In this document: positions 1 through 53,111 of the stretch, piece by piece | Position numbering within the stretch: the stretch's first letter is position 1 | How the letters are laid out: each line of letters opens with the position of its first letter | Assembly: GCA_025456085.1 (NCBI GenBank) | Contig: JALOLF010000011.1 | Coordinates: 1 to 53,111 of the forward strand | DNA length: 53,111 bases | Source of the DNA: Acidimicrobiales bacterium | GTDB lineage: Bacteria > Actinomycetota > Acidimicrobiia > Acidimicrobiales > Acidimicrobilacustridaceae | Reading direction: 5' to 3' | The notes under the pieces: model-generated | What the model saw: the letters and a program-made list of their open reading frames with translations, nothing else | What the model was told of the DNA's origin: nothing | Database searches by the model: none | Position numbers and translations under genes: made by a program

Positions 1-488
1 GCGGCTGTCAGCGCACCGGACGGATCGTTGCCCGTACCGAGGTAGTTCCGGGGACTTCCCATGGCGACGGGCAGCACGTACTCGGCCACGGCCGAGCGGG
101 CGACGTCGACGTTGGACACGAACAGCGACGTGAAGTACTGGTTGACGTCGTTGTCGTCGATGGACACCTGGAGCTGCTGTGAGCCCACCGGCGTGACGGT
201 GACGGTGATGTCGGCGTCGGCGTCGTCGAACCCGTTCTGCGCCGCGACCGCCTGGGCGCGGATGGCCGCAAGGCCTTCGTCGGGCAGGTAGGCCGCACCG
301 GCGAGGGCCGCGGCGTCGGCGGCCTTCTGCATCTGCGCAGCACGTGCGTACCAGGCACCCAGGTCGACGGCGAGACCGACGGCCGCGATGAGCGGCAGGA
401 TGAGCAACCCGGTGAGGGCCACGACGTAGCCCCCGTCGCCGACGAGGGGTCGATCCCCGTCACCACGCAGCTTCTGGCCGGCATCCAT
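1..488 (-). CDS. TadG-like Flp pilus assembly protein (3' end beyond window)
   Basis: Partial gene whose C-terminus lies beyond the left edge. Reading leftward from the ATG at 488, it begins MDAGQKLRGDGDRPLVGDGG and enters a hydrophobic segment at about residues 21-42, followed by DLGAWYARAAQMQKAADAAALA. This is the classic TadE/TadG arrangement: one N-terminal membrane helix, then a periplasmic or extracellular domain with an Ala-rich ADAAALAGA segment. TadG-type proteins are minor pseudopilins or assembly factors of the tight-adherence (Flp) pilus. The start lies 4 bp beyond the TGA of the preceding gene (stop 492-494), so it belongs to one operon with the three genes upstream on this strand. 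A second ATG at 484 is in another frame and gives a low-complexity Ser/Pro product, so I rejected it. No stop is reached before base 1. Confidence 0.8.
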   Translation of the reverse strand, partial: MDAGQKLRGDGDRPLVGDGGYVVALTGLLILPLIAAVGLAVDLGAWYARAAQMQKAADAAALAGAAYLPDEGLAAIRAQAVAAQNGFDDADADITVTVTPVGSQQLQVSIDDNDVNQYFTSLFVSNVDVARSAVAEYVLPVAMGSPRNYLGTGNDPSGALTA

Positions 489-491
489 GGC

Positions 492-1142
492 TCAGACCTC
501 CACCAGGGGTTCGATCTCGTAGACGGCCCGCCTGGTGAAGTCCAGGTCGCCGGCGTTGACGAGGCCGGTGAGGGTGTCGTACTGCACGTCGATCTGCACG
601 CCGACCTGATCGACGGTCGGAGGGATCTGGTCGCGCTCGTTGGTGGGGCACCACTGCTCGTCCCACGCACCGGAGGCACAGGCCAGGTTGCCAGGCGTGC
701 CCGTCCGCCGGAACCCGACACCCGGGTTCGTGTTCGCCACCTGGGTCGCCGAGTAGACGTTGCACCATCCGGGAACGCCGAAGGAGCCCGTGCCCGAGGG
801 GCTGATCGCCGTGCACGCCGGCAGCGGATCCCCGTCGGCGTTGCTGCTCTTGTAGATGATCACCCGCTCGACCGTGACCCGGTCCTCCCCGGCCAGGCCG
901 GCGTTGACGACCTGCAGGACGTCGAAGTCGGTGAACGGCGCGGTGCCCTGCGTGCTGGCCGTGCGGCCCGCAGACGACACCACCCGTTCGAGGGAGTTGC
1001 CGGTGCGGAAGGCCGTGCCGAACTCCAGGATGCCGAGCACCAGCACCACGATGAACGGTGCGAGCAGGGCGAACTCGACGAGGACGGCGCCTTCGTCGTC
1101 ACGGAGGCGGGGAGGGTTCGACCGCACACGGTTCTGTTGCAT
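492..1142 (-). CDS. TadE-like pseudopilin
   Basis: A 216-residue protein starting MQQNRVRSNPPRLRDDEGAV. The DEGAVLVEFALLAPFIVVLV segment (about residues 15-34) is the TadE signature: a short basic leader, then G-x4-E as in prepilin-peptidase substrates, then one hydrophobic helix. TadE/TadF proteins are minor pseudopilins needed to assemble the Flp pilus, anchored in the membrane with the C-terminal domain outside. The C-terminal part has four cysteines (in CTAI, GWCNVY, LACAS and QWCPT), which could form disulfides. The ATG overlaps the upstream gene's TGA by one base (TGATG at 1140-1144), so translational coupling is likely. An in-frame upstream extension to 1433 is only antisense-type low-complexity sequence, so I chose the internal ATG. 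Confidence 0.85.
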   Translation of the reverse strand: MQQNRVRSNPPRLRDDEGAVLVEFALLAPFIVVLVLGILEFGTAFRTGNSLERVVSSAGRTASTQGTAPFTDFDVLQVVNAGLAGEDRVTVERVIIYKSSNADGDPLPACTAISPSGTGSFGVPGWCNVYSATQVANTNPGVGFRRTGTPGNLACASGAWDEQWCPTNERDQIPPTVDQVGVQIDVQYDTLTGLVNAGDLDFTRRAVYEIEPLVEV

Positions 1143-1858
1143 CACGTCACCTGCCCCGGCTCGAGCCGCAGGATCTTGGCCGACTCGAGCGAGCTCGACG
1201 ACCCGAAGAGGCCGGTCACGTAGTCGTGGTCGGCCTTCACGTACACCCCGATGTACTCGATGGCCCACGGGTTCGGACCGTCGTTGCGCAGCGCGGGGTC
1301 GTACCCGCACGCGTTCTCGGTGCCCAGGTCGCACTCGAAGTACGCGACGTTGCCGGTCTGCACGGCCAGGAAGGCGTCGTTGGCCGGATAGACGTTGCAG
1401 CCCGCCGACGTGGAGGATCCGCCGGTCTTGCACGCCGCGGGCACCAGGTCGACGGGATCGACGCCCTCTCGGAGCTGGTTCCGGTCCACGCGGAACACCA
1501 CGATGCGCTCGATGTCCTCGGCGTCGATGGATGCCGTGCCCTCGCGCACGGCTCGGACCACCGAGTAGTCGGCGCTCACCGACACCGAGCTGCCGGACCC
1601 GACCGGGTACTCGACCTGGCGGGGATCGGGCCCCTGGATCGACGCCCAGCGGACGCCGTCGGACGCGGCGTCGGAGATGCTCTGGGCGTCGCGGAACAGC
1701 AGGCCGAAGTCGAGGATGCCGAACACGAGGATGAAGAAGACGGGCGCGATGAGCGCGGTCTCGAGCAGCGCCGCACCCCGGTCACCGGCGCCGCGCCGGC
1801 GGTTGGATCGCATGCCACCTGTTCGACGTCGGGCTCTCGTCTGCGGGATCACGGTCAC
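1142..1858 (-). CDS. TadE-like pseudopilin
   Basis: A 238-residue paralogue of the next gene. After a very basic leader (MTVIPQTRARRRTGGMRSNR) comes GDRGAALLETALIAPVFFIL, the TadE prepilin-like motif with Glu five residues after Gly, then a single membrane helix (about residues 29-50). The remaining 190 residues form a soluble extracytoplasmic domain with several Cys residues (AACKTGG, GCNVY, FECDLG, NACGYD), which suggests disulfides. It sits between a Flp-like major pilin and a second TadE gene and overlaps the latter, so the cluster probably makes the pilin set of one Tad apparatus. The machinery genes (tadA/B/C) are not in the window. ATG at 1858; a second in-frame Met 15 residues in is a possible alternative start. 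Confidence 0.85.
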   Translation of the reverse strand: MTVIPQTRARRRTGGMRSNRRRGAGDRGAALLETALIAPVFFILVFGILDFGLLFRDAQSISDAASDGVRWASIQGPDPRQVEYPVGSGSSVSVSADYSVVRAVREGTASIDAEDIERIVVFRVDRNQLREGVDPVDLVPAACKTGGSSTSAGCNVYPANDAFLAVQTGNVAYFECDLGTENACGYDPALRNDGPNPWAIEYIGVYVKADHDYVTGLFGSSSSLESAKILRLEPGQVT

Positions 1859-1867
1859 TGCACGCCC

Positions 1868-2497
1868 TCAGGAAGGCTTCGAATAGGTCAGCGGCGACGG
1901 CAGCGTCGCCACCGGGGGCGTCGAATCGATCGTGAGCACCCGGGCTTCGATCTGCAGCACCCCTGCGTACGGAACGTCGAAACGCACCGTGCAGGTTCCT
2001 GCTGCCGTCGTCGTGCACTCGGTGGTGAACTGATCCGGGTACACCGGATTGGTCAACCGCCACCGCACCCGGACGACCGCACCCTCCACCGGGGAGGAGC
2101 CCGCGGTGCGCACGTCGAGCGTCGCCTCGGCGTACCAGAAGTCCGCGTCGATCGAGGTCGCCACACCCGTCCACGTCGACGTGTTCGGCGGCACGGTGGA
2201 GGTCGTCGTCGCCGCGGTCGTGGGCGTGGTGGGCGGCGCGGTCGTCGCCGTGGTGGGCACGGTGGAGGCCGTGGTGGTCGTGATGATCGGCGCCGCCTGG
2301 CACGAGGCGGGAGGGGGTCGCGTCGAGACGCAGTCCGCCTGGTTGGCCACCTCGTCGCTGGAGGCCGTCTGCAGGAAGTTGATGGCCGCGATGGACCCGA
2401 CCGCCACGAGAGCAACGATCAGCGCGTACTCGACCAGGGTCGCGCCGATGTCGTTGACACGCCGACCCGTCGATTTAGACCTGCCCTGCCGGTTCAT
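1868..2497 (-). CDS. Flp/Fap-type pilin fused to Thr-rich stalk and Ig-like domain
   Basis: 209 residues from the ATG at 2497 (AGGCGG lies upstream; a GTG at 2503 would add two residues). The N-terminus has a basic leader, then DIGATLVEYALIVALVAVGS: a prepilin-peptidase site (G followed by E-Y at +5/+6) at the head of a hydrophobic helix, as in Flp major pilins. Flp pilins are normally about 50-70 residues. Here the helix is followed by a short Cys-containing loop, a stalk of about 45 residues that is almost entirely Thr/Ala/Pro/Val, and a beta-rich C-terminal domain of about 95 residues ending in a pattern (CTTTAAGTCTVRFDVP) typical of bacterial Ig-like domains. I infer a pilin that displays an adhesin-like domain. 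It is the first gene of the tad cluster here. Confidence 0.75.
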   Translation of the reverse strand: MNRQGRSKSTGRRVNDIGATLVEYALIVALVAVGSIAAINFLQTASSDEVANQADCVSTRPPPASCQAAPIITTTTASTVPTTATTAPPTTPTTAATTTSTVPPNTSTWTGVATSIDADFWYAEATLDVRTAGSSPVEGAVVRVRWRLTNPVYPDQFTTECTTTAAGTCTVRFDVPYAGVLQIEARVLTIDSTPPVATLPSPLTYSKPS

Positions 2498-2722
2498 GGT
2501 CACCCGCCTGGGTGGAAGCCCGAAGTTACCCGGGCGTCAACATAGCGCATCGACCAGTGCTCCGCCCGACAGCCGAAAGCCGCATCTCGACACGGACATG
2601 CACAGGTCGACACGAAACCCACTTCACTCCTGAGTGGTTCCACCTGCCGTGTGTACAGTAACGCACAAGTCTCCCCGAGGGAAGGCGCGATCTGCTGGGC
2701 CCTCGATCGGCAGTGCTGGGGT

Positions 2723-2974
2723 TCAGTCGACGAGGACGTCGACGAGCTTGCGTCCCCGGCGGCTGCCGAACTTGACGCGGCCCGCGGTCAGGGCGAAAAG
2801 CGTGTCGTCGCCGCCACGGCCGACGTTGTCGCCGGGGTGGATGCGGGTGCCCCGCTGACGCACGATGATCGAGCCGGCGTTGACCTGCTCACCGTCGTAG
2901 CGCTTCACACCGAGGCGCTTGCTCTGCGAATCGCGGCCGTTCCTGGTGGAGCCGCCACCCTTGGTCTTCGACAT
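2723..2974 (-). CDS. rpmA: 50S ribosomal protein L27
   Basis: 83 residues, full length for bacterial L27. It starts [20 protein letters not shown] and contains the family landmarks [20 protein letters not shown] and [21 protein letters not shown]27 is a basic large-subunit protein whose N-terminal tail reaches towards the peptidyl-transferase centre. The start, 4 bp after the rplU stop, gives the standard rplU-rpmA pair. The obg GTPase gene that often follows rpmA is absent; pilus genes on the same strand come next instead. Confidence 0.97.
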
Positions 2975-2978
2975 GGTG

Positions 2979-3287
2979 CTACCCCTTGGAGATGCCGGTG
3001 ATCTCGATGCTGGCCAGTGTCTGGCGGTGACCCCACCGGCGACGCTGGTTGGTCTTGTTCTTGTAGGTGAAGCCGGTGATCTTGGGGCCCTTGACCTCGC
3101 CCAGGACCTTGGCCGACACCGAGGCGCCGGCCAGCTCGCCGGGCGTGGCGAGCACGCGCTCCCCGTCGACGACGAGCACCGGGGCGAAGCTGACCTCGCC
3201 CTCGTCGGCGGCGAGGCGCTCGACCTCGAGCCGCTGGCCCTCTTCCACGCGGTACTGCTTCCCACCGGTCTTGATCACGGCATACAT
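2979..3287 (-). CDS. rplU: 50S ribosomal protein L21
   Basis: 102 residues, the usual length. It opens [20 protein letters not shown] and ends with the L21 signature region [17 protein letters not shown] followed by the conserved ITGI tail. It binds 23S rRNA in the large subunit. It lies 46 bp downstream of the RNase E/G gene and directly upstream of rpmA on the same strand. The RNase E/G-rplU-rpmA order is common in actinobacteria and suggests co-transcription. Confidence 0.97.
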
Positions 3288-3333
3288 AGGGGCGCCAGCG
3301 TATCGGGTCGACGGGGCGTCGCGAAAGTCGGGC

Positions 3334-5454
3334 TCACACGATCAGGTCCTCGTCGATGCGCACACCCCGGCCCTCGCACTCCGGGCAGGTCGTGGAGAAC
3401 GACTCGAGCAGGCCCTCCCCGATCCGCTTGCGCGTCATCTCCACCAGGCCCAGGTCGGAGATGTCGAACACCTGGGTGCGGGTCTTGTCCCGGGCCAGGG
3501 CGTCGCGGAAGGCCCGGATGACCTGACGTCGGTTGTCCTCGATCTCCATGTCGATGAAGTCGATGACGATGATGCCGCCGATGTCGCGCAGCCGGAGCTG
3601 GCGGGCGATCTCGTCGGCCGCCTCGAGGTTGTTGCGGAACACGGTCTCCTCGAGGCTCGAGGTGCCCACGTTCTTGCCGGTGTTGACGTCGATCACGGTG
3701 AGCGCCTCGGTGTGCTCGATGACCAGCGACCCGCCGGAGGGCAGCCACACCTTGCGGTCGAGTGCCTTGTGGAGCTGCTCGTGGACGTGGTGGCGCTCGA
3801 AGATCGACAGCCCCTCGACGGCAGGGTCGTAGAACTGCACCCGATCGGCCAGCGCCGGCGAGATGGCGTTGACGTAGTTGGCGATCTCCTCGTAGAGGGC
3901 CCGGTCGTCGATGACGATGCCCCGGTAGTCCTTGTTGAACTCCTCCCGGATGACACGCACCGCCATGTCCGGCTCCCGGTAGAGCAGCGCCGGCGCCGTC
4001 GTCGAGGTCGACGCTGCCAGCGCCTCGACCTGGCGCCACTGCTGCGCGAGCTGGAGCACGTCGCGTTCGATCTCCTCTGCGGTGACGTTCTCCGCCGCGG
4101 TGCGCACGATGAGGCCGTGGCCCTTCGGACGCACCCGGTCCAGCACCGAACGGAGCCGCTTGCGCTCGTCGTCGGGCAGCCGCTTGGAGATCCCGTAGGT
4201 CGTGCTGTTGGGGATGAGCACCACGAAGCGTCCCGGCAGCGACACCTCCTGGGTGAGGCGGGCACCCTTGTGGGCGATGGGGTTCTTGGTGACCTGGCAG
4301 AGGATGGTCTGTCGCTGTTTGAGGATCTGCTCGATGCGGGCGTTGCCGCCTTCCTCGATGTCCTCCTTGTCGTACTGGACGTCCCCGCGGTAGAGCACCG
4401 CGTTCTTGGGCGTGCCGATGTCGACGAAGGCCGCCTCCATGCCCGGCAGCACGTTCTGGACGCGTCCCAGGTAGATGTTGCCGTGGATCTGGCCGACGTC
4501 GTCGGCCGGCCGCGACACGTAGTGCTCGATCAGGTTCCGCCCCTCGAGCACCGCGATCTGCGTCGCACGGGGTCCCACGCTCACGCACATCAGGTAGCGG
4601 CCGACGGGACGGCCCTTGCGTTCACGCCCCTTGCGTCGCTTGAGGGTGCCCTCGTCGAGCTCGAACGGCTCGTCGGGCACGAGGGCCTCGACGGGCTGGA
4701 CGGCGCTGGGCGCGTCGACTGCCGAGTCGCCGGAACCGCCGCGGCCACCCCGTTTGCGGCGCTGGCCCCGGGCGCGCCCACCGGCGTCCTTCTTGGCCTC
4801 GGACCCGCCCGCTCGCTTCGACCCGCCACCGCCGGCCTTGGCACCCGCCGCGCCACCGGCGGCCTTGGCACCCGCCGCCCCACCGCCGGCCTTGGCACCC
4901 GCCGACCCACCGGCGGCCTTGGCGCCCGCCGACCCACCGGCGGTCGGCGCCGTGGCGGGGGTCGGAGCCGGAGCGGGCCGGGTGTCGCCGATCTGGGGGC
5001 GGCGCACGAGAGCCCGCTCGGCGGCGTCGGCCGACCGGGCCCGGCCGTGGGTCAACCGCTCGGGGAGCTCCTCGGGCTGACGACTGGCACCGCGACGCCC
5101 GCCGCTGCGGGTGCCCGGCGCGGGATCGGCAGCGTCGTCGGCGCGGGGCGACGGTGTGGACGGCGCCGGCGCCGCGCCCGCGTCCTCGGCTGGTGCGGCA
5201 TCGTCGGCGCGGGCGGTCGGCTCCTCGGTCTGCGAGCCCGTACCGTCTGCCTTGCCCGTGGAGCGGGACCGGTTGCGTCCACCACGCGACCCCCGCCGGC
5301 GGCGGGGTCGGGTCAGCGCGTCGCCGCCCTCCGGCTCGGGCGAGGGAGCGTCACCGGGCGGGCCGGTGTCGACCGGGCCGCGGACGGCATCGGGGTCGGC
5401 AGGTGCGGCGCCCTGCTCGGGCACGGACCGGCCGTCGAACGCCGGGTCGGACAT
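3334..5454 (-). CDS. rne: Ribonuclease E/G family endoribonuclease
   Basis: 706 residues from the ATG at 5454 (start MSDPAFDGRSVPEQ; GAGAGGAACG upstream as ribosome-binding site). The first 280 or so residues are disordered and charged, including four 9-residue Ala/Gly/Lys repeats and Arg/Gly-rich patches that may bind RNA. The catalytic half follows: an S1-type RNA-binding part (YLGRVQNVLPGMEAAFVDIG), then the DNase-I-like region with ALTVIDVNTGKNVG and GGIIVIDFIDMEIEDNRRQ, whose Asp residues bind Mg2+. It ends with the zinc-link motif TTCPECEGRGV. The enzyme makes single-strand cuts in rRNA precursors and mRNA. Having the long disordered part at the N-terminus rather than the C-terminus is the known actinobacterial layout. 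RNase E and G cannot be told apart from sequence alone, so the symbol is provisional. Confidence 0.92.
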   Translation of the reverse strand: MSDPAFDGRSVPEQGAAPADPDAVRGPVDTGPPGDAPSPEPEGGDALTRPRRRRGSRGGRNRSRSTGKADGTGSQTEEPTARADDAAPAEDAGAAPAPSTPSPRADDAADPAPGTRSGGRRGASRQPEELPERLTHGRARSADAAERALVRRPQIGDTRPAPAPTPATAPTAGGSAGAKAAGGSAGAKAGGGAAGAKAAGGAAGAKAGGGGSKRAGGSEAKKDAGGRARGQRRKRGGRGGSGDSAVDAPSAVQPVEALVPDEPFELDEGTLKRRKGRERKGRPVGRYLMCVSVGPRATQIAVLEGRNLIEHYVSRPADDVGQIHGNIYLGRVQNVLPGMEAAFVDIGTPKNAVLYRGDVQYDKEDIEEGGNARIEQILKQRQTILCQVTKNPIAHKGARLTQEVSLPGRFVVLIPNSTTYGISKRLPDDERKRLRSVLDRVRPKGHGLIVRTAAENVTAEEIERDVLQLAQQWRQVEALAASTSTTAPALLYREPDMAVRVIREEFNKDYRGIVIDDRALYEEIANYVNAISPALADRVQFYDPAVEGLSIFERHHVHEQLHKALDRKVWLPSGGSLVIEHTEALTVIDVNTGKNVGTSSLEETVFRNNLEAADEIARQLRLRDIGGIIVIDFIDMEIEDNRRQVIRAFRDALARDKTRTQVFDISDLGLVEMTRKRIGEGLLESFSTTCPECEGRGVRIDEDLIV
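4828..4944 (-). repeat. 27-bp tandem repeat, about four units, inside the RNase E/G gene
   Basis: The string ccttggcacccgccg (the last copy has one change) starts at 4836, 4863, 4890 and 4917, an exact 27-bp period. In the protein it encodes four 9-residue units of the form (S/A)AGAKA(A/G)GG in the disordered N-terminal region. Copy number in such repeats often varies between strains. Confidence 0.85.
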
Positions 5455-5467
5455 GGTTGCGTTCCTC

Positions 5468-6199
5468 TCACGATGCACGCGCCTGTGCGTGCGGCGCCCA
5501 CGTCGTCGGCGCCGGGAGTGGCTCCCGACGCGCGCCGTCGAGCGCGATCCACTGGTGCGTCCTGCACACCCGGCCCTCCTGGTGTGGCGGCTCCAGGGCT
5601 GCGAGCAGCTCGGAGGGGCGCACACCCCGGGGTTGCGTGGCCAACTCGGCCTCCAGCACCACGCCCGGCTCGAGCCGGTCGGGTGGCAGGGAGCCGGCGA
5701 TGGCGAGCATCGCCACCGCCGGTCGGATGTCGTCGGTGACCGGCCGGCCCTTGCGCTCGCGGGTCACCCACGCCTCCGGGGCGGCGAGCAGCCGTTCCAC
5801 CGCCGCCGTCAGCTCGGCGAGGTCGGCACCCGGCACCTCGATGCGCCAGGAGCAGCTCGTGACCGCCTCCTGGAGGGACGGCCCGGGTCGGTCCACGAGC
5901 GCGGCCGCCTCCACGGTCAAGCCCGCGGGCAGCAACGGGGTGAGCAGCTGGGGCAGCTCCGCCGGGTCGACCGAGGCGCACTCGGGCTCACGCAGGTCGA
6001 CGTCGAGGTACTCGCCCAGCGACTCGTGGCCGGTGGGCAGGGCCAGACCGAAGTGCACCTTGGGTCGGGGCGAGAAGCCCTGGGTGGACGCCACGGGAAG
6101 CTCGGCACGGCGCAGCGCCCGTTCCCACAGACGGGCCACGTCTCGGTGGCTGGTGAAGCGGACCTTGCCGGTCTTGGCGAAGCGGAACCGGATCCTCAC
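5468..6199 (-). CDS. TIGR03936-type radical-SAM-associated protein (DUF2344)
   Basis: 243 residues from the GTG at 6199, whose GTGA overlaps the stop of the preceding radical-SAM gene (6196-6199). The N-terminus VRIRFRFAKTGKVRFTSHRD and the following GFSPRPKVHFGLALPTGHES are hallmarks of DUF2344/TIGR03936. These proteins occur either fused to, or directly after, a TIGR03960 radical-SAM enzyme; in this window they are separate genes. The biochemical role of the pair is not established. Linkage to RNase E/G and L21/L27 is widely conserved and hints at RNA or ribosome modification, which is inference. The extended upstream reading frame to 6688 is an antisense-like extension into the neighbouring gene. 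Confidence 0.85.
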   Translation of the reverse strand: MRIRFRFAKTGKVRFTSHRDVARLWERALRRAELPVASTQGFSPRPKVHFGLALPTGHESLGEYLDVDLREPECASVDPAELPQLLTPLLPAGLTVEAAALVDRPGPSLQEAVTSCSWRIEVPGADLAELTAAVERLLAAPEAWVTRERKGRPVTDDIRPAVAMLAIAGSLPPDRLEPGVVLEAELATQPRGVRPSELLAALEPPHQEGRVCRTHQWIALDGARREPLPAPTTWAPHAQARAS

Positions 6200-8169
6200 C
6201 GGGCACCTGCCTGCGCGGGCCGGGCCTGTGGCGGACGGGCCAGCAGCTGCACGGGCGTGGAGGACTCGGCGGCGAGGTCCTGCCCGGTCCCCTGGCTCCC
6301 GCCCGCGGGGGGCGTGGCCGAGGCGACGATGTGCTCGATCGAGTAGCCCGTGCAGGCGCCGCAGTCGTAGCACGGCGTCCACCGGCAGTCCTCGAGGCCG
6401 ACCTCGTCGAGGGCGTCGCGCCAGTCCTGCCACAGGAAGTCCTTGTGGAGCCCGGCCGAGAGGTGGTCCCACGGCAGGACCTCGTCCTCGGTGCGGTGCC
6501 GGTGCACGTACCAGTCGGGGTCGAGGCCGGCCCGGGCCAGCGCGTCGAGCCACAGGTCGAGTCGGAACCGTTCGGACCACTCCTGGAAGGTGCCGGCCTG
6601 CCGCCACACGTCTTCGATGACGGGCCCGAGGCGGCGGTCGCCCCGGGACGTGAGCCCCTCGACGAGGGTCGCCTTGGGGTCGTGCCACTTGAGCTGGACC
6701 GACCGGTGCCGTCGCAGGTCGTCACGCAGCAGGCCGACCTTGCGGTGCAGTTCGGGCACCGTGTTCTGCCCGAACCACTGGAACGGGGTGAACGGCTTGG
6801 GCACGAAGCCCCCCACCGAGAGGGTGACCGAGGCGCTGCGGGTGTGACGTCGTCCGATCTCCACGCAGTTGCGGCCGAGCTCGGCGATGCCCAGGGTGTC
6901 CTCGTCGGTCTCGGTGGGCAGGCCGGTCAGGAAGTACAGCTTCATGCGCCGCCACCCCTGGGAGAAGGCGGCGTCGACGGCGTCGTAGAGGTCCTGCTCG
7001 CGGATGAGCTTGTTGATGACCTGGCGCATCCGCCACGTGCCCGCTTCGGGAGCGAAGGTCAGGCCGGTGCGGCGGGCCCGTTGGAGCTGCGCGGCGATGC
7101 CCACGGTGAAGGCGTCGACCCGAAGGCTGGGCAGCGACACCGACGTCTGCTGGCCGTTGACGGGGTCGTCGACCACGGCCCGCACGACCTCCTCGATGCC
7201 CGAGAAGTCGGCGGTGGACAGCGAGGTGAGGGCGACCTCGTCGTAGCCGGTGCGCCGCAGCCCCTCAGCCACCATGGTGCGGACCTGTTCGGCCGGGCGC
7301 TCCCGCACCGGACGGGTGATCATGCCCGCCTGGCAGAACCGGCACCCCCGGGTGCAACCCCGGAACACCTCGACGTTGAGTCGGTCGTGCACCACCTCGG
7401 TGAGCGGCACCAGCTGGCGGCGAGGGTAGGGCCAGTCGGCGAGGTCGGCGATGGTGCGCTTCTCGACCCGGTCGGGCACGTCCGCGAACCGGGGGGTGAC
7501 GGCCACCAGGCGGGGGCCGTCGTAGGCGACGTCGTACAGCGAGGGCACGTACACGCCCGGCACCCGGGCCAGCGCCCGCAGGACACCCTCGCGGCTGCCG
7601 TCGGTGCGACCCGACGCCTTCCAGTCCCGCACCACCTCCGTGATCTCGGCCACGACCTCCTCGCCGTCGCCGAGCACGACGGCGTCGAGGAAGTCGGCCA
7701 GCGGCTCGGGGTTGTAGGTGCAGTGGCCGCCGGCGAGCACGAGCGGGTGCTCCGGGCGGCGCGCCGCGGCCCGCACCGGCACGCCCGCCAGGTCGATGCA
7801 GTTCAGGACGTTGGTGTAGACGAGCTCGGCCGACAGGTTGAACGCCAGCAGGTCGAACTCGCCCGCCGGTCGATGGGTGTCGACGCTGAACAGGGGCAGG
7901 CCCCGGGACCGGAGCTCGGCCTCGAGGTCGACCCACGGGGCGTAGCTGCGCTCGGCGAGGGCGTCGTCGCGCTCGTTCAGGATCTCGTAGAGGATCTGCA
8001 GGCCCTGGTTGGGCAGCCCGATCTCGTAGGTGTCGGGGTACAGCAGCAGCCACGACACCTTTCGTGGATCATGATGGGGCTGCACCGACCCATCTTCGAG
8101 GCCGATGTAGCGGGCAGGTCGGGCCACCTTGGGGAGGATGGGTTCGAGCTGCGGCCAGATCGACGTCAT
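6196..8169 (-). CDS. TIGR03960-type B12-binding-like radical SAM protein
   Basis: 657 residues. The N-terminal third has the cobalamin-binding-like fold seen in this family (WLLLYPDTYEIGLPNQGLQI, LVLAGGHCTYNPEPLADFLD). The radical-SAM core follows with the FeS cluster motif in EVFRGCTRGCRFCQAG (CxxxCxxC), which ligates a 4Fe-4S cluster and S-adenosylmethionine. The C-terminal region has another Cys-rich stretch (DCRWTPCYDCGACTGY) and may hold an auxiliary site. It is translationally coupled to its DUF2344 partner. Substrate unknown; members sit next to rne/rplU as here. A TANNNT box (TACGAT) about 9 bp before the ATG suggests its own near-leaderless promoter, so the block from here to rpmA may be transcribed separately from the mre operon. 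Confidence 0.9.
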   Translation of the reverse strand: MTSIWPQLEPILPKVARPARYIGLEDGSVQPHHDPRKVSWLLLYPDTYEIGLPNQGLQILYEILNERDDALAERSYAPWVDLEAELRSRGLPLFSVDTHRPAGEFDLLAFNLSAELVYTNVLNCIDLAGVPVRAAARRPEHPLVLAGGHCTYNPEPLADFLDAVVLGDGEEVVAEITEVVRDWKASGRTDGSREGVLRALARVPGVYVPSLYDVAYDGPRLVAVTPRFADVPDRVEKRTIADLADWPYPRRQLVPLTEVVHDRLNVEVFRGCTRGCRFCQAGMITRPVRERPAEQVRTMVAEGLRRTGYDEVALTSLSTADFSGIEEVVRAVVDDPVNGQQTSVSLPSLRVDAFTVGIAAQLQRARRTGLTFAPEAGTWRMRQVINKLIREQDLYDAVDAAFSQGWRRMKLYFLTGLPTETDEDTLGIAELGRNCVEIGRRHTRSASVTLSVGGFVPKPFTPFQWFGQNTVPELHRKVGLLRDDLRRHRSVQLKWHDPKATLVEGLTSRGDRRLGPVIEDVWRQAGTFQEWSERFRLDLWLDALARAGLDPDWYVHRHRTEDEVLPWDHLSAGLHKDFLWQDWRDALDEVGLEDCRWTPCYDCGACTGYSIEHIVASATPPAGGSQGTGQDLAAESSTPVQLLARPPQARPAQAGAR

Positions 8170-8178
8170 GATCCCCGA

Positions 8179-8184
8179 ATCGTA
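8179..8184 (-). promoter_or_regulatory. Candidate -10 element (TACGAT) for the radical-SAM operon
   Basis: On the minus strand TACGAT lies 9 bp upstream of the ATG at 8169, fitting the TANNNT consensus. It would start transcription at or just before the start codon, a nearly leaderless transcript. I see no clear -35 box. Confidence 0.35.
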
Positions 8185-8222
8185 CCGCCCTGCACGGCGC
8201 GAACCGGAGTGGGCGCCCAGGG

Positions 8223-8253
8223 CGGCCGGCGGGTGCCGGCCCGGATCAGCGAA
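8223..8253. repeat. 31-bp direct repeat, copy 1
   Basis: Identical over 31 bp to 8315-8345, offset 92 bp. The second copy spans the last codon and stop of rodA; this copy lies free in the intergenic region beyond it. It looks like a short tandem duplication of the rodA 3' end. Each copy contains a GC-rich inverted repeat (ccggcgggtgccgg). Confidence 0.9.
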
Positions 8254-8263
8254 CCACCGCCGC

Positions 8264-8301
8264 CGTGGGGCGAGCGAGCCCCGCGAGCGAGGGGCCCCAC
8301 G
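8264..8301 (-). terminator. Possible terminator hairpin after rodA
   Basis: Inverted repeat cgtggggc / gccccacg (8264-8271 with 8294-8301) encloses a 22-nt GC-rich loop that can fold further. It lies 37 bp after the rodA stop, between the two 31-bp repeats. There is no U-run, which is usual for actinobacterial terminators, so the call is tentative. Confidence 0.45.
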
Positions 8302-8314
8302 TGCGGAGGAGGGC

Positions 8315-8345
8315 CGGCCGGCGGGTGCCGGCCCGGATCAGCGAA
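8315..8345. repeat. 31-bp direct repeat, copy 2 (overlaps rodA stop)
   Basis: Second copy of the repeat at 8223-8253. It includes the rodA TGA (8338-8340 on the minus strand) and the codon before it. Confidence 0.9.
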
Positions 8346-9477
8346 AACGCCGCATGTGCACGTTGAGCACGACGGCGATGGCCACGAAGGAGGTGATGGT
8401 GGACGAGCCGCCGTAGGACATGAAGGGCAGCGGGATGCCGGTGGCGGGCATGATGCCCATGGTCATGCCGACGCTCTCGAAGAGCTGGAACGCGAGCATG
8501 GCCAGCACCCCGACGCACAGGAGTTGACCGAAGGTGTCCCGCGCCAGGTTCGCGGCGCGCCAGACGCGCCACACGATCAGACCGTAGAGGCCGAGGAAGG
8601 TGGCGGCTCCCAGGAAGCCGAGCTCCTCGCCCACCACGGTGAAGATGAAGTCCGTCTGCTGCTCGGGCACGAAGCGCAGCTGGGTCTGGCGCCCCTGGAA
8701 CAACCCGTCACCGGTGAGTCCGCCCTGCTGGATGGTGATGATCGACTGGTTGACGTTGTAGGCCGAGCCGCCCTTGTCCGACTCGGGGTCGAGGAACACC
8801 GTGAGGCGGTCCTTCTGGTACTCCTTGAGCACGTTGGAGTTGAGCACGCCCACGACCCCGATGACGCCCACCAGCGTCAGCAGCAGGAGGTGGCGGCCCT
8901 TCACGCCTCCCATGAGGAACATGGCCACCGTGATGGCCACGAACACCAGCATCGTGCCGAGGTCGGGCTGCAACAGGATGAGCGCCATGGGCAGGCCGGC
9001 GACGGCGCTGGCGATGCCCACCCGTCGCAGGTCGACGTCGCCGTGCCAGTGCTCGAGCAGCGCCGCCAGGGCGACGATGAGACCGATCTTGGCGAACTCG
9101 GAGGGCTGCAGCTGGAAGTTGCCGATGGCGAACCACGCCTGGGCGCCCTTGGACGACGTGCCCAGGGGCGAGACGACGGCCAGCAGCAACAGGCTGAGGG
9201 CGATGTAGGCGGGCAGGGCCAGGTCCCGCAGTCGTCGGTAGTCCGTCAGGGTCGACAGGGCGAGGATGCCCACGCCGATGACCATGAAGACGGCCTGGCG
9301 CTTCAGATAGGACGTGTCGGCCGGCCCTTCGGCACCGCGGGTGGCGCTGAACACCATCGTCACGCCCATCACGGACACCAGCAGCACGCTCGCCACCAGC
9401 ACCCAGTCGATGTGACGCCACGGCGCGGACAGGTCGCGCCGGTTGAGCTCGGTGCTCGGTCTGGTGAGCGTGGCCAT
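8338..9477 (-). CDS. rodA: Peptidoglycan glycosyltransferase RodA (SEDS family)
   Basis: 379 residues from the ATG at 9477 (MATLTRPSTELNRRD), overlapping the mrdA stop by one base. About ten hydrophobic helices are visible. SEDS landmarks are TDFIFTVVGEELGFLG in the middle and LPFMSYGGSSTITSF near the C-terminus. SEDS proteins polymerise lipid II into glycan strands, and RodA works with a class B penicillin-binding protein in the elongasome. That partner is the gene directly upstream, preceded by mreB, mreC and mreD, so it is RodA rather than FtsW. The in-frame extension upstream to 9714 is antisense to mrdA and not part of the gene. Confidence 0.95.
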   Translation of the reverse strand: MATLTRPSTELNRRDLSAPWRHIDWVLVASVLLVSVMGVTMVFSATRGAEGPADTSYLKRQAVFMVIGVGILALSTLTDYRRLRDLALPAYIALSLLLLAVVSPLGTSSKGAQAWFAIGNFQLQPSEFAKIGLIVALAALLEHWHGDVDLRRVGIASAVAGLPMALILLQPDLGTMLVFVAITVAMFLMGGVKGRHLLLLTLVGVIGVVGVLNSNVLKEYQKDRLTVFLDPESDKGGSAYNVNQSIITIQQGGLTGDGLFQGRQTQLRFVPEQQTDFIFTVVGEELGFLGAATFLGLYGLIVWRVWRAANLARDTFGQLLCVGVLAMLAFQLFESVGMTMGIMPATGIPLPFMSYGGSSTITSFVAIAVVLNVHMRRFR

Positions 9478-11477
9478 CAGTCGTTGCCCCCGACCACGGC
9501 CGACGTGGAGGCGTCGGTCGTCTCCTCGCCGGCGAGGGGCTCGAAGATGCGGCGCACGACCGGCGCCGCGGACGAGCCGCCGAAGCCGGCCTCCTCGAGC
9601 ACCACCGCCACGGAGTAGCTGGGGTCGTCGGCGGGCGCGTAGGCCACGAACCAGGCGTTGTCGGCCTTGCCGCCGGAGTTCTCCGCCGTGCCCGTCTTCG
9701 ACACGATGGACCACTCCGTCGTGTCGAACCCCTCGAAGGCGTTCTTGGCCGTGCCCTCCGGCGGTTCGACCACGCCCGCCAGCCCCCGTTCGATCGGGTC
9801 ACGCGCCCCGGAGGGGATGTCGAACTGACGCACCACGACGGGCTCGTTGGTGCGCACCACGTCGGCGGGGTCGTCCGGGTCGCCCTTGGGCTGGAGGATG
9901 CGCCAGACCACCTGGGGCTGGTAGAGCGTGCCGCCGTTGGCGAAGGCGGCGTAGGCGTTGGCGAGCTGCAGTGGGGTCACCAGCACGTCGCCCTGCCCGA
10001 TGGCCAGGTTCACGTTGTCGCCGGCGTACCAGGTGCCCTCGGGGAAGGCCACCGGGTTGGCGTCGTGGCGCTGCTGCTTGAGCGCCGGATCGGGGACGAG
10101 GCCGCCGAGCTCGCCGGGCAGGTCGATGCCCGACGGCGCGCCCAGACCGTAGCGGCGGGCGATCTCCTGGATGCCGTCGCCGTACTGGTCGCGGTCGTGC
10201 CAGAACCGGTCGCCGAGCCAGTAGTAGTACACGTCGCTCGACACGGTGAGCGACTGGGCGAGATCCACGTAGCCGTGCACGGCGCGCTGCGCGTTCTGTC
10301 GGGTGCACGCCGGACCGTTGCAGCCCTGCAGGGTGTAGGTGCCGCCGTCGTTGTAGCCGGTCGAGCCGGTGATGAGCCCCTTTTCGACCGCGGCCTCGGC
10401 GGTGAACAGCTTGAACGTCGACCCGGGCGGGTAGAGGCCGCCGATGACCCGGTTGGTGAGCGGGTTGTCGGCGGCGTCGCCACCCACGTACTGCTCGTAG
10501 CGCTCGGCGCTGATGCCGTTGACGAACTCGTCGGGGTCGTAGGTGGGGTACGAGGCCATGGCGAGCACGTGGCCGTTGGCGGGGTCCACCACGGTGACCG
10601 CGCCGGCGGGGGCCCGGGCCCGCTTGCCGTCGGGCGTGAACGTGCCCCGGAGCCGCTCGATCTGGTCGGCGAGTTGCGCTTCGGCGTTGCGCTGGATGTC
10701 GAGGTCGACGGTGAGCTGGAGGTCGTTGCCCGGCACGGGCGGACGCTCCTCGATGACGCGCACGGGCTTGCCGCCCGAGTCGATCTCGATGACCTTCTCC
10801 CCCGGCATGCCCCGCAGCTCGGACTCGTACTGGTACTCCACCCCGGTCTTGCCGATGCTGGAGTCGGGTTGGTACGGCTTCGGGTCGTCGTCCTCGGCGC
10901 CGGGCCCGCCCATGCGCGCCTCGTACTCCTCCGGTGAGATGCGCCCGACGTAGCCGAACACGTGCGCCGCCAGCTGTCCCTCGGGGTAGGCCCGCACCGA
11001 CTCGCGCCGCACGCTCACCCCGGGGAAGTCCTCGGCGCGCTCGGCCAGGATCACCTCGAGCTCCTCGGGTACGTCGACGGCCACCGGGATGGGCTGCAGG
11101 GGGCTGTACTGCGGGTCGTCGAGGCGCCGCTCGAGCGAGGCGAGCTTGGTGGGCATACCGGACCGGGTGAGCTCCTGGGCCAGGCGCAGCAACAGCTCGT
11201 CGGTGGCATCCTCGTCGTAGTCCTCGAGCTCGTGGGGATCGACGGTGACCACGAGCGAGGTCCGGTTGTCGACGATGACCCGACCCTCGGCATCGAGGAT
11301 CCGCCCCCGCGGCGCCTCGGTCTGGACCACCCGCACCCGGTTGGCCGTGGCCTCCAGCTCCCCCTCCTCGGAGGACATCACCTGCAGGAAGTAGAGGCGG
11401 GCGAAGAGCGCGACGAACAGCGAGAACACGATCACGCCGAGGATGCTCAGACGTAGGCGTGGGGATTCGCTGTCCAT
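9477..11477 (-). CDS. mrdA: Penicillin-binding protein 2 (elongasome transpeptidase)
   Basis: 666 residues. A short cytoplasmic tail is followed by one membrane anchor (about residues 10-32), then the PBP dimerisation domain with the family motif APRGRILDAEGR (about 55-66). The transpeptidase domain has the active-site serine in YPPGSTFKLF (S353, K356), an SSD triplet in the SxN position (413-415), and KTG at 594-596 (SIVSKTGTAEN). It crosslinks peptidoglycan peptides during lateral growth and is the usual partner of RodA, whose gene follows with a one-base overlap. SSD in place of SxN also occurs in other PBP2 enzymes, so activity is expected. It is 54 bp downstream of mreD on the same strand. 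Confidence 0.95.
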   Translation of the reverse strand: MDSESPRLRLSILGVIVFSLFVALFARLYFLQVMSSEEGELEATANRVRVVQTEAPRGRILDAEGRVIVDNRTSLVVTVDPHELEDYDEDATDELLLRLAQELTRSGMPTKLASLERRLDDPQYSPLQPIPVAVDVPEELEVILAERAEDFPGVSVRRESVRAYPEGQLAAHVFGYVGRISPEEYEARMGGPGAEDDDPKPYQPDSSIGKTGVEYQYESELRGMPGEKVIEIDSGGKPVRVIEERPPVPGNDLQLTVDLDIQRNAEAQLADQIERLRGTFTPDGKRARAPAGAVTVVDPANGHVLAMASYPTYDPDEFVNGISAERYEQYVGGDAADNPLTNRVIGGLYPPGSTFKLFTAEAAVEKGLITGSTGYNDGGTYTLQGCNGPACTRQNAQRAVHGYVDLAQSLTVSSDVYYYWLGDRFWHDRDQYGDGIQEIARRYGLGAPSGIDLPGELGGLVPDPALKQQRHDANPVAFPEGTWYAGDNVNLAIGQGDVLVTPLQLANAYAAFANGGTLYQPQVVWRILQPKGDPDDPADVVRTNEPVVVRQFDIPSGARDPIERGLAGVVEPPEGTAKNAFEGFDTTEWSIVSKTGTAENSGGKADNAWFVAYAPADDPSYSVAVVLEEAGFGGSSAAPVVRRIFEPLAGEETTDASTSAVVGGND

Positions 11478-11531
11478 GGGGCGACCGATCGGGAGATGAC
11501 GAAACCGTGACAGTTCACCACGGACCGGCCC

Positions 11532-12047
11532 TCAACGGATGGCGGGGTACCGGCCGACCACAGGATCGTGCCAGACCCAGCGCATGACGCGAAGAGCCAG
11601 GGGGCTGATGATGGCGTTCACCAACGACACCACGAGCACGATCACCCACAGGCGGTCGCTCAGCATGCTGCGCTGTCCGAACACCCACCCCAGCACCACG
11701 TACAGCCCGTAGGTCGCCGCGCTCCCGACACCCACGGTGATCACCGGCCGCCAGCGCGATGCCCGCACCGTCGACCCCTCGTAGCGGCCCGCGACGTAGC
11801 CCGCGAGGCAGAAGGCGAGCGCGGTGAGCCCGAGCGGACCCTGCAGGAGCAGATCCATGCCCAGCCCGGCGGCGAACCCGAACGCGGCCCCCCGGTCGGG
11901 GCCGCCGGTGAGGCCGGCGGCGAGCGACACCAGCAGCAGCAGATCGAGCGCCACCCCGGCGATGCGGGCGTCGGACAGCAGGCCGCGCTGCAGCACCAGG
12001 ACCGACAGGAGCACCACCGCGCTGCGGGCGTAGACCGACGCCGTCAT
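11532..12047 (-). CDS. mreD: Rod shape-determining membrane protein MreD
   Basis: 171 residues, mostly hydrophobic, with five or six predicted membrane helices; LDLLLLVSLAAGLTGGPDRG and GFAAGLGMDLLLQGPLGLTA match MreD's typical pattern. MreD is an integral membrane part of the elongasome that works with MreC. The ATG overlaps the mreC stop (ATGA, 12044-12047), which supports translational coupling. The C-terminus ends in a short basic tail. MreD is poorly conserved, so the assignment rests on position plus topology. Confidence 0.9.
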   Translation of the reverse strand: MTASVYARSAVVLLSVLVLQRGLLSDARIAGVALDLLLLVSLAAGLTGGPDRGAAFGFAAGLGMDLLLQGPLGLTALAFCLAGYVAGRYEGSTVRASRWRPVITVGVGSAATYGLYVVLGWVFGQRSMLSDRLWVIVLVVSLVNAIISPLALRVMRWVWHDPVVGRYPAIR

Positions 12048-12871
12048 GCCGTGGGCTCGTAGAGCAGGGCGGTCACGTACGTGAGATCGCTCAGGCTCGA
12101 CAGGGTCTCGAGCTCCACCCGCGTCTCCAGCGCGGTCTCGTCGCGGGTCACCGAGGTGACCCGGCCCACGGGCACGTCGGGCGGGAACTGGCTGCGCGAG
12201 GCACCGCTGGTCACGAGCAGATCGCCCTCGGCCAGCTCCGCGCTGAGGTCGAACGTGGCCCGCAACCGTCCGCCGTCGCCCTGGCCCCGCACGACGCCCA
12301 GCCCGTCGGTGCCGGGCTTGCGCACCCCGGCCTGGAACGCCGGGTCCGAGACGAGGCGCACCACGGAGCGCCCGCCGGTCACCTCGACCACCTCCCCCAC
12401 GAGGCCGGCACCGGACACGATCGGCATGCCCTCCCGGATGCCCTGGTCGCTTCCCTTGTCGATCTCGATGGTCTGGTCGAAGTTGCCGATGGCGCCCGAG
12501 GTCACGGTGGCGCGCACCACGGGGATCTCGTTGACGAACGGCAGATCGAGCTGCGCCTTGAGCTGATCCAGCTCGGCCTGGGCGGCCTGACCCGATGCGA
12601 TCTGGCCCTCGAGCTCCGCGATGCGCGCCCGCAGGTCGTCGTTCTCCGAGGCGAGCTCGTCGTAGCCGGTGGCGCCGTCCCAGGCGTCGCGCACCGGGTC
12701 GAACAGCCCACCGAAGGCGTCGCCCACGGGAGCCAGCACCGACAGCACGCCGCGGCGCACGCTCTCGACCGGCCCGAAGTTGCGGGCGTCGAGGGTGAGC
12801 AGCGTGATCGACGTGAGGATCAGCAGGACGAGCGTGAACCGGGAGCGGCTGGTGCGACGGGTGAGCGCCAA
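12044..12871 (-). CDS. mreC: Rod shape-determining protein MreC
   Basis: 275 residues with a proposed TTG start at 12871, 18 bp after the mreB stop. No ATG or GTG is available between the mreB stop and the membrane helix, so a TTG (or the CTG overlapping the mreB stop) must be used. Layout: short basic N-tail, one membrane helix (about residues 14-30), a coiled coil (LASENDDLRARIAELEGQIA and on), then the two beta domains of MreC (GAIGNFDQTIEIDKGSDQGI, GMPIVSGAGLVGEVVEV). MreC is the periplasmic-facing scaffold linking MreB to PBP2 and RodA. Next come mreD, mrdA and rodA. Confidence 0.92.
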   Translation of the reverse strand: MALTRRTSRSRFTLVLLILTSITLLTLDARNFGPVESVRRGVLSVLAPVGDAFGGLFDPVRDAWDGATGYDELASENDDLRARIAELEGQIASGQAAQAELDQLKAQLDLPFVNEIPVVRATVTSGAIGNFDQTIEIDKGSDQGIREGMPIVSGAGLVGEVVEVTGGRSVVRLVSDPAFQAGVRKPGTDGLGVVRGQGDGGRLRATFDLSAELAEGDLLVTSGASRSQFPPDVPVGRVTSVTRDETALETRVELETLSSLSDLTYVTALLYEPTA

Positions 12872-12888
12872 GGGAGGCCCCGGCCGTG

Positions 12889-13941
<1,053 letters not shown>

Positions 13942-14084
13942 GGCGTGGGGTGCCGGCGCTACGCGGCGGGGTCGAAGTGGCTTCGTACGGTTGTCGACGA
14001 CCGTCGGGCGAGGTGTTGGCGAGCCCGGGGGCCGTCGTGGCGTTCTGGTTCAGAGGGTAGGCCTTTTCGGAGGCCGGTGCTGCG

Positions 14085-14102
14085 GCGGGCGACGGCGCCC
14101 GC
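14085..14102 (-). other. Perfect hairpin at the 5' end of the predicted mreB leader
   Basis: A 7-bp perfect stem gcgggcg / cgcccgc closes a 4-nt loop just downstream of the predicted -10 box. A second, weaker stem (ggcct/aggcc, 14060-14075) follows. Either could protect the mreB leader RNA or end ndk readthrough; neither has a U-run. Confidence 0.4.
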
Positions 14103-14112
14103 TCGTGGGTCG

Positions 14113-14140
14113 ATCGTACCCCTTCGTAACCTGATCGCAA
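14113..14140 (-). promoter_or_regulatory. mreB: Candidate sigma-A-type promoter of the mre operon
   Basis: On the minus strand TTGCGA (14140-14135) and TACGAT (14118-14113) are separated by 16 bp, close to the housekeeping consensus. It lies in the 226-bp gap between ndk and mreB and would give a leader of about 165 nt. Confidence 0.55.
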
Positions 14141-14167
14141 CAGTCGCGCGCGGAGCCCCGGGACGCT

Positions 14168-14578
14168 TCAGGCCAGGCCGGGGAAGAAGAGCGCGATCTC
14201 CCGTTCCGCGGACGCGAGCGCGTCGGAGCCGTGGACCAGGTTCTCCGTGCCGTCGAGGCCCAGATCGCCCCGGATCGTGCCCGGTGCAGCGTCACGGGGG
14301 TTGGTGGCGCCCATCATGGTCCGCACGACCTTCCAGGTGTCCTGGGGCCCCTCGACCACCAGCAGCAGAGCCGGACCGCGGGTGATGAAGGCCAGCAGCC
14401 CGTCGTAGAAGGGCTTGCCCACGTGCTCGCCGTAGTGGACCGCCGCCGTCTCGGCGTCGATGGTGCGCAGCTCCGCCGCCACGAGGCGCAGCCCCTTGCG
14501 TTCGAAGCGGCCGATGATCTCGCCCACCAGGCCCCGCTCCACGGCGTCCGGCTTGCAGATGACGAACGTGCGATCCAT
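14168..14578 (-). CDS. ndk: Nucleoside diphosphate kinase
   Basis: 136 residues, the normal length. It begins MDRTFVICKPDAVERGLVGE and carries the phosphohistidine motif ENLVHGSDALASAEREIALF, with the catalytic His at about residue 116. It transfers the gamma phosphate between nucleoside triphosphates and diphosphates, balancing NTP pools. A TANNNT box (TACCCT) lies 8 bp upstream of the ATG and there is no Shine-Dalgarno sequence, so the transcript is probably leaderless. Immediately further upstream is an unusual cluster of repeats (14614-14694). It lies between folC and mreB on the same strand. Confidence 0.96.
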   Translation of the reverse strand: MDRTFVICKPDAVERGLVGEIIGRFERKGLRLVAAELRTIDAETAAVHYGEHVGKPFYDGLLAFITRGPALLLVVEGPQDTWKVVRTMMGATNPRDAAPGTIRGDLGLDGTENLVHGSDALASAEREIALFFPGLA

Positions 14579-14586
14579 GGCGGCGC

Positions 14587-14592
14587 AGGGTA
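14587..14592 (-). promoter_or_regulatory. ndk: Candidate -10 element of ndk (leaderless)
   Basis: On the minus strand TACCCT is separated from the ndk ATG (14578) by 8 bp, which places the start of transcription at or next to the A of the start codon. No ribosome-binding site is present. Confidence 0.5.
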
Positions 14593-14613
14593 GGCGCCCG
14601 TCTCCCCCTACGG

Positions 14614-14694
14614 CGAAATCTCGTCACGTCGCCCCGCTCCACCGAAATCTCGTCACGTCGCCCCGCTTGCCGGGGTCTGGTGACGAGATTTCGG
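14614..14694 (-). repeat. Two direct copies and one inverted copy of TGACGAGATTTCG, with hairpin
   Basis: The 25-bp unit beginning cgaaatctcgtcacgtcg occurs at 14614-14638 and 14643-14667 (29-bp offset). Its first 14 bases recur inverted at 14680-14693. The second copy and the inverted copy form a 14-bp perfect stem, with an inner ccccg/cggggt pairing in the loop. The cluster lies between folC and ndk, 21 bp upstream of the ndk -10 box. It could be the folC terminator, an operator for ndk, or a remnant of a dispersed intergenic repeat. Confidence 0.8.
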
Positions 14695-14729
14695 GCGGAG
14701 GGAGGGGGAGAGGGGCGGGCGTTCCCGGG

Positions 14730-16025
14730 TCAGGGCGGTGGGAGGCCGAGGGCGGTGCGGGCGGCGCCGGCGACGTAGAGCGAGCCGGCGATCACCACCG
14801 CGTCCCCTTCCTCGGCCTCGGCCCGGGCACGTCGCACCGCGTCGGCGACGTCGGGCACGACCCGCACCGGGATGCCCAGGGCGTCGGCCGCGGCGGCGAG
14901 CTCCGCCGCGGGCAGGGCACGCGGCGAGGGCGGGGTGCACGCCACCAGCAGGTCCGCCCGGGTGGCGTCGAAGGCCTCCAGCATCACCGTCGGGTCGCGA
15001 CCCTCGAGGAGCCCCACGACGAGGAGGCGTCGGCCGGCGATGTCGAACTCGTCGTCGAGCGTCTCGGCCACCGTCACGGCGCCGTCGGGGTTGTGGGCGC
15101 CGTCGATGATCGTGAGCGGCTGGTGCGACACGACCTCGAAGCGGGCCGGCAGGCGCACCTGCTCGAAGGCCAGCTCCACGACGCCCTGCTCCAGGGGCCG
15201 GGCGAAGAAGGCCTCGGTGGCGGCCACGGCCAAGGCCGCGTTGGTGACCTGATGGGCACCGTGGAGGGGCAGGAACACCTCTGGGTACGACGCCCCCGGC
15301 GTGCGCAGATCGATCAGGTGGCCGCCCACCGCGGTCTGGTCGGCGTCGACGACGAAGTCCTCGTCCAGTACCCACAGACGGTCGGCGGCGGCCTCGACGA
15401 ACAGGGGACGCAGCTCGAGGTCGGTCTCCCCCAGCACCAGGAACGACGCCGGCTTCACGATGCCGACCTTCTCGGCGGCGATGGCGGCCCGCCAGTCGCC
15501 CCGGAAGTCGGTGTGGTCGGGCCCGATGTTGGTGATGACCGCCACCTGGGCGTCGGCCACGTTGGTGGCGTCCCACCGTCCGAGCAGCCCGACCTCCACC
15601 ACGGCCACGTCGACGGCGCTGTGGGCGAACCACGAGAAGGCCGCCGCGGTCAGCAGCTCGAAGTAGGACGGCGTGAGGCCCGACAGCGGCACCAGCGACG
15701 CCAGGTCGCCGATGACCTCGGCGAAGGTGTCGTCGTCGATGGAGACGCCGTCGATGGCCAGACGCTCGTTGACCGTCTGCAGGTGCGGGCTGGTGTAGGT
15801 GCCGACGGTCAGACCGTGGGCGGCGAGCAGCGCCGTGACCAGACGCGCCACCGAGCCCTTGCCGTTGGTGCCCGTGATGTGCACGACCGGGTAGGCGTGC
15901 TGCGGGTCGCCCAGCACGTGCACGAGACGCTGCATCGGCTCGAGCGACAGCCCGGCGATGCGTCCTGCGGTCGCCTCACGGTTGATGTGGCGATCGAGCC
16001 ACTCGAGCGCGCCGGGGTGGTCCAC
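14730..16025 (-). CDS. folC: Bifunctional folylpolyglutamate/dihydrofolate synthase
   Basis: 431 residues of the Mur-ligase fold. The ATP-binding P-loop is in [20 protein letters not shown], followed by [19 protein letters not shown], typical of FolC. Further motifs are [27 protein letters not shown] and [19 protein letters not shown]. The enzyme adds glutamate to folates and/or dihydropteroate, keeping folate in the cell. It is directly downstream of clpX (27-bp gap). In several other actinobacteria valS lies between clpX and folC; here it is absent. Start [17 protein letters not shown] at 16025. Confidence 0.95.
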
Positions 16026-16052
16026 GTCGACAGCGGGGCCCGACGCGGCGCG

Positions 16053-17333
<1,281 letters not shown>

Positions 17334-17376
17334 GTTGCCTTCCCCCGGCTCCTGCGGTGCGTGTTTTCGGGCGGAC

Positions 17377-18015
17377 CTAGCGCACGGCCTGGATGGCGCC
17401 GGTGTTGTCCGCGAGCTGCCTGTCTGAGATGACCTCGTCGATGATGCCGTATTCGAGCGCCTCGGTGGCGGACATCACGAAATCGCGGTCGGTGTCGGCG
17501 TGGATCTTGTCCACCGTCTGGCCGGTGTGCTCGGCCAGGATCTCCTCCAGCAGGCCGCGCATGCGCAGGATCTCCTTGGCGGCCAGCTCGATGTCGGTGC
17601 CCTGACCGTAGGCCTGGGCGTAGGGCTGATGGATGAGCACCCGGGCGTGGGGCAGGGCGAGGCGCTTGCCCTTGGAACCTGCGGCCAGCAGCACGGCGGC
17701 GGCCGACGCGGCCTGCCCGAAGCAGATCGTCGTGATGTCGTTCTTGACGAACCGCATCGTGTCGTAGATGGCGAACAGGGCCGTGATGTCGCCGCCCGGC
17801 GAGTTGATGTAGAGGTTGATGTCCTTGTCGGGGTTCTCCGACTCGAGGTGGAGCATCTGGGCGCAGATCAGGTTGGCGATGGTGTCGTCGATCGGCGTGC
17901 CGACGAAGATGATGCTCTCCTTGAGCAGCTTCGAGTAGAGGTCGTAGCCCCGCTCACCCCGGTTGGTCTGCTCGATGACCGTCGGGACGAGGTAGTTGCG
18001 GATCGACTCGATCAC
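17377..18015 (-). CDS. clpP: ATP-dependent Clp protease proteolytic subunit (ClpP2-type)
   Basis: 212 residues. The catalytic triad is visible: Ser104 in [16 protein letters not shown], His129 in [11 protein letters not shown], Asp178 in [11 protein letters not shown]. The [14 protein letters not shown] form resembles mycobacterial ClpP2, the subunit that contacts ClpX. Actinobacteria usually carry clpP1 and clpP2 side by side, but only this one is present between tig and clpX, so a second clpP is elsewhere or absent. The ATG overlaps the tig stop (18012-18015, ATGA), indicating a tig-clpP-clpX unit. Confidence 0.95.
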
Positions 18016-19412
18016 TCGTCGTCTCCTGTCTCGGCACCGGCCTCGGTGCTGCTCTCGGCTTCGGCCGGGGCAGCCTCGTCGGCCTCCTCGGCATCGTCGG
18101 TGTCGAACTCCAGACTGGCCCGATCGACGGGATGACCGTCCTCGTCGACGATCTCCACCCGCTCGAGGAGCCAGTCGAACGCCTTGCGCTTCCTCACGTC
18201 GGAGCGTACCGCGGAGACCTGATCAGCGCGCTCGAACTGGGCGCGAACCTGCTCGGGTTCCAGCTCGAGCCGGGCCGCCACCGACTCGAACTCCTCGGTG
18301 AGGTCGTCGTCGTCGCACTCGATGCTCTCGGCATCGGCCACGGCCCGCAGCGCGAGGTCGACGCGCACGGCCTCGGTGGCCTTCTCCCGCAGCTCGGCCA
18401 CGAACTCGTCGGGCTGACGACCCGAGGCCGCGATCCACTGCTCGAGGCCGATGCCCTGGGCCTGGAGGCGCATGGCGAGGTCCTGGAGGCGGTTCTGCAG
18501 CTCGCTGCTCACCAGGGCCTCGGGGACCTCCTCCTCCACCAGGGCGGCCAGGGCCTCGCCCGTCTTCTCCCGGAGCTGCATCTGGGCCTGCGCCCGCTTG
18601 ACCGAGCGCAGGCGCTCGGCCAGATCGGCCCGCAGCTCGTCGAGGGTCTCGAACTCCGACGCCTCGTTGGCCCACTCGTCGTCGACGTCGGGCAGCACCC
18701 GTTCCTTCACCGCCTTGACCACGACCCGGAAGTCGAGGACGGCAGCCTCGTCGTTGGGGTGGGCCGCCTCGAACTCCAGCTCGTCGCCGGCCCCGGCGTC
18801 GGTGAGCTGCTCGTCGATCTCGGGCAGGATGCCGCCCGAGCCCAGCTCGTAGAGGTAGTCCTCGGCGGTGAGCCCTTCGAGGGCCTCGCCGTCCTGGCTG
18901 CCGTAGATGTCGATGGTGACGTAGTCGCCCTCGGCCGCCGGGCGCTCCACGTCCTCGAGCTCCGCGAACTGGTTGCGCAACCGCTCGATCTGGGCGTCGA
19001 CGTCCTCGTCGGAGGGTTCCGGCGACGCGATGGTGACCCGCAGGCCGCCATAGCCGGGCACCTGCACCACCGGGCGCACCTCGACGACGGCCTCGAAGGC
19101 GACGGGGCCGGCCTCCTCGCCCTCGGTGATCTCCACCTCGGGAGCGGCGATCACGTCGACGTCGTGGGCCTTCACCGCGTCGGCGTAGTAGCGGGGCACG
19201 GCGTCGTTCAGGGCCTGGGCCCGGGCGTAGTCGGAGCCGATGCGCGCCTCGAGCACCCGACGGGGCGCCTTGCCCGGCCGGAACCCGGGGATGCGGACCT
19301 CTCGGGCGATCTTGCGGAAGGCGTCGTCGATGTCCTTCTCGAACTCGTCCGCACCGACGGAGACCGACACCTTCACCTTGTTGCCCTCGAGGGCTTCGAT
19401 CGTGGCTTCCAT
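18012..19412 (-). CDS. tig: Trigger factor (ribosome-associated chaperone and prolyl isomerase)
   Basis: 466 residues. The N-terminal ribosome-binding domain has the signature [19 protein letters not shown] (the GFRxGKxP loop that contacts L23). The middle FKBP-like domain begins around [19 protein letters not shown], and a long helical C-terminal chaperone region ends in an acidic, disordered tail ([20 protein letters not shown]). Trigger factor binds nascent chains at the exit tunnel. First gene of tig-clpP-clpX. There is no Shine-Dalgarno sequence before the ATG and a TACACT -10 box lies 11 bp upstream, so the mRNA is probably leaderless or nearly so. Confidence 0.95.
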
Positions 19413-19423
19413 ACAGGTGGGCG

Positions 19424-19429
19424 AGTGTA
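19424..19429 (-). promoter_or_regulatory. tig: Candidate -10 element of tig (near-leaderless)
   Basis: On the minus strand TACACT (TANNNT) lies 11 bp before the tig ATG (19412). No ribosome-binding site is seen between them. No convincing -35 box. Confidence 0.45.
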
Positions 19430-19499
19430 TCGGTCGGGGGATCCACTCCGAATACCGGCCGCCGGCGCGGCGCGGAGCGCGCCCGACGATCCGGGCCGA

Positions 19500-20621
19500 T
19501 CAGCCCGCGGCGAGGCCGACCTCCGCCAGGGTCACCGGGCGCTGCTCGTCGATGGAGCGGTGGGCGGCGAGACCCATGGCGACCGACCAGACGCCGTCGT
19601 CGAGGGTGACGGCGGGGGGAGCGCCGGAGCGGATCGCCTGGCAGAAGTCCAGGTGCTCGAGGTAGCTCGCGCCGTGGTGGGCGCCCACGAAGCGGACGCG
19701 CTCGTCGTCGTCGAGGACCTGTTCGTGCACCGGCCAGTCGGGTCCCCGGCTGCCCACCACCAGCTCGGCGCGACGGCCCCGGGCCGCCTCCATGAAGTTC
19801 GGCAGGTGCACCTCGACCTTGCCCCGGTCGCCCGTGGCCGCGAGCTCCTGCTCCCAGCGCGACCCCTCGGCGAACATGCACAGGTCGAGCAGCGCCCGCC
19901 GGCCGTCGTCGTAGTCGACGATGACGAAGGCGTTGTCGAGGATGTCGGGCACCTCGCCGTCGTAGCGCTCGTCGAGGTGGTTCACGTCCTGGGCACCGGA
20001 GGCCAGCACCCGCACCGGCCGACCCGGCAGGGCCTGGTTCATGAGGTCGAAGAAGTGGCAGCACTTCTCGACCAGGGTGCCGCCGGTGTTGCGGGTGAAG
20101 CGGTTCCAGTCGCCCACCTTGACCAGGAACGGGAAGCGGTGCTCGCGGATCGACAGCATGCGCACGTCGCCGGCGGTGCCGGCGCGCAGCTCGGCCAGGA
20201 AGCGGGCCACGGGCGGCATGTAGCGGTACTCGAGGGCCATCCACACGACCCCCGGGCGGTGGCGGGCGGCGTCGCGCACGGCGAGGCAGTCGGCCATGGT
20301 GGTGCACAGCGGCTTCTCCACCAGCACGTGCAGGTCGGTCTCGAGCACCCGGGCGAGCACGTCACGGTGGGTGTGGTTCGGCGTGGCGATCACCACCGCG
20401 TCGAGATCGTCGCGGGCGAGCAGGTCGTCGACGTCGGCGGTGACCTCCAGCGTGCCCCCGCCGGCCTCGAGCGCCGCGGCCCGCGACGACGCGACGGGAT
20501 CGGCCGCCGCCACCGGCCGCGCCCCGGGCAGGGCCACCACGTTGCGGATGTGCTCGCACCCCATCATCCCCGTGCCGACGAAGCCGTAGCGGATCTCGTC
20601 GGAGGGGGACGGCGCAGCCAT
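19500..20621 (-). CDS. Gfo/Idh/MocA family NAD(P)-dependent oxidoreductase
   Basis: 373 residues from the ATG at 20621 (MAAPSPSDEIRYGFVGTGMM). The Rossmann nucleotide-binding motif GFVGTGMMGCEH starts at about residue 12. AVVIATPNHTHRDVLARVLE and HVLVEKPLCTTMADC, with the conserved EKP lysine, are family landmarks, as is KCCHFFDL in the C-terminal alpha/beta domain. Members oxidise or reduce sugars, inositols and related polyols, and the exact substrate cannot be read from the sequence. It stands alone, divergent from the PAP2 gene, with tig downstream on the same strand. An in-frame start 60 bp further upstream is possible but adds a low-complexity leader. Confidence 0.9.
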   Translation of the reverse strand: MAAPSPSDEIRYGFVGTGMMGCEHIRNVVALPGARPVAAADPVASSRAAALEAGGGTLEVTADVDDLLARDDLDAVVIATPNHTHRDVLARVLETDLHVLVEKPLCTTMADCLAVRDAARHRPGVVWMALEYRYMPPVARFLAELRAGTAGDVRMLSIREHRFPFLVKVGDWNRFTRNTGGTLVEKCCHFFDLMNQALPGRPVRVLASGAQDVNHLDERYDGEVPDILDNAFVIVDYDDGRRALLDLCMFAEGSRWEQELAATGDRGKVEVHLPNFMEAARGRRAELVVGSRGPDWPVHEQVLDDDERVRFVGAHHGASYLEHLDFCQAIRSGAPPAVTLDDGVWSVAMGLAAHRSIDEQRPVTLAEVGLAAG

Positions 20622-20708
20622 CGGGCCAGCGTGGCACGTCGGCGCGGCCCCCGTCGGCCACACTGGCACCGTGACGTTCACCGCGGCCTCGACGACGCGC
20701 CCGCTGCC

Positions 20709-21368
20709 GTGACGCCGACCGGCGAGGAGGCGTCGGGCGTCGACACGAGCAACTCCTCGCTGCGACGACCGGCCCTCGTGTGGGTGGCGGTGTGGGGCGT
20801 GTGCGCCGTCGTGCTCGCCGTGTCGTGGGTGCTGGCCGGGCAGCAGCCCGTCGCCGACTGGGAGGCGTCGGCGTTCGAGGCCGTCAACGGCCTGTCCGAC
20901 GTGCTGGCGGACGCCATCTGGCTACCCATGCAGGTCGGCTCGTTCGTCGGCATGACGCTGTTCGTGCTGGGGCTGTGGGCCCTCACCCGTCGCGCCCGAC
21001 CGGCCCTCGACGTGGCCGCGGCGGCGCTGCTGGCCTGGGCCGTGGGCTGGACCATCAAGGGCATCGTGGACCGGGGTCGGCCGGTGGCGCTGCTCGACGA
21101 CCTGGTGGAACGGGCCACGGCGACGGGTTCGGGCTTCGTGTCCAGCCACACCGCGGTGGCCTTCGCCGGGGCCACGGTGCTGGCGGGCTGGCTCCCCCGC
21201 CCCTGGCGGCCGGTGCCCTACGCCGTGGCGGCCCTGGTGGCGTTCGGTCGGCTGCTGTGGGGCGTGCACCTGCCCCTCGACACGATCGGCGGCGCCGCCG
21301 TGGGCGTCATGTCGGGGATGCTGGTTCGCTGGCTGGCGCCGCAGCGGGCTCCTTCGTCAGCAGGTTGA
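20709..21368 (+). CDS. PAP2-family membrane phosphatase
   Basis: 219 residues with a GTG start at 20709 (start uncertain; no clear ribosome-binding site). Five or six membrane helices. The three PAP2 motifs are visible: KGIVDRGRP (Kx6RP), GFVSSHTAVAF (the PSGH position, here VSSH) and GRLLWGVHLPLDTIGG (RxxxxxHxxxD). Such enzymes dephosphorylate lipid phosphates, for example undecaprenyl pyrophosphate or phosphatidic acid, at the outer membrane face. The N-terminal motif position has SSH rather than SGH, which occurs in the family. Its last 62 bp overlap the 3' end of the convergent antiporter gene. Confidence 0.85.
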   Translation: MTPTGEEASGVDTSNSSLRRPALVWVAVWGVCAVVLAVSWVLAGQQPVADWEASAFEAVNGLSDVLADAIWLPMQVGSFVGMTLFVLGLWALTRRARPALDVAAAALLAWAVGWTIKGIVDRGRPVALLDDLVERATATGSGFVSSHTAVAFAGATVLAGWLPRPWRPVPYAVAALVAFGRLLWGVHLPLDTIGGAAVGVMSGMLVRWLAPQRAPSSAG

Positions 21369-22566
21369 AGCCCACCAGGGGGAAGACCAGCACCGACACC
21401 ATCGCCGCGCCGACCAGTGCCACGGCGTTCTCGGGCTTCATGCGCTCGGTCTGCACGCCGATCTCGGTGATCACCACCACCAGCGGCAGGGCCGTGGCCT
21501 GCACGATGCCGAGGCCCCACCGGGCGCGCGGCGCCAGCACGTCGCGGTACACGAGCAGCGCCGGCAGCCCCCGCACCACGAGGAAGAGGGCGAGGAACAC
21601 CGGGACCCGGGCCAGTGCCGAGGCACTGCCGAACAGCGCCTCGACGTCGAAGCGCATGCCCGACACCACGAAGAACGCAGGGATCAGGAAGCCGTAGCCG
21701 AGGCCCTCGAGGCGGGGTTCGAGCCCCTCCGCCTGGTCGCGGCTGAGCAGCAGTCGCACGATCAGCCCGGCGCTGAACGCGCCCAGGAGCGTGTCGAGGC
21801 CCAGCTCGAAGGCCAACAGGACCATGGCCACCACCAGCAGCACCACGATCCGCACCGGGAGCTGGGTGGAGGTGTGCAGGTGGCGGCGCAGCACGTCGAG
21901 CACGGCGGGGGGCTTCGGTCGGGTGGCCACCACGGCCACGAGGACGGCCAGGCTCACGAACACGACCAGCAGCAGGGCCTCGGTGGCCGGGTTGTCACCC
22001 GTGAGCAGCAGCGTGATCACCAGGATCGGACCGAACTCGCCGACGGCACCGGCTGCCACCAGCAGCCCCCCGATCGGTGTCTCCAGCAGGCCCCGGTCGC
22101 GCATCATGGGCAGCAGCGTGCCGATGGCGGTGGTGGTCAGGGCCAGGCCGATCAACAGATCGGAGACGGCGAAGCCCTCGATGACGAGGACCCCGGCGAC
22201 CGCCAGACCCAGCACCAGCGAGCCGAGCCAGCCGATGACACCTCGGTTGAGGGGCGTGCCCCGCACCCGGGCGAAGTCGATCTCGTAGCCGGCGAAGAAG
22301 AACAGGAACGCCAACCCGACGTCGGCCAGGTCGGTCACGAACGGTGTCAGCTCGGCCCACCCGAGGACCTGGGGGCCGATGAGGATGCCGAGCAGCAGCT
22401 CGAACAGCACGCTGGGCACCCGCCATCGGCGCAGCAGCTCGGCGAGGATGGGCGCCGCGACGGCGGCGCCCAGGATGACGACCAGCGAGAGCGGTGAAGA
22501 CTCCCCGCTGCCGGCCTCGGCGGCGAGGACCGCCAGCACCCCGACGGGTGACGAACCGATGTCCAT
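21307..22566 (-). CDS. Cation:proton antiporter, CPA2/Kef-type membrane domain
   Basis: 419 residues from the ATG at 22566 (MDIGSSPVGVLAVLAAEAGS). Some 12 hydrophobic helices; LAFLFFFAGYEIDFARVRGT and ALTTTAIGTLLPMMRDRG are typical of the Na+/H+ exchanger (KefB/CPA2) fold. No cytoplasmic TrkA/RCK domain follows, so it is a transport domain only. It likely exchanges Na+ or K+ for H+. A TACGTT -10 box ends 7 bp before the ATG, so the transcript is probably leaderless. The 3' end overlaps the PAP2 gene by 62 bp in convergent orientation. Divergent from the acyltransferase gene. Confidence 0.9.
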   Translation of the reverse strand: MDIGSSPVGVLAVLAAEAGSGESSPLSLVVILGAAVAAPILAELLRRWRVPSVLFELLLGILIGPQVLGWAELTPFVTDLADVGLAFLFFFAGYEIDFARVRGTPLNRGVIGWLGSLVLGLAVAGVLVIEGFAVSDLLIGLALTTTAIGTLLPMMRDRGLLETPIGGLLVAAGAVGEFGPILVITLLLTGDNPATEALLLVVFVSLAVLVAVVATRPKPPAVLDVLRRHLHTSTQLPVRIVVLLVVAMVLLAFELGLDTLLGAFSAGLIVRLLLSRDQAEGLEPRLEGLGYGFLIPAFFVVSGMRFDVEALFGSASALARVPVFLALFLVVRGLPALLVYRDVLAPRARWGLGIVQATALPLVVVITEIGVQTERMKPENAVALVGAAMVSVLVFPLVGFNLLTKEPAAAPASEPASPT

Positions 22567-22573
22567 GGGACGC

Positions 22574-22579
22574 AACGTA
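22574..22579 (-). promoter_or_regulatory. Candidate -10 element of the antiporter gene (leaderless)
   Basis: On the minus strand TACGTT is followed by 7 bp and then the ATG at 22566. No ribosome-binding site intervenes. Confidence 0.5.
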
Positions 22580-22764
22580 GATGCAGACGCGGCGGCGCCC
22601 GCGGACGACGACCGAGCGGGGCCGTCACGGCAGCGGCGCGTGACACCGGCAGGGACCGACGCGGGGTCGCCCGGACAAGTCGGGTCTTTGGGCCGTGGCG
22701 GGCACGGGTGCGGCGTGATCGGCTGACGGGAAGCGTCGAGGGAGCGACGACAGGGGGTGCTGCC

Positions 22765-24210
22765 ATGCCATACCAGCGGCTCTCGGCCCAGGACACGGTG
22801 TTCCTGCGCATCGAGGACGCCCACCAGCCCCAGCACGTGGGCTCGCTGTCGCTGTACGAAGGGGGCTCGTGGCGCGACGAGGCGGGACGGCTGCGCATCG
22901 AGGACCTGCGGGCGCACGTCGCCGGTCGCATCCACCGGGTGCCGCGCCTGCGCCAGCGCCTCATGTTCGTGCCCTTCGGCCAGGGTCGGCCGGTGTGGGT
23001 CGACGACGACCGCTTCGACCTCGACTACCACGTCCGGCTCACGGCGCTCCCCCGGCCCGGCGACGAGGCCCAGCTCCTCGAGCTGATGGGGCGGGTGCAG
23101 TCCCTGCCGTTGGACCGGGCCCGCCCGCTGTGGGAGCTGTGGTTCGTCGACGGCATCGAGGGCGACCGGGTGGGACTGATCATCAAGACCCACCACGCCC
23201 TGGGCGACGGCATCGCCAACGTGGACCTGGGCATGGCCCTGGTCGACCTCACACCCGAGGTGGTCGACGAGCCGGATCCGGCGCCCTGGCGCCCGGAGCC
23301 GGCGCCGTCGCCGGTCGGGCTGTGGCGCGACAGCGTCACCGAGCAGCTCACCCGGCCGTTCGCCCTCGTGGGCGGCGTGCTGCGGGCCGTGCGCGATCCC
23401 GGACCGGCGGTCGCAGCGGTGGCGAGCGTGGCGCAGACCCTGTGGACCTTCGCCGCGCAGCCGGCGCCCGCACCGTGGAACACGCCCGTCACCCAGCACC
23501 GCCGCTGGAGCCCGGCCCGGGTGTCGATGGACGAGGCGCGCGCCATCAAGGCGCAGGCCGGGTGCAGCCTCAACGACGTGGTGGTCGCCGCCTGCACCCT
23601 GGCGCTTCGCCGCTTCCTGACCGAGCACGGCGACGGGGTCGAGGGTCGCACCCTCAAGGCCATGGTCCCGGTCTCGACACGCCGCCAGGACGAGCACGGC
23701 ACCACCCTGGGCAACCGGGTGTCGATGTTCGTGGTCGACCTGCCCGTCGACGAGTCCGACCCGGTGCGCGTGCTCGAGAAGGTGCACCTGCAGACGGCCG
23801 TGCTGAAGGGCTCGACGATCGTCGACGGCGCCGAGTCGGTGATCCAGCTCGCCGACGGCATCACGCCCCTCGCTGCGCCCCTGACCCGCTTCGTGAGCCG
23901 GCACATCCCGATGAACCTGGTCATCACCAACGTGCCCGGTCCGCCCGTGCCGCTGTACCTGCGAGGTGCCCGCCTGCTCGAGGTCTTCCCGTACGTGGAG
24001 GTCGTCGACAACGAGGGCCTCACCATGGCGGTGCTGTCCTACGCCGGCCAGCTCGAGTTCGGCGTGACCTCCGACCGGGACGTGATCCCCGATCTCGGTC
24101 GGCTCACCGAGCAGGTGGAGAAGGCCTTCGGCGAGCTGCGCGACGCGGTCGGCGGCGCCGTCGAGGGGCGACGCGAGGACGCCGGCAACGGACCGGACCG
24201 CTCGCAGTAG
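22765..24210 (+). CDS. WS/DGAT-type O-acyltransferase
   Basis: 481 residues from the ATG at 22765 (MPYQRLSAQDTVFLRIEDAH; GGGGG upstream). The catalytic HHxxxDG motif is KTHHALGDGIANV, and the C-terminal half carries ITNVPGPPVPLYLRGARL, typical of wax ester synthase/diacylglycerol acyltransferases. These enzymes use acyl-CoA to make triacylglycerol or wax esters on the inner membrane, and often exist in many copies in mycobacteria and related actinobacteria. The next gene on this strand begins 57 bp downstream and may be co-transcribed. Confidence 0.93.
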   Translation: MPYQRLSAQDTVFLRIEDAHQPQHVGSLSLYEGGSWRDEAGRLRIEDLRAHVAGRIHRVPRLRQRLMFVPFGQGRPVWVDDDRFDLDYHVRLTALPRPGDEAQLLELMGRVQSLPLDRARPLWELWFVDGIEGDRVGLIIKTHHALGDGIANVDLGMALVDLTPEVVDEPDPAPWRPEPAPSPVGLWRDSVTEQLTRPFALVGGVLRAVRDPGPAVAAVASVAQTLWTFAAQPAPAPWNTPVTQHRRWSPARVSMDEARAIKAQAGCSLNDVVVAACTLALRRFLTEHGDGVEGRTLKAMVPVSTRRQDEHGTTLGNRVSMFVVDLPVDESDPVRVLEKVHLQTAVLKGSTIVDGAESVIQLADGITPLAAPLTRFVSRHIPMNLVITNVPGPPVPLYLRGARLLEVFPYVEVVDNEGLTMAVLSYAGQLEFGVTSDRDVIPDLGRLTEQVEKAFGELRDAVGGAVEGRREDAGNGPDRSQ

Positions 24211-24266
24211 CCTCCGACCCCACGGCGGCCGACCACGGCCCGCCGTCGATCCGGGGAGGTCCACAC

Positions 24267-25259
24267 GTGGTCCGTCTGAGCGACGCCGACGAGCGCCTCG
24301 ACCACCAGTTGCCCGAGCCGCACGGGGTGGTGGCCATCGAGCACCACCACTGGCGGGAGAGCTTCTTCTGGGAGGCCCACGGTCCCGACCTGTCCTCCGA
24401 CAAGCTGATCATCCCGGTGGCGGTCTTCCCCACGCGCAACCTCGTGTACGCCATCGCCATGGGCCGGGTCGGCGGCCGACCGATCCTCGCCTACCAGGAC
24501 CGTCCCTACGACGCCGACCCCGCTCCCTACGCGGGGCGGTTCCGGGTCGAGATCACCGAGCCCTACCGCCACATGCGCATCTCGCTGCCCGAGACCGACG
24601 GCGCCGCCCTGGACCTCGAGTTCACGGCCCGCACCCGGCCGGTGGGACTGCGCCGCGGTCGGCTCCTCGCCGACGACGGCTCACTCCTGTGGGACCAGAG
24701 CCACATGATCCAGTCCGGTGTCTGGTCGGGCACCTACCGCTTCGGGGACGTGTCCGGTTCGGTGGACGGCTGGGTGGGCCAACGCGACCACTCCTGGGGC
24801 GTCCGCGACCACGCCCGCATCCCGCTGTGGACCTGGTTCGCCATCCAACTCCCCGACGGCATGCTGGGCGTGTGGCACTGGGAGCTGGCCAACGGCGCCC
24901 GCGTCTACACCGACGGCGCGTTCGCACCCGCCGACTTCTCCGACCCCGTGCCGGTCATCGACTTCCACCACGAGCTGCACTGGACCGACGCCGACGGGGC
25001 CGAGGTGCCCTACGGCGCCGACGGCGCCGGCGTGGCCGGCCTGGCCGGCCGGCTCCGGGTCACGCTGGAGGGCGGGCGCACCCTGACCGTCGATGCGCAG
25101 GGCGTGTGGGCCCTGCCCTACTTCCCCAACGCCGGCGGCGGCCTGGTGCACATGCTGGTGGAGACCGACGACGGCCGCACCGGCACCGCCATCTACGAGG
25201 TGACCGGCCGCCACCACCACCGCTACTTCCCAACGCCCGTCGAGGCGACGGGGCACTGA
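24267..25259 (+). CDS. Beta-rich protein of the DUF7064/DUF7065 (AttH/CrtC-like) type
   Basis: 330 residues from the GTG at 24267, with GGGGAGG 9 bp upstream. The sequence is rich in aromatic residues and short beta-strand-like segments, no membrane helix. A central GWVGQRDHSWGVRDHARIPL stretch, with the HSWGVRD core, resembles actinobacterial proteins I associate with DUF7065/DUF7064 and with the AttH/hydroxyneurosporene-dehydratase lipocalin-like fold; I recall this without a search. Location after a WS/DGAT gene suggests lipid or isoprenoid handling. Enzymatic activity is unknown. Confidence 0.65.
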   Translation: MVRLSDADERLDHQLPEPHGVVAIEHHHWRESFFWEAHGPDLSSDKLIIPVAVFPTRNLVYAIAMGRVGGRPILAYQDRPYDADPAPYAGRFRVEITEPYRHMRISLPETDGAALDLEFTARTRPVGLRRGRLLADDGSLLWDQSHMIQSGVWSGTYRFGDVSGSVDGWVGQRDHSWGVRDHARIPLWTWFAIQLPDGMLGVWHWELANGARVYTDGAFAPADFSDPVPVIDFHHELHWTDADGAEVPYGADGAGVAGLAGRLRVTLEGGRTLTVDAQGVWALPYFPNAGGGLVHMLVETDDGRTGTAIYEVTGRHHHRYFPTPVEATGH

Positions 25260-25298
25260 CGGCGGGGATCCGACGACCCCCGCCGACCTGCCCGCGGG

Positions 25299-26027
25299 TC
25301 AGCCCGCCGGGGTGAAGGTGCCCTCGAGGTGCCACACCCCGGTGAAGTCGTTGAAGGCACCACCCACGATCTGGCTCGACCAGTCGAGGGTGTAGGCGCC
25401 CGTGTCCGCGTCGATGGTGCCGCTGACCGCTGCGGTCAACCCGGGGCTCGACCCGTCGGGCTTCGGCGCGCCCTGGTTGAACACGAGGTTGCTGTAGTAG
25501 GCGGTCCAGGCGGAGAGGTCGCCGGTGAGCTCGCCCGATGTTGCGGTGACCGTCGGCGTCGCCGCACCGTCGGCATCGCTGGTGGCCACGGCGAACTGCA
25601 CCGCGAAGAAGGTGACCGGTTCGATGATGTCGGTGGCCAGGCCGTTGCCCGCGGCGTCGAACGCCGGATCCGGCGGCGCCTGGAACTCGCCGGTGACCAG
25701 GCCGCTCTCGCTGCCGCCGGTGAGCGGGTTGTACGTCTGGTCGGTGCACGACGAATCGGTGTTGGGCACGAAGGGGCCTTCCTCGGCGGTGCCACCGGCC
25801 TGGATCATGCGGAAGTACGAACCCCGGACGCCCTCCGCGTCGCACGTGGCCGGGTCGATGCTGAACGTCCCCGCGAGCTCGCCCTCGAAGCCGGAGGCCT
25901 CTTCTGTGGCGGTGTCCTGCTGGGACGACTCGGTCGCCTCGTCCTCGTCGTCGCCGCAGCCGGCAGCGAGCAGCAGCGCAGCGGCCACGACGGCGAGGCC
26001 GCGACGGGCTCGTGTTCGGGTGGTCAT
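25299..26027 (-). CDS. Secreted lipoprotein of unknown function
   Basis: 242 residues. The signal peptide is basic then hydrophobic (MTTRTRARRGLAVVAAALLL) and ends in the lipobox LAAGC, so Cys24 should be lipidated and anchored outside the membrane. An acidic Ser/Thr/Glu linker follows, then a beta-rich domain of about 190 residues that I cannot place in a family. The ATG overlaps the stop of the upstream duplicated membrane protein (26024-26027, ATGA), so the two are probably co-translated and may act together at the membrane. Confidence 0.8.
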   Translation of the reverse strand: MTTRTRARRGLAVVAAALLLAAGCGDDEDEATESSQQDTATEEASGFEGELAGTFSIDPATCDAEGVRGSYFRMIQAGGTAEEGPFVPNTDSSCTDQTYNPLTGGSESGLVTGEFQAPPDPAFDAAGNGLATDIIEPVTFFAVQFAVATSDADGAATPTVTATSGELTGDLSAWTAYYSNLVFNQGAPKPDGSSPGLTAAVSGTIDADTGAYTLDWSSQIVGGAFNDFTGVWHLEGTFTPAG

Positions 26028-27082
26028 GGGGAGCTCCCTTCGGGTGGGGCTGCATCGGCCTCGGGGTCGGAGGCAGCCGGGGTCGGGGTCACCGGGGCGG
26101 CCGACTCGTCGTGGGTCGTGTCCGACCCGGCCTCGGCCGGGCGGGCGGTGAGCGCCACGACGCCGCAACCGGCGACGAGCAGCCCGGGGATCAGGAAGAA
26201 CCACGGGAAGAGCGGGAACGGCGGCAACGAAGCGACCGCGTCGAAGTTGTCGACGTTGTCGCTCATCGTCGACACCATCGGCGCGAAGTCGGTGACGATG
26301 GTGGGCCACACGTCGCTCAGGGCAGTGATCTGGGGGAACGCCTCGGCCGTCTCCTCGGGCGTGGCACCCTCGGCCGCGGCCAGGGCGGGCAGGGCCTGGT
26401 TGCGCAACTGGCCCTCGGCGGCGCCCATGGTGATGAAGTAGCCCTGCACCCGCTGCACGCGCTCCCGGGTCATCATGGGTTCGAAGTCCTCGATCATGTC
26501 GCCGCCCTGCGGCGCCCGGCTGAACATCTGGAACGCCACCGGTGCGAGCACCAACCCGACGCCGAGGGCCACGAGCACCCACGCCGCAGGCCTGGTCGAC
26601 CGGCCACGTCGACCGGCCAGCAGCGCCCACGTGGCCGCACCGGCCACCAGCACACCGGGGATGACGAAGAACCAGGGGAACAGCGGGAACGGCGGCAGCG
26701 AAGCGACCGCGTCGTAGTTGTCGAGGTTGCGGTCCATGGTGTCCAGCAGGTCGGTCATGTCGGCCTGGACGTCGGGCCACTGCTCGCGCAGGGACGCGAC
26801 CTGGACGTAGGTCGTGTCGAAGTCCTCGGCGGGCACGGCGCCGGCGTCGGCCAACGCGGGCTGGAGCTGGTCGCTGGCCTGGGCGTCCGCGGCGTCGACG
26901 GTGTCGAGGTACCCACGGAAGCGCTCGATGACCTCGGTGCTCATGTAGGGCTCGAAGTCGTCGATCATGTCGCCGCCCTGGGGCGCACGGCTGAACATCT
27001 GGAACGCGAACGGGGCCACGACCAGACCGAGACCGATGACCAGGGCGACGACGCTGGCACCCCGGCGAGCTCCGTTCGACAT
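26024..27082 (-). CDS. Membrane protein made of two tandem homologous units
   Basis: 352 residues (ATG at 27082, AGGAGCC upstream). Two units of about 150 residues, offset by 157 codons, each comprise a membrane helix, the sequence AFQMFSRAPQGGDMI(D/E)DFEP, a helical extracytoplasmic region, then NYDAVASLPPFPLFPWFF or NFDAVASLPPFPLFPWFF leading into a second helix. Four membrane spans in total. The C-terminal tail is acidic and Pro-rich. At DNA level the two copies remain nearly identical in short blocks (around 26,191-26,250 and 26,662-26,721), so the duplication is fairly recent or under gene conversion. Family and function unknown; coupled to the lipoprotein gene downstream. Confidence 0.8.
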   Translation of the reverse strand: MSNGARRGASVVALVIGLGLVVAPFAFQMFSRAPQGGDMIDDFEPYMSTEVIERFRGYLDTVDAADAQASDQLQPALADAGAVPAEDFDTTYVQVASLREQWPDVQADMTDLLDTMDRNLDNYDAVASLPPFPLFPWFFVIPGVLVAGAATWALLAGRRGRSTRPAAWVLVALGVGLVLAPVAFQMFSRAPQGGDMIEDFEPMMTRERVQRVQGYFITMGAAEGQLRNQALPALAAAEGATPEETAEAFPQITALSDVWPTIVTDFAPMVSTMSDNVDNFDAVASLPPFPLFPWFFLIPGLLVAGCGVVALTARPAEAGSDTTHDESAAPVTPTPAASDPEADAAPPEGSSP

Positions 27083-27179
27083 GGCTCCTCGTTCACTGGA
27101 GGTGGGACGTCCCGGCTGGACCTTGGCCGGCAAACGATCCGGTCGGCCACGACGAGACCGTCCGTCAGCGTCCACCACG

Positions 27180-27223
27180 GGTCCCCCAGCGGCCAGGGAC
27201 CAAGGTCACCGGTCGCCGTGACC
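27180..27223 (-). terminator. Two tandem hairpins downstream of the LysR gene
   Basis: ggtccc/gggacc (27180-27201) and ggtcac/gtgacc (27204-27223) form adjacent stems of 6 bp each, about 80 bp past the lysR-type stop on the minus strand. They fit a GC-rich terminator without a U-run. The rest of 27,083-27,303 shows only the ribosome-binding site for the next gene. Confidence 0.45.
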
Positions 27224-27303
27224 CACGGCGCTCCCGAGCAATCCCCACCGGGCCGACGGGTCGCACTGCCGAGCCGTTCCGGCGACGGCGCTCCCCGTCC
27301 GGC

Positions 27304-28239
27304 TCAGCGCCGACGCCGGGCCCGGGCCCGCAGCTCGTCGCCCAGATCGGCACACACGTCGACGGCCAGCTCCACGAAGCGATCGGCAGCCGGCAACCGG
27401 GTGCGTCCGACCGCCCGGGCCAGGCCGATCACCCGGGGCGGGATGGGCGGGTCGAGGCGTTGGACGGCCACGGCAGGATCGTCGACGTCGACGGTCAGCA
27501 GCGGCATCACCGACAGCCCCATGCCGGCTCGCACCATGGCCTGCACGGCGCCGTTGTCGTTGGAACGGAACACGTAGTCGGGTTCGATCCCCCCGGCCCG
27601 CAGCTCCTGGTCGATGAGGGCCTGGCACGCTGCTGCGTGCCACCCGATGAGCGGCGCGCCGGCGAGGTCGTCCAACGGTCGCCGCTCCCCCTGCGTCGAC
27701 GCCGCGGGGGCCACGAGCACGAACGGGTCCTCGCACAGGCCGACGACCTCGAAGCGCTCGTCGACGGCGCCGGCCACGACGAAGCTCAGATCCAGCTCCC
27801 CGCCGGCGAGGCGCGCCAGCACGTCGTCCTGGTCGTCGGACTCCACGAGGCGGATCTCGATGTGGGGATGCTCGGCCAGGAATCGGCCGATCACCGCAGG
27901 CAGCACGCGCACCGACACCGTCTGGAAGGTGCCCACCACGATGCGACCGGCCGAGCCCGCCTGCAGCGCGGCCAGCTCGTCGGCCGCCTGGGCCAGGCGG
28001 TCGAGGACCACGGCGGCGTGTTCGACCATCAGGCGCCCGGCGGGGGTGAGCGTCGCAGGGCGGGGACCACCGGGCCGGTCGAACATGCGCTCACCGACGG
28101 CGCGCTCGAGAGCCGAGATCTGCTGGCTGACGGCGGACTGCGTGAACCCGAGCCGTTCCGCGGCACGCCCGAAGGTGCCCTCCTCGGCCACCGCCCGCAG
28201 CGCGGCGAGGTGACGGATCTCCACATCGGACCAGACCAT
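27304..28239 (-). CDS. LysR-family transcriptional regulator
   Basis: 311 residues from the ATG at 28239 (MVWSDVEIRHLAALRAVAEE). The N-terminal winged helix has the family pattern GTFGRAAERLGFTQSAVSQQ and ISALERAVGERMFDRPGG; the rest is the periplasmic-binding-protein-like co-inducer domain (IRLVESDDQDDVLARLAGGE). It is divergent from a small gene, with a 98-bp AT-rich gap containing an imperfect inverted repeat, the classic arrangement for a LysR regulator controlling its neighbour. A TATAGT -10 box lies about 9 bp before the ATG. The effector is unknown. A longer start (Met 36 bp upstream) is possible but would overlap the operator. Confidence 0.93.
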   Translation of the reverse strand: MVWSDVEIRHLAALRAVAEEGTFGRAAERLGFTQSAVSQQISALERAVGERMFDRPGGPRPATLTPAGRLMVEHAAVVLDRLAQAADELAALQAGSAGRIVVGTFQTVSVRVLPAVIGRFLAEHPHIEIRLVESDDQDDVLARLAGGELDLSFVVAGAVDERFEVVGLCEDPFVLVAPAASTQGERRPLDDLAGAPLIGWHAAACQALIDQELRAGGIEPDYVFRSNDNGAVQAMVRAGMGLSVMPLLTVDVDDPAVAVQRLDPPIPPRVIGLARAVGRTRLPAADRFVELAVDVCADLGDELRARARRRR

Positions 28240-28248
28240 CGGAGCATC

Positions 28249-28311
28249 ACTATATCTGATCACTACGATGAGCAATGATCGCTATACCTAATGAAATACC
28301 GGACGTAGGGT
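28249..28311. promoter_or_regulatory. Divergent promoters with LysR-type inverted repeat
   Basis: This stretch is strikingly AT-rich for the window. The imperfect palindrome tatatctgatca / tgatcgctata (28251-28262 and 28276-28286) is a candidate LysR site. TATAGT on the minus strand (28254-28249) is the likely lysR -10 box, inside the left arm. TAGGGT on the plus strand (28306-28311) is the likely -10 of the small gene, 20 bp past the right arm. Overlap of operator and lysR promoter suggests autoregulation. Confidence 0.55.
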
Positions 28312-28337
28312 GAATCCATCGAACGGAGGTCCCCGAC

Positions 28338-28667
28338 GTGACGCACCCCACCATGGAGCTCGATCGACTGGCCCGCGCCCTCGATCGTGACGGCGTCGCC
28401 GCCCACCAGACCGAGCTGTCCGCGCTCGCCGGACGCGCCACGGCGGCGAAGCTGCCGGCCGGCCTGGTGGCCGCCCTCACGGATCACGCCGGGCCCGACG
28501 TGGTACGCCTGCGGGCCTTCGGTCGGGTGGCGGCACTGCTCGCCGATCCGAGCCTCGCCGAGGTCACCCACCTGCGGCCCCGGTTCGCGCCGCACCCGGT
28601 GCCGGTCACCTCACCCGATCTCGTCGCCGCCGCGCAGGCCCGGCTCCCCCACCGTCGCGTCGCCTGA
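28338..28667 (+). CDS. Small hypothetical protein, probable LysR target
   Basis: 109 residues, GTG start at 28338 with GGAGG 8 bp upstream. Predicted helical and soluble; no membrane helix, Cys, or recognised motif. It begins VTHPTMELDRLARALDRDGV and ends with a Pro-rich, basic tail. It faces the LysR gene across a shared promoter region, so it is the most likely regulated gene. I cannot assign a family. Confidence 0.65.
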   Translation: MTHPTMELDRLARALDRDGVAAHQTELSALAGRATAAKLPAGLVAALTDHAGPDVVRLRAFGRVAALLADPSLAEVTHLRPRFAPHPVPVTSPDLVAAAQARLPHRRVA

Positions 28668-28690
28668 CGCGCCCTCGACGCGCGCCACCG

Positions 28691-29449
28691 CTACCCCACC
28701 CGGCGAGCCCGCCAGACCTCCTCGGAGGGCCACGACCGCGCCCAGTCGAGGTCCACGAACCCGTAGGTCGTCACGGCGTCGGGGCCGGGCCGCAGCTCCA
28801 GCAGATCCTCCACCACGAAGCCGTTGGCACGGAGCAGGCGGATCCACTCGCCGTGGGGCAGGTGGAACTCGACGGAAGGGTCCTCCGGCCACTCGAAGCG
28901 GTGCATCCCGAAGTACGGCCGTCGCAGCCGGGCCTCGGCCGGGACGCCGTCCTCGTCGGGGACGCACAGCATGAGCAGTGCTGCGTTGCCGAGGAACACG
29001 AGCTCGCCGCCGGGGCGCAGCAGCCGGGCGGCCTCGGCGATCCAGCGCACCGGTTCGCTCCAGATGGCCGCGCCGTACTCGCTGATCACCACGTCGAAGG
29101 TGGCGTCGCGCAGCGGGACGTGCTCGGCGGCCGCGCGCACCAGCGGGAACGTCAGCCCGAACTCCCGCTGGAGCCGACGTGCCGTCGCCAGCTGGGCCGG
29201 GGAGAGGTCGATGCCGACGGGTCGGCCGCCCCGGCGCGCCACCCACGACGACACGTAGGCGGTCCCGCAGCCCAGCTCGACGACGTCGCGCCCGGCCACG
29301 CCGTCGAGCAGACCCAGCTCGCTCTCGGGGATGCCCCAGATGCCCCACGAGGCCTCGCCGCCCCAGCCGCGCCGGCCGGCCTCGACGTAGCCGGGGGCGT
29401 AGCCGTCCCACGCCGCGGCGTTGCGGGCCAGGTAGTCGGGAGTCGCCAC
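28691..29449 (-). CDS. Class I SAM-dependent methyltransferase
   Basis: 252 residues with a GTG start at 29449 (VATPDYLARNAAAWDGYAPG). SAM-binding motif I is DVVELGCGTAYVSSWVARRG; motif II/post I is VGIDLSPAQLATARR; FDVVISEYGAAIW and LLRPGGELVFLGN match later methyltransferase motifs. The N-terminal segment is that of methyltransferase family 11/25 members often annotated as ubiquinone/menaquinone or small-molecule methyltransferases. The substrate is unknown. It is divergent from the SRPBCC gene. Confidence 0.88.
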   Translation of the reverse strand: MATPDYLARNAAAWDGYAPGYVEAGRRGWGGEASWGIWGIPESELGLLDGVAGRDVVELGCGTAYVSSWVARRGGRPVGIDLSPAQLATARRLQREFGLTFPLVRAAAEHVPLRDATFDVVISEYGAAIWSEPVRWIAEAARLLRPGGELVFLGNAALLMLCVPDEDGVPAEARLRRPYFGMHRFEWPEDPSVEFHLPHGEWIRLLRANGFVVEDLLELRPGPDAVTTYGFVDLDWARSWPSEEVWRARRVG

Positions 29450-29572
29450 GCCCAGCAGCGTACGGCGACCGCCGCGGGCGAGCTCGGGACCTTCAGCCGT
29501 TGCCCTCGGGGCACGGATGGGGAGAATGGAGGGGTGGCCCGGCGTGCCGGGACCGACGACGAGGAGCTGCCC

Positions 29573-31444
29573 GTGCCGAGCGACGCCGAACCCGACGTGT
29601 CTTCCCACGAGTCCGACGGGGTCCCGGCTCCGCCCGGCGCGCATCGCCCCACCGCCCTCGACCGGGTGGTGCCCGTTCCCCGACTGCTCGAGGTCGACAC
29701 CGTCGAGCTCGCACTCCCCCGCGACCGGGCCTGGGAGGTCGTGCGCCATCTCGACCTGTCGGCCTCCCGCATCGCCACGGGGCTGTTCGCCGTCCGCACC
29801 CTGCCGGCCCGCCTGACCGGCCACGAGGTCGAACGCCCGCAGCTGCGCATCGACGACCTCGAGTCCACGCCGGCGCACCCGGGCTTTCGGATCCTGGTCG
29901 ACGATCCGCCCCACGAGGTGGTGGTGGGCGCCATCGGCCAGGTGTGGCAACCCGACATCCCCTTCGTGCACCTCGACGACGCCGAGGCGTACGCGGCCTT
30001 CGACGAACCGGGCTGGGTCGAGGTGGCCTGGGCGCTGCAGGTGGACGCCCTCGACGACCGATCCTCCCGGGTCGGGGTCGAGGTCCGGGTCACCGCCACC
30101 GACGAGGACTCGTGGGTGCGGTTCCGGCGCTACTTCCGCCTGATCGGTCCGGCCTCCCGCCTGATCCGGCACTCGATCCTGCACGACCTGGCCCGCCGCT
30201 ACGGCACGCCCGCCCAACTCGACCGTGACCGCACCCTGCCCGGCGACGACCTGGTGCCAGATGCCCAGGGCCAGCTCACCGACTCCGTGACCATCGGCGC
30301 CCACCCGGATCAGGTGTGGCCCTGGCTGGTGCAGATGGGAGGCACCCGCGCCGGCTTCTACAGCCTCGACCTGTTCGACAACGCCGGCCTGCCCAGCGCC
30401 CGCGAGATCCACCCCGAATGGCAGGACATCGCCGTCGGCGACGTGCTGCCGGCCACCCCCGACGGCGGTGACGGGTTCGAGGTGCTGCGCGTCGAGCCCG
30501 ACCGGCTCCTGCTCCTGGGCGGCCTCTTCGACGCGGAGGCCGGCCGTCAACTCGCCTTCGCGGCGCCGCGCCCCGAACGGTTCTGGCACGTGACGTGGGC
30601 GTTCGTGCTCGAACCCCTCCTCGACGGCTCCACGCGGGTGACGGTACGGGCCCGGGCCGCCTTCCCGGGCAGCGGCGAGCTCCACGCGGCGTGGATCGGC
30701 CCCGTGCACCGGATCATGGAGCGCACGCAGCTGCGCCACCTGGCCGCCCGGGTCGAGGGACGCGCCGGCGGCGAGGGAGCCGACGCCGTGCACGGCCTGC
30801 GCGGGGCGGCCCGCATGGCCGCCGGCCTGCTCACCCCGTTCCTGCGGGAGCGCCGCAGCACCTGGGGCGTCGACGAGGCGACCGCCGGGCGCCTCCATCC
30901 CGGTGACGACCTCGTGCCGACGCCACGCTGGCAGTGGACCCACGGCATCGAGATCGAGGCGCCGGCCGAGGACGTGTGGCCCTGGGTGGCCCAGATCGGC
31001 GCCGACAAGGGCGGCTTCTACAGCTACCAGTGGCTGGAGAACCTGGTGGGCTGCGACGTGCACAACGCGGAGCGCGTCCACCCGGACTGGGCGGTGCAGC
31101 TCGACGGCACGCTGTCGCTGCACCCCGACCTGCCGCCGCTGCGCGTCACCGCCCTGGATCCGGGCCGTTGGTTCGTGGCCTACGCCGGGCCTGACGGGCC
31201 CGCCGAGGAACGAACCGCCGCCGACGAACCGTGGGTGGCGACCAGCTGGCTGTTCCTCGTCGAGGCCATCGGACCCGACCGGTCACGGTTCGTGAGCCGC
31301 TACCGCTGCGCCACCTCCGACGACCTCACGACGCGCCTGCAGTTCGGCCCGGCCCTCATCGAGCCGATCGGCTTCGCCATGGACCGCGAGATGCTGCTCG
31401 GTGTGCGCCGGCGCGCCGAAGGGGCCCGCCGACCCCCGCCCTGA
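29573..31444 (+). CDS. Triple SRPBCC/START-like domain protein
   Basis: 623 residues from the GTG at 29573 (GAGGAG 6 bp upstream; GTG at 29534 is an alternative). Three SRPBCC/polyketide-cyclase-like modules follow a disordered N-terminus: about 41-210, 236-400 and 455-620. Modules two and three begin with matching sequence (PGDDLVP, then VWPWLVQMGGTRAGFYS versus VWPWVAQIGADKGGFYS, then a HPxW motif), so they arose by duplication; the first is more divergent. Such helix-grip folds bind hydrophobic ligands in a deep cavity. No signal peptide or membrane helix. It may transport or sequester lipids or polyketides; the substrate is unknown. A three-module chain is unusual, since most members have one. 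Confidence 0.75.
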   Translation: MPSDAEPDVSSHESDGVPAPPGAHRPTALDRVVPVPRLLEVDTVELALPRDRAWEVVRHLDLSASRIATGLFAVRTLPARLTGHEVERPQLRIDDLESTPAHPGFRILVDDPPHEVVVGAIGQVWQPDIPFVHLDDAEAYAAFDEPGWVEVAWALQVDALDDRSSRVGVEVRVTATDEDSWVRFRRYFRLIGPASRLIRHSILHDLARRYGTPAQLDRDRTLPGDDLVPDAQGQLTDSVTIGAHPDQVWPWLVQMGGTRAGFYSLDLFDNAGLPSAREIHPEWQDIAVGDVLPATPDGGDGFEVLRVEPDRLLLLGGLFDAEAGRQLAFAAPRPERFWHVTWAFVLEPLLDGSTRVTVRARAAFPGSGELHAAWIGPVHRIMERTQLRHLAARVEGRAGGEGADAVHGLRGAARMAAGLLTPFLRERRSTWGVDEATAGRLHPGDDLVPTPRWQWTHGIEIEAPAEDVWPWVAQIGADKGGFYSYQWLENLVGCDVHNAERVHPDWAVQLDGTLSLHPDLPPLRVTALDPGRWFVAYAGPDGPAEERTAADEPWVATSWLFLVEAIGPDRSRFVSRYRCATSDDLTTRLQFGPALIEPIGFAMDREMLLGVRRRAEGARRPPP

Positions 31445-31494
31445 GCAGACGGCCGACGCGACCAGGGGTCCGCGTCGTCACGAGCCGCTGGTCG

Positions 31495-31602
31495 CTACGA
31501 GCCCGAACCGGTCAGGATCGGCCACAGCACGGCCACGACCAGCGCGAGCATCACGGCCACGCCGACGGCCCACACCACGAAACGGGAAAGCGTCGGTTGC
31601 AC
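31495..31602 (-). CDS. 35-residue single-span membrane protein
   Basis: GTG start at 31602 preceded by a strong purine-rich site (GAGAGGAGGGGG, ending 3 bp before the start). It encodes VQPTLSRFVVWAVGVAVMLA..., a basic N-terminus, one membrane helix (about residues 8-28) and a short polar tail ending SGSGS before TAG. Hydrophobicity, the ribosome-binding site and GC-rich third codon positions all support a real gene. It lies between the convergent SRPBCC gene and the first adaptor-domain gene, on the latter's strand. Function unknown. Confidence 0.6.
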   Translation of the reverse strand: MQPTLSRFVVWAVGVAVMLALVVAVLWPILTGSGS

Positions 31603-31791
31603 GACCCCCTCCTCTCCCCGAGCGGGTCAACCCACCAGCACCGCTGGCGCACGATCATCGTGGGCCTCGGGGACCGTCGAGACCAGGGTCGTGCAGCCCT
31701 TCTCGCGCCGCGAGGGTCCCGTCGACGGCGGCGGCCCTGGTCACTCGGGGCGCGGCACCGCCGTCCCGGCACGTCCGCGACGCCTGCGCGG

Positions 31792-32805
31792 TCAGTCTCG
31801 GACGCGCAGCTCCCGGGAGACCTCGGTCAGGTCGTGGAGGTCGCCGATGGAGGTTGCGGTGGCGGTGGCGACGAACGCCAGGTCACGGTCCTCGTCCACC
31901 CAGTACTGCTGCTCCTGGTAGACGCGGTCCCCGTCCTCGGGGTCCCAGGTGTAGCGCACGACGTAGCCGTCGTCCCGGCCGAACACCTCGGTGGGGCCGT
32001 CGGACGCGAGCTGTTCGTAGCCGGCGAACTCATCCTCGATCAGGCCCGTGTTGTAGGACGCGTACTCCGAGCTGGACATGCCCGCGGCGTCCTCCGCCGT
32101 GAAGATGATGTTGGCCTGCTCGTCCGGCGACGTGATCGTCACGCTCTCCTGGTCGGTCTTCTCCTCCACCGACCAGCCCTCCGGCACGAAGAGCGCCAGG
32201 TTCTCGGTGCGGTAGGTGTCCCCTTCCGGTTCCTCCGGCACCGACGTCCCGGTCCCGTTCCCACCGTTGCCCGACGGGTCGACCGGGTCGGAGCCGCCGT
32301 CGTCGCCACCGAGCAGGGCCACCGCGCCGACGGCGACCAGTGCCACGAGGACGACCGCACCGAGGGCGCCGATGAGGACCAACGGCAGCGGGCGGCCGCC
32401 GCTGCGGCGCCGAACCTGCTCGGTTGACGACCACCCCTGGTCCTCCGGAGGCGGCTCCGGTGGCCGGTGCGGTGACCGGTCGTCGGTCGGCCGTGGCGGC
32501 AGCCCGAGGGCGGCCGCCCACGCGTCGAGCGCCCATCCGGCCTCGGCCACGCCGAGTCCCATCGCCGACATCAGGCGCTGCTCTCCGTCGGGAGGTCGGG
32601 TCCGGGTGCGAACCATCTCGGTGGCCACCCCGGCACGGGCGGCGTCGAGCACCAGCTCGAGCGACCGCCGGTCGTCGGTGGTCTCCACCATGACCAGATC
32701 GCTCAGCAACGCCCGGAGGCGCTCCGGGTCCGACGCCAGCTCAGGGCCGAAACGCCCGACCGCCTCGACGAGGGCACGTGCGACCTTGTTCGGCTCCCCA
32801 CCCAT
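31792..32805 (-). CDS. Adaptor-domain membrane protein A with PsbP/LpqN-like ectodomain
   Basis: 337 residues (ATG at 32805). Residues 1-105 form the shared adaptor domain (VGRFGPELASDPERLRALLS, VLDAARAGVATEM, WALDAWAAALGL). A Pro-rich basic linker leads to one membrane helix (140-166), then an acidic Gly/Pro linker and a C-terminal domain of about 140 residues starting TYRTENLALFVPEGWSVEEK, which resembles PsbP/DUF1795/LpqN-type secreted domains. No signal peptide precedes the helix, so the N-terminus should be cytoplasmic and the C-terminus outside. It is the last gene of the dynamin-dynamin-Hsp70-A unit, 44 bp downstream of the Hsp70-like gene. One of five proteins in the island with this N-terminal domain. 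Confidence 0.75.
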   Translation of the reverse strand: MGGEPNKVARALVEAVGRFGPELASDPERLRALLSDLVMVETTDDRRSLELVLDAARAGVATEMVRTRTRPPDGEQRLMSAMGLGVAEAGWALDAWAAALGLPPRPTDDRSPHRPPEPPPEDQGWSSTEQVRRRSGGRPLPLVLIGALGAVVLVALVAVGAVALLGGDDGGSDPVDPSGNGGNGTGTSVPEEPEGDTYRTENLALFVPEGWSVEEKTDQESVTITSPDEQANIIFTAEDAAGMSSSEYASYNTGLIEDEFAGYEQLASDGPTEVFGRDDGYVVRYTWDPEDGDRVYQEQQYWVDEDRDLAFVATATATSIGDLHDLTEVSRELRVRD

Positions 32806-32849
32806 GCCTGCCGAGACTACGCGCGGCGCGCGGCTCGCACCTACGGCGC

Positions 32850-34991
32850 TCAGCCACCCCGGATGCCCACCTGTGCGGCGAGCGGGGCGCACAGCTCCCA
32901 CACCGGGGCGCGACCCCGCCGTCGACCGCCCGCCGGCAGTCGACGCTGGAGCGACACCGCCAGCGTTCGACCCGACACCCGGCCGCAGGCCACGAAGCGA
33001 ACCGAGTGCTCGTCGAGCAGCGAGAGCCCCTCCCCGTCGAAGAGGCCGTCCAGCGACACGGCACCGGTGTGCTCCACCTGCCAGGCCCCCCGCCACGTCT
33101 CCCCGAGCACCGCCAGCACGTGCACCAGGCTCGGCAGCGGTCCCGGGTCGAGCTGGCGCACGTGCCAGAACCGCACGACCGCGAGGGGCGCCGGGGCACC
33201 GGGTGCCGGGTCGGCCCACGCCGCGGACAGCTCGGCGACGACCTTGGTGTCGGCCGGGATCCACGCCGCCACCCAGCACCCGAGCTCGCTCGGCTCCGGC
33301 CGGCCCGGCACCTGGGCGGTGTTGCGGCGCAGGACCGTCTCGGTGCCCCGGCGTCGCTCGACCTCGAGGCGCACGTCGTGGCCGTCGGTGGTGTGCACGA
33401 TCGCCACCTCCCGACCGTCGGCCCGGATCCCTTCCAGGCGCTCGACCGCACCGCCGAAGCCGGTGCCACCCGTGCGCTGCGCGTCCGTCATCCCCGGGGA
33501 GAGCAGCGGGCCCAGCGCCCGGGCCGGCTGCCACGTGGCCTGGAGCACGAACGAGGGCACGTCGGGGCCGGGGGTCGCCGCCACGGTGTAGCGCAACCGG
33601 CACAGCGGCGGAGGCGTCGCCAGCCCCAGCTGCCGGAGGGTCTCCGCCAGGCCCGCGACCGACAGCGCCAGGCCCGGCCGGTACCAGGCGCCGTCCAGAC
33701 GCCCCTGCGTCTGCGGGGTCCGGTCGTGGGTGGCCTCGCCCGCGGAGCCGGCGTCGTCGGGACCGGTCGTCTCGGAGCCGGTCGTGTCGGGGGCCTCATC
33801 GTCGGACGCACCGGACTGCGACACCGGGACGCTGACGGGCCCACGCGGCGACGGAGGGACGCCGGAGGAGCGGGTGACGTCGTCGGACACCGAGTCGGGG
33901 AGCACCTCGCCACTGGTGTCGATGTCGCTCGCCCGCAGGGCGCCGAGCGCCACGGCTCCCTTGGCGTCCCAGGCCAGCACCGGCTCGGGCGCCGGGGCGC
34001 CACGCGCCTCGCGCTCCAGGCGCGCCCACACGCGGGCGTGCACCAACGGCATGCGGGAGGAGTCACCCACCAGGTAGACGCCCACCAGGTCGCCCGCCCC
34101 GAGCCCGCAGCCGGCCACGCAGGTCCACAGCACGTCGACACAGCGGTCGACGAGCTCGGCGGCGACCGCCTCGAGCTCGTGGCGGGTGACGGTGACGGTG
34201 TGATCCCCCAGGCCGACCGGGAAGGAGGTCACCTCCGACAGCTGCTCCTTCGCGGCGCGCACGTCGCGGCGGAGCTGACGCAGGTCGCGCCGGTCGGCGA
34301 GCGTGACCGGCCGGCGGAGGCGCTCGGCGTCCGCAGCCGGCAACCGTTCGAGCACGAAGTCGAGGAGTCGGTCGTCGACGTCCTCGCCGCCGAGGGGGTC
34401 GACCCCGCTGGTCGGGCCGGCGAGCTCGAAGCCGCCGTTGCGCCACCGCACCACCGCGGCGTCGAAGGTCCCGCCGCCCCAGTCGAACACGGCCACGTGG
34501 GCCCCTTCACGGCGGCGCGCCCCATCCACCACCGCCACTGCGGCGGCCACGGGCTCGGGCACGAGCTCCGGCGCCGGCAGTCCGGCGGCCCGCGCGGCCT
34601 CGCCCAGCACACCGAGCTGGTGGGCCCCCCACGCGGCGGGATGGGTCAGCACCAGCCGATCGGGCGGCCCGCCCTGGCGCTGGAGCACAGGACCCAACGC
34701 CTGGGTCAGCACCTCGCCGACCGCGTCGACGATGCGCACGGGCCGACCCAGGGCCAGCACCGCCAGGCCGCGGGACAGGCTGCGCTTGGGGGTCGCCTCG
34801 TACCGGCCGGGCTCGGCTGCGGCCTGCCGGTCGGCCAGCACGCCGGCCAGGAGCCGATCGTCGAGCGCCACGACGCCCGAGGGCAGACGGGTGCCCTGGT
34901 CGCCGTGGCTCACCAAGGTCGCCTCTCCCCCGCTGCGCCAGGCGCTGCACGTCGCGGTGGTGCCGAAATCGACCGCCGCCTCCCAGCTCAC
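32850..34991 (-). CDS. Hsp70-like ATPase with non-canonical C-terminal domain
   Basis: 713 residues, GTG start at 34991 overlapping the dynamin stop (GTGA, 34988-34991). The N-terminal 370 residues form an actin/Hsp70 ATPase: phosphate 1 AAVDFGTTATCSAW, phosphate 2 VAVFDWGGGTFDAAVVRW, adenosine motif GVYLVGDSSRMPLVHARV. Instead of the usual substrate-binding domain there is an acidic, Ser/Thr-rich linker (about 385-450) and a region of about 260 residues that I do not recognise. This makes it an Hsp70-related signalling or assembly ATPase rather than a general DnaK. Linkage to two dynamin-like GTPases recalls loci around mycobacterial iniA/iniC, by analogy only. The linker could be a phosphorylation target of the island kinase. 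Confidence 0.85.
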   Translation of the reverse strand: MSWEAAVDFGTTATCSAWRSGGEATLVSHGDQGTRLPSGVVALDDRLLAGVLADRQAAAEPGRYEATPKRSLSRGLAVLALGRPVRIVDAVGEVLTQALGPVLQRQGGPPDRLVLTHPAAWGAHQLGVLGEAARAAGLPAPELVPEPVAAAVAVVDGARRREGAHVAVFDWGGGTFDAAVVRWRNGGFELAGPTSGVDPLGGEDVDDRLLDFVLERLPAADAERLRRPVTLADRRDLRQLRRDVRAAKEQLSEVTSFPVGLGDHTVTVTRHELEAVAAELVDRCVDVLWTCVAGCGLGAGDLVGVYLVGDSSRMPLVHARVWARLEREARGAPAPEPVLAWDAKGAVALGALRASDIDTSGEVLPDSVSDDVTRSSGVPPSPRGPVSVPVSQSGASDDEAPDTTGSETTGPDDAGSAGEATHDRTPQTQGRLDGAWYRPGLALSVAGLAETLRQLGLATPPPLCRLRYTVAATPGPDVPSFVLQATWQPARALGPLLSPGMTDAQRTGGTGFGGAVERLEGIRADGREVAIVHTTDGHDVRLEVERRRGTETVLRRNTAQVPGRPEPSELGCWVAAWIPADTKVVAELSAAWADPAPGAPAPLAVVRFWHVRQLDPGPLPSLVHVLAVLGETWRGAWQVEHTGAVSLDGLFDGEGLSLLDEHSVRFVACGRVSGRTLAVSLQRRLPAGGRRRGRAPVWELCAPLAAQVGIRGG

Positions 34992-36865
34992 GGACGGCTC
35001 CCGGCCGCGAGCGCGAGCTGCTCGACCCGGGCCAGGACCTGGCGGGCCGAGCGTGCGATCTTGTCGGCCCGGGTCGCCAGGGCCTGCAGCTCGGCGAGCT
35101 CCTTCTGCCGCTCGGCGCCGGTCGACTTGAGGCTGCGCTGCTCGGCGCGCAGCTCGTCCTCGCGCAGCCCGAGCCACTCGCTGAGCGCGAGGTTGACGAG
35201 CCGCTGCGCTTCGGCGCACCGGGTGTCGAGATGCTGACCGAGGTCGCGGGTCGCCATGTCGAGCCGCTGCACCAGCCAGGCCCGACCTTCGGTCGTGCGC
35301 AGCATCCGGCGTCGGAGGAACACGTTGGCGCTCAACATGCCGAGCGCCCCGACGACCGCGATCGGACCGAGCAACGGCGAGGTCGCTCCCACGGCGAAGG
35401 TCGCGAGCAGCCGCGCCAGGCCGCTGCCGCCGACGAGGCTCATGGGGAGCTGCACGAAGGCGTCGGGGCCCAGCTCGGGGCTGTGGACGTCGACCATGTC
35501 ACGCAGCTCGACCTCGGCGGTGGCCTGCGCGTCGACCCGGGCCATCGCCGCCACGAACAGCGGATCGTCGGCGACCGCACCCAGGCAGCTGCGCATGGCG
35601 TCGGCGAGTTTCGCGCCCAGCAGCTGGCTCACCTCCCCGGCGAGCGAGTCGAGCGCCAGCTCCACCGTTCCGCCGAGCTCGGCGGGCGTGACGGCCTTGG
35701 CCACCGCGGCGTCACCGGCGCGACGGATCTCTCGGATCTGGGTGTCGACGTGGAGGGCGAGCGCCTGGCGCACGGCCCGGATCTCGTGGGGCATCTGGGA
35801 CACGATGTGCTCGCGCCGGCGCCGCAGCGCCACCGACTCGTCGCTGATCTCCTCGGGAGTACGAGCCCGGACCGCCTCGAGAGCCATCACCCGCTGGGCC
35901 ACGATGCCGGCGACGCCCTCGGCCACCGACGCCACCGCCCGCAACCGCAGGTCGTGCACCCGCAGGGCACAGCGGTCCGCGACCTGCTCCCGCAGGACGT
36001 CCTCCAGCGCCGCCATGCCCGACAGGTCCCGCAGCAGCTCGCGCTCACGCTCGCCCAGGACGGTCGAGGCGAGCGCGTCACAGGCACGCCGCCCGGACAC
36101 GGCCACGACCGGTGCGTGCTCGAGGTGCGGCACCCGCTCGACGAGGCGCTGGCGGGCGGCCGCCACGGCGCGGTCCGCCGCGTCGCCGGGCGGGAGCTTG
36201 TCGACCATGTTGAGCGCGACCACCACCTCGGCGCGGTCGCCGACGACGTGGGTCAGGAACTGCGCCTCCGGCTCGGTGATCTGCGCGGTGACGTCGGTGA
36301 CGAAGAGCACCGCGTCGGCGAGACGCACCGCGGCCAGCGTGGTCTCGAGGTGCTCCCCCAGGAGCCCCCCGACGCCCGGCGTGTCGATGAGCGACAGCGT
36401 CGCCAGCAGCGGCGACGGCACCTCCACGCGGATGGGCGAGGGCGCCGGCAGACCCCGCTCGTCGCGGGGGACCTCCGGGTTGTCGGCTGCGCCGTCCACC
36501 GACACCCACCGCTCGAGCTGCTCGAGCGGCACCCGGGTCACGTCACCACCCGAGACGGCGGGGACGACGACGCACTCGTCGCCTCGGGTGAACAGCACGT
36601 AGGTGGCGGTCGCCAGCTCGCCGGCGACCGGCGACAGGCCGGGCCTGCCGAGCAGGGCGTTCACGAGCGTGCTCTTGCCACGCTTCGTCTCCCCCACGAC
36701 GACGACCACCGCCTCGGCGGGAGCGGCGGCGACGTCGTCGAGCAGGGTGTCGAAGGCGGCGCGCTCGTCAGGGCCGAGGGCCTTGGCCACGAGGTCACGG
36801 GCCATCTCGATGCCCCGATCCGTCGTGGCGCCGAGCTTGGCGGAGCCCACCGAGGCCTGCGTCAC
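34988..36865 (-). CDS. Dynamin-like GTPase 1 (IniA-type)
   Basis: 625 residues, GTG start at 36865 overlapping the upstream dynamin stop (36862-36865). GTPase motifs: G1 VVGETKRGKSTLVNALLG (about residues 57-74), G3 LIDTPGVGG, G4 ALNMVDKLP. A long helical region follows, with a hydrophobic stretch near residues 490-525 (LLATFAVGATSPLLGPIAVV) like the membrane paddle or transmembrane part of bacterial dynamins, then a coiled-coil C-terminus (ELRAEQRSLKSTGAERQKEL). Bacterial dynamins shape or repair membranes and usually work as pairs, as with the gene directly upstream. The family is clear; the cellular role here is inferred. Confidence 0.88.
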   Translation of the reverse strand: MTQASVGSAKLGATTDRGIEMARDLVAKALGPDERAAFDTLLDDVAAAPAEAVVVVVGETKRGKSTLVNALLGRPGLSPVAGELATATYVLFTRGDECVVVPAVSGGDVTRVPLEQLERWVSVDGAADNPEVPRDERGLPAPSPIRVEVPSPLLATLSLIDTPGVGGLLGEHLETTLAAVRLADAVLFVTDVTAQITEPEAQFLTHVVGDRAEVVVALNMVDKLPPGDAADRAVAAARQRLVERVPHLEHAPVVAVSGRRACDALASTVLGERERELLRDLSGMAALEDVLREQVADRCALRVHDLRLRAVASVAEGVAGIVAQRVMALEAVRARTPEEISDESVALRRRREHIVSQMPHEIRAVRQALALHVDTQIREIRRAGDAAVAKAVTPAELGGTVELALDSLAGEVSQLLGAKLADAMRSCLGAVADDPLFVAAMARVDAQATAEVELRDMVDVHSPELGPDAFVQLPMSLVGGSGLARLLATFAVGATSPLLGPIAVVGALGMLSANVFLRRRMLRTTEGRAWLVQRLDMATRDLGQHLDTRCAEAQRLVNLALSEWLGLREDELRAEQRSLKSTGAERQKELAELQALATRADKIARSARQVLARVEQLALAAGSRP

Positions 36866-38334
36866 GTGTCGTCTCCCGATCCGTCGGTGAGCTCGGCCCA
36901 CAGGTGGAGCAGGCTCTGCTGTGCGACGCGGGCGATGTCGCGCTCGCGGGCGGTGCCGGGGCCGTTGACCGCCGCCTGCCAGCGTGTCGCGCCCTGCCAG
37001 GCCAGGTCGGCCAACCCGGCCCGGTCCGTAGCCGGTGCGGCCCCGAGGCGCTCCTCGACGTCACGGACGGCGAGCAGCCGCCGCAGCTCGAGGAGCTGCT
37101 GCTCGTCGAAGCCCGTGTCCGCTCCGGCCAACTCCTCCAGTGCCGCCAGCTCGTCGAGGACGTGCAGCTCGGGCGAGACGCGCAACGACGCCACCAGCTC
37201 GCGCAGGCGGTCCTGATCGGCCGGGCCCGTGGTGGGCGCCCAGGCCAACCGCTCCAGCGCGCCGAGCGCGCTGCGGGCCTTGAGGGCATCGGCACGCCGG
37301 CGCAGGCCGTCGAGGCCGACCGCGAGCGCGTCGAAGCCGCTCCAGTCGAGCAGCCCCTGACGCAGCTTCTCCGCGTCGCGACCCGTGCGCTCCGCCAGCG
37401 CAAGCGCCTCGCGGACCCCGCCGAAGCCGAGCAGGCCGACCAGGCGCTGCCGCGTGTCGGCCTCGACCGGCGCGTCGAGGGTGGCGAAGAGCCCGGCGTC
37501 GAGGGTGAGCATCGCCCGACGCTCCTCGGGCTCCGCGGCGATGGCAGCGAGGGCGTCGACGTCGCCCTGCGTGAGCCGGCCGCACCGGCACGACGACGCC
37601 GCCAGGCCCGCCACGGGCACGACGCTCGCCGCGAGACCGCGGAGATCCTCCGCCATTCGGCCCGCCAGCCGTTCGGCGGCCGGCACGCCGCCGTCGACCT
37701 CGTCGGCCTTCGACAGCACGCCGAGGGTGGCCACGCCGGACCGGTCGCCGGTGGCGGTGAGGAAGCGGCGCAGGGCGTCGACGTCATCGGCCCGCACCGC
37801 CTGGTTCACCAGGAACAGCACCGCGTCGGCCCGTGCGCAGGCCGCGGCGGAGTCGTCGTCGAGGCCCAGGAAGCCGGCGGTGACCGCGGCGACGTCGTCG
37901 CGCACGGTGGACAGGCCGGGCGTGTCGACGACCTCGACGCCGGCCAGCGCCCGCGACGCCAGCTCGACCGTGACCTCGGCGACGTCGTGCTCGGGGATGG
38001 GCAGCGTGGTGGGCAGCCCGGTCTCGGGGCTCAGCCGCACCGGGGTCCGGCGTCCCCGTCGGTCGACCACGACGCCGCGCTCCACGGTCCCGCGCCGGAA
38101 GCGGGTGACGACCCGCGTGCACTCGGTGACGTCGGTCGGGGCGACGGCACGCCCCAGCAGCGCGTTGACGACCGTCGATTTGCCGGCTTTCAGACGGCCG
38201 GCGACGGCGACCACCAGGGGGCCGTCGGCGCGCTCGGCGACACGGGCCGCTGCGGCACGCGCCGCCGGGTCGAGCCCCGAGGCCATCGACCGGGCCGCCT
38301 CTGCCACCGCCGCACTCGCCGGGCCCACGCTCAC
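36862..38334 (-). CDS. Dynamin-like GTPase 2 (IniC-type)
   Basis: 490 residues, GTG start at 38334. GTPase motifs: G1 VAVAGRLKAGKSTVVNALLG (about residues 41-60), G3 EVVDTPGLSTVRDD, G4 GVLSKADEVDGG. The C-terminal half is helical with no obvious membrane helix, shorter than its partner, so it is probably the soluble member of a heterotypic pair, as IniC is to IniA. A TACTGT -10 box lies 8 bp before the GTG and there is no ribosome-binding site, suggesting a leaderless mRNA. First gene of the four-gene unit dynamin 2, dynamin 1, Hsp70-like, adaptor protein A, three of which are joined by GTGA overlaps. Confidence 0.87.
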   Translation of the reverse strand: MSVGPASAAVAEAARSMASGLDPAARAAAARVAERADGPLVVAVAGRLKAGKSTVVNALLGRAVAPTDVTECTRVVTRFRRGTVERGVVVDRRGRRTPVRLSPETGLPTTLPIPEHDVAEVTVELASRALAGVEVVDTPGLSTVRDDVAAVTAGFLGLDDDSAAACARADAVLFLVNQAVRADDVDALRRFLTATGDRSGVATLGVLSKADEVDGGVPAAERLAGRMAEDLRGLAASVVPVAGLAASSCRCGRLTQGDVDALAAIAAEPEERRAMLTLDAGLFATLDAPVEADTRQRLVGLLGFGGVREALALAERTGRDAEKLRQGLLDWSGFDALAVGLDGLRRRADALKARSALGALERLAWAPTTGPADQDRLRELVASLRVSPELHVLDELAALEELAGADTGFDEQQLLELRRLLAVRDVEERLGAAPATDRAGLADLAWQGATRWQAAVNGPGTARERDIARVAQQSLLHLWAELTDGSGDDT

Positions 38335-38342
38335 GGCCGCCG

Positions 38343-38348
38343 ACAGTA
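38343..38348 (-). promoter_or_regulatory. Candidate -10 element of the dynamin operon (leaderless)
   Basis: On the minus strand TACTGT is followed by 8 bp and then the GTG at 38334, with no ribosome-binding site. No good -35 box is visible. Confidence 0.45.
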
Positions 38349-38520
38349 CCGCCCGGATCGCGTCCCGAGCAGGAGCTGGGAACCCATCTGCTCGGCAGGG
38401 CACCCGGGACGGGACCCGCGGGTGACGGGGAGGGTGCGCCTCGACCGTCCCCGACCGACCACGGTGGCTACGCTGACCGTCGTCGAGGCAGCTCCTCGAT
38501 GCCGTCGGGTGGGAGGAACG

Positions 38521-38973
38521 GTGGACGAAGAAGTGGTGGTCTCGTGCGATCAGCTCCTGAAGTGGGACGCACCGAAGCGGAAGCAGACCGTGTTCAAGGC
38601 GAAGCTGGGGCGCCTGATCGTGACCAACGCCCGGGTCGTGTTCCTCTCGACGGGATCGAACGACCTCACCATGGGCAAGTTCGTCGCCGGTGCGACCGGG
38701 CTCCACTCGGTCGGCCTGCGCTCGTCGTCCACCGATCACCTCGACGCCTCGGCGCTGGGGGCCGAGGGAAGCCTCGAGATCCCGCTTCCCGCCGTGTCCG
38801 ACGTGTGGGTGAAGGGGATGTTCAAGGCGCTGACCATCGCCTACGACCTGGGTGCCGGCGAGCAGCACGCCACCTTCGCACCGAAGAACGGCCCCATCCC
38901 CGGCGGTGAGTCCTGGGTGCAGGTCATCAACGATGCGAAGGCGCAGTATCTCGCCGCGATGGGTGGTCAGTAG
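38521..38973 (+). CDS. PH/GRAM-like domain protein
   Basis: 150 residues, GTG start at 38521 with GGGAGGA upstream. The central LGRLIVTNARVVFLSTGSND pattern (a beta strand with VTN.RVVF) is typical of bacterial PH or GRAM-like domains, which bind lipids or proteins at the membrane. No signal peptide or helix. It is divergent from the dynamin operon across a 186-bp gap. A TACGCT box (38469-38474) is a possible -10. It may link the membrane to the dynamin/Hsp70 module; this is inference from position. Confidence 0.6.
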   Translation: MDEEVVVSCDQLLKWDAPKRKQTVFKAKLGRLIVTNARVVFLSTGSNDLTMGKFVAGATGLHSVGLRSSSTDHLDASALGAEGSLEIPLPAVSDVWVKGMFKALTIAYDLGAGEQHATFAPKNGPIPGGESWVQVINDAKAQYLAAMGGQ

Positions 38974-39454
38974 GCCGTCGGCAGCAGCGCCCGCCTGGAC
39001 GTGCGCAGCGGACCCTGCGAGGTGAGGGCTCGGTCGTGGCGCGTTCCCGGAGGACGACCGGACCGCGGCCAGCGGCTCGTGGGAGCCCCCGTGAACGCCG
39101 CGGTGATCACGGACCCGGACCCCTGGACCGGCGGCGCCGCGGTCGCCTGCCGGGCGACGGCCTTCTGCGAGCTCACCGGCGACGGCGAACCGGTCGGCCA
39201 CTGCGACGCGGTGTCACTCCTGTTTGCCTCGGGGCTCGCTCGAAGGGATCCTCGACACCGACGAGCCGTACACGACAGCACGGGGACCTCCGCGTCGGTC
39301 CCGCCAGGCGCTCGACCGTCGGCTCGCCGGGGTCGCGCCCGCCGTCTTCTCCACCGTCGGCTTCCACGTGGGGGAACGAAGGCACTGGCCGCCGAGCTCC
39401 CACGACCGGGACCACCGTCGGCGACGCGCACGACGACCGGCAGGATCCCGGCGC
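38974..39454. other. 481-bp gap with a possible decayed reading frame
   Basis: No intact gene is convincing here. On the plus strand a frame from GTG 39091 (after GGGAG) has almost all G or C at third codon positions and reads VNAAVITDPDPWTGGAAVAC..., but after about 39,215 the codon bias collapses. From about 39,224 the next frame shows the same bias for some 35 codons (GSLEGILDTDEPYTTARG, ALDRRLAGVAPAVFSTVGFH). This fits a short gene broken by a frameshift. The product matches nothing I know. The rest holds nothing I recognise. Confidence 0.3.
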
Positions 39455-40282
39455 TCAGAGCTCTTCGCGCTCGTAGCGGACCACGGCGTCGATCTCCTCC
39501 GGGGTGAGCACGCCTTCGAAGGCCGGCATGGAGGATCGACCCTGCGTGACGACCTCGATGTGCTCCTCCTCGCTGAGGCGGGATTCGACGTCTTGGAGGT
39601 TCGACCCGACACCGCCCCGACCGCGCTGGCCGTGGCACGCGGCGCACGTTTCCTGGTAGACGTCGAGACCTCGGGCGAGCACCGGGTCCTCGGGTCGGGA
39701 CGTCCCCGAACTCGACCCGCCGGCCTCCTCCTCCGTGGTCGGGGCGCCCGCGCCGCCGTCGGCGACGGAGGTGTCGTCCCCGGCCCGAAGCAGCCACCAC
39801 ACCAGACCCGCCGCGAGCAGGACGAGCACAACGGCCACCGAGACGGCGATCAGCAGGGCGGCGCGACCCGACCCGGCCGCGTCCGCCAGCGGCGGACGGA
39901 CCACGCCGACGTCCGGCACCAGCCCGGAGTGAGCACCGACGGGAGGCGACCCCGTCGCCACGTCCGTACCGATCCCGAGCGCCCGACACCAGGCACCGAC
40001 CGCCCACGCGGCGTCGGGCACGGTCACCTGGCAGCGGGTAGCCAGCCCCTGGGCGACACCCGGCAGAGCCCCGCCGGCCTGCACCAACTCGGCCACCACC
40101 CCGCTCCCGGCCGCCTCGACGACGAGTCGCAGCGCGAGCCGGTCGTCGTTCGACGTCGGCGGAGCCAGGTCGGCCAGCACGGCATACAGCCGCTGAGGGT
40201 CCGATGCGATCCCCACCCTGAACCGGGCCACCGCCTCGTTCAGCGCCGCCTGCACCCGGGCCCGGCCCGTCCCCGCATCCAT
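39455..40282 (-). CDS. Adaptor-domain membrane protein B with cytochrome c ectodomain
   Basis: 275 residues, ATG at 40282 with a strong AGGAGGAG site. Residues 1-105 are the shared adaptor domain (VARFRVGIASDPQRLYAVLA, DLAPPTSNDDR, AWAVGAWCRALGI). One membrane helix spans 141-165. After a Ser/Glu-rich linker comes a monohaem cytochrome c: haem motif CAACH at 213-217 and a likely axial Met252 in SSMPAFEGVLT, then a C-terminal helix. Haem c attachment needs the domain outside the membrane, which fits an N-in/C-out topology. A haem domain fused to a cytoplasmic adaptor suggests redox or ligand sensing, or an electron-transfer tether. Last gene of the minus-strand run that starts at 44984; a 75-bp gap separates it from gene C. 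Confidence 0.85.
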   Translation of the reverse strand: MDAGTGRARVQAALNEAVARFRVGIASDPQRLYAVLADLAPPTSNDDRLALRLVVEAAGSGVVAELVQAGGALPGVAQGLATRCQVTVPDAAWAVGAWCRALGIGTDVATGSPPVGAHSGLVPDVGVVRPPLADAAGSGRAALLIAVSVAVVLVLLAAGLVWWLLRAGDDTSVADGGAGAPTTEEEAGGSSSGTSRPEDPVLARGLDVYQETCAACHGQRGRGGVGSNLQDVESRLSEEEHIEVVTQGRSSMPAFEGVLTPEEIDAVVRYEREEL

Positions 40283-40357
40283 CCCAGCTCCTCCTCTGCT
40301 CGTCACCGACGACCTGCGGTGACCGCCACTGGCGACCGCATCGCAACGGCAAAGCCG

Positions 40358-41287
40358 TCAACCGGCTGGCACCACCGTGATGCTCCCACCGGCGGGGTTG
40401 TTGGCCGCCGTCCACCGGTACTCCCCGACCCCGGGGAGGGTGTAGCTCCAGTACGAGCCCGGCTCCATCGGATCGGAGCCGGCTACCTGCCCGCCCGATG
40501 CCCGGGAGACCTCGACGATCTCGCGATAGGCGTCGTTGTTCCAGAACGTCACCGGTGTGCCCACACGGACGACGACGTCGGGGCAGAGGTCCTCGTCGTG
40601 CAGCGGCACCAGCGGACCCGATGCTTCACCCCCGGGTCTGGCGGGGAGCGAGCCGTTCGGGCAAGCGGAACCCGCCGAGACGTGCCCCTCGAGCACGTCG
40701 GAGATCCCGGGGTCCGCTGCCGCCGAGGACGGGCTCGGTTGCGTCGCCGTCGTCGTCGAGCCGGATGCCTGCGACGTGCCCACCTCCGGTCGGGAGCCGA
40801 CCGACTGCTCCTCCGAGCCGGCCTCGACGGCGCCGCGTTCGTCGGAGCGATCCCCCGAGCGCGCCACCAGCGCCGACCCGCCACCGATGACGAGCAGTGA
40901 CCCTGCGATCACGGCGACGACGACCCGACCAGACCAGCCCCGCCGCCGGGACGGACCTGGCTCCGGCGGGAGCTCGCGGTCCGACTGGAGCCCGAGTGCG
41001 TCGCACCAGACCCGGACCGACCAGGATGCGTTGGCCCGGTCCACGCCGGAACGATCAGCCAGCCGCCGCTCTGCTTCGGTCGGCGACAGGGCGCCGCGAG
41101 CCAACTCCCCCGCCACACCGACCTGCGCCACGTCGACGACCAGCTTCAGTCGGCGACGGTCGTCGTTGCTGGTCGGTGGCGCCAGGTCGCTCAGCACGGC
41201 CCGCAGCTGCTCGGGCTCGTCGGCGAGACCGATCCCGAACCGCTCGAGCGCCTGCGCCAGCGCAGCACTGATGTTCGTCGAGCTCAC
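40358..41287 (-). CDS. Adaptor-domain membrane protein C with degenerate cupredoxin-like ectodomain
   Basis: 309 residues with a GTG start at 41287 (an upstream GTG near 41361 is possible). Residues 1-100 are the shared adaptor domain (LERFGIGLADEPEQLRAVLS, DLAPPTSNDDRRR, WSVRVWCDALGL). The membrane helix is at 121-142, then a Ser/Thr-rich linker and a C-terminal domain of about 110 residues ending in VTFWNNDAYREIVEV, LPGVGEYRWTAANNPAGGSI, TVV. Spacing matches cupredoxins, but the His, Cys, His and Met copper ligands are all replaced, so copper binding at the usual site is not expected. Two Cys (SACPN, DLCPD) could form a disulfide. It follows the TPR membrane protein by 67 bp. Confidence 0.75.
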   Translation of the reverse strand: MSSTNISAALAQALERFGIGLADEPEQLRAVLSDLAPPTSNDDRRRLKLVVDVAQVGVAGELARGALSPTEAERRLADRSGVDRANASWSVRVWCDALGLQSDRELPPEPGPSRRRGWSGRVVVAVIAGSLLVIGGGSALVARSGDRSDERGAVEAGSEEQSVGSRPEVGTSQASGSTTTATQPSPSSAAADPGISDVLEGHVSAGSACPNGSLPARPGGEASGPLVPLHDEDLCPDVVVRVGTPVTFWNNDAYREIVEVSRASGGQVAGSDPMEPGSYWSYTLPGVGEYRWTAANNPAGGSITVVPAG

Positions 41288-41354
41288 GGCGCTGCCTTCG
41301 GCGTCGCGCGGGCCGGCCGCTGGATGAGGGGACCCGCCTCGCTCCTGTGCATTC

Positions 41355-42716
41355 TCACCCACCTCGGGCACGGTCACCCACCTCGCCCACTCGGTGAACG
41401 CGACCGGCCCCGGCGACCAGCACCAGCGCACCCACCAGCGACGCCGCCGCGATGCCGAACAGGAGCTGGTCGCCACGGAACTGGGCCTCCAGCTTCGATC
41501 GACTCGTCGTCATCGTGACGACCTGCTCGCTGACCCGGACCTCCATCGTGGTCATGGGCGGGCCGGTGACGCACGGGACCGACGCAGTGAACGCGGTCGA
41601 CGGCACACCCGGGATCCCCGTGGCGCCACACCCGGACCCCGGGAAGGTGGAGACCGGCTCGCTGGGCACCCACTCGGCCTTGGGCCACGTCTGTGTGCTC
41701 TCCACCTGCGGCTCGCCCATACGGGGCACGCCCGCCACCACCAGGAAGAGGCCGGCGCACCCGGCGGGGATCACCGCGGCCCGACGCGTGCGGCGCGTCC
41801 ACGCCGCGGCGAGCGACTCACGGGTGAACACCGGCAGGTCCGCCAGCAGCTCTCGACGGCGGGTCATGGTCCGCGCCTGCACGACGGCGACCACCAGAAC
41901 CCAGGCCCCCAGCGCGACGACGGCCGCCACGCCAGCACCGACCGCGACCGTCGCCATGACCGTCGTGCCGACGACGACCACGGTGCGCACCGACTGGTCG
42001 GAACGGTCCCAGCCGGCGGACAGCTCGAGCAGATGCGCGGCTGCGGTCGTGTCGCCGAGCTGTCCAGCGTGGCGGGCGTGGCGCAGCGCCTCGCGGCGGT
42101 TGCGCCGGGCGGCCTCCACCCAGGCGAGCTCGGCCTGCACCCACCGGTCGTCGACGTGGGTGTCCAACGCCCGCCGGTAGTACGCCGCCGCTTCGTCGAG
42201 CAGCCGGTGCCGGTTCCCCTTGCGCACGACGCGCTGGCTCGCCGCAGTGCGCTGCGCCACCCGCGCCATGGCGACGAGGCCGTGGAAGCCCTGACCCGAG
42301 CTCAACTCGTGGGCCTGCCGGGCAGCGTCACGGGCCTCGGGCCACAGCCGCGCAGCGAGGTGGACCTCGGTCTTCAGGTACCAGGCCCGTTCGTCGCCCG
42401 GCGCCAACCGCACCGCTCGGTCGGCGGCCCGCCGAGCCTCGTCGAGTAACCCGATCGGATCGGCCCACAGCGCGATCTGCGCCAGGCAGCGATGGGCATC
42501 GCTGCCGTCAGGATCGAGCGTCACCGCCCGGCGCGCCTCGGCGAGCGCCCCGACGCGGTCGCCCGAGTGCCGCAGGCAGCGAGCCAAACCGACCCGCCAC
42601 GCGGCCACGCCGGGCTCGAGGGCCACCGCGGCACGCCACCTCACCTCGGCGTCGCGGTGGCGGTCGACGGCACCGAGCGCTGCGGCCTCCTCGGCAGCCC
42701 GACGGGCGCTCGTCAC
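41355..42716 (-). CDS. TPR-repeat membrane protein
   Basis: 453 residues, GTG start at 42716 overlapping the AAA+ stop (GTGA, 42713-42716); a GTG one codon earlier is also possible. Residues about 1-230 form TPR-like helical repeats (for example RHSGDRVGALAEARRAVTLD and LDEARRAADRAVRLAPGDER), probably cytoplasmic. Two adjacent membrane helices follow (about 245-285), then a third (about 315-335), an extracytoplasmic segment of about 75 residues rich in Pro/Ser/Thr with Cys, and a fourth helix near the C-terminus. It may be a membrane scaffold for the AAA+ ATPase encoded just before it. Family unknown beyond the TPR part. Confidence 0.75.
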   Translation of the reverse strand: MTSARRAAEEAAALGAVDRHRDAEVRWRAAVALEPGVAAWRVGLARCLRHSGDRVGALAEARRAVTLDPDGSDAHRCLAQIALWADPIGLLDEARRAADRAVRLAPGDERAWYLKTEVHLAARLWPEARDAARQAHELSSGQGFHGLVAMARVAQRTAASQRVVRKGNRHRLLDEAAAYYRRALDTHVDDRWVQAELAWVEAARRNRREALRHARHAGQLGDTTAAAHLLELSAGWDRSDQSVRTVVVVGTTVMATVAVGAGVAAVVALGAWVLVVAVVQARTMTRRRELLADLPVFTRESLAAAWTRRTRRAAVIPAGCAGLFLVVAGVPRMGEPQVESTQTWPKAEWVPSEPVSTFPGSGCGATGIPGVPSTAFTASVPCVTGPPMTTMEVRVSEQVVTMTTSRSKLEAQFRGDQLLFGIAAASLVGALVLVAGAGRVHRVGEVGDRARGG

Positions 42717-43960
42717 CACTTCCGCACCCGCCGCAGGTAGTCGACCAACGGAGCGAAGGTGCGGCTGTCGTCAGAAGCCGCCGCCACCGACCGGGCCGTA
42801 TCGAGCCAGTCGTGGATGGACGGCCCCAGCTCGCGGAGCGCGCCATCGAGGTGCCGCTGGGTGATAGGCCGCACGGCGCCGGCGTCGACCGACTCCGCCA
42901 GAGCCAGCTCCGCCGCCGAGTCGACCAGATGGACCAGATCGGCACCCGACCACGTCTCGGTCCGAGCCACCAGCGGGTCGAGGTCGATCGCGGCCACCGG
43001 CCGGTCTGCGAGAGCCTGACGCAGGATGCCCCACCGAGCCGGTGGATCCGGGGGCAGCACCAGCACGGTTCGGTCGAACCGTCCGGGCCGCCGCAGGGCC
43101 GCGTCGACCATCCACGGCTGGTTCGTCGCACCGAGACAGAACAGCTCGTCGTTCGCGCTGTCGACGCCGTCCAACTCGGCCAGGAGCTGGGTGACGACGT
43201 TGCGCATCCCGTCGCCGCGCAGGTTGGTGCGGCGGTGGCCGATGGCGTCCAACTCGTCGAGGAACAGTACGGCCGGCGCGTCCCGACGGGCCCGCTGGAA
43301 CACACGGTGCACGTTCTGCTCGCTGTTGCCGAGCCACATGTCGAGGACGTCCGACAACGCCACGGGCACGAACGACACGCCCATCTCGCCCGCCAACGCC
43401 CGGGCGATGAACGTCTTGCCGCAGCCCGGCGGCCCCCACAACAGCAGGCCACCGCGCAGCGTCTTGCCGAACGCGGCGCGGAGCTCTGCGTTGCGCAGCG
43501 GGGCCAGCAACGCCCGCTCGAGGCGCTGCTTGACCTCCACCATCCCCGCCACGTCGACCAGGCGCACGGTCGGCCGATCCACGTCCAACCACGCAGGGCC
43601 CTCACCTCCCGCCGTCCCCGCAACGTCAGCCATTCCGACCGCGTCGGGCACCGGCTCCGGCGGCGGACCGGGAACCGCGTCCCCGAGACCGTCAGCCGGT
43701 GATGGGCCGAGAGCTCGCCAGTGCGCAGCTCCGGCCGGGTCGCCCAACAGATCACAGGCCTGCGCCGCCAGTGCGGCCACCTCGGGCTGGTCCGGTCGGG
43801 TCGACCACGCCAGCTCGCAGTGCCGCAGCGCCCGACCCGGCTGACCGCCCGTCAACAGAAGTGCGATGAGGTGCAGGCGCAGCGCTCTGTTGGCGGGTTC
43901 GACCTGCAGCGCCGCTTCGATGCCGGCGTAGACCTGTTCGTCCCCTGTTGGATGCTCCAT
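42713..43960 (-). CDS. TPR-AAA+ ATPase
   Basis: 415 residues from the ATG at 43960 (GGAGGAG upstream). Residues 1-85 contain TPR-like helices; the AAA+ domain follows: Walker A WGPPGCGKTFIARALAGEMG (GPPGCGKT 176-183), Walker B VLFLDELDAIGHRR (D235, E236), sensor 1 LGATNQPWMVD, and RRPGRFDRTV with the arginine finger, as in the Cdc48/FtsH/spastin group. No protease or membrane part. TPR-AAA ATPases remodel protein complexes. It sits between adaptor protein D and the TPR membrane protein, with translational coupling to the latter, so it probably acts on the membrane-bound adaptor proteins. Confidence 0.9.
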   Translation of the reverse strand: MEHPTGDEQVYAGIEAALQVEPANRALRLHLIALLLTGGQPGRALRHCELAWSTRPDQPEVAALAAQACDLLGDPAGAAHWRALGPSPADGLGDAVPGPPPEPVPDAVGMADVAGTAGGEGPAWLDVDRPTVRLVDVAGMVEVKQRLERALLAPLRNAELRAAFGKTLRGGLLLWGPPGCGKTFIARALAGEMGVSFVPVALSDVLDMWLGNSEQNVHRVFQRARRDAPAVLFLDELDAIGHRRTNLRGDGMRNVVTQLLAELDGVDSANDELFCLGATNQPWMVDAALRRPGRFDRTVLVLPPDPPARWGILRQALADRPVAAIDLDPLVARTETWSGADLVHLVDSAAELALAESVDAGAVRPITQRHLDGALRELGPSIHDWLDTARSVAAASDDSRTFAPLVDYLRRVRKW

Positions 43961-43967
43961 GGGACCC

Positions 43968-44984
43968 CTACTCCTCCCAGGCACTGTCGTAGGTGGCGAC
44001 ATACACGTCGAGCACGTCAACCGCGGGGTGGACCGACGGCGACCAGTCCGACACCGCGATCACGTCGGGATGGTCGTCCATGTGGGCCACGACACGGGCC
44101 GAGTCGTTCTCCAGGGCGTACGCGAACGCCGTCGTCTCACTGGCAATCGCCACGTTCGCGAAGCGGTCGCTCACGAAGTCCGACGACTCCGCCTCGACGG
44201 CGTCGAGGGCGTCACGGAAGTAGTCCTCACCCGACCCCTCGTCGAACAGGAACAGGAGGTTCGACACCTCTCCACCATTGCACGACATCGTCCCGATCAC
44301 CTCTGGCGCGGCGGAGGCGTCGAGGAAATCGCCGGTGACGTACACCGACGCCGTCTCTTCCTCGTCGGAGTCATCGGCGTCGAAGACGCACCCGGTGAAC
44401 CCCAGCTCGGTCGCCACGGACCGCAGGTGGTCCTCGGGCTTCGGCTCCGGCGTCTCCGGCTCCGGGGTCTCCGGCTCGGTCTGCGGTGGTGCGTCGGACC
44501 GCGACTGCGCAGCGACCACCACCCCGCCCGCTGCGAGAACGCTCACTACGACGAGCCCGGCAACCGTTGCCACCAGCACGCCGCGACCTCTGCGTCGGCG
44601 CTGCTCGTCGCGCCGGCCACGCACCGTCGGCAACGGCCGGCCGAGCGCGTAGGCCCACGTCGTCACCGTCCAGTGCGCGGCCGTCGGCGACAGCCCGGCA
44701 GCCGCGGCCAGGTCTCCGACCACCTGTTCGACCGGCACCGCCGGCACGGCTGCGAGCTGGGCGGGTACGCCGTGGAGCGCTGCGACAGTCAAGAGGTCGA
44801 TCTCGTGGCGATGGCGGGAAGCCTCGGGCACCCGGTCGCACAACAGGGCCCGAACCTGGGCGGCGTCGGCGGTGATGCGCGGCCCGAGCTCCTGGAGCAG
44901 CGCCCGCAGCGTCGCGGCGACGACGGGGACGGCGCCCGTGTTCGGAACTGGTCGGTTCGATGCGGGCTCGGTCGGCGCGAGCAT
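43968..44984 (-). CDS. Adaptor-domain membrane protein D with acidic ectodomain
   Basis: 338 residues (ATG at 44984, GGAGGA upstream). Residues about 20-118 are the most diverged copy of the adaptor domain (LRALLQELGPRITADAAQVR, ALLCDRVPEASRHRHEIDLL, HWTVTTWAYALG). An Arg-rich stretch precedes the membrane helix (136-158). A PETPEPETPEPKP linker leads to an acidic domain of about 150 residues with two Cys (FTGCVFDADD, TMSCNGGEV), probably disulfide-bonded. I cannot assign the ectodomain. First gene of the run D, AAA+, TPR protein, C, B. A candidate SARP-type repeat lies 63 bp upstream. Confidence 0.75.
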   Translation of the reverse strand: MLAPTEPASNRPVPNTGAVPVVAATLRALLQELGPRITADAAQVRALLCDRVPEASRHRHEIDLLTVAALHGVPAQLAAVPAVPVEQVVGDLAAAAGLSPTAAHWTVTTWAYALGRPLPTVRGRRDEQRRRRGRGVLVATVAGLVVVSVLAAGGVVVAAQSRSDAPPQTEPETPEPETPEPKPEDHLRSVATELGFTGCVFDADDSDEEETASVYVTGDFLDASAAPEVIGTMSCNGGEVSNLLFLFDEGSGEDYFRDALDAVEAESSDFVSDRFANVAIASETTAFAYALENDSARVVAHMDDHPDVIAVSDWSPSVHPAVDVLDVYVATYDSAWEE

Positions 44985-45046
44985 GATGGCGTCCTCCGGT
45001 GTCGGTGCCGGCTCCTCCGGTCCGGCAACCCGTCAGGCGCGACCTC

Positions 45047-45064
45047 GCTTCAGCACCGCTTCAA
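45047..45064 (-). promoter_or_regulatory. Candidate SARP operator 1 (11-bp-period direct repeat)
   Basis: On the minus strand TTGAAGC-GGTG-CTGAAGC: two heptamers whose starts are 11 bp apart, the geometry bound by SARP/OmpR-type activators. It lies 63 bp upstream of adaptor gene D, between it and the PP2C stop. A second site with the same pattern is at 46877-46894. Confidence 0.6.
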
Positions 45065-45102
45065 ACCGTTGCGCCCGCCGCGGGGCCTCCACCGCCGGGC
45101 GA

Positions 45103-46104
45103 TCAGTCGCCGTCGAGCTCTCCCTCGGGGCGCCGCCGAACCGGCAACGAACGCGACAGCGAGATGCGCCGGCTACGCGTCTCGAGCCCACCTGAGGGTT
45201 GCGCCGTGGTTGGATCCGGCGCAGGCACGGACCGCTCGTCAATGGAGTCCGAACCGGCCAGCAGGAGGGCCAGCGAGGCGTCGTCACCGCCGATCTCCGC
45301 CGGCTCGGCCAGCCAGTCCGGGATGCGCCGGTCGATCTCCTCGGGCGGGAAGCGGCGAACCCGGTCCGCGAGGTCGGCGCCCACCTGACGCCACCAGTCG
45401 CGGTCGACGAACGCCCCGCCGAACCCGTCGGTGCAGGCCAGGGCCACGGTGATGGGCTGTTCGCGCAGATCGACCACCCCCAGCCGCACCGAACGGAGCG
45501 GGTCGATCTGGGCCAGCGACGACGTCACGTTGGCCACGTTGCGGGGATCGTCGGGCAGCAGGCGCAGCGACGTCCCGTCCTCGGTCACGGCGAACACGTC
45601 GCCGTCGCCGATCTGGAGCACCCCGAGCCGCGCACCCCCGGCGCACAGCGCCACCAGCGTGGTGCCGTAGGCGAGCACGGTCGCCGCCTCGTCCAGCGCC
45701 CCGTCCGATCGGCCGAGCAGCTCGACCTCGTCGGCGTCGAAGGCGTGCCCGGCGGCGTCGTCGAGCACAGCACGGCGCCACTCCTGCACCAGGATCTCGC
45801 TCGCACGGCGCAGCTCCCGCTCCAGCTCCTCGACGCCCGTCGTGCTCGCGCAGGCGTCACGCAGCGCGTGCACCGCGAGCGTCGCAGCGAGGCGCGCGCC
45901 GGTGGCCGAACGAGGGCAACGCCGCGAGCCGTGACCGTCGGCGACCGCGGCGGCCGCCACGGGACCCACGCCGGTGGCCGCCACCGCGTCCTGGTTGGGC
46001 CGACCGTTGGTCACGTGGTTGCTACCGATGACCGATCCGGCGAGCGCGTGCCAGGCCCCCGTCACCGTGGGGCCGGGCACACCACCGGGAGCCACGTCAC
46101 TCAC
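45103..46104 (-). CDS. PP2C-family protein phosphatase
   Basis: 333 residues, GTG start at 46104 overlapping the vWA stop (46101-46104). PP2C metal-binding motifs are visible: GRPNQDAVAA (D39), AAVADGHGSRRCP (D56-G-H-G), VLQIGDGDVFAV, ALACTDGFGGAFV and EIGGDDASLALLL. This Mg2+/Mn2+-dependent Ser/Thr phosphatase would oppose the kinase across the divergent promoter. A basic C-terminal tail (SRRISLSRSLPVRRRPEGEL) could bind membrane or be modified. With the vWA protein and the kinase it makes a TerY-P-type triad, like E. coli yegI/yegK/yegL. The frame upstream of 46104 runs antisense-like into the vWA gene and is not included. Confidence 0.9.
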   Translation of the reverse strand: MSDVAPGGVPGPTVTGAWHALAGSVIGSNHVTNGRPNQDAVAATGVGPVAAAAVADGHGSRRCPRSATGARLAATLAVHALRDACASTTGVEELERELRRASEILVQEWRRAVLDDAAGHAFDADEVELLGRSDGALDEAATVLAYGTTLVALCAGGARLGVLQIGDGDVFAVTEDGTSLRLLPDDPRNVANVTSSLAQIDPLRSVRLGVVDLREQPITVALACTDGFGGAFVDRDWWRQVGADLADRVRRFPPEEIDRRIPDWLAEPAEIGGDDASLALLLAGSDSIDERSVPAPDPTTAQPSGGLETRSRRISLSRSLPVRRRPEGELDGD

Positions 46105-46808
46105 CACACGATCTGATCCGGGCCCGGGGCCGGAACCGACACCGGTGGCGTCGGCCCCTCCGCGCTGCTCGAGGGTGTGGGCCGTGACGCCGCCGCCACG
46201 GCCACCGTCGACACGAAGCGGATGGCCTGGGCGAGCTGGTCGGGGTTGTGGGCCGCCAGCGGTGCGATCTCGGGATGGCCGATGAAGTCCCGCAGCACGC
46301 CGAGGTTGGCGTCGCGCCCGATGGCCACCGCCCGTCGCACGGACTTCGCCCCCCACGGCTCGGCGAGGAGTCGCTCCAGGCCGACGCGGAACGACGGCTC
46401 GGAGGTGTTCGTCGGCTCGCCGTCGGAGACGAGCACGATGGCCGGCGCGTAGCCGCGCCCGTCCTCGGCCAGGGGACGCATCTGGCGGGCGAGCTCGTCG
46501 AGGGCCATGCCCAGCTCGGTGAGGCCCCCCGGTTCGGCTCCGACGTCACGCCACGACGCGCCGAACTGCTCGACCGGCGTCGGCGTGGGCACGACCCAGC
46601 GAACCGAGGACGAGAAGGTGGCGACCCGGACGAGCAGCTCCACACCCGGACTCGACCGGGAGGCGTCGAGGATGTGGGGGATCGACTCGCGCACCGCCAC
46701 GTTCAGCGCCTGGATCTTGCCGTCGGCCGCCATCGAACCCGAGACGTCGAGCAGCCAGATGAAGTGCAGCGGGCGTCGGGCCAGAACGCCGCCGAGACGA
46801 TCTCCCAC
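46101..46808 (-). CDS. von Willebrand factor A domain protein (TerY/YegL-like)
   Basis: 235 residues, GTG start at 46808 with GCAGGAGG upstream. The MIDAS metal site is intact: DVSGS at 21-25 (FIWLLDVSGSMAADGKIQAL), Thr97 in GGLTELGMALDE and Asp129 in VLVSDGEPTNTSEPS. After the vWA fold comes a Pro/Ser-rich tail. No signal peptide or membrane helix, so it is cytoplasmic. TerY-like vWA proteins are thought to act as scaffolds with a PP2C phosphatase and a kinase in stress responses; both partners are adjacent. It is transcribed away from the kinase gene across a 171-bp region with a candidate SARP site 69 bp upstream. Confidence 0.9.
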   Translation of the reverse strand: MGDRLGGVLARRPLHFIWLLDVSGSMAADGKIQALNVAVRESIPHILDASRSSPGVELLVRVATFSSSVRWVVPTPTPVEQFGASWRDVGAEPGGLTELGMALDELARQMRPLAEDGRGYAPAIVLVSDGEPTNTSEPSFRVGLERLLAEPWGAKSVRRAVAIGRDANLGVLRDFIGHPEIAPLAAHNPDQLAQAIRFVSTVAVAAASRPTPSSSAEGPTPPVSVPAPGPDQIVW

Positions 46809-46876
46809 GGAGCCTCCTGCGATCGGTGCGATGGTTCGGAGCGCGCACCTGTGCGCCGGCCATCCGACACGACACC

Positions 46877-46894
46877 CCTTCAGGAACGCTTCAA
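46877..46894 (-). promoter_or_regulatory. Candidate SARP operator 2 (11-bp-period direct repeat)
   Basis: On the minus strand TTGAAGC-GTTC-CTGAAGG: heptamers 11 bp apart, matching site 1 in 12 of the 14 heptamer and flanking key positions by eye. It lies 69 bp upstream of the vWA-PP2C operon and 86 bp upstream of the kinase gene on the other strand, so it could serve both directions. Confidence 0.6.
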
Positions 46895-46979
46895 GCACTG
46901 TAGGCGCCCCACCCCGGCCGGCGACGTGGCGACGCCTAGCATGGCGGCCGTCGGCCCGCCGGGAGGAAGAACCAGCGAC

Positions 46980-48287
46980 ATGCCAGCCAGGAACGCTCGC
47001 GTGCAGGTGGAGAACGTGGGCATGGTCACCGTCTTGGACCTCCTCGGGCGGGGTGGGCAGGGCGAGGTCTACGAGGTGGCCGCCGACACCGGGCAGCGGT
47101 ACGCCCTGAAGTGGTACACGTCCTGGCCCGGTGGCCTGTGGGAGGCGCTCGAGTACCTGATCGAACGCGGCAGCCCGAGCCACCACTTCCTGTGGCCCGT
47201 GGGTCGGGCGGTCAGCCCCGGCGAGCACGGCTTCGGCTACCTCATGGCGCTGCGACCCCCCGCCTACCGGGGTCTGGCGGAGCTGGTCTTCGGCGACCGA
47301 GACGACCACTCGCCCCTCGACGTGTCGTTCCGCAGCACCGTGAACCTGGCCTTCCACCTGAGCCGTGCCCTGCTGCGCCTGCACGCCCTCGGCCTGTGCT
47401 ACCGGGACATCAACTTCGGCAACGTCTTCTTCCGACCCGACAACGGTGACGTGCTGGTGTGCGACAACGACAACGTCGGCATCGACGGCACCCCCAGCAC
47501 GATCGCCGGCACGCTGCAGTTCATGGCCCCCGAGGTCGTGCGCATGCTGCACCGAGTGGGTGGGACCGAGCCGGCCTGGCCCTCGGCGCGCACCGATCGC
47601 CACAGCCTGGCCGTGGCGCAGTTCTACATCCTGTGCGGATCGGACCCGCTCGAGGGCACCAAGACCCGCCACGGGCCCTTCGACGCCGACTGGGAGCTGG
47701 AGCACTACGGACTGCGTCCGTTGTTCGTGTTCGAACCCGACGACGACTCCAACCGACCCATGAGCGACGTCACCACGGCCTACTGGCAGCTCTACCCCAG
47801 CTTCGTGCGCACCCTGTTCCTGCGCGCCTTCGGGCCCGGGCTGCACGACCCCGACGCCCGTGTCCTGGAGAGCGAGTGGGCGACCGCGATGCTGGCGTTG
47901 CGCGACACCGCGGCGCGCTGCGCGTCGTGCTCGCAGACCTTCTTCGTCGACCCGGCCGCTCCCGATCGCCCCTGCGCCCGGTGCGGTGCGCCGACCAGCG
48001 GACCGCTGGTGATGGCCATCGGTCGACGACGGGTCGTCATCTCCCCCGACCAGCTGCTGTTCACCGACCACCTGGGCGGCGATCCCGACCTCGGCAGCCC
48101 GGTCGGCATCGTCGTGCCCCACCCCACCGAGCACCACCGCGTCGCCCTGCGCAACCTGACCGAGACCTCCTGGACGGCGACCACGGAAGCCGGCGACGTG
48201 CACGACGTGCCCCCCGGACGGGCCGTGGAGACCCTGCCCGGGCTGCGCATCCACTTCGGGCCGACCACCGGCGTCGTGGAACGATGA
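46980..48287 (+). CDS. Ser/Thr protein kinase with C-terminal zinc ribbon (YegI-like)
   Basis: 435 residues from the ATG at 46980 (GGGAGGA upstream). Kinase motifs: glycine loop LLGRGGQGEVYEV (23-28), Lys44 in YALKWYTSWP, catalytic loop CYRDINFGNVFF (D143, N148) and DND (162-164) in the DFG position, then AGTLQFMAPEVV. A zinc ribbon follows (C314, C317, C332, C335) and about 90 residues of beta-rich sequence. No membrane helix. The HRD/DFG changes (YRD, DND) retain the catalytic and metal-binding Asp, so activity is expected. It is divergent from vWA-PP2C and overlaps the FHA-ABC gene by ATGA, so it likely phosphorylates FHA ligands in this locus. Confidence 0.9.
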   Translation: MPARNARVQVENVGMVTVLDLLGRGGQGEVYEVAADTGQRYALKWYTSWPGGLWEALEYLIERGSPSHHFLWPVGRAVSPGEHGFGYLMALRPPAYRGLAELVFGDRDDHSPLDVSFRSTVNLAFHLSRALLRLHALGLCYRDINFGNVFFRPDNGDVLVCDNDNVGIDGTPSTIAGTLQFMAPEVVRMLHRVGGTEPAWPSARTDRHSLAVAQFYILCGSDPLEGTKTRHGPFDADWELEHYGLRPLFVFEPDDDSNRPMSDVTTAYWQLYPSFVRTLFLRAFGPGLHDPDARVLESEWATAMLALRDTAARCASCSQTFFVDPAAPDRPCARCGAPTSGPLVMAIGRRRVVISPDQLLFTDHLGGDPDLGSPVGIVVPHPTEHHRVALRNLTETSWTATTEAGDVHDVPPGRAVETLPGLRIHFGPTTGVVER

Positions 48288-50788
48288 CGACGCTCTCGGT
48301 GCAGATCGAGGGCCGCTCCCTGGTGCTCGCGCCCGGCCAGGTGCTCACGGTCGGCCGGGCCCCCGAGAACACCGTCATCCTCGGCGACGAGCGCGTCAGC
48401 CGCAGTCACGGCACCGTGCGGTGGGCCGACGGCGGGTGGACCTTCGAGGACCACTCCAGCCAGGGCACCTACCTCGAGGGGCACCGGGTGCACCGCATCA
48501 CCATCGACCGGCCGCTCGCCCTGCGCCTCGCCCATCCCGGGTCCGGTCCGGTCCTGGTCGTGCAGCCGAGCCCGCGAGACGAGGTCGCCCGGCCCCCCGC
48601 GCCGGCCCCCCATGCACCGTTCCCACCATCGGCGCCGTCGTCGTATCCGACGCCCGGCCCCACGCCCGGTGGACCCGGCGCACCAGCGGTACCCGAGGGT
48701 CAAGGAGGAGCGGGGGGACCGGGTGTCGCCGGCAACCGCGTGTCGCAGGTGCTGTCGAGCGTCGCCCTTCCTCCCCGGGGCGGGACCGGTGTGCTGCGCA
48801 TCGGTCGGGCCCCGGACAACGACATCGTGATCAGCGACGACCTCACCGTGTCCCGCTACCACGCGGAGCTGCGCCAGCTCCCCAGCGCCGTCGAGCTCGC
48901 CGACCTGCGCTCGCGCACCGGCACCTTCGTCGACGGGCGGCGCATCTCTCGAGTCGCCCTGCGACCCGGGCAGTTCGTGCGCATCGGGCGGCGCCTCTTC
49001 ACCCTCGAGGGCCGGCGCCTCGTGGAGTTCCGCGACGACACCGCCACCCTCGCCGCCCGGGATCTCGTGGTCGAGGTGGAAGGCGGCCGGCGACTGCTCG
49101 ACGGCGTCAGCTTCGTGGCCGAACCCCGACAGGTGATCGCGGTGATCGGCCCCTCGGGGGCGGGCAAGTCCACCCTCATGCGGGCCCTCACCCGACCGTC
49201 GTCGCTGTCGGGAGGCCAGGTGCTCTACAACGGCCAGGACCTGGCCGGCACCCTCGAGGACGTCCGCTCCCGGATGGGGGTGCTCCCCCAGGACGACATC
49301 ATCCACCCGCAGCTGCGCACCGAGCAGGCCCTCGCCTACGCCGCGGCGCTGCGCTTCTCCAGCGACACAACCGCCGCCGAGCGCCGCCAGCGCGTCCACC
49401 AGGTGCTCGCCGACCTCGACCTCGACGCGCCGCAGCACGCCCGGCTACCCATCGAGCGGCTCTCCGGCGGCCAACGCAAGCGGGCCTCCCTGGCCCTCGA
49501 GCTGCTCACCCGACCGGCGCTGCTGCTGTGCGACGAGCCGACGACCGGCCTGGACCTGCACCGCGAGCGGGAGGTCATGCAGCTCTTCCGGACGCTCGCC
49601 GACGGCGGTCGCACCGTCATCGTGATCACGCACTCCGTCGCCAGCCTGGACCTGTGCGACCGGGTGCTGTGCCTGGCTCCCGGTGGGAAGCCGGCGTACT
49701 TCGGGCCCCCCGATCGGGCTCTGGGCTACTTCGGGGTCACCGACTGGGTGCAGCTGTTCGGGCTGTTGGACCAACCACGCGACTGGCGCTCCCAGTTCCT
49801 GGCGTCGGCGGACTTCGAGCACTACGTCGCCCGACCGATCGCCGCCCAGCAGGCCGTCCCCCCGCTGGGCGGTTCAGGACGGCGTCCCCGTCGGGCCAGC
49901 ACCGTGAGCCAGCTCACCACCCTGTCCCGACGCAACGCCGCCGTCATCGCCGGCAACCGGTCGCACGCCCTGCTGCTGGCCGCCCAAGCGCCGCTCATCG
50001 GCCTGCTCATCGTCGCGGCTCTCGGCAGGGCCAACCTCGCACCCGGCGGCCTCGGCTCGTCCACCTCACCACGGGCCCTGGCGCTGGTGCTGGCCCTGTC
50101 GGCTGTCGCCATCGGTCTGGTCAACTCGTGCCGCGAGATCGTGCGCGAGCGACCCATCTACCAGCGCGAGCACGCCGTGGGCCTGTCCCGTTCGGCGTAC
50201 CTCGCCTCGAAGGTGGTGACGCTCGGCGTCCTGGTGCTCGTGCAGGCCGCGTTGTTGGCCCTGGTCGTGCTGCCGGGTCAGAAGGGCCCGCCCGACGCGC
50301 TGTTCGTCGACCCGCCGGTGCTGGAGCTGACGCTCATCCTGTTCGCCACCGGGTTCGCGGCGGTGGCCATGGGCCTGGCGGTGTCCGCGCTCGTCGGCTC
50401 CGATGCCGCCGCGCTGGTCGCCGTCCCGGTGCTGCTGGTCGCACAGCTCGTGCTGGGCGGCGGCTTCCTGGTGGTGGACGGGCGCCCGGTCCTCGAGCAG
50501 GTGGCGTGGACGACGCCCACGTACTGGGGCACACGGGCCCTGGCCGCCTCCGCCGACGTGAAGACCCTGGAGGGCCGGTGCGAGGCCAACGCCTCGATCG
50601 ACCGGGCGGAGCTCGACCCCGACACCCGGCGGCTGGTGGTCGGCTTCATCGGCAACGTGCCCTGCCCGTCGGGCTGGAACCACGACCGGGGCCAGCTCGG
50701 GCTGGCGCTCGGCGGCCTGGCCGTGGTGGGCGTCGGCTACCTCGCGGTCGCCCACTGGGGACTGCGGCGCAAGGACCGGGATCGCTGA
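48284..50788 (+). CDS. Double-FHA ABC exporter (Rv1747-like)
   Basis: 834 residues, ATG overlapping the kinase stop (48284-48287). Two FHA domains (about 15-95 and 165-245), each with GRAP(E/D)N and the SR.H signature (VSRSHGTV, VSRYHAEL), read phospho-threonine. A Pro-rich linker separates them. The ABC ATPase has Walker A GPSGAGKS (289-296), signature LSGGQ (393-397) and Walker B LLLCDEPT (413-420). The C-terminal 290 or so residues form a six-helix ABC-2 membrane domain with an extracytoplasmic Cys-containing loop. The domain order is that of M. tuberculosis Rv1747, a lipid exporter regulated by a kinase through its FHA domains. Here the kinase gene is directly upstream and coupled, which suggests direct control of transport. 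Confidence 0.92.
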   Translation: MTTLSVQIEGRSLVLAPGQVLTVGRAPENTVILGDERVSRSHGTVRWADGGWTFEDHSSQGTYLEGHRVHRITIDRPLALRLAHPGSGPVLVVQPSPRDEVARPPAPAPHAPFPPSAPSSYPTPGPTPGGPGAPAVPEGQGGAGGPGVAGNRVSQVLSSVALPPRGGTGVLRIGRAPDNDIVISDDLTVSRYHAELRQLPSAVELADLRSRTGTFVDGRRISRVALRPGQFVRIGRRLFTLEGRRLVEFRDDTATLAARDLVVEVEGGRRLLDGVSFVAEPRQVIAVIGPSGAGKSTLMRALTRPSSLSGGQVLYNGQDLAGTLEDVRSRMGVLPQDDIIHPQLRTEQALAYAAALRFSSDTTAAERRQRVHQVLADLDLDAPQHARLPIERLSGGQRKRASLALELLTRPALLLCDEPTTGLDLHREREVMQLFRTLADGGRTVIVITHSVASLDLCDRVLCLAPGGKPAYFGPPDRALGYFGVTDWVQLFGLLDQPRDWRSQFLASADFEHYVARPIAAQQAVPPLGGSGRRPRRASTVSQLTTLSRRNAAVIAGNRSHALLLAAQAPLIGLLIVAALGRANLAPGGLGSSTSPRALALVLALSAVAIGLVNSCREIVRERPIYQREHAVGLSRSAYLASKVVTLGVLVLVQAALLALVVLPGQKGPPDALFVDPPVLELTLILFATGFAAVAMGLAVSALVGSDAAALVAVPVLLVAQLVLGGGFLVVDGRPVLEQVAWTTPTYWGTRALAASADVKTLEGRCEANASIDRAELDPDTRRLVVGFIGNVPCPSGWNHDRGQLGLALGGLAVVGVGYLAVAHWGLRRKDRDR

Positions 50789-50806
50789 GGACCCCGCCGC
50801 GCCGTG

Positions 50807-50822
50807 CGTCGACCGGTCGACG
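50807..50822. repeat. 16-bp perfect palindrome between convergent genes
   Basis: CGTCGACCGGTCGACG sits in the 40-bp gap between the ends of the FHA-ABC and SARP-FHA genes. With no loop it is a poor terminator hairpin; it could bind a dimeric protein. Confidence 0.6.
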
Positions 50823-50828
50823 TGCCGG

Positions 50829-52016
50829 TCACGGGGCCTGGCGGGTGGCGGCGGGACGGGCGCCCGGGTCGGGGAGGTCGCTGCGCCGGTCGGCCGACGA
50901 CGGGTCGTGGAAGAACACCACCGTCCCGCCGAGCCGGAGCCAGTCGCCGTCGCGGAGCGGGCCGGCTTCGCCGACGGGGAGGTCGTTGTGGACCGTCCCG
51001 TTGGTCGACCCGCAGTCGCGCACCTCCCAGCCGCCGGCGCCCGCTCGGACCTCGGCGTGGCGTCGTGAGACCCGGTCGTCCCACCCCAGCACGACCGTGT
51101 TGTCCGACGCCCGGCCGAGCGTGACCACGCGGCCGGGGTCCAGCCCCACCCGCTTCGCCCGGCCCTCCGGATCGAGCCAGGTGAGCGTGGCCCGCGCCTC
51201 AGCGGACTCGTCGTCGGGCAGCAGCGACGCCGACTGCACGAGGATCTGCTGCTCCAATCGGCGCAGCCCGGGGCCCGGGTCGGCGCCGATCTCCTCGAGC
51301 AGCACCGCACGCGCCTGCTGGTAGGCGCGCAGGGCGTCGGCCTGGCGTCCACCGCGGTACAACGCCAGGATCAGCTGCTCCCACAGGCGCTCCCGCAGCG
51401 GATGGCGCGCCGTCAGCTCGCGCAGCTCGGCCACCAGCTCGGTCGAGCGCCCGGCCGCCAGGTCGGCATCGATCCGGTCCTCGAAGGCGGCGGCGCGCAG
51501 CTCCTCCAACCGCCAGCGGCGCGGGTCGAGCGCCAGCGTCTCGGCGAGGTCCGACGCCGGCGCATCGTCGCGCCACAGCGCCAACGCCTCTCGGAGCAGC
51601 CGCGCCGCCCCGGTGGGGTCGTCGACGCGACGCGACCGGGCCGCCGCCAGCAGCTCCTCGAAGCGGACCACGTCGACCGTCACGATGGCCGGGTCGAGCA
51701 GATAGCCGGGCGGACGGGACCGCAGCGCCTCGCGCCCCGCGGGGCCGAGGACGTTGCGCAGGTTCGACACGTAGACCTGCAGGGTGCCCTTCGAGCGGTT
51801 GACCGCGTCGTCGCCCCACACCGCTTCGCCGAGCTCCTCGGCCGACACCACCCGACCGCCCGCCAGGGCCAGAACCGCCAGCACGGCGCGCTGGCGCGCC
51901 CCACCGGCAGACACCGGCCGGCCGTCGACGCGGACCTCCACCGGGCCCAGCACCAGCACCTCCCCCCGCTGCGCCGGTTCGACGATCGTCGATCGACTGG
52001 CCTGTGGCTGGTCCAC
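50829..52016 (-). CDS. SARP-family regulator with C-terminal FHA domain (EmbR-like)
   Basis: 395 residues, GTG start at 52016 (GAGGAGGAG upstream). About residues 15-110 form the OmpR-type winged helix of SARPs (RQRAVLAVLALAGGRVVSAE, TLQVYVSNLRNVLGPAGREA); 115-265 the bacterial transcriptional activation domain of helical repeats; 290-375 an FHA domain (VVTLGRASDNTVVLGWDDRV, SRRHAEV, CGSTNGTVHN). EmbR of M. tuberculosis has the same order and responds to kinase PknH. It probably binds 11-bp direct repeats such as those at 45047 and 46877, controlled by the island kinase through its FHA domain. Divergent from adaptor gene E. Confidence 0.92.
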   Translation of the reverse strand: MDQPQASRSTIVEPAQRGEVLVLGPVEVRVDGRPVSAGGARQRAVLAVLALAGGRVVSAEELGEAVWGDDAVNRSKGTLQVYVSNLRNVLGPAGREALRSRPPGYLLDPAIVTVDVVRFEELLAAARSRRVDDPTGAARLLREALALWRDDAPASDLAETLALDPRRWRLEELRAAAFEDRIDADLAAGRSTELVAELRELTARHPLRERLWEQLILALYRGGRQADALRAYQQARAVLLEEIGADPGPGLRRLEQQILVQSASLLPDDESAEARATLTWLDPEGRAKRVGLDPGRVVTLGRASDNTVVLGWDDRVSRRHAEVRAGAGGWEVRDCGSTNGTVHNDLPVGEAGPLRDGDWLRLGGTVVFFHDPSSADRRSDLPDPGARPAATRQAP

Positions 52017-52105
52017 CCTCGTCTCCTCCTCGGCACAGATCGGCGCGCGATCCTGACCCCGGGCTGCACGCTGTTCCCTCGGGCACCTGCACCTACTCCA
52101 CCACG

Positions 52106-52111
52106 TAGGCT
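52106..52111 (+). promoter_or_regulatory. Candidate -10 element of adaptor gene E (leaderless)
   Basis: TAGGCT is followed by 7 bp and the ATG at 52119, with no ribosome-binding site. No clear -35 box. Confidence 0.45.
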
Positions 52112-52118
52112 CGCCGCG

Positions 52119-53111
52119 ATGTCGATGGGCGGCAACCCCGGTTCAGCATCGCTGGCCCTACGCGAGGCCGTGCGACGGTTCGGTCCGGGCCTGGCCTCCG
52201 AACCCGCCCAGCTCCGGGCCGTGCTCGGCGATCTGGCCCCGCCGACCGGCGCCACGGAACGCGCCGCCCTGGACGCGCTCGTCGAGACGGCCCGCAGCGG
52301 CGTCGCCGCAGAACTGGTCGTCGGTCGCGCCCGGCCTCCGGGCATCGAACAGCGCCTGGCCGCCCTCACGGGACTCACGCCCGAGTGGGCGACCTGGTGC
52401 GTGGACACCTGGTGCGCCGCCCTCGGCATCGGGTCCGGCCTGACGGGGCCGGCCACCACACCGCTCCGGCCCGGCCCCACGACCTCCGCCGTCGATCCGG
52501 GGGACCGAGCCGGGCAGCGGGACGCCACGGGCCGTTCCGGCACCCGCATCGCCCTGGTGGTCGGCGCGGCGCTGAGTGTCGCCGCGCTCGTCGGGGTCGT
52601 CGCCGTGCTCCGGCTCGGCGGCGACAACGGTGCCGGAGACGACCCCGACACCGAGGCACCGCCGTCGGTGTCCAACTCGGACCACTGGCACACCGCGTAC
52701 GGCGTCCACGTGTGCGACACCTTCCAGGAGCCCATCCCCGATCAGGGCACCGACCCCGTGGGCATCCACACCCACGGTGACGGGGTGATCCACATCCACC
52801 CCTTCTCGGAGGCCTCCTCGGGCGACAACGCGCAGCTCTACCACTTCACCGACCTGAAGACCAACGGCGACGACTGCAACGGCGAACCCGGCACCTGGAA
52901 GCTGCTGTGGTGGCCCGCCGACGACCTCGGCGCCGAGGCCATCGTGCGCACCGACATCGACAGCTTCGGCGACTTCCGCTTCCCCGAGGACCGCGGCGCG
53001 CTCACCCTGGCCTTCGTGCCCGACAGCACCGACGTCAACGGCCTGCGGCCGCCGACCGTGGGCGAGCTCGACTCGCTCAGCGACGTCGCCAACGACCCCG
53101 ACGCCGGCGGC
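52119..53111 (+). CDS. Adaptor-domain membrane protein E with His-rich ectodomain (3' end beyond window)
   Basis: 331 codons, open to the right edge. Residues about 10-105 are the shared adaptor domain (VRRFGPGLASEPAQLRAVLG, DLAPPTGATER, WCVDTWCAALGI). A Pro/Thr/Asp linker leads to a membrane helix (143-166), then an acidic linker and an ectodomain starting SNSDHWHTAYGVHVCDTF, then GIHTHGDGVIHIHPF. Clustered His (HWH, HTH, HIH) suggests metal binding, a motif I recall from other actinobacterial secreted or membrane proteins of unknown function. Several Cys could form disulfides. It is divergent from the SARP-FHA gene and probably leaderless. Confidence 0.75.
   Translation, partial: MSMGGNPGSASLALREAVRRFGPGLASEPAQLRAVLGDLAPPTGATERAALDALVETARSGVAAELVVGRARPPGIEQRLAALTGLTPEWATWCVDTWCAALGIGSGLTGPATTPLRPGPTTSAVDPGDRAGQRDATGRSGTRIALVVGAALSVAALVGVVAVLRLGGDNGAGDDPDTEAPPSVSNSDHWHTAYGVHVCDTFQEPIPDQGTDPVGIHTHGDGVIHIHPFSEASSGDNAQLYHFTDLKTNGDDCNGEPGTWKLLWWPADDLGAEAIVRTDIDSFGDFRFPEDRGALTLAFVPDSTDVNGLRPPTVGELDSLSDVANDPDAGG

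What the first reader, a model, noticed from the sequence alone, without database searches (positions are those of the whole stretch)
31792..53111. Undescribed multi-component system: five membrane proteins with one cytoplasmic adaptor domain and five different ectodomains
Genes at 31792-32805, 39455-40282, 40358-41287, 43968-44984 and 52119-53111 share a ~100-residue N-terminal domain (consensus parts RFGxxLAxxPxQLRAVLxDLAPP, LVVxxAxxGVxxEL, WxVxxWCxALGI) that I cannot name. Each has one membrane helix (residues about 120-166) and a different extracytoplasmic domain: PsbP/LpqN-like, cytochrome c, cupredoxin-like, acidic, His-rich. They are interleaved with a kinase, PP2C, vWA, AAA+, Hsp70-like, two dynamins, FHA-ABC and SARP-FHA genes. 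A common adaptor with swapped sensors looks like a modular receptor family feeding one signalling core.
Basis: partly seen in the sequence, partly recalled or inferred. Interest (0 to 1): 0.93.

Follow-up and report, generated by a model that had tools for sequence, protein, structure and literature searches.

The report
Interchangeable sensors on one kinase switch
This bacterial gene cluster carries six predicted membrane proteins that share one small domain but differ in the part predicted to lie outside the cell, and because the same domain sits beside one kinase, phosphatase and vWA gene trio in many kinds of bacteria, it likely plugs interchangeable input modules into a common phosphorylation switch.

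Summary
Five window genes share a ~95-residue N-terminal domain (leave-one-out E 4e-13 to 8e-33), each followed by one predicted membrane helix and a different C-terminal region. A sixth copy (RCC1 repeats) lies on contig C52, whose first 99 bases equal the window's last 99. The domain matched no Pfam or NCBIfam family (0 of 86 members) and has a confident all-helical AlphaFold2 model (pLDDT 96) with no significant PDB match.

In a domain-first scan of 248 genomes of the order, 10 of 15 matches outside this genome lie within 6.3 kb of a window-type kinase; 3 more sit at contig ends. A kinase-first scan (capped at 80 loci) found the domain in 58 of 80 loci and in 52 of 66 complete vWA-PP2C-kinase triads, with FGE, ankyrin, LRR, WD40 and other partners.

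The triad fits the published TerY-P type; the kinase tail adds an FHA-like fold. Hsp70, AAA+ and dynamins are not conserved parts. I read the domain as a docking adaptor joining swappable input modules to this phospho-switch, likely read out here by FHA proteins. Docking, sensing and phosphorylation are inferred. Outside the order most domain proteins (46 of 68) lack a membrane helix.

The parts
31795..32805 (-). Adaptor-domain membrane protein A; domain 32494-32805; ectodomain weakly DcrB/PsbP-like
39458..40282 (-). Adaptor-domain membrane protein B; domain 39965-40282; ectodomain cytochrome c (CAACH)
40361..41287 (-). Adaptor-domain membrane protein C; domain 40982-41284; ectodomain without a family match
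43971..44984 (-). Adaptor-domain membrane protein D (most divergent domain); domain 44628-44942; ectodomain without a family match
52119..53111 (+). Adaptor-domain membrane protein E, cut by contig end; domain 52119-52436; continues on contig C52 (overlap 99 bases) and ends in an FKBP domain
46104..46808 (-). Stand-alone vWA protein (DVSGS motif), first gene of the triad
45106..46107 (-). PP2C phosphatase (PF13672 1e-32), overlaps the vWA gene by 4 bases
46980..48284 (+). Ser/Thr kinase with zinc ribbon (CASC..CARC) and C-terminal FHA-like fold
48284..50785 (+). FHA-FHA-ABC exporter (Rv1747-like architecture); stop of kinase overlaps its start; likely phospho-reader
50832..52016 (-). SARP-FHA transcription regulator, best PDB sequence match EmbR (2fez, 2.9e-46); likely phospho-reader
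42716..43960 (-). TPR-AAA+ ATPase (CDC48/FtsH-like AAA); local addition, not conserved with the triad
41358..42719 (-). TPR protein with hydrophobic stretches; local addition
32853..34991 (-). Hsp70-like protein; local addition, not conserved with the triad
34991..36865 (-). Dynamin-like GTPase 1 (PADLOC LeoBC profile 1.4e-26); local addition
36865..38403 (-). Dynamin-like GTPase 2 (PADLOC LeoA profile 8.5e-16); local addition

Best explanation
The proteins share a ~95-residue N-terminal domain, predicted all-helical, that recurs beside a vWA-PP2C-Ser/Thr-kinase triad of the TerY-P type in many bacterial phyla, and it likely docks interchangeable input modules, here six predicted membrane sensors, onto that kinase/phosphatase switch. 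Shown: the domain, its recurrence with the triad, the swapped partner domains, the FHA-bearing neighbours in this lineage. Inferred: each ectodomain senses a different envelope cue (haem/redox state for the cytochrome c one, protein-folding state for the FKBP one, unknown for the others); the cytosolic domain binds the vWA or the kinase; binding shifts the kinase-PP2C balance; phosphothreonine is then read by the FHA-FHA-ABC exporter and the EmbR-like SARP-FHA regulator, changing export and transcription. The Hsp70, dynamin, AAA+ and TPR genes are lineage-specific additions.
For: Domain homology in the window and to distant members (hhalign probability 98.9). Domain-first, order: 15 of 248 genomes; of 15 matches outside this genome 10 lie 0.25-6.3 kb from a window-type kinase, 3 at contig ends, 2 unlinked. 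Kinase-first, order: all 12 kinase-positive genomes of 198 are domain-positive. Kinase-first, all genomes: domain in 58 of 80 loci, 52 of 66 complete triads; 74 domain ORFs, all on the kinase strand; median gap to the nearest triad gene 4 bp over 58 loci. Of 10 domain matches away from the loci used to choose 24 genomes, 6 lie at a second triad; the 4 genomes whose kinase locus lacks the domain have none anywhere. Partner variety: 138 Pfam families in 71 proteins; several different partners in one locus, e.g. FGE x3 + ankyrin in L077. Domain and kinase distances correlate (r 0.80, 57 loci). Confident model. Kinase tail FHA-like. SARP-FHA matches EmbR; FHA-ABC by Pfam.
Against: No interaction, sensing or phosphorylation was tested. 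Counts are inflated by related records: at 60% kinase identity 21 of 34 clusters have the domain, and 19 of 28 with a triad. 22 of 80 loci and 14 of 66 triads lack it; one of the 58 (L126) rests on E 5e-4; four of the 58 are the order's own records again. Triads without the domain: G377, G505. Domain without kinase: G012, G130 (weak), G250, G363 and 4 places. Most non-order domain proteins have no membrane helix (46 of 68). FHA genes are rare outside the order, and in L039 and L045 the FHA match was not confirmed by Pfam. No protein carries both the domain and a triad domain, so no fusion supports direct contact. The same-strand rule does not hold in the window or in L033, L036, L038. 22 of 94 long kinases lack the zinc-ribbon pattern. 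Distance correlation is weaker than within the triad (0.86-0.95) and may only show joint inheritance.
Confidence: 0.6

Rival explanations
1. The domain recruits effectors or substrates rather than sensors: the TerY-P-type triad switches on attached modules in a conflict or defence response, and the membrane proteins are outputs held at the membrane.
For: TerY-P triads are linked to defence in print (PMC11090510, passages). Partner domains elsewhere include FGE, SH3, Sel1, LRR, WD40 and ankyrin, which may bind targets as well as signals. Effector-associated domains are a published precedent (PMC7159879 section 30).
Against: The window's ectodomains (cytochrome c, FKBP, RCC1) and topology look like periplasmic input or binding modules; the listed Pfam partners (25 of 138 families shown) are repeats and binding folds rather than toxins or nucleases; PADLOC gave no hit for two of these proteins.
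Confidence: 0.25
2. One machine: kinase core, AAA+, Hsp70, two dynamins and five receptors act together.
For: Most genes from 46808 down to 31795 lie on one strand, several overlapping; protein A follows the Hsp70 gene by 47 bases.
Against: Window Hsp70, AAA+, TPR, SARP and DYN1 are found in 0 of 80 and DYN2 in 1 of 80 kinase loci, and in none of the 19 order stretches at E 1e-6; DYN1 relatives in 5 of 198 order genomes, the other four not domain-positive. A ~1 kb stretch without an obvious gene separates the dynamins from protein B.
Confidence: 0.1
3. Recent gene duplication only: a locally amplified membrane protein family next to an unrelated kinase locus.
For: Copies A, B, C, E, F are closely alike in this genome and only this genome has six.
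Against: The single-copy relatives are linked to the same triad in distant phyla, and multi-copy loci with different partners occur elsewhere (11 of 80 loci).
Confidence: 0.05

Closest known systems
TerY-P triad (vWA + PP2C + Ser/Thr kinase with C-terminal zinc ribbon; definition seen in PMC11090510 passages; Anantharaman 2012 and Gao 2020 cited there, not seen)
   Same: The three genes, the MIDAS-like DVSGS motif and the zinc ribbon are present in the window.
   Different: Adds an unnamed adaptor domain on swappable modules, six times here; kinase tail continues into an FHA-like fold.
Kinase-zinc ribbon-beta-strand-rich domain + PP2C + vWA theme of GAP1-N2 systems (PMC7159879 section 29)
   Same: Same trio, actinobacteria; its 'beta-strand-rich domain' may be the FHA-like tail modelled here (inference).
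   Different: I did not search for GAP1 or its GTPases; no adaptor domain is mentioned in that section.
Effector-associated domains, EADs (PMC7159879 section 30)
   Same: Small, non-enzymatic, helical (predicted), fused to varied modules, several copies per locus.
   Different: No copy fused to a core component, so the homotypic EAD rule is not met.
M. tuberculosis EmbR and Rv1747 (FHA proteins that are kinase substrates; substrate roles recalled)
   Same: SARP-FHA matches EmbR over residues 18-363; FHA-FHA-ABC architecture by Pfam.
   Different: Here both sit beside one soluble zinc-ribbon kinase and the adaptor array.
Type VI secretion threonine-phosphorylation pathway PpkA/PppA/Fha with Tag sensors (recalled)
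   Same: Kinase, PP2C, FHA reader and envelope inputs.
   Different: Different proteins; no type VI comparison was run.

Membership tests
TerY-P triad | TerY-like stand-alone vWA domain | tested here: met
   PF13519 2.9e-6, DVSGS at residue 21
TerY-P triad | PP2C phosphatase | tested here: met
   PF13672 1e-32
TerY-P triad | Ser/Thr kinase with C-terminal zinc ribbon | tested here: met
   PF00069 1.7e-11; CASC/CARC; four Cys invariant in 56 tails chosen for having CxxC. 22 of 94 long relatives lack the pattern
TerY-P triad | tellurite or anti-phage function | not testable with these tools
   needs experiment
Effector-associated domain (EAD) | one copy fused to a core component | tested here: not met
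   no ORF in the 102 loci matches the domain and a vWA, PP2C or kinase profile
Effector-associated domain (EAD) | small non-enzymatic domain fused to varied modules | tested here: met
GAP1-N2 kinase theme | GAP1 and its GTPase in the neighbourhood | not tested
   no GAP1 profile was searched
EmbR-like SARP-FHA regulator | Trans_reg_C + BTAD + FHA | tested here: met
FHA domain (kinase tail) | FHA fold | tested here: met
FHA domain (kinase tail) | phosphothreonine-binding residues | not tested
   no Pfam FHA match for this kinase; residues not compared

The most novel reading that the evidence does not exclude
An unnamed helical adaptor defines a phylum-spanning, plug-in phospho-signalling architecture: any module that carries it joins a common vWA-PP2C-kinase switch by hetero-docking, and one actinobacterium has built a six-channel envelope sensor array on it with FHA exporter and transcription outputs.
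Probability: 0.55. Interest if true: 0.85.

Novelty: new variant of a known kind. Interest (0 to 1): 0.72.

Why it matters
TerY-P-type triads are widespread but what feeds or leaves them is unclear. A short domain that marks their partners gives a handle: every protein that carries it is a candidate input or output of the switch, which turns an open question (what do these triads sense?) into a list of testable proteins in cultured, harmless bacteria.

Full report
OBSERVATION. The five genes are ORFs at the stated places (starts chosen by me). Their N-terminal ~100 residues align. Leave-one-out profiles recover the fifth copy among 335 window ORFs with E 3.6e-13 to 8.3e-33 and list nothing else. 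Each has one hydropathy-predicted membrane helix with more K+R on the N side. The genome search found six copies with E below 1e-36, five of them the model's own sequences, and five weak matches (E 0.01 to 0.76) that I did not pursue. The sixth is on contig C52 and carries RCC1 repeats. C52 begins with the last 99 bases of the window and completes gene E with an FKBP domain. So six copies stand in one cluster, if the 99-base overlap is a true junction.

LINKAGE, DOMAIN FIRST. In 248 genomes of the order 15 have the domain at E 0.001. Outside the window's genome there are 15 matches in 14 genomes. Ten lie on one contig with a window-type kinase at 0.25 to 6.3 kb: G044, G075, G079, G118, G121, G154, G184, G209, G213, G237. 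Three lie at contig ends (G131 once, G228 twice). Two have no such kinase in the genome: G250 and G130, the latter weak. An earlier narrower search of 61 relatives also gave G012, whose genome (71% complete) has no such kinase, and a marginal G050.

LINKAGE, KINASE FIRST. In 198 order genomes 12 have the kinase at E 1e-30, and all 12 are domain-positive. Their titles name Gammaproteobacteria, Chloroflexota, Acidobacteria, Lachnospiraceae, Synergistaceae, Bacteroidota, Treponema, Actinobacteria and others. An iterated domain profile (88 ORFs in round 0 over 102 loci, 92 at the end) is present in 58 of 80; vWA in 66, PP2C in 68, all three triad genes in 66, triad plus domain in 52. One of the 58 (L126) is weak, and four (L092, L093, L109, L114) repeat order genomes whose relatives helped seed the profile. 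All 74 domain ORFs lie on the kinase strand; the median gap to the nearest triad gene is 4 bp, 51 of 58 within 500 bp. Of 41 loci with 5 kb or more on both sides 33 have it. After clustering kinases at 60% identity it is in 21 of 34 clusters, and in 19 of 28 with a triad. Triads without it occur: 14 of 66 here, and G377 and G505.

WHOLE GENOMES. In 24 genomes (20 chosen with the domain at the kinase locus, 4 without) the domain gave 45 matches. By coordinates 35 are at the locus used for the choice. Of the other 10, six lie at a second triad and four at none within the fetched ~20 kb. The four genomes chosen as lacking it have no match at all. The unbiased figure is thus 6 of 10, not 41 of 45.

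MODULARITY. In 71 domain proteins (a selection, four from the window) Pfam matches 138 families; among the 25 shown are LRR (9), FGE (6), beta helix (5), SH3 (4), WD40 (3) and ankyrin (3). Eleven of 80 loci have two or more domain proteins. In L077 they carry FGE, FGE, ankyrin and FGE; in L083 FGE, PCP_red and FGE; in L099 Sel1, LRR and one without a match. Outside the order 46 of 68 domain ORFs have no predicted membrane helix. So the adaptor is general and its use in membrane proteins is one version, seen in the order and in some other loci.

OUTPUT SIDE. Nine order stretches (L030-L038) have phmmer matches to the window's FHA proteins. Pfam confirmed FHA in the four of these that I scanned (L030, L031, L034, L038) and not in L039 and L045. 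Elsewhere FHA is rare (labels FHA 6 and FHA-ABC 9 of 80; two of the latter, L062 and L131, are ABC only). The FHA readout is therefore an actinobacterial reading. L038 and the cyanobacterial-titled L084 fuse FHA with a PrsW protease (phylum of L084 recalled).

LOCAL ADDITIONS. Searched with the window proteins, Hsp70, AAA+, TPR, SARP and DYN1 label 0 and DYN2 1 of 80 loci; none labels an ORF in the 19 order stretches, apart from SARP hits that are FHA matches. DYN1 relatives are in 5 of 198 order genomes; the four others are not domain-positive.

MECHANISM. Most likely: ectodomain senses, adaptor docks on vWA or kinase, kinase/PP2C balance shifts, FHA proteins read the mark. Every step of this chain is inferred; what is shown is homology, linkage, topology prediction and partner swapping. 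The main rival is that the attached modules are outputs. Papers: PMC11090510 and PMC7517822 passages; PMC7159879 passages and sections 29 and 30; others only as listings.

Noticed in passing
window right end / G000:C52:1-99: The contig of the window overlaps contig C52 by 99 identical bases, so the cluster continues for at least 6 kb.
   Followed up: yes
G000:C52 (L047) 3875-4384 +: Small protein with weak EF-hand matches (3e-4, below cut-off) just before the sixth adaptor protein.
   Followed up: partly
L047 1270-3624 -: 785-aa open frame without a Pfam match between genes E and F of the cluster.
   Followed up: partly
34991-38403: The dynamin pair matches the PADLOC LeoBC and LeoA profiles, next to an Hsp70-like gene.
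   Followed up: partly
L038 4672-6258, L084 7371-8912: FHA domain fused to a PrsW intramembrane protease near the triad.
   Followed up: no
L106 13080-19910: A 2277-aa protein with two tandem adaptor domains, followed by another with two.
   Followed up: no
38404-39457: About 1 kb between the dynamins and the cytochrome gene without an obvious gene; GC 0.71.
   Followed up: partly
3334-12047: By eye from the translations, RNase E/G, RodA, PBP2 and MreD-like genes: ordinary cell-shape genes; not searched.
   Followed up: no
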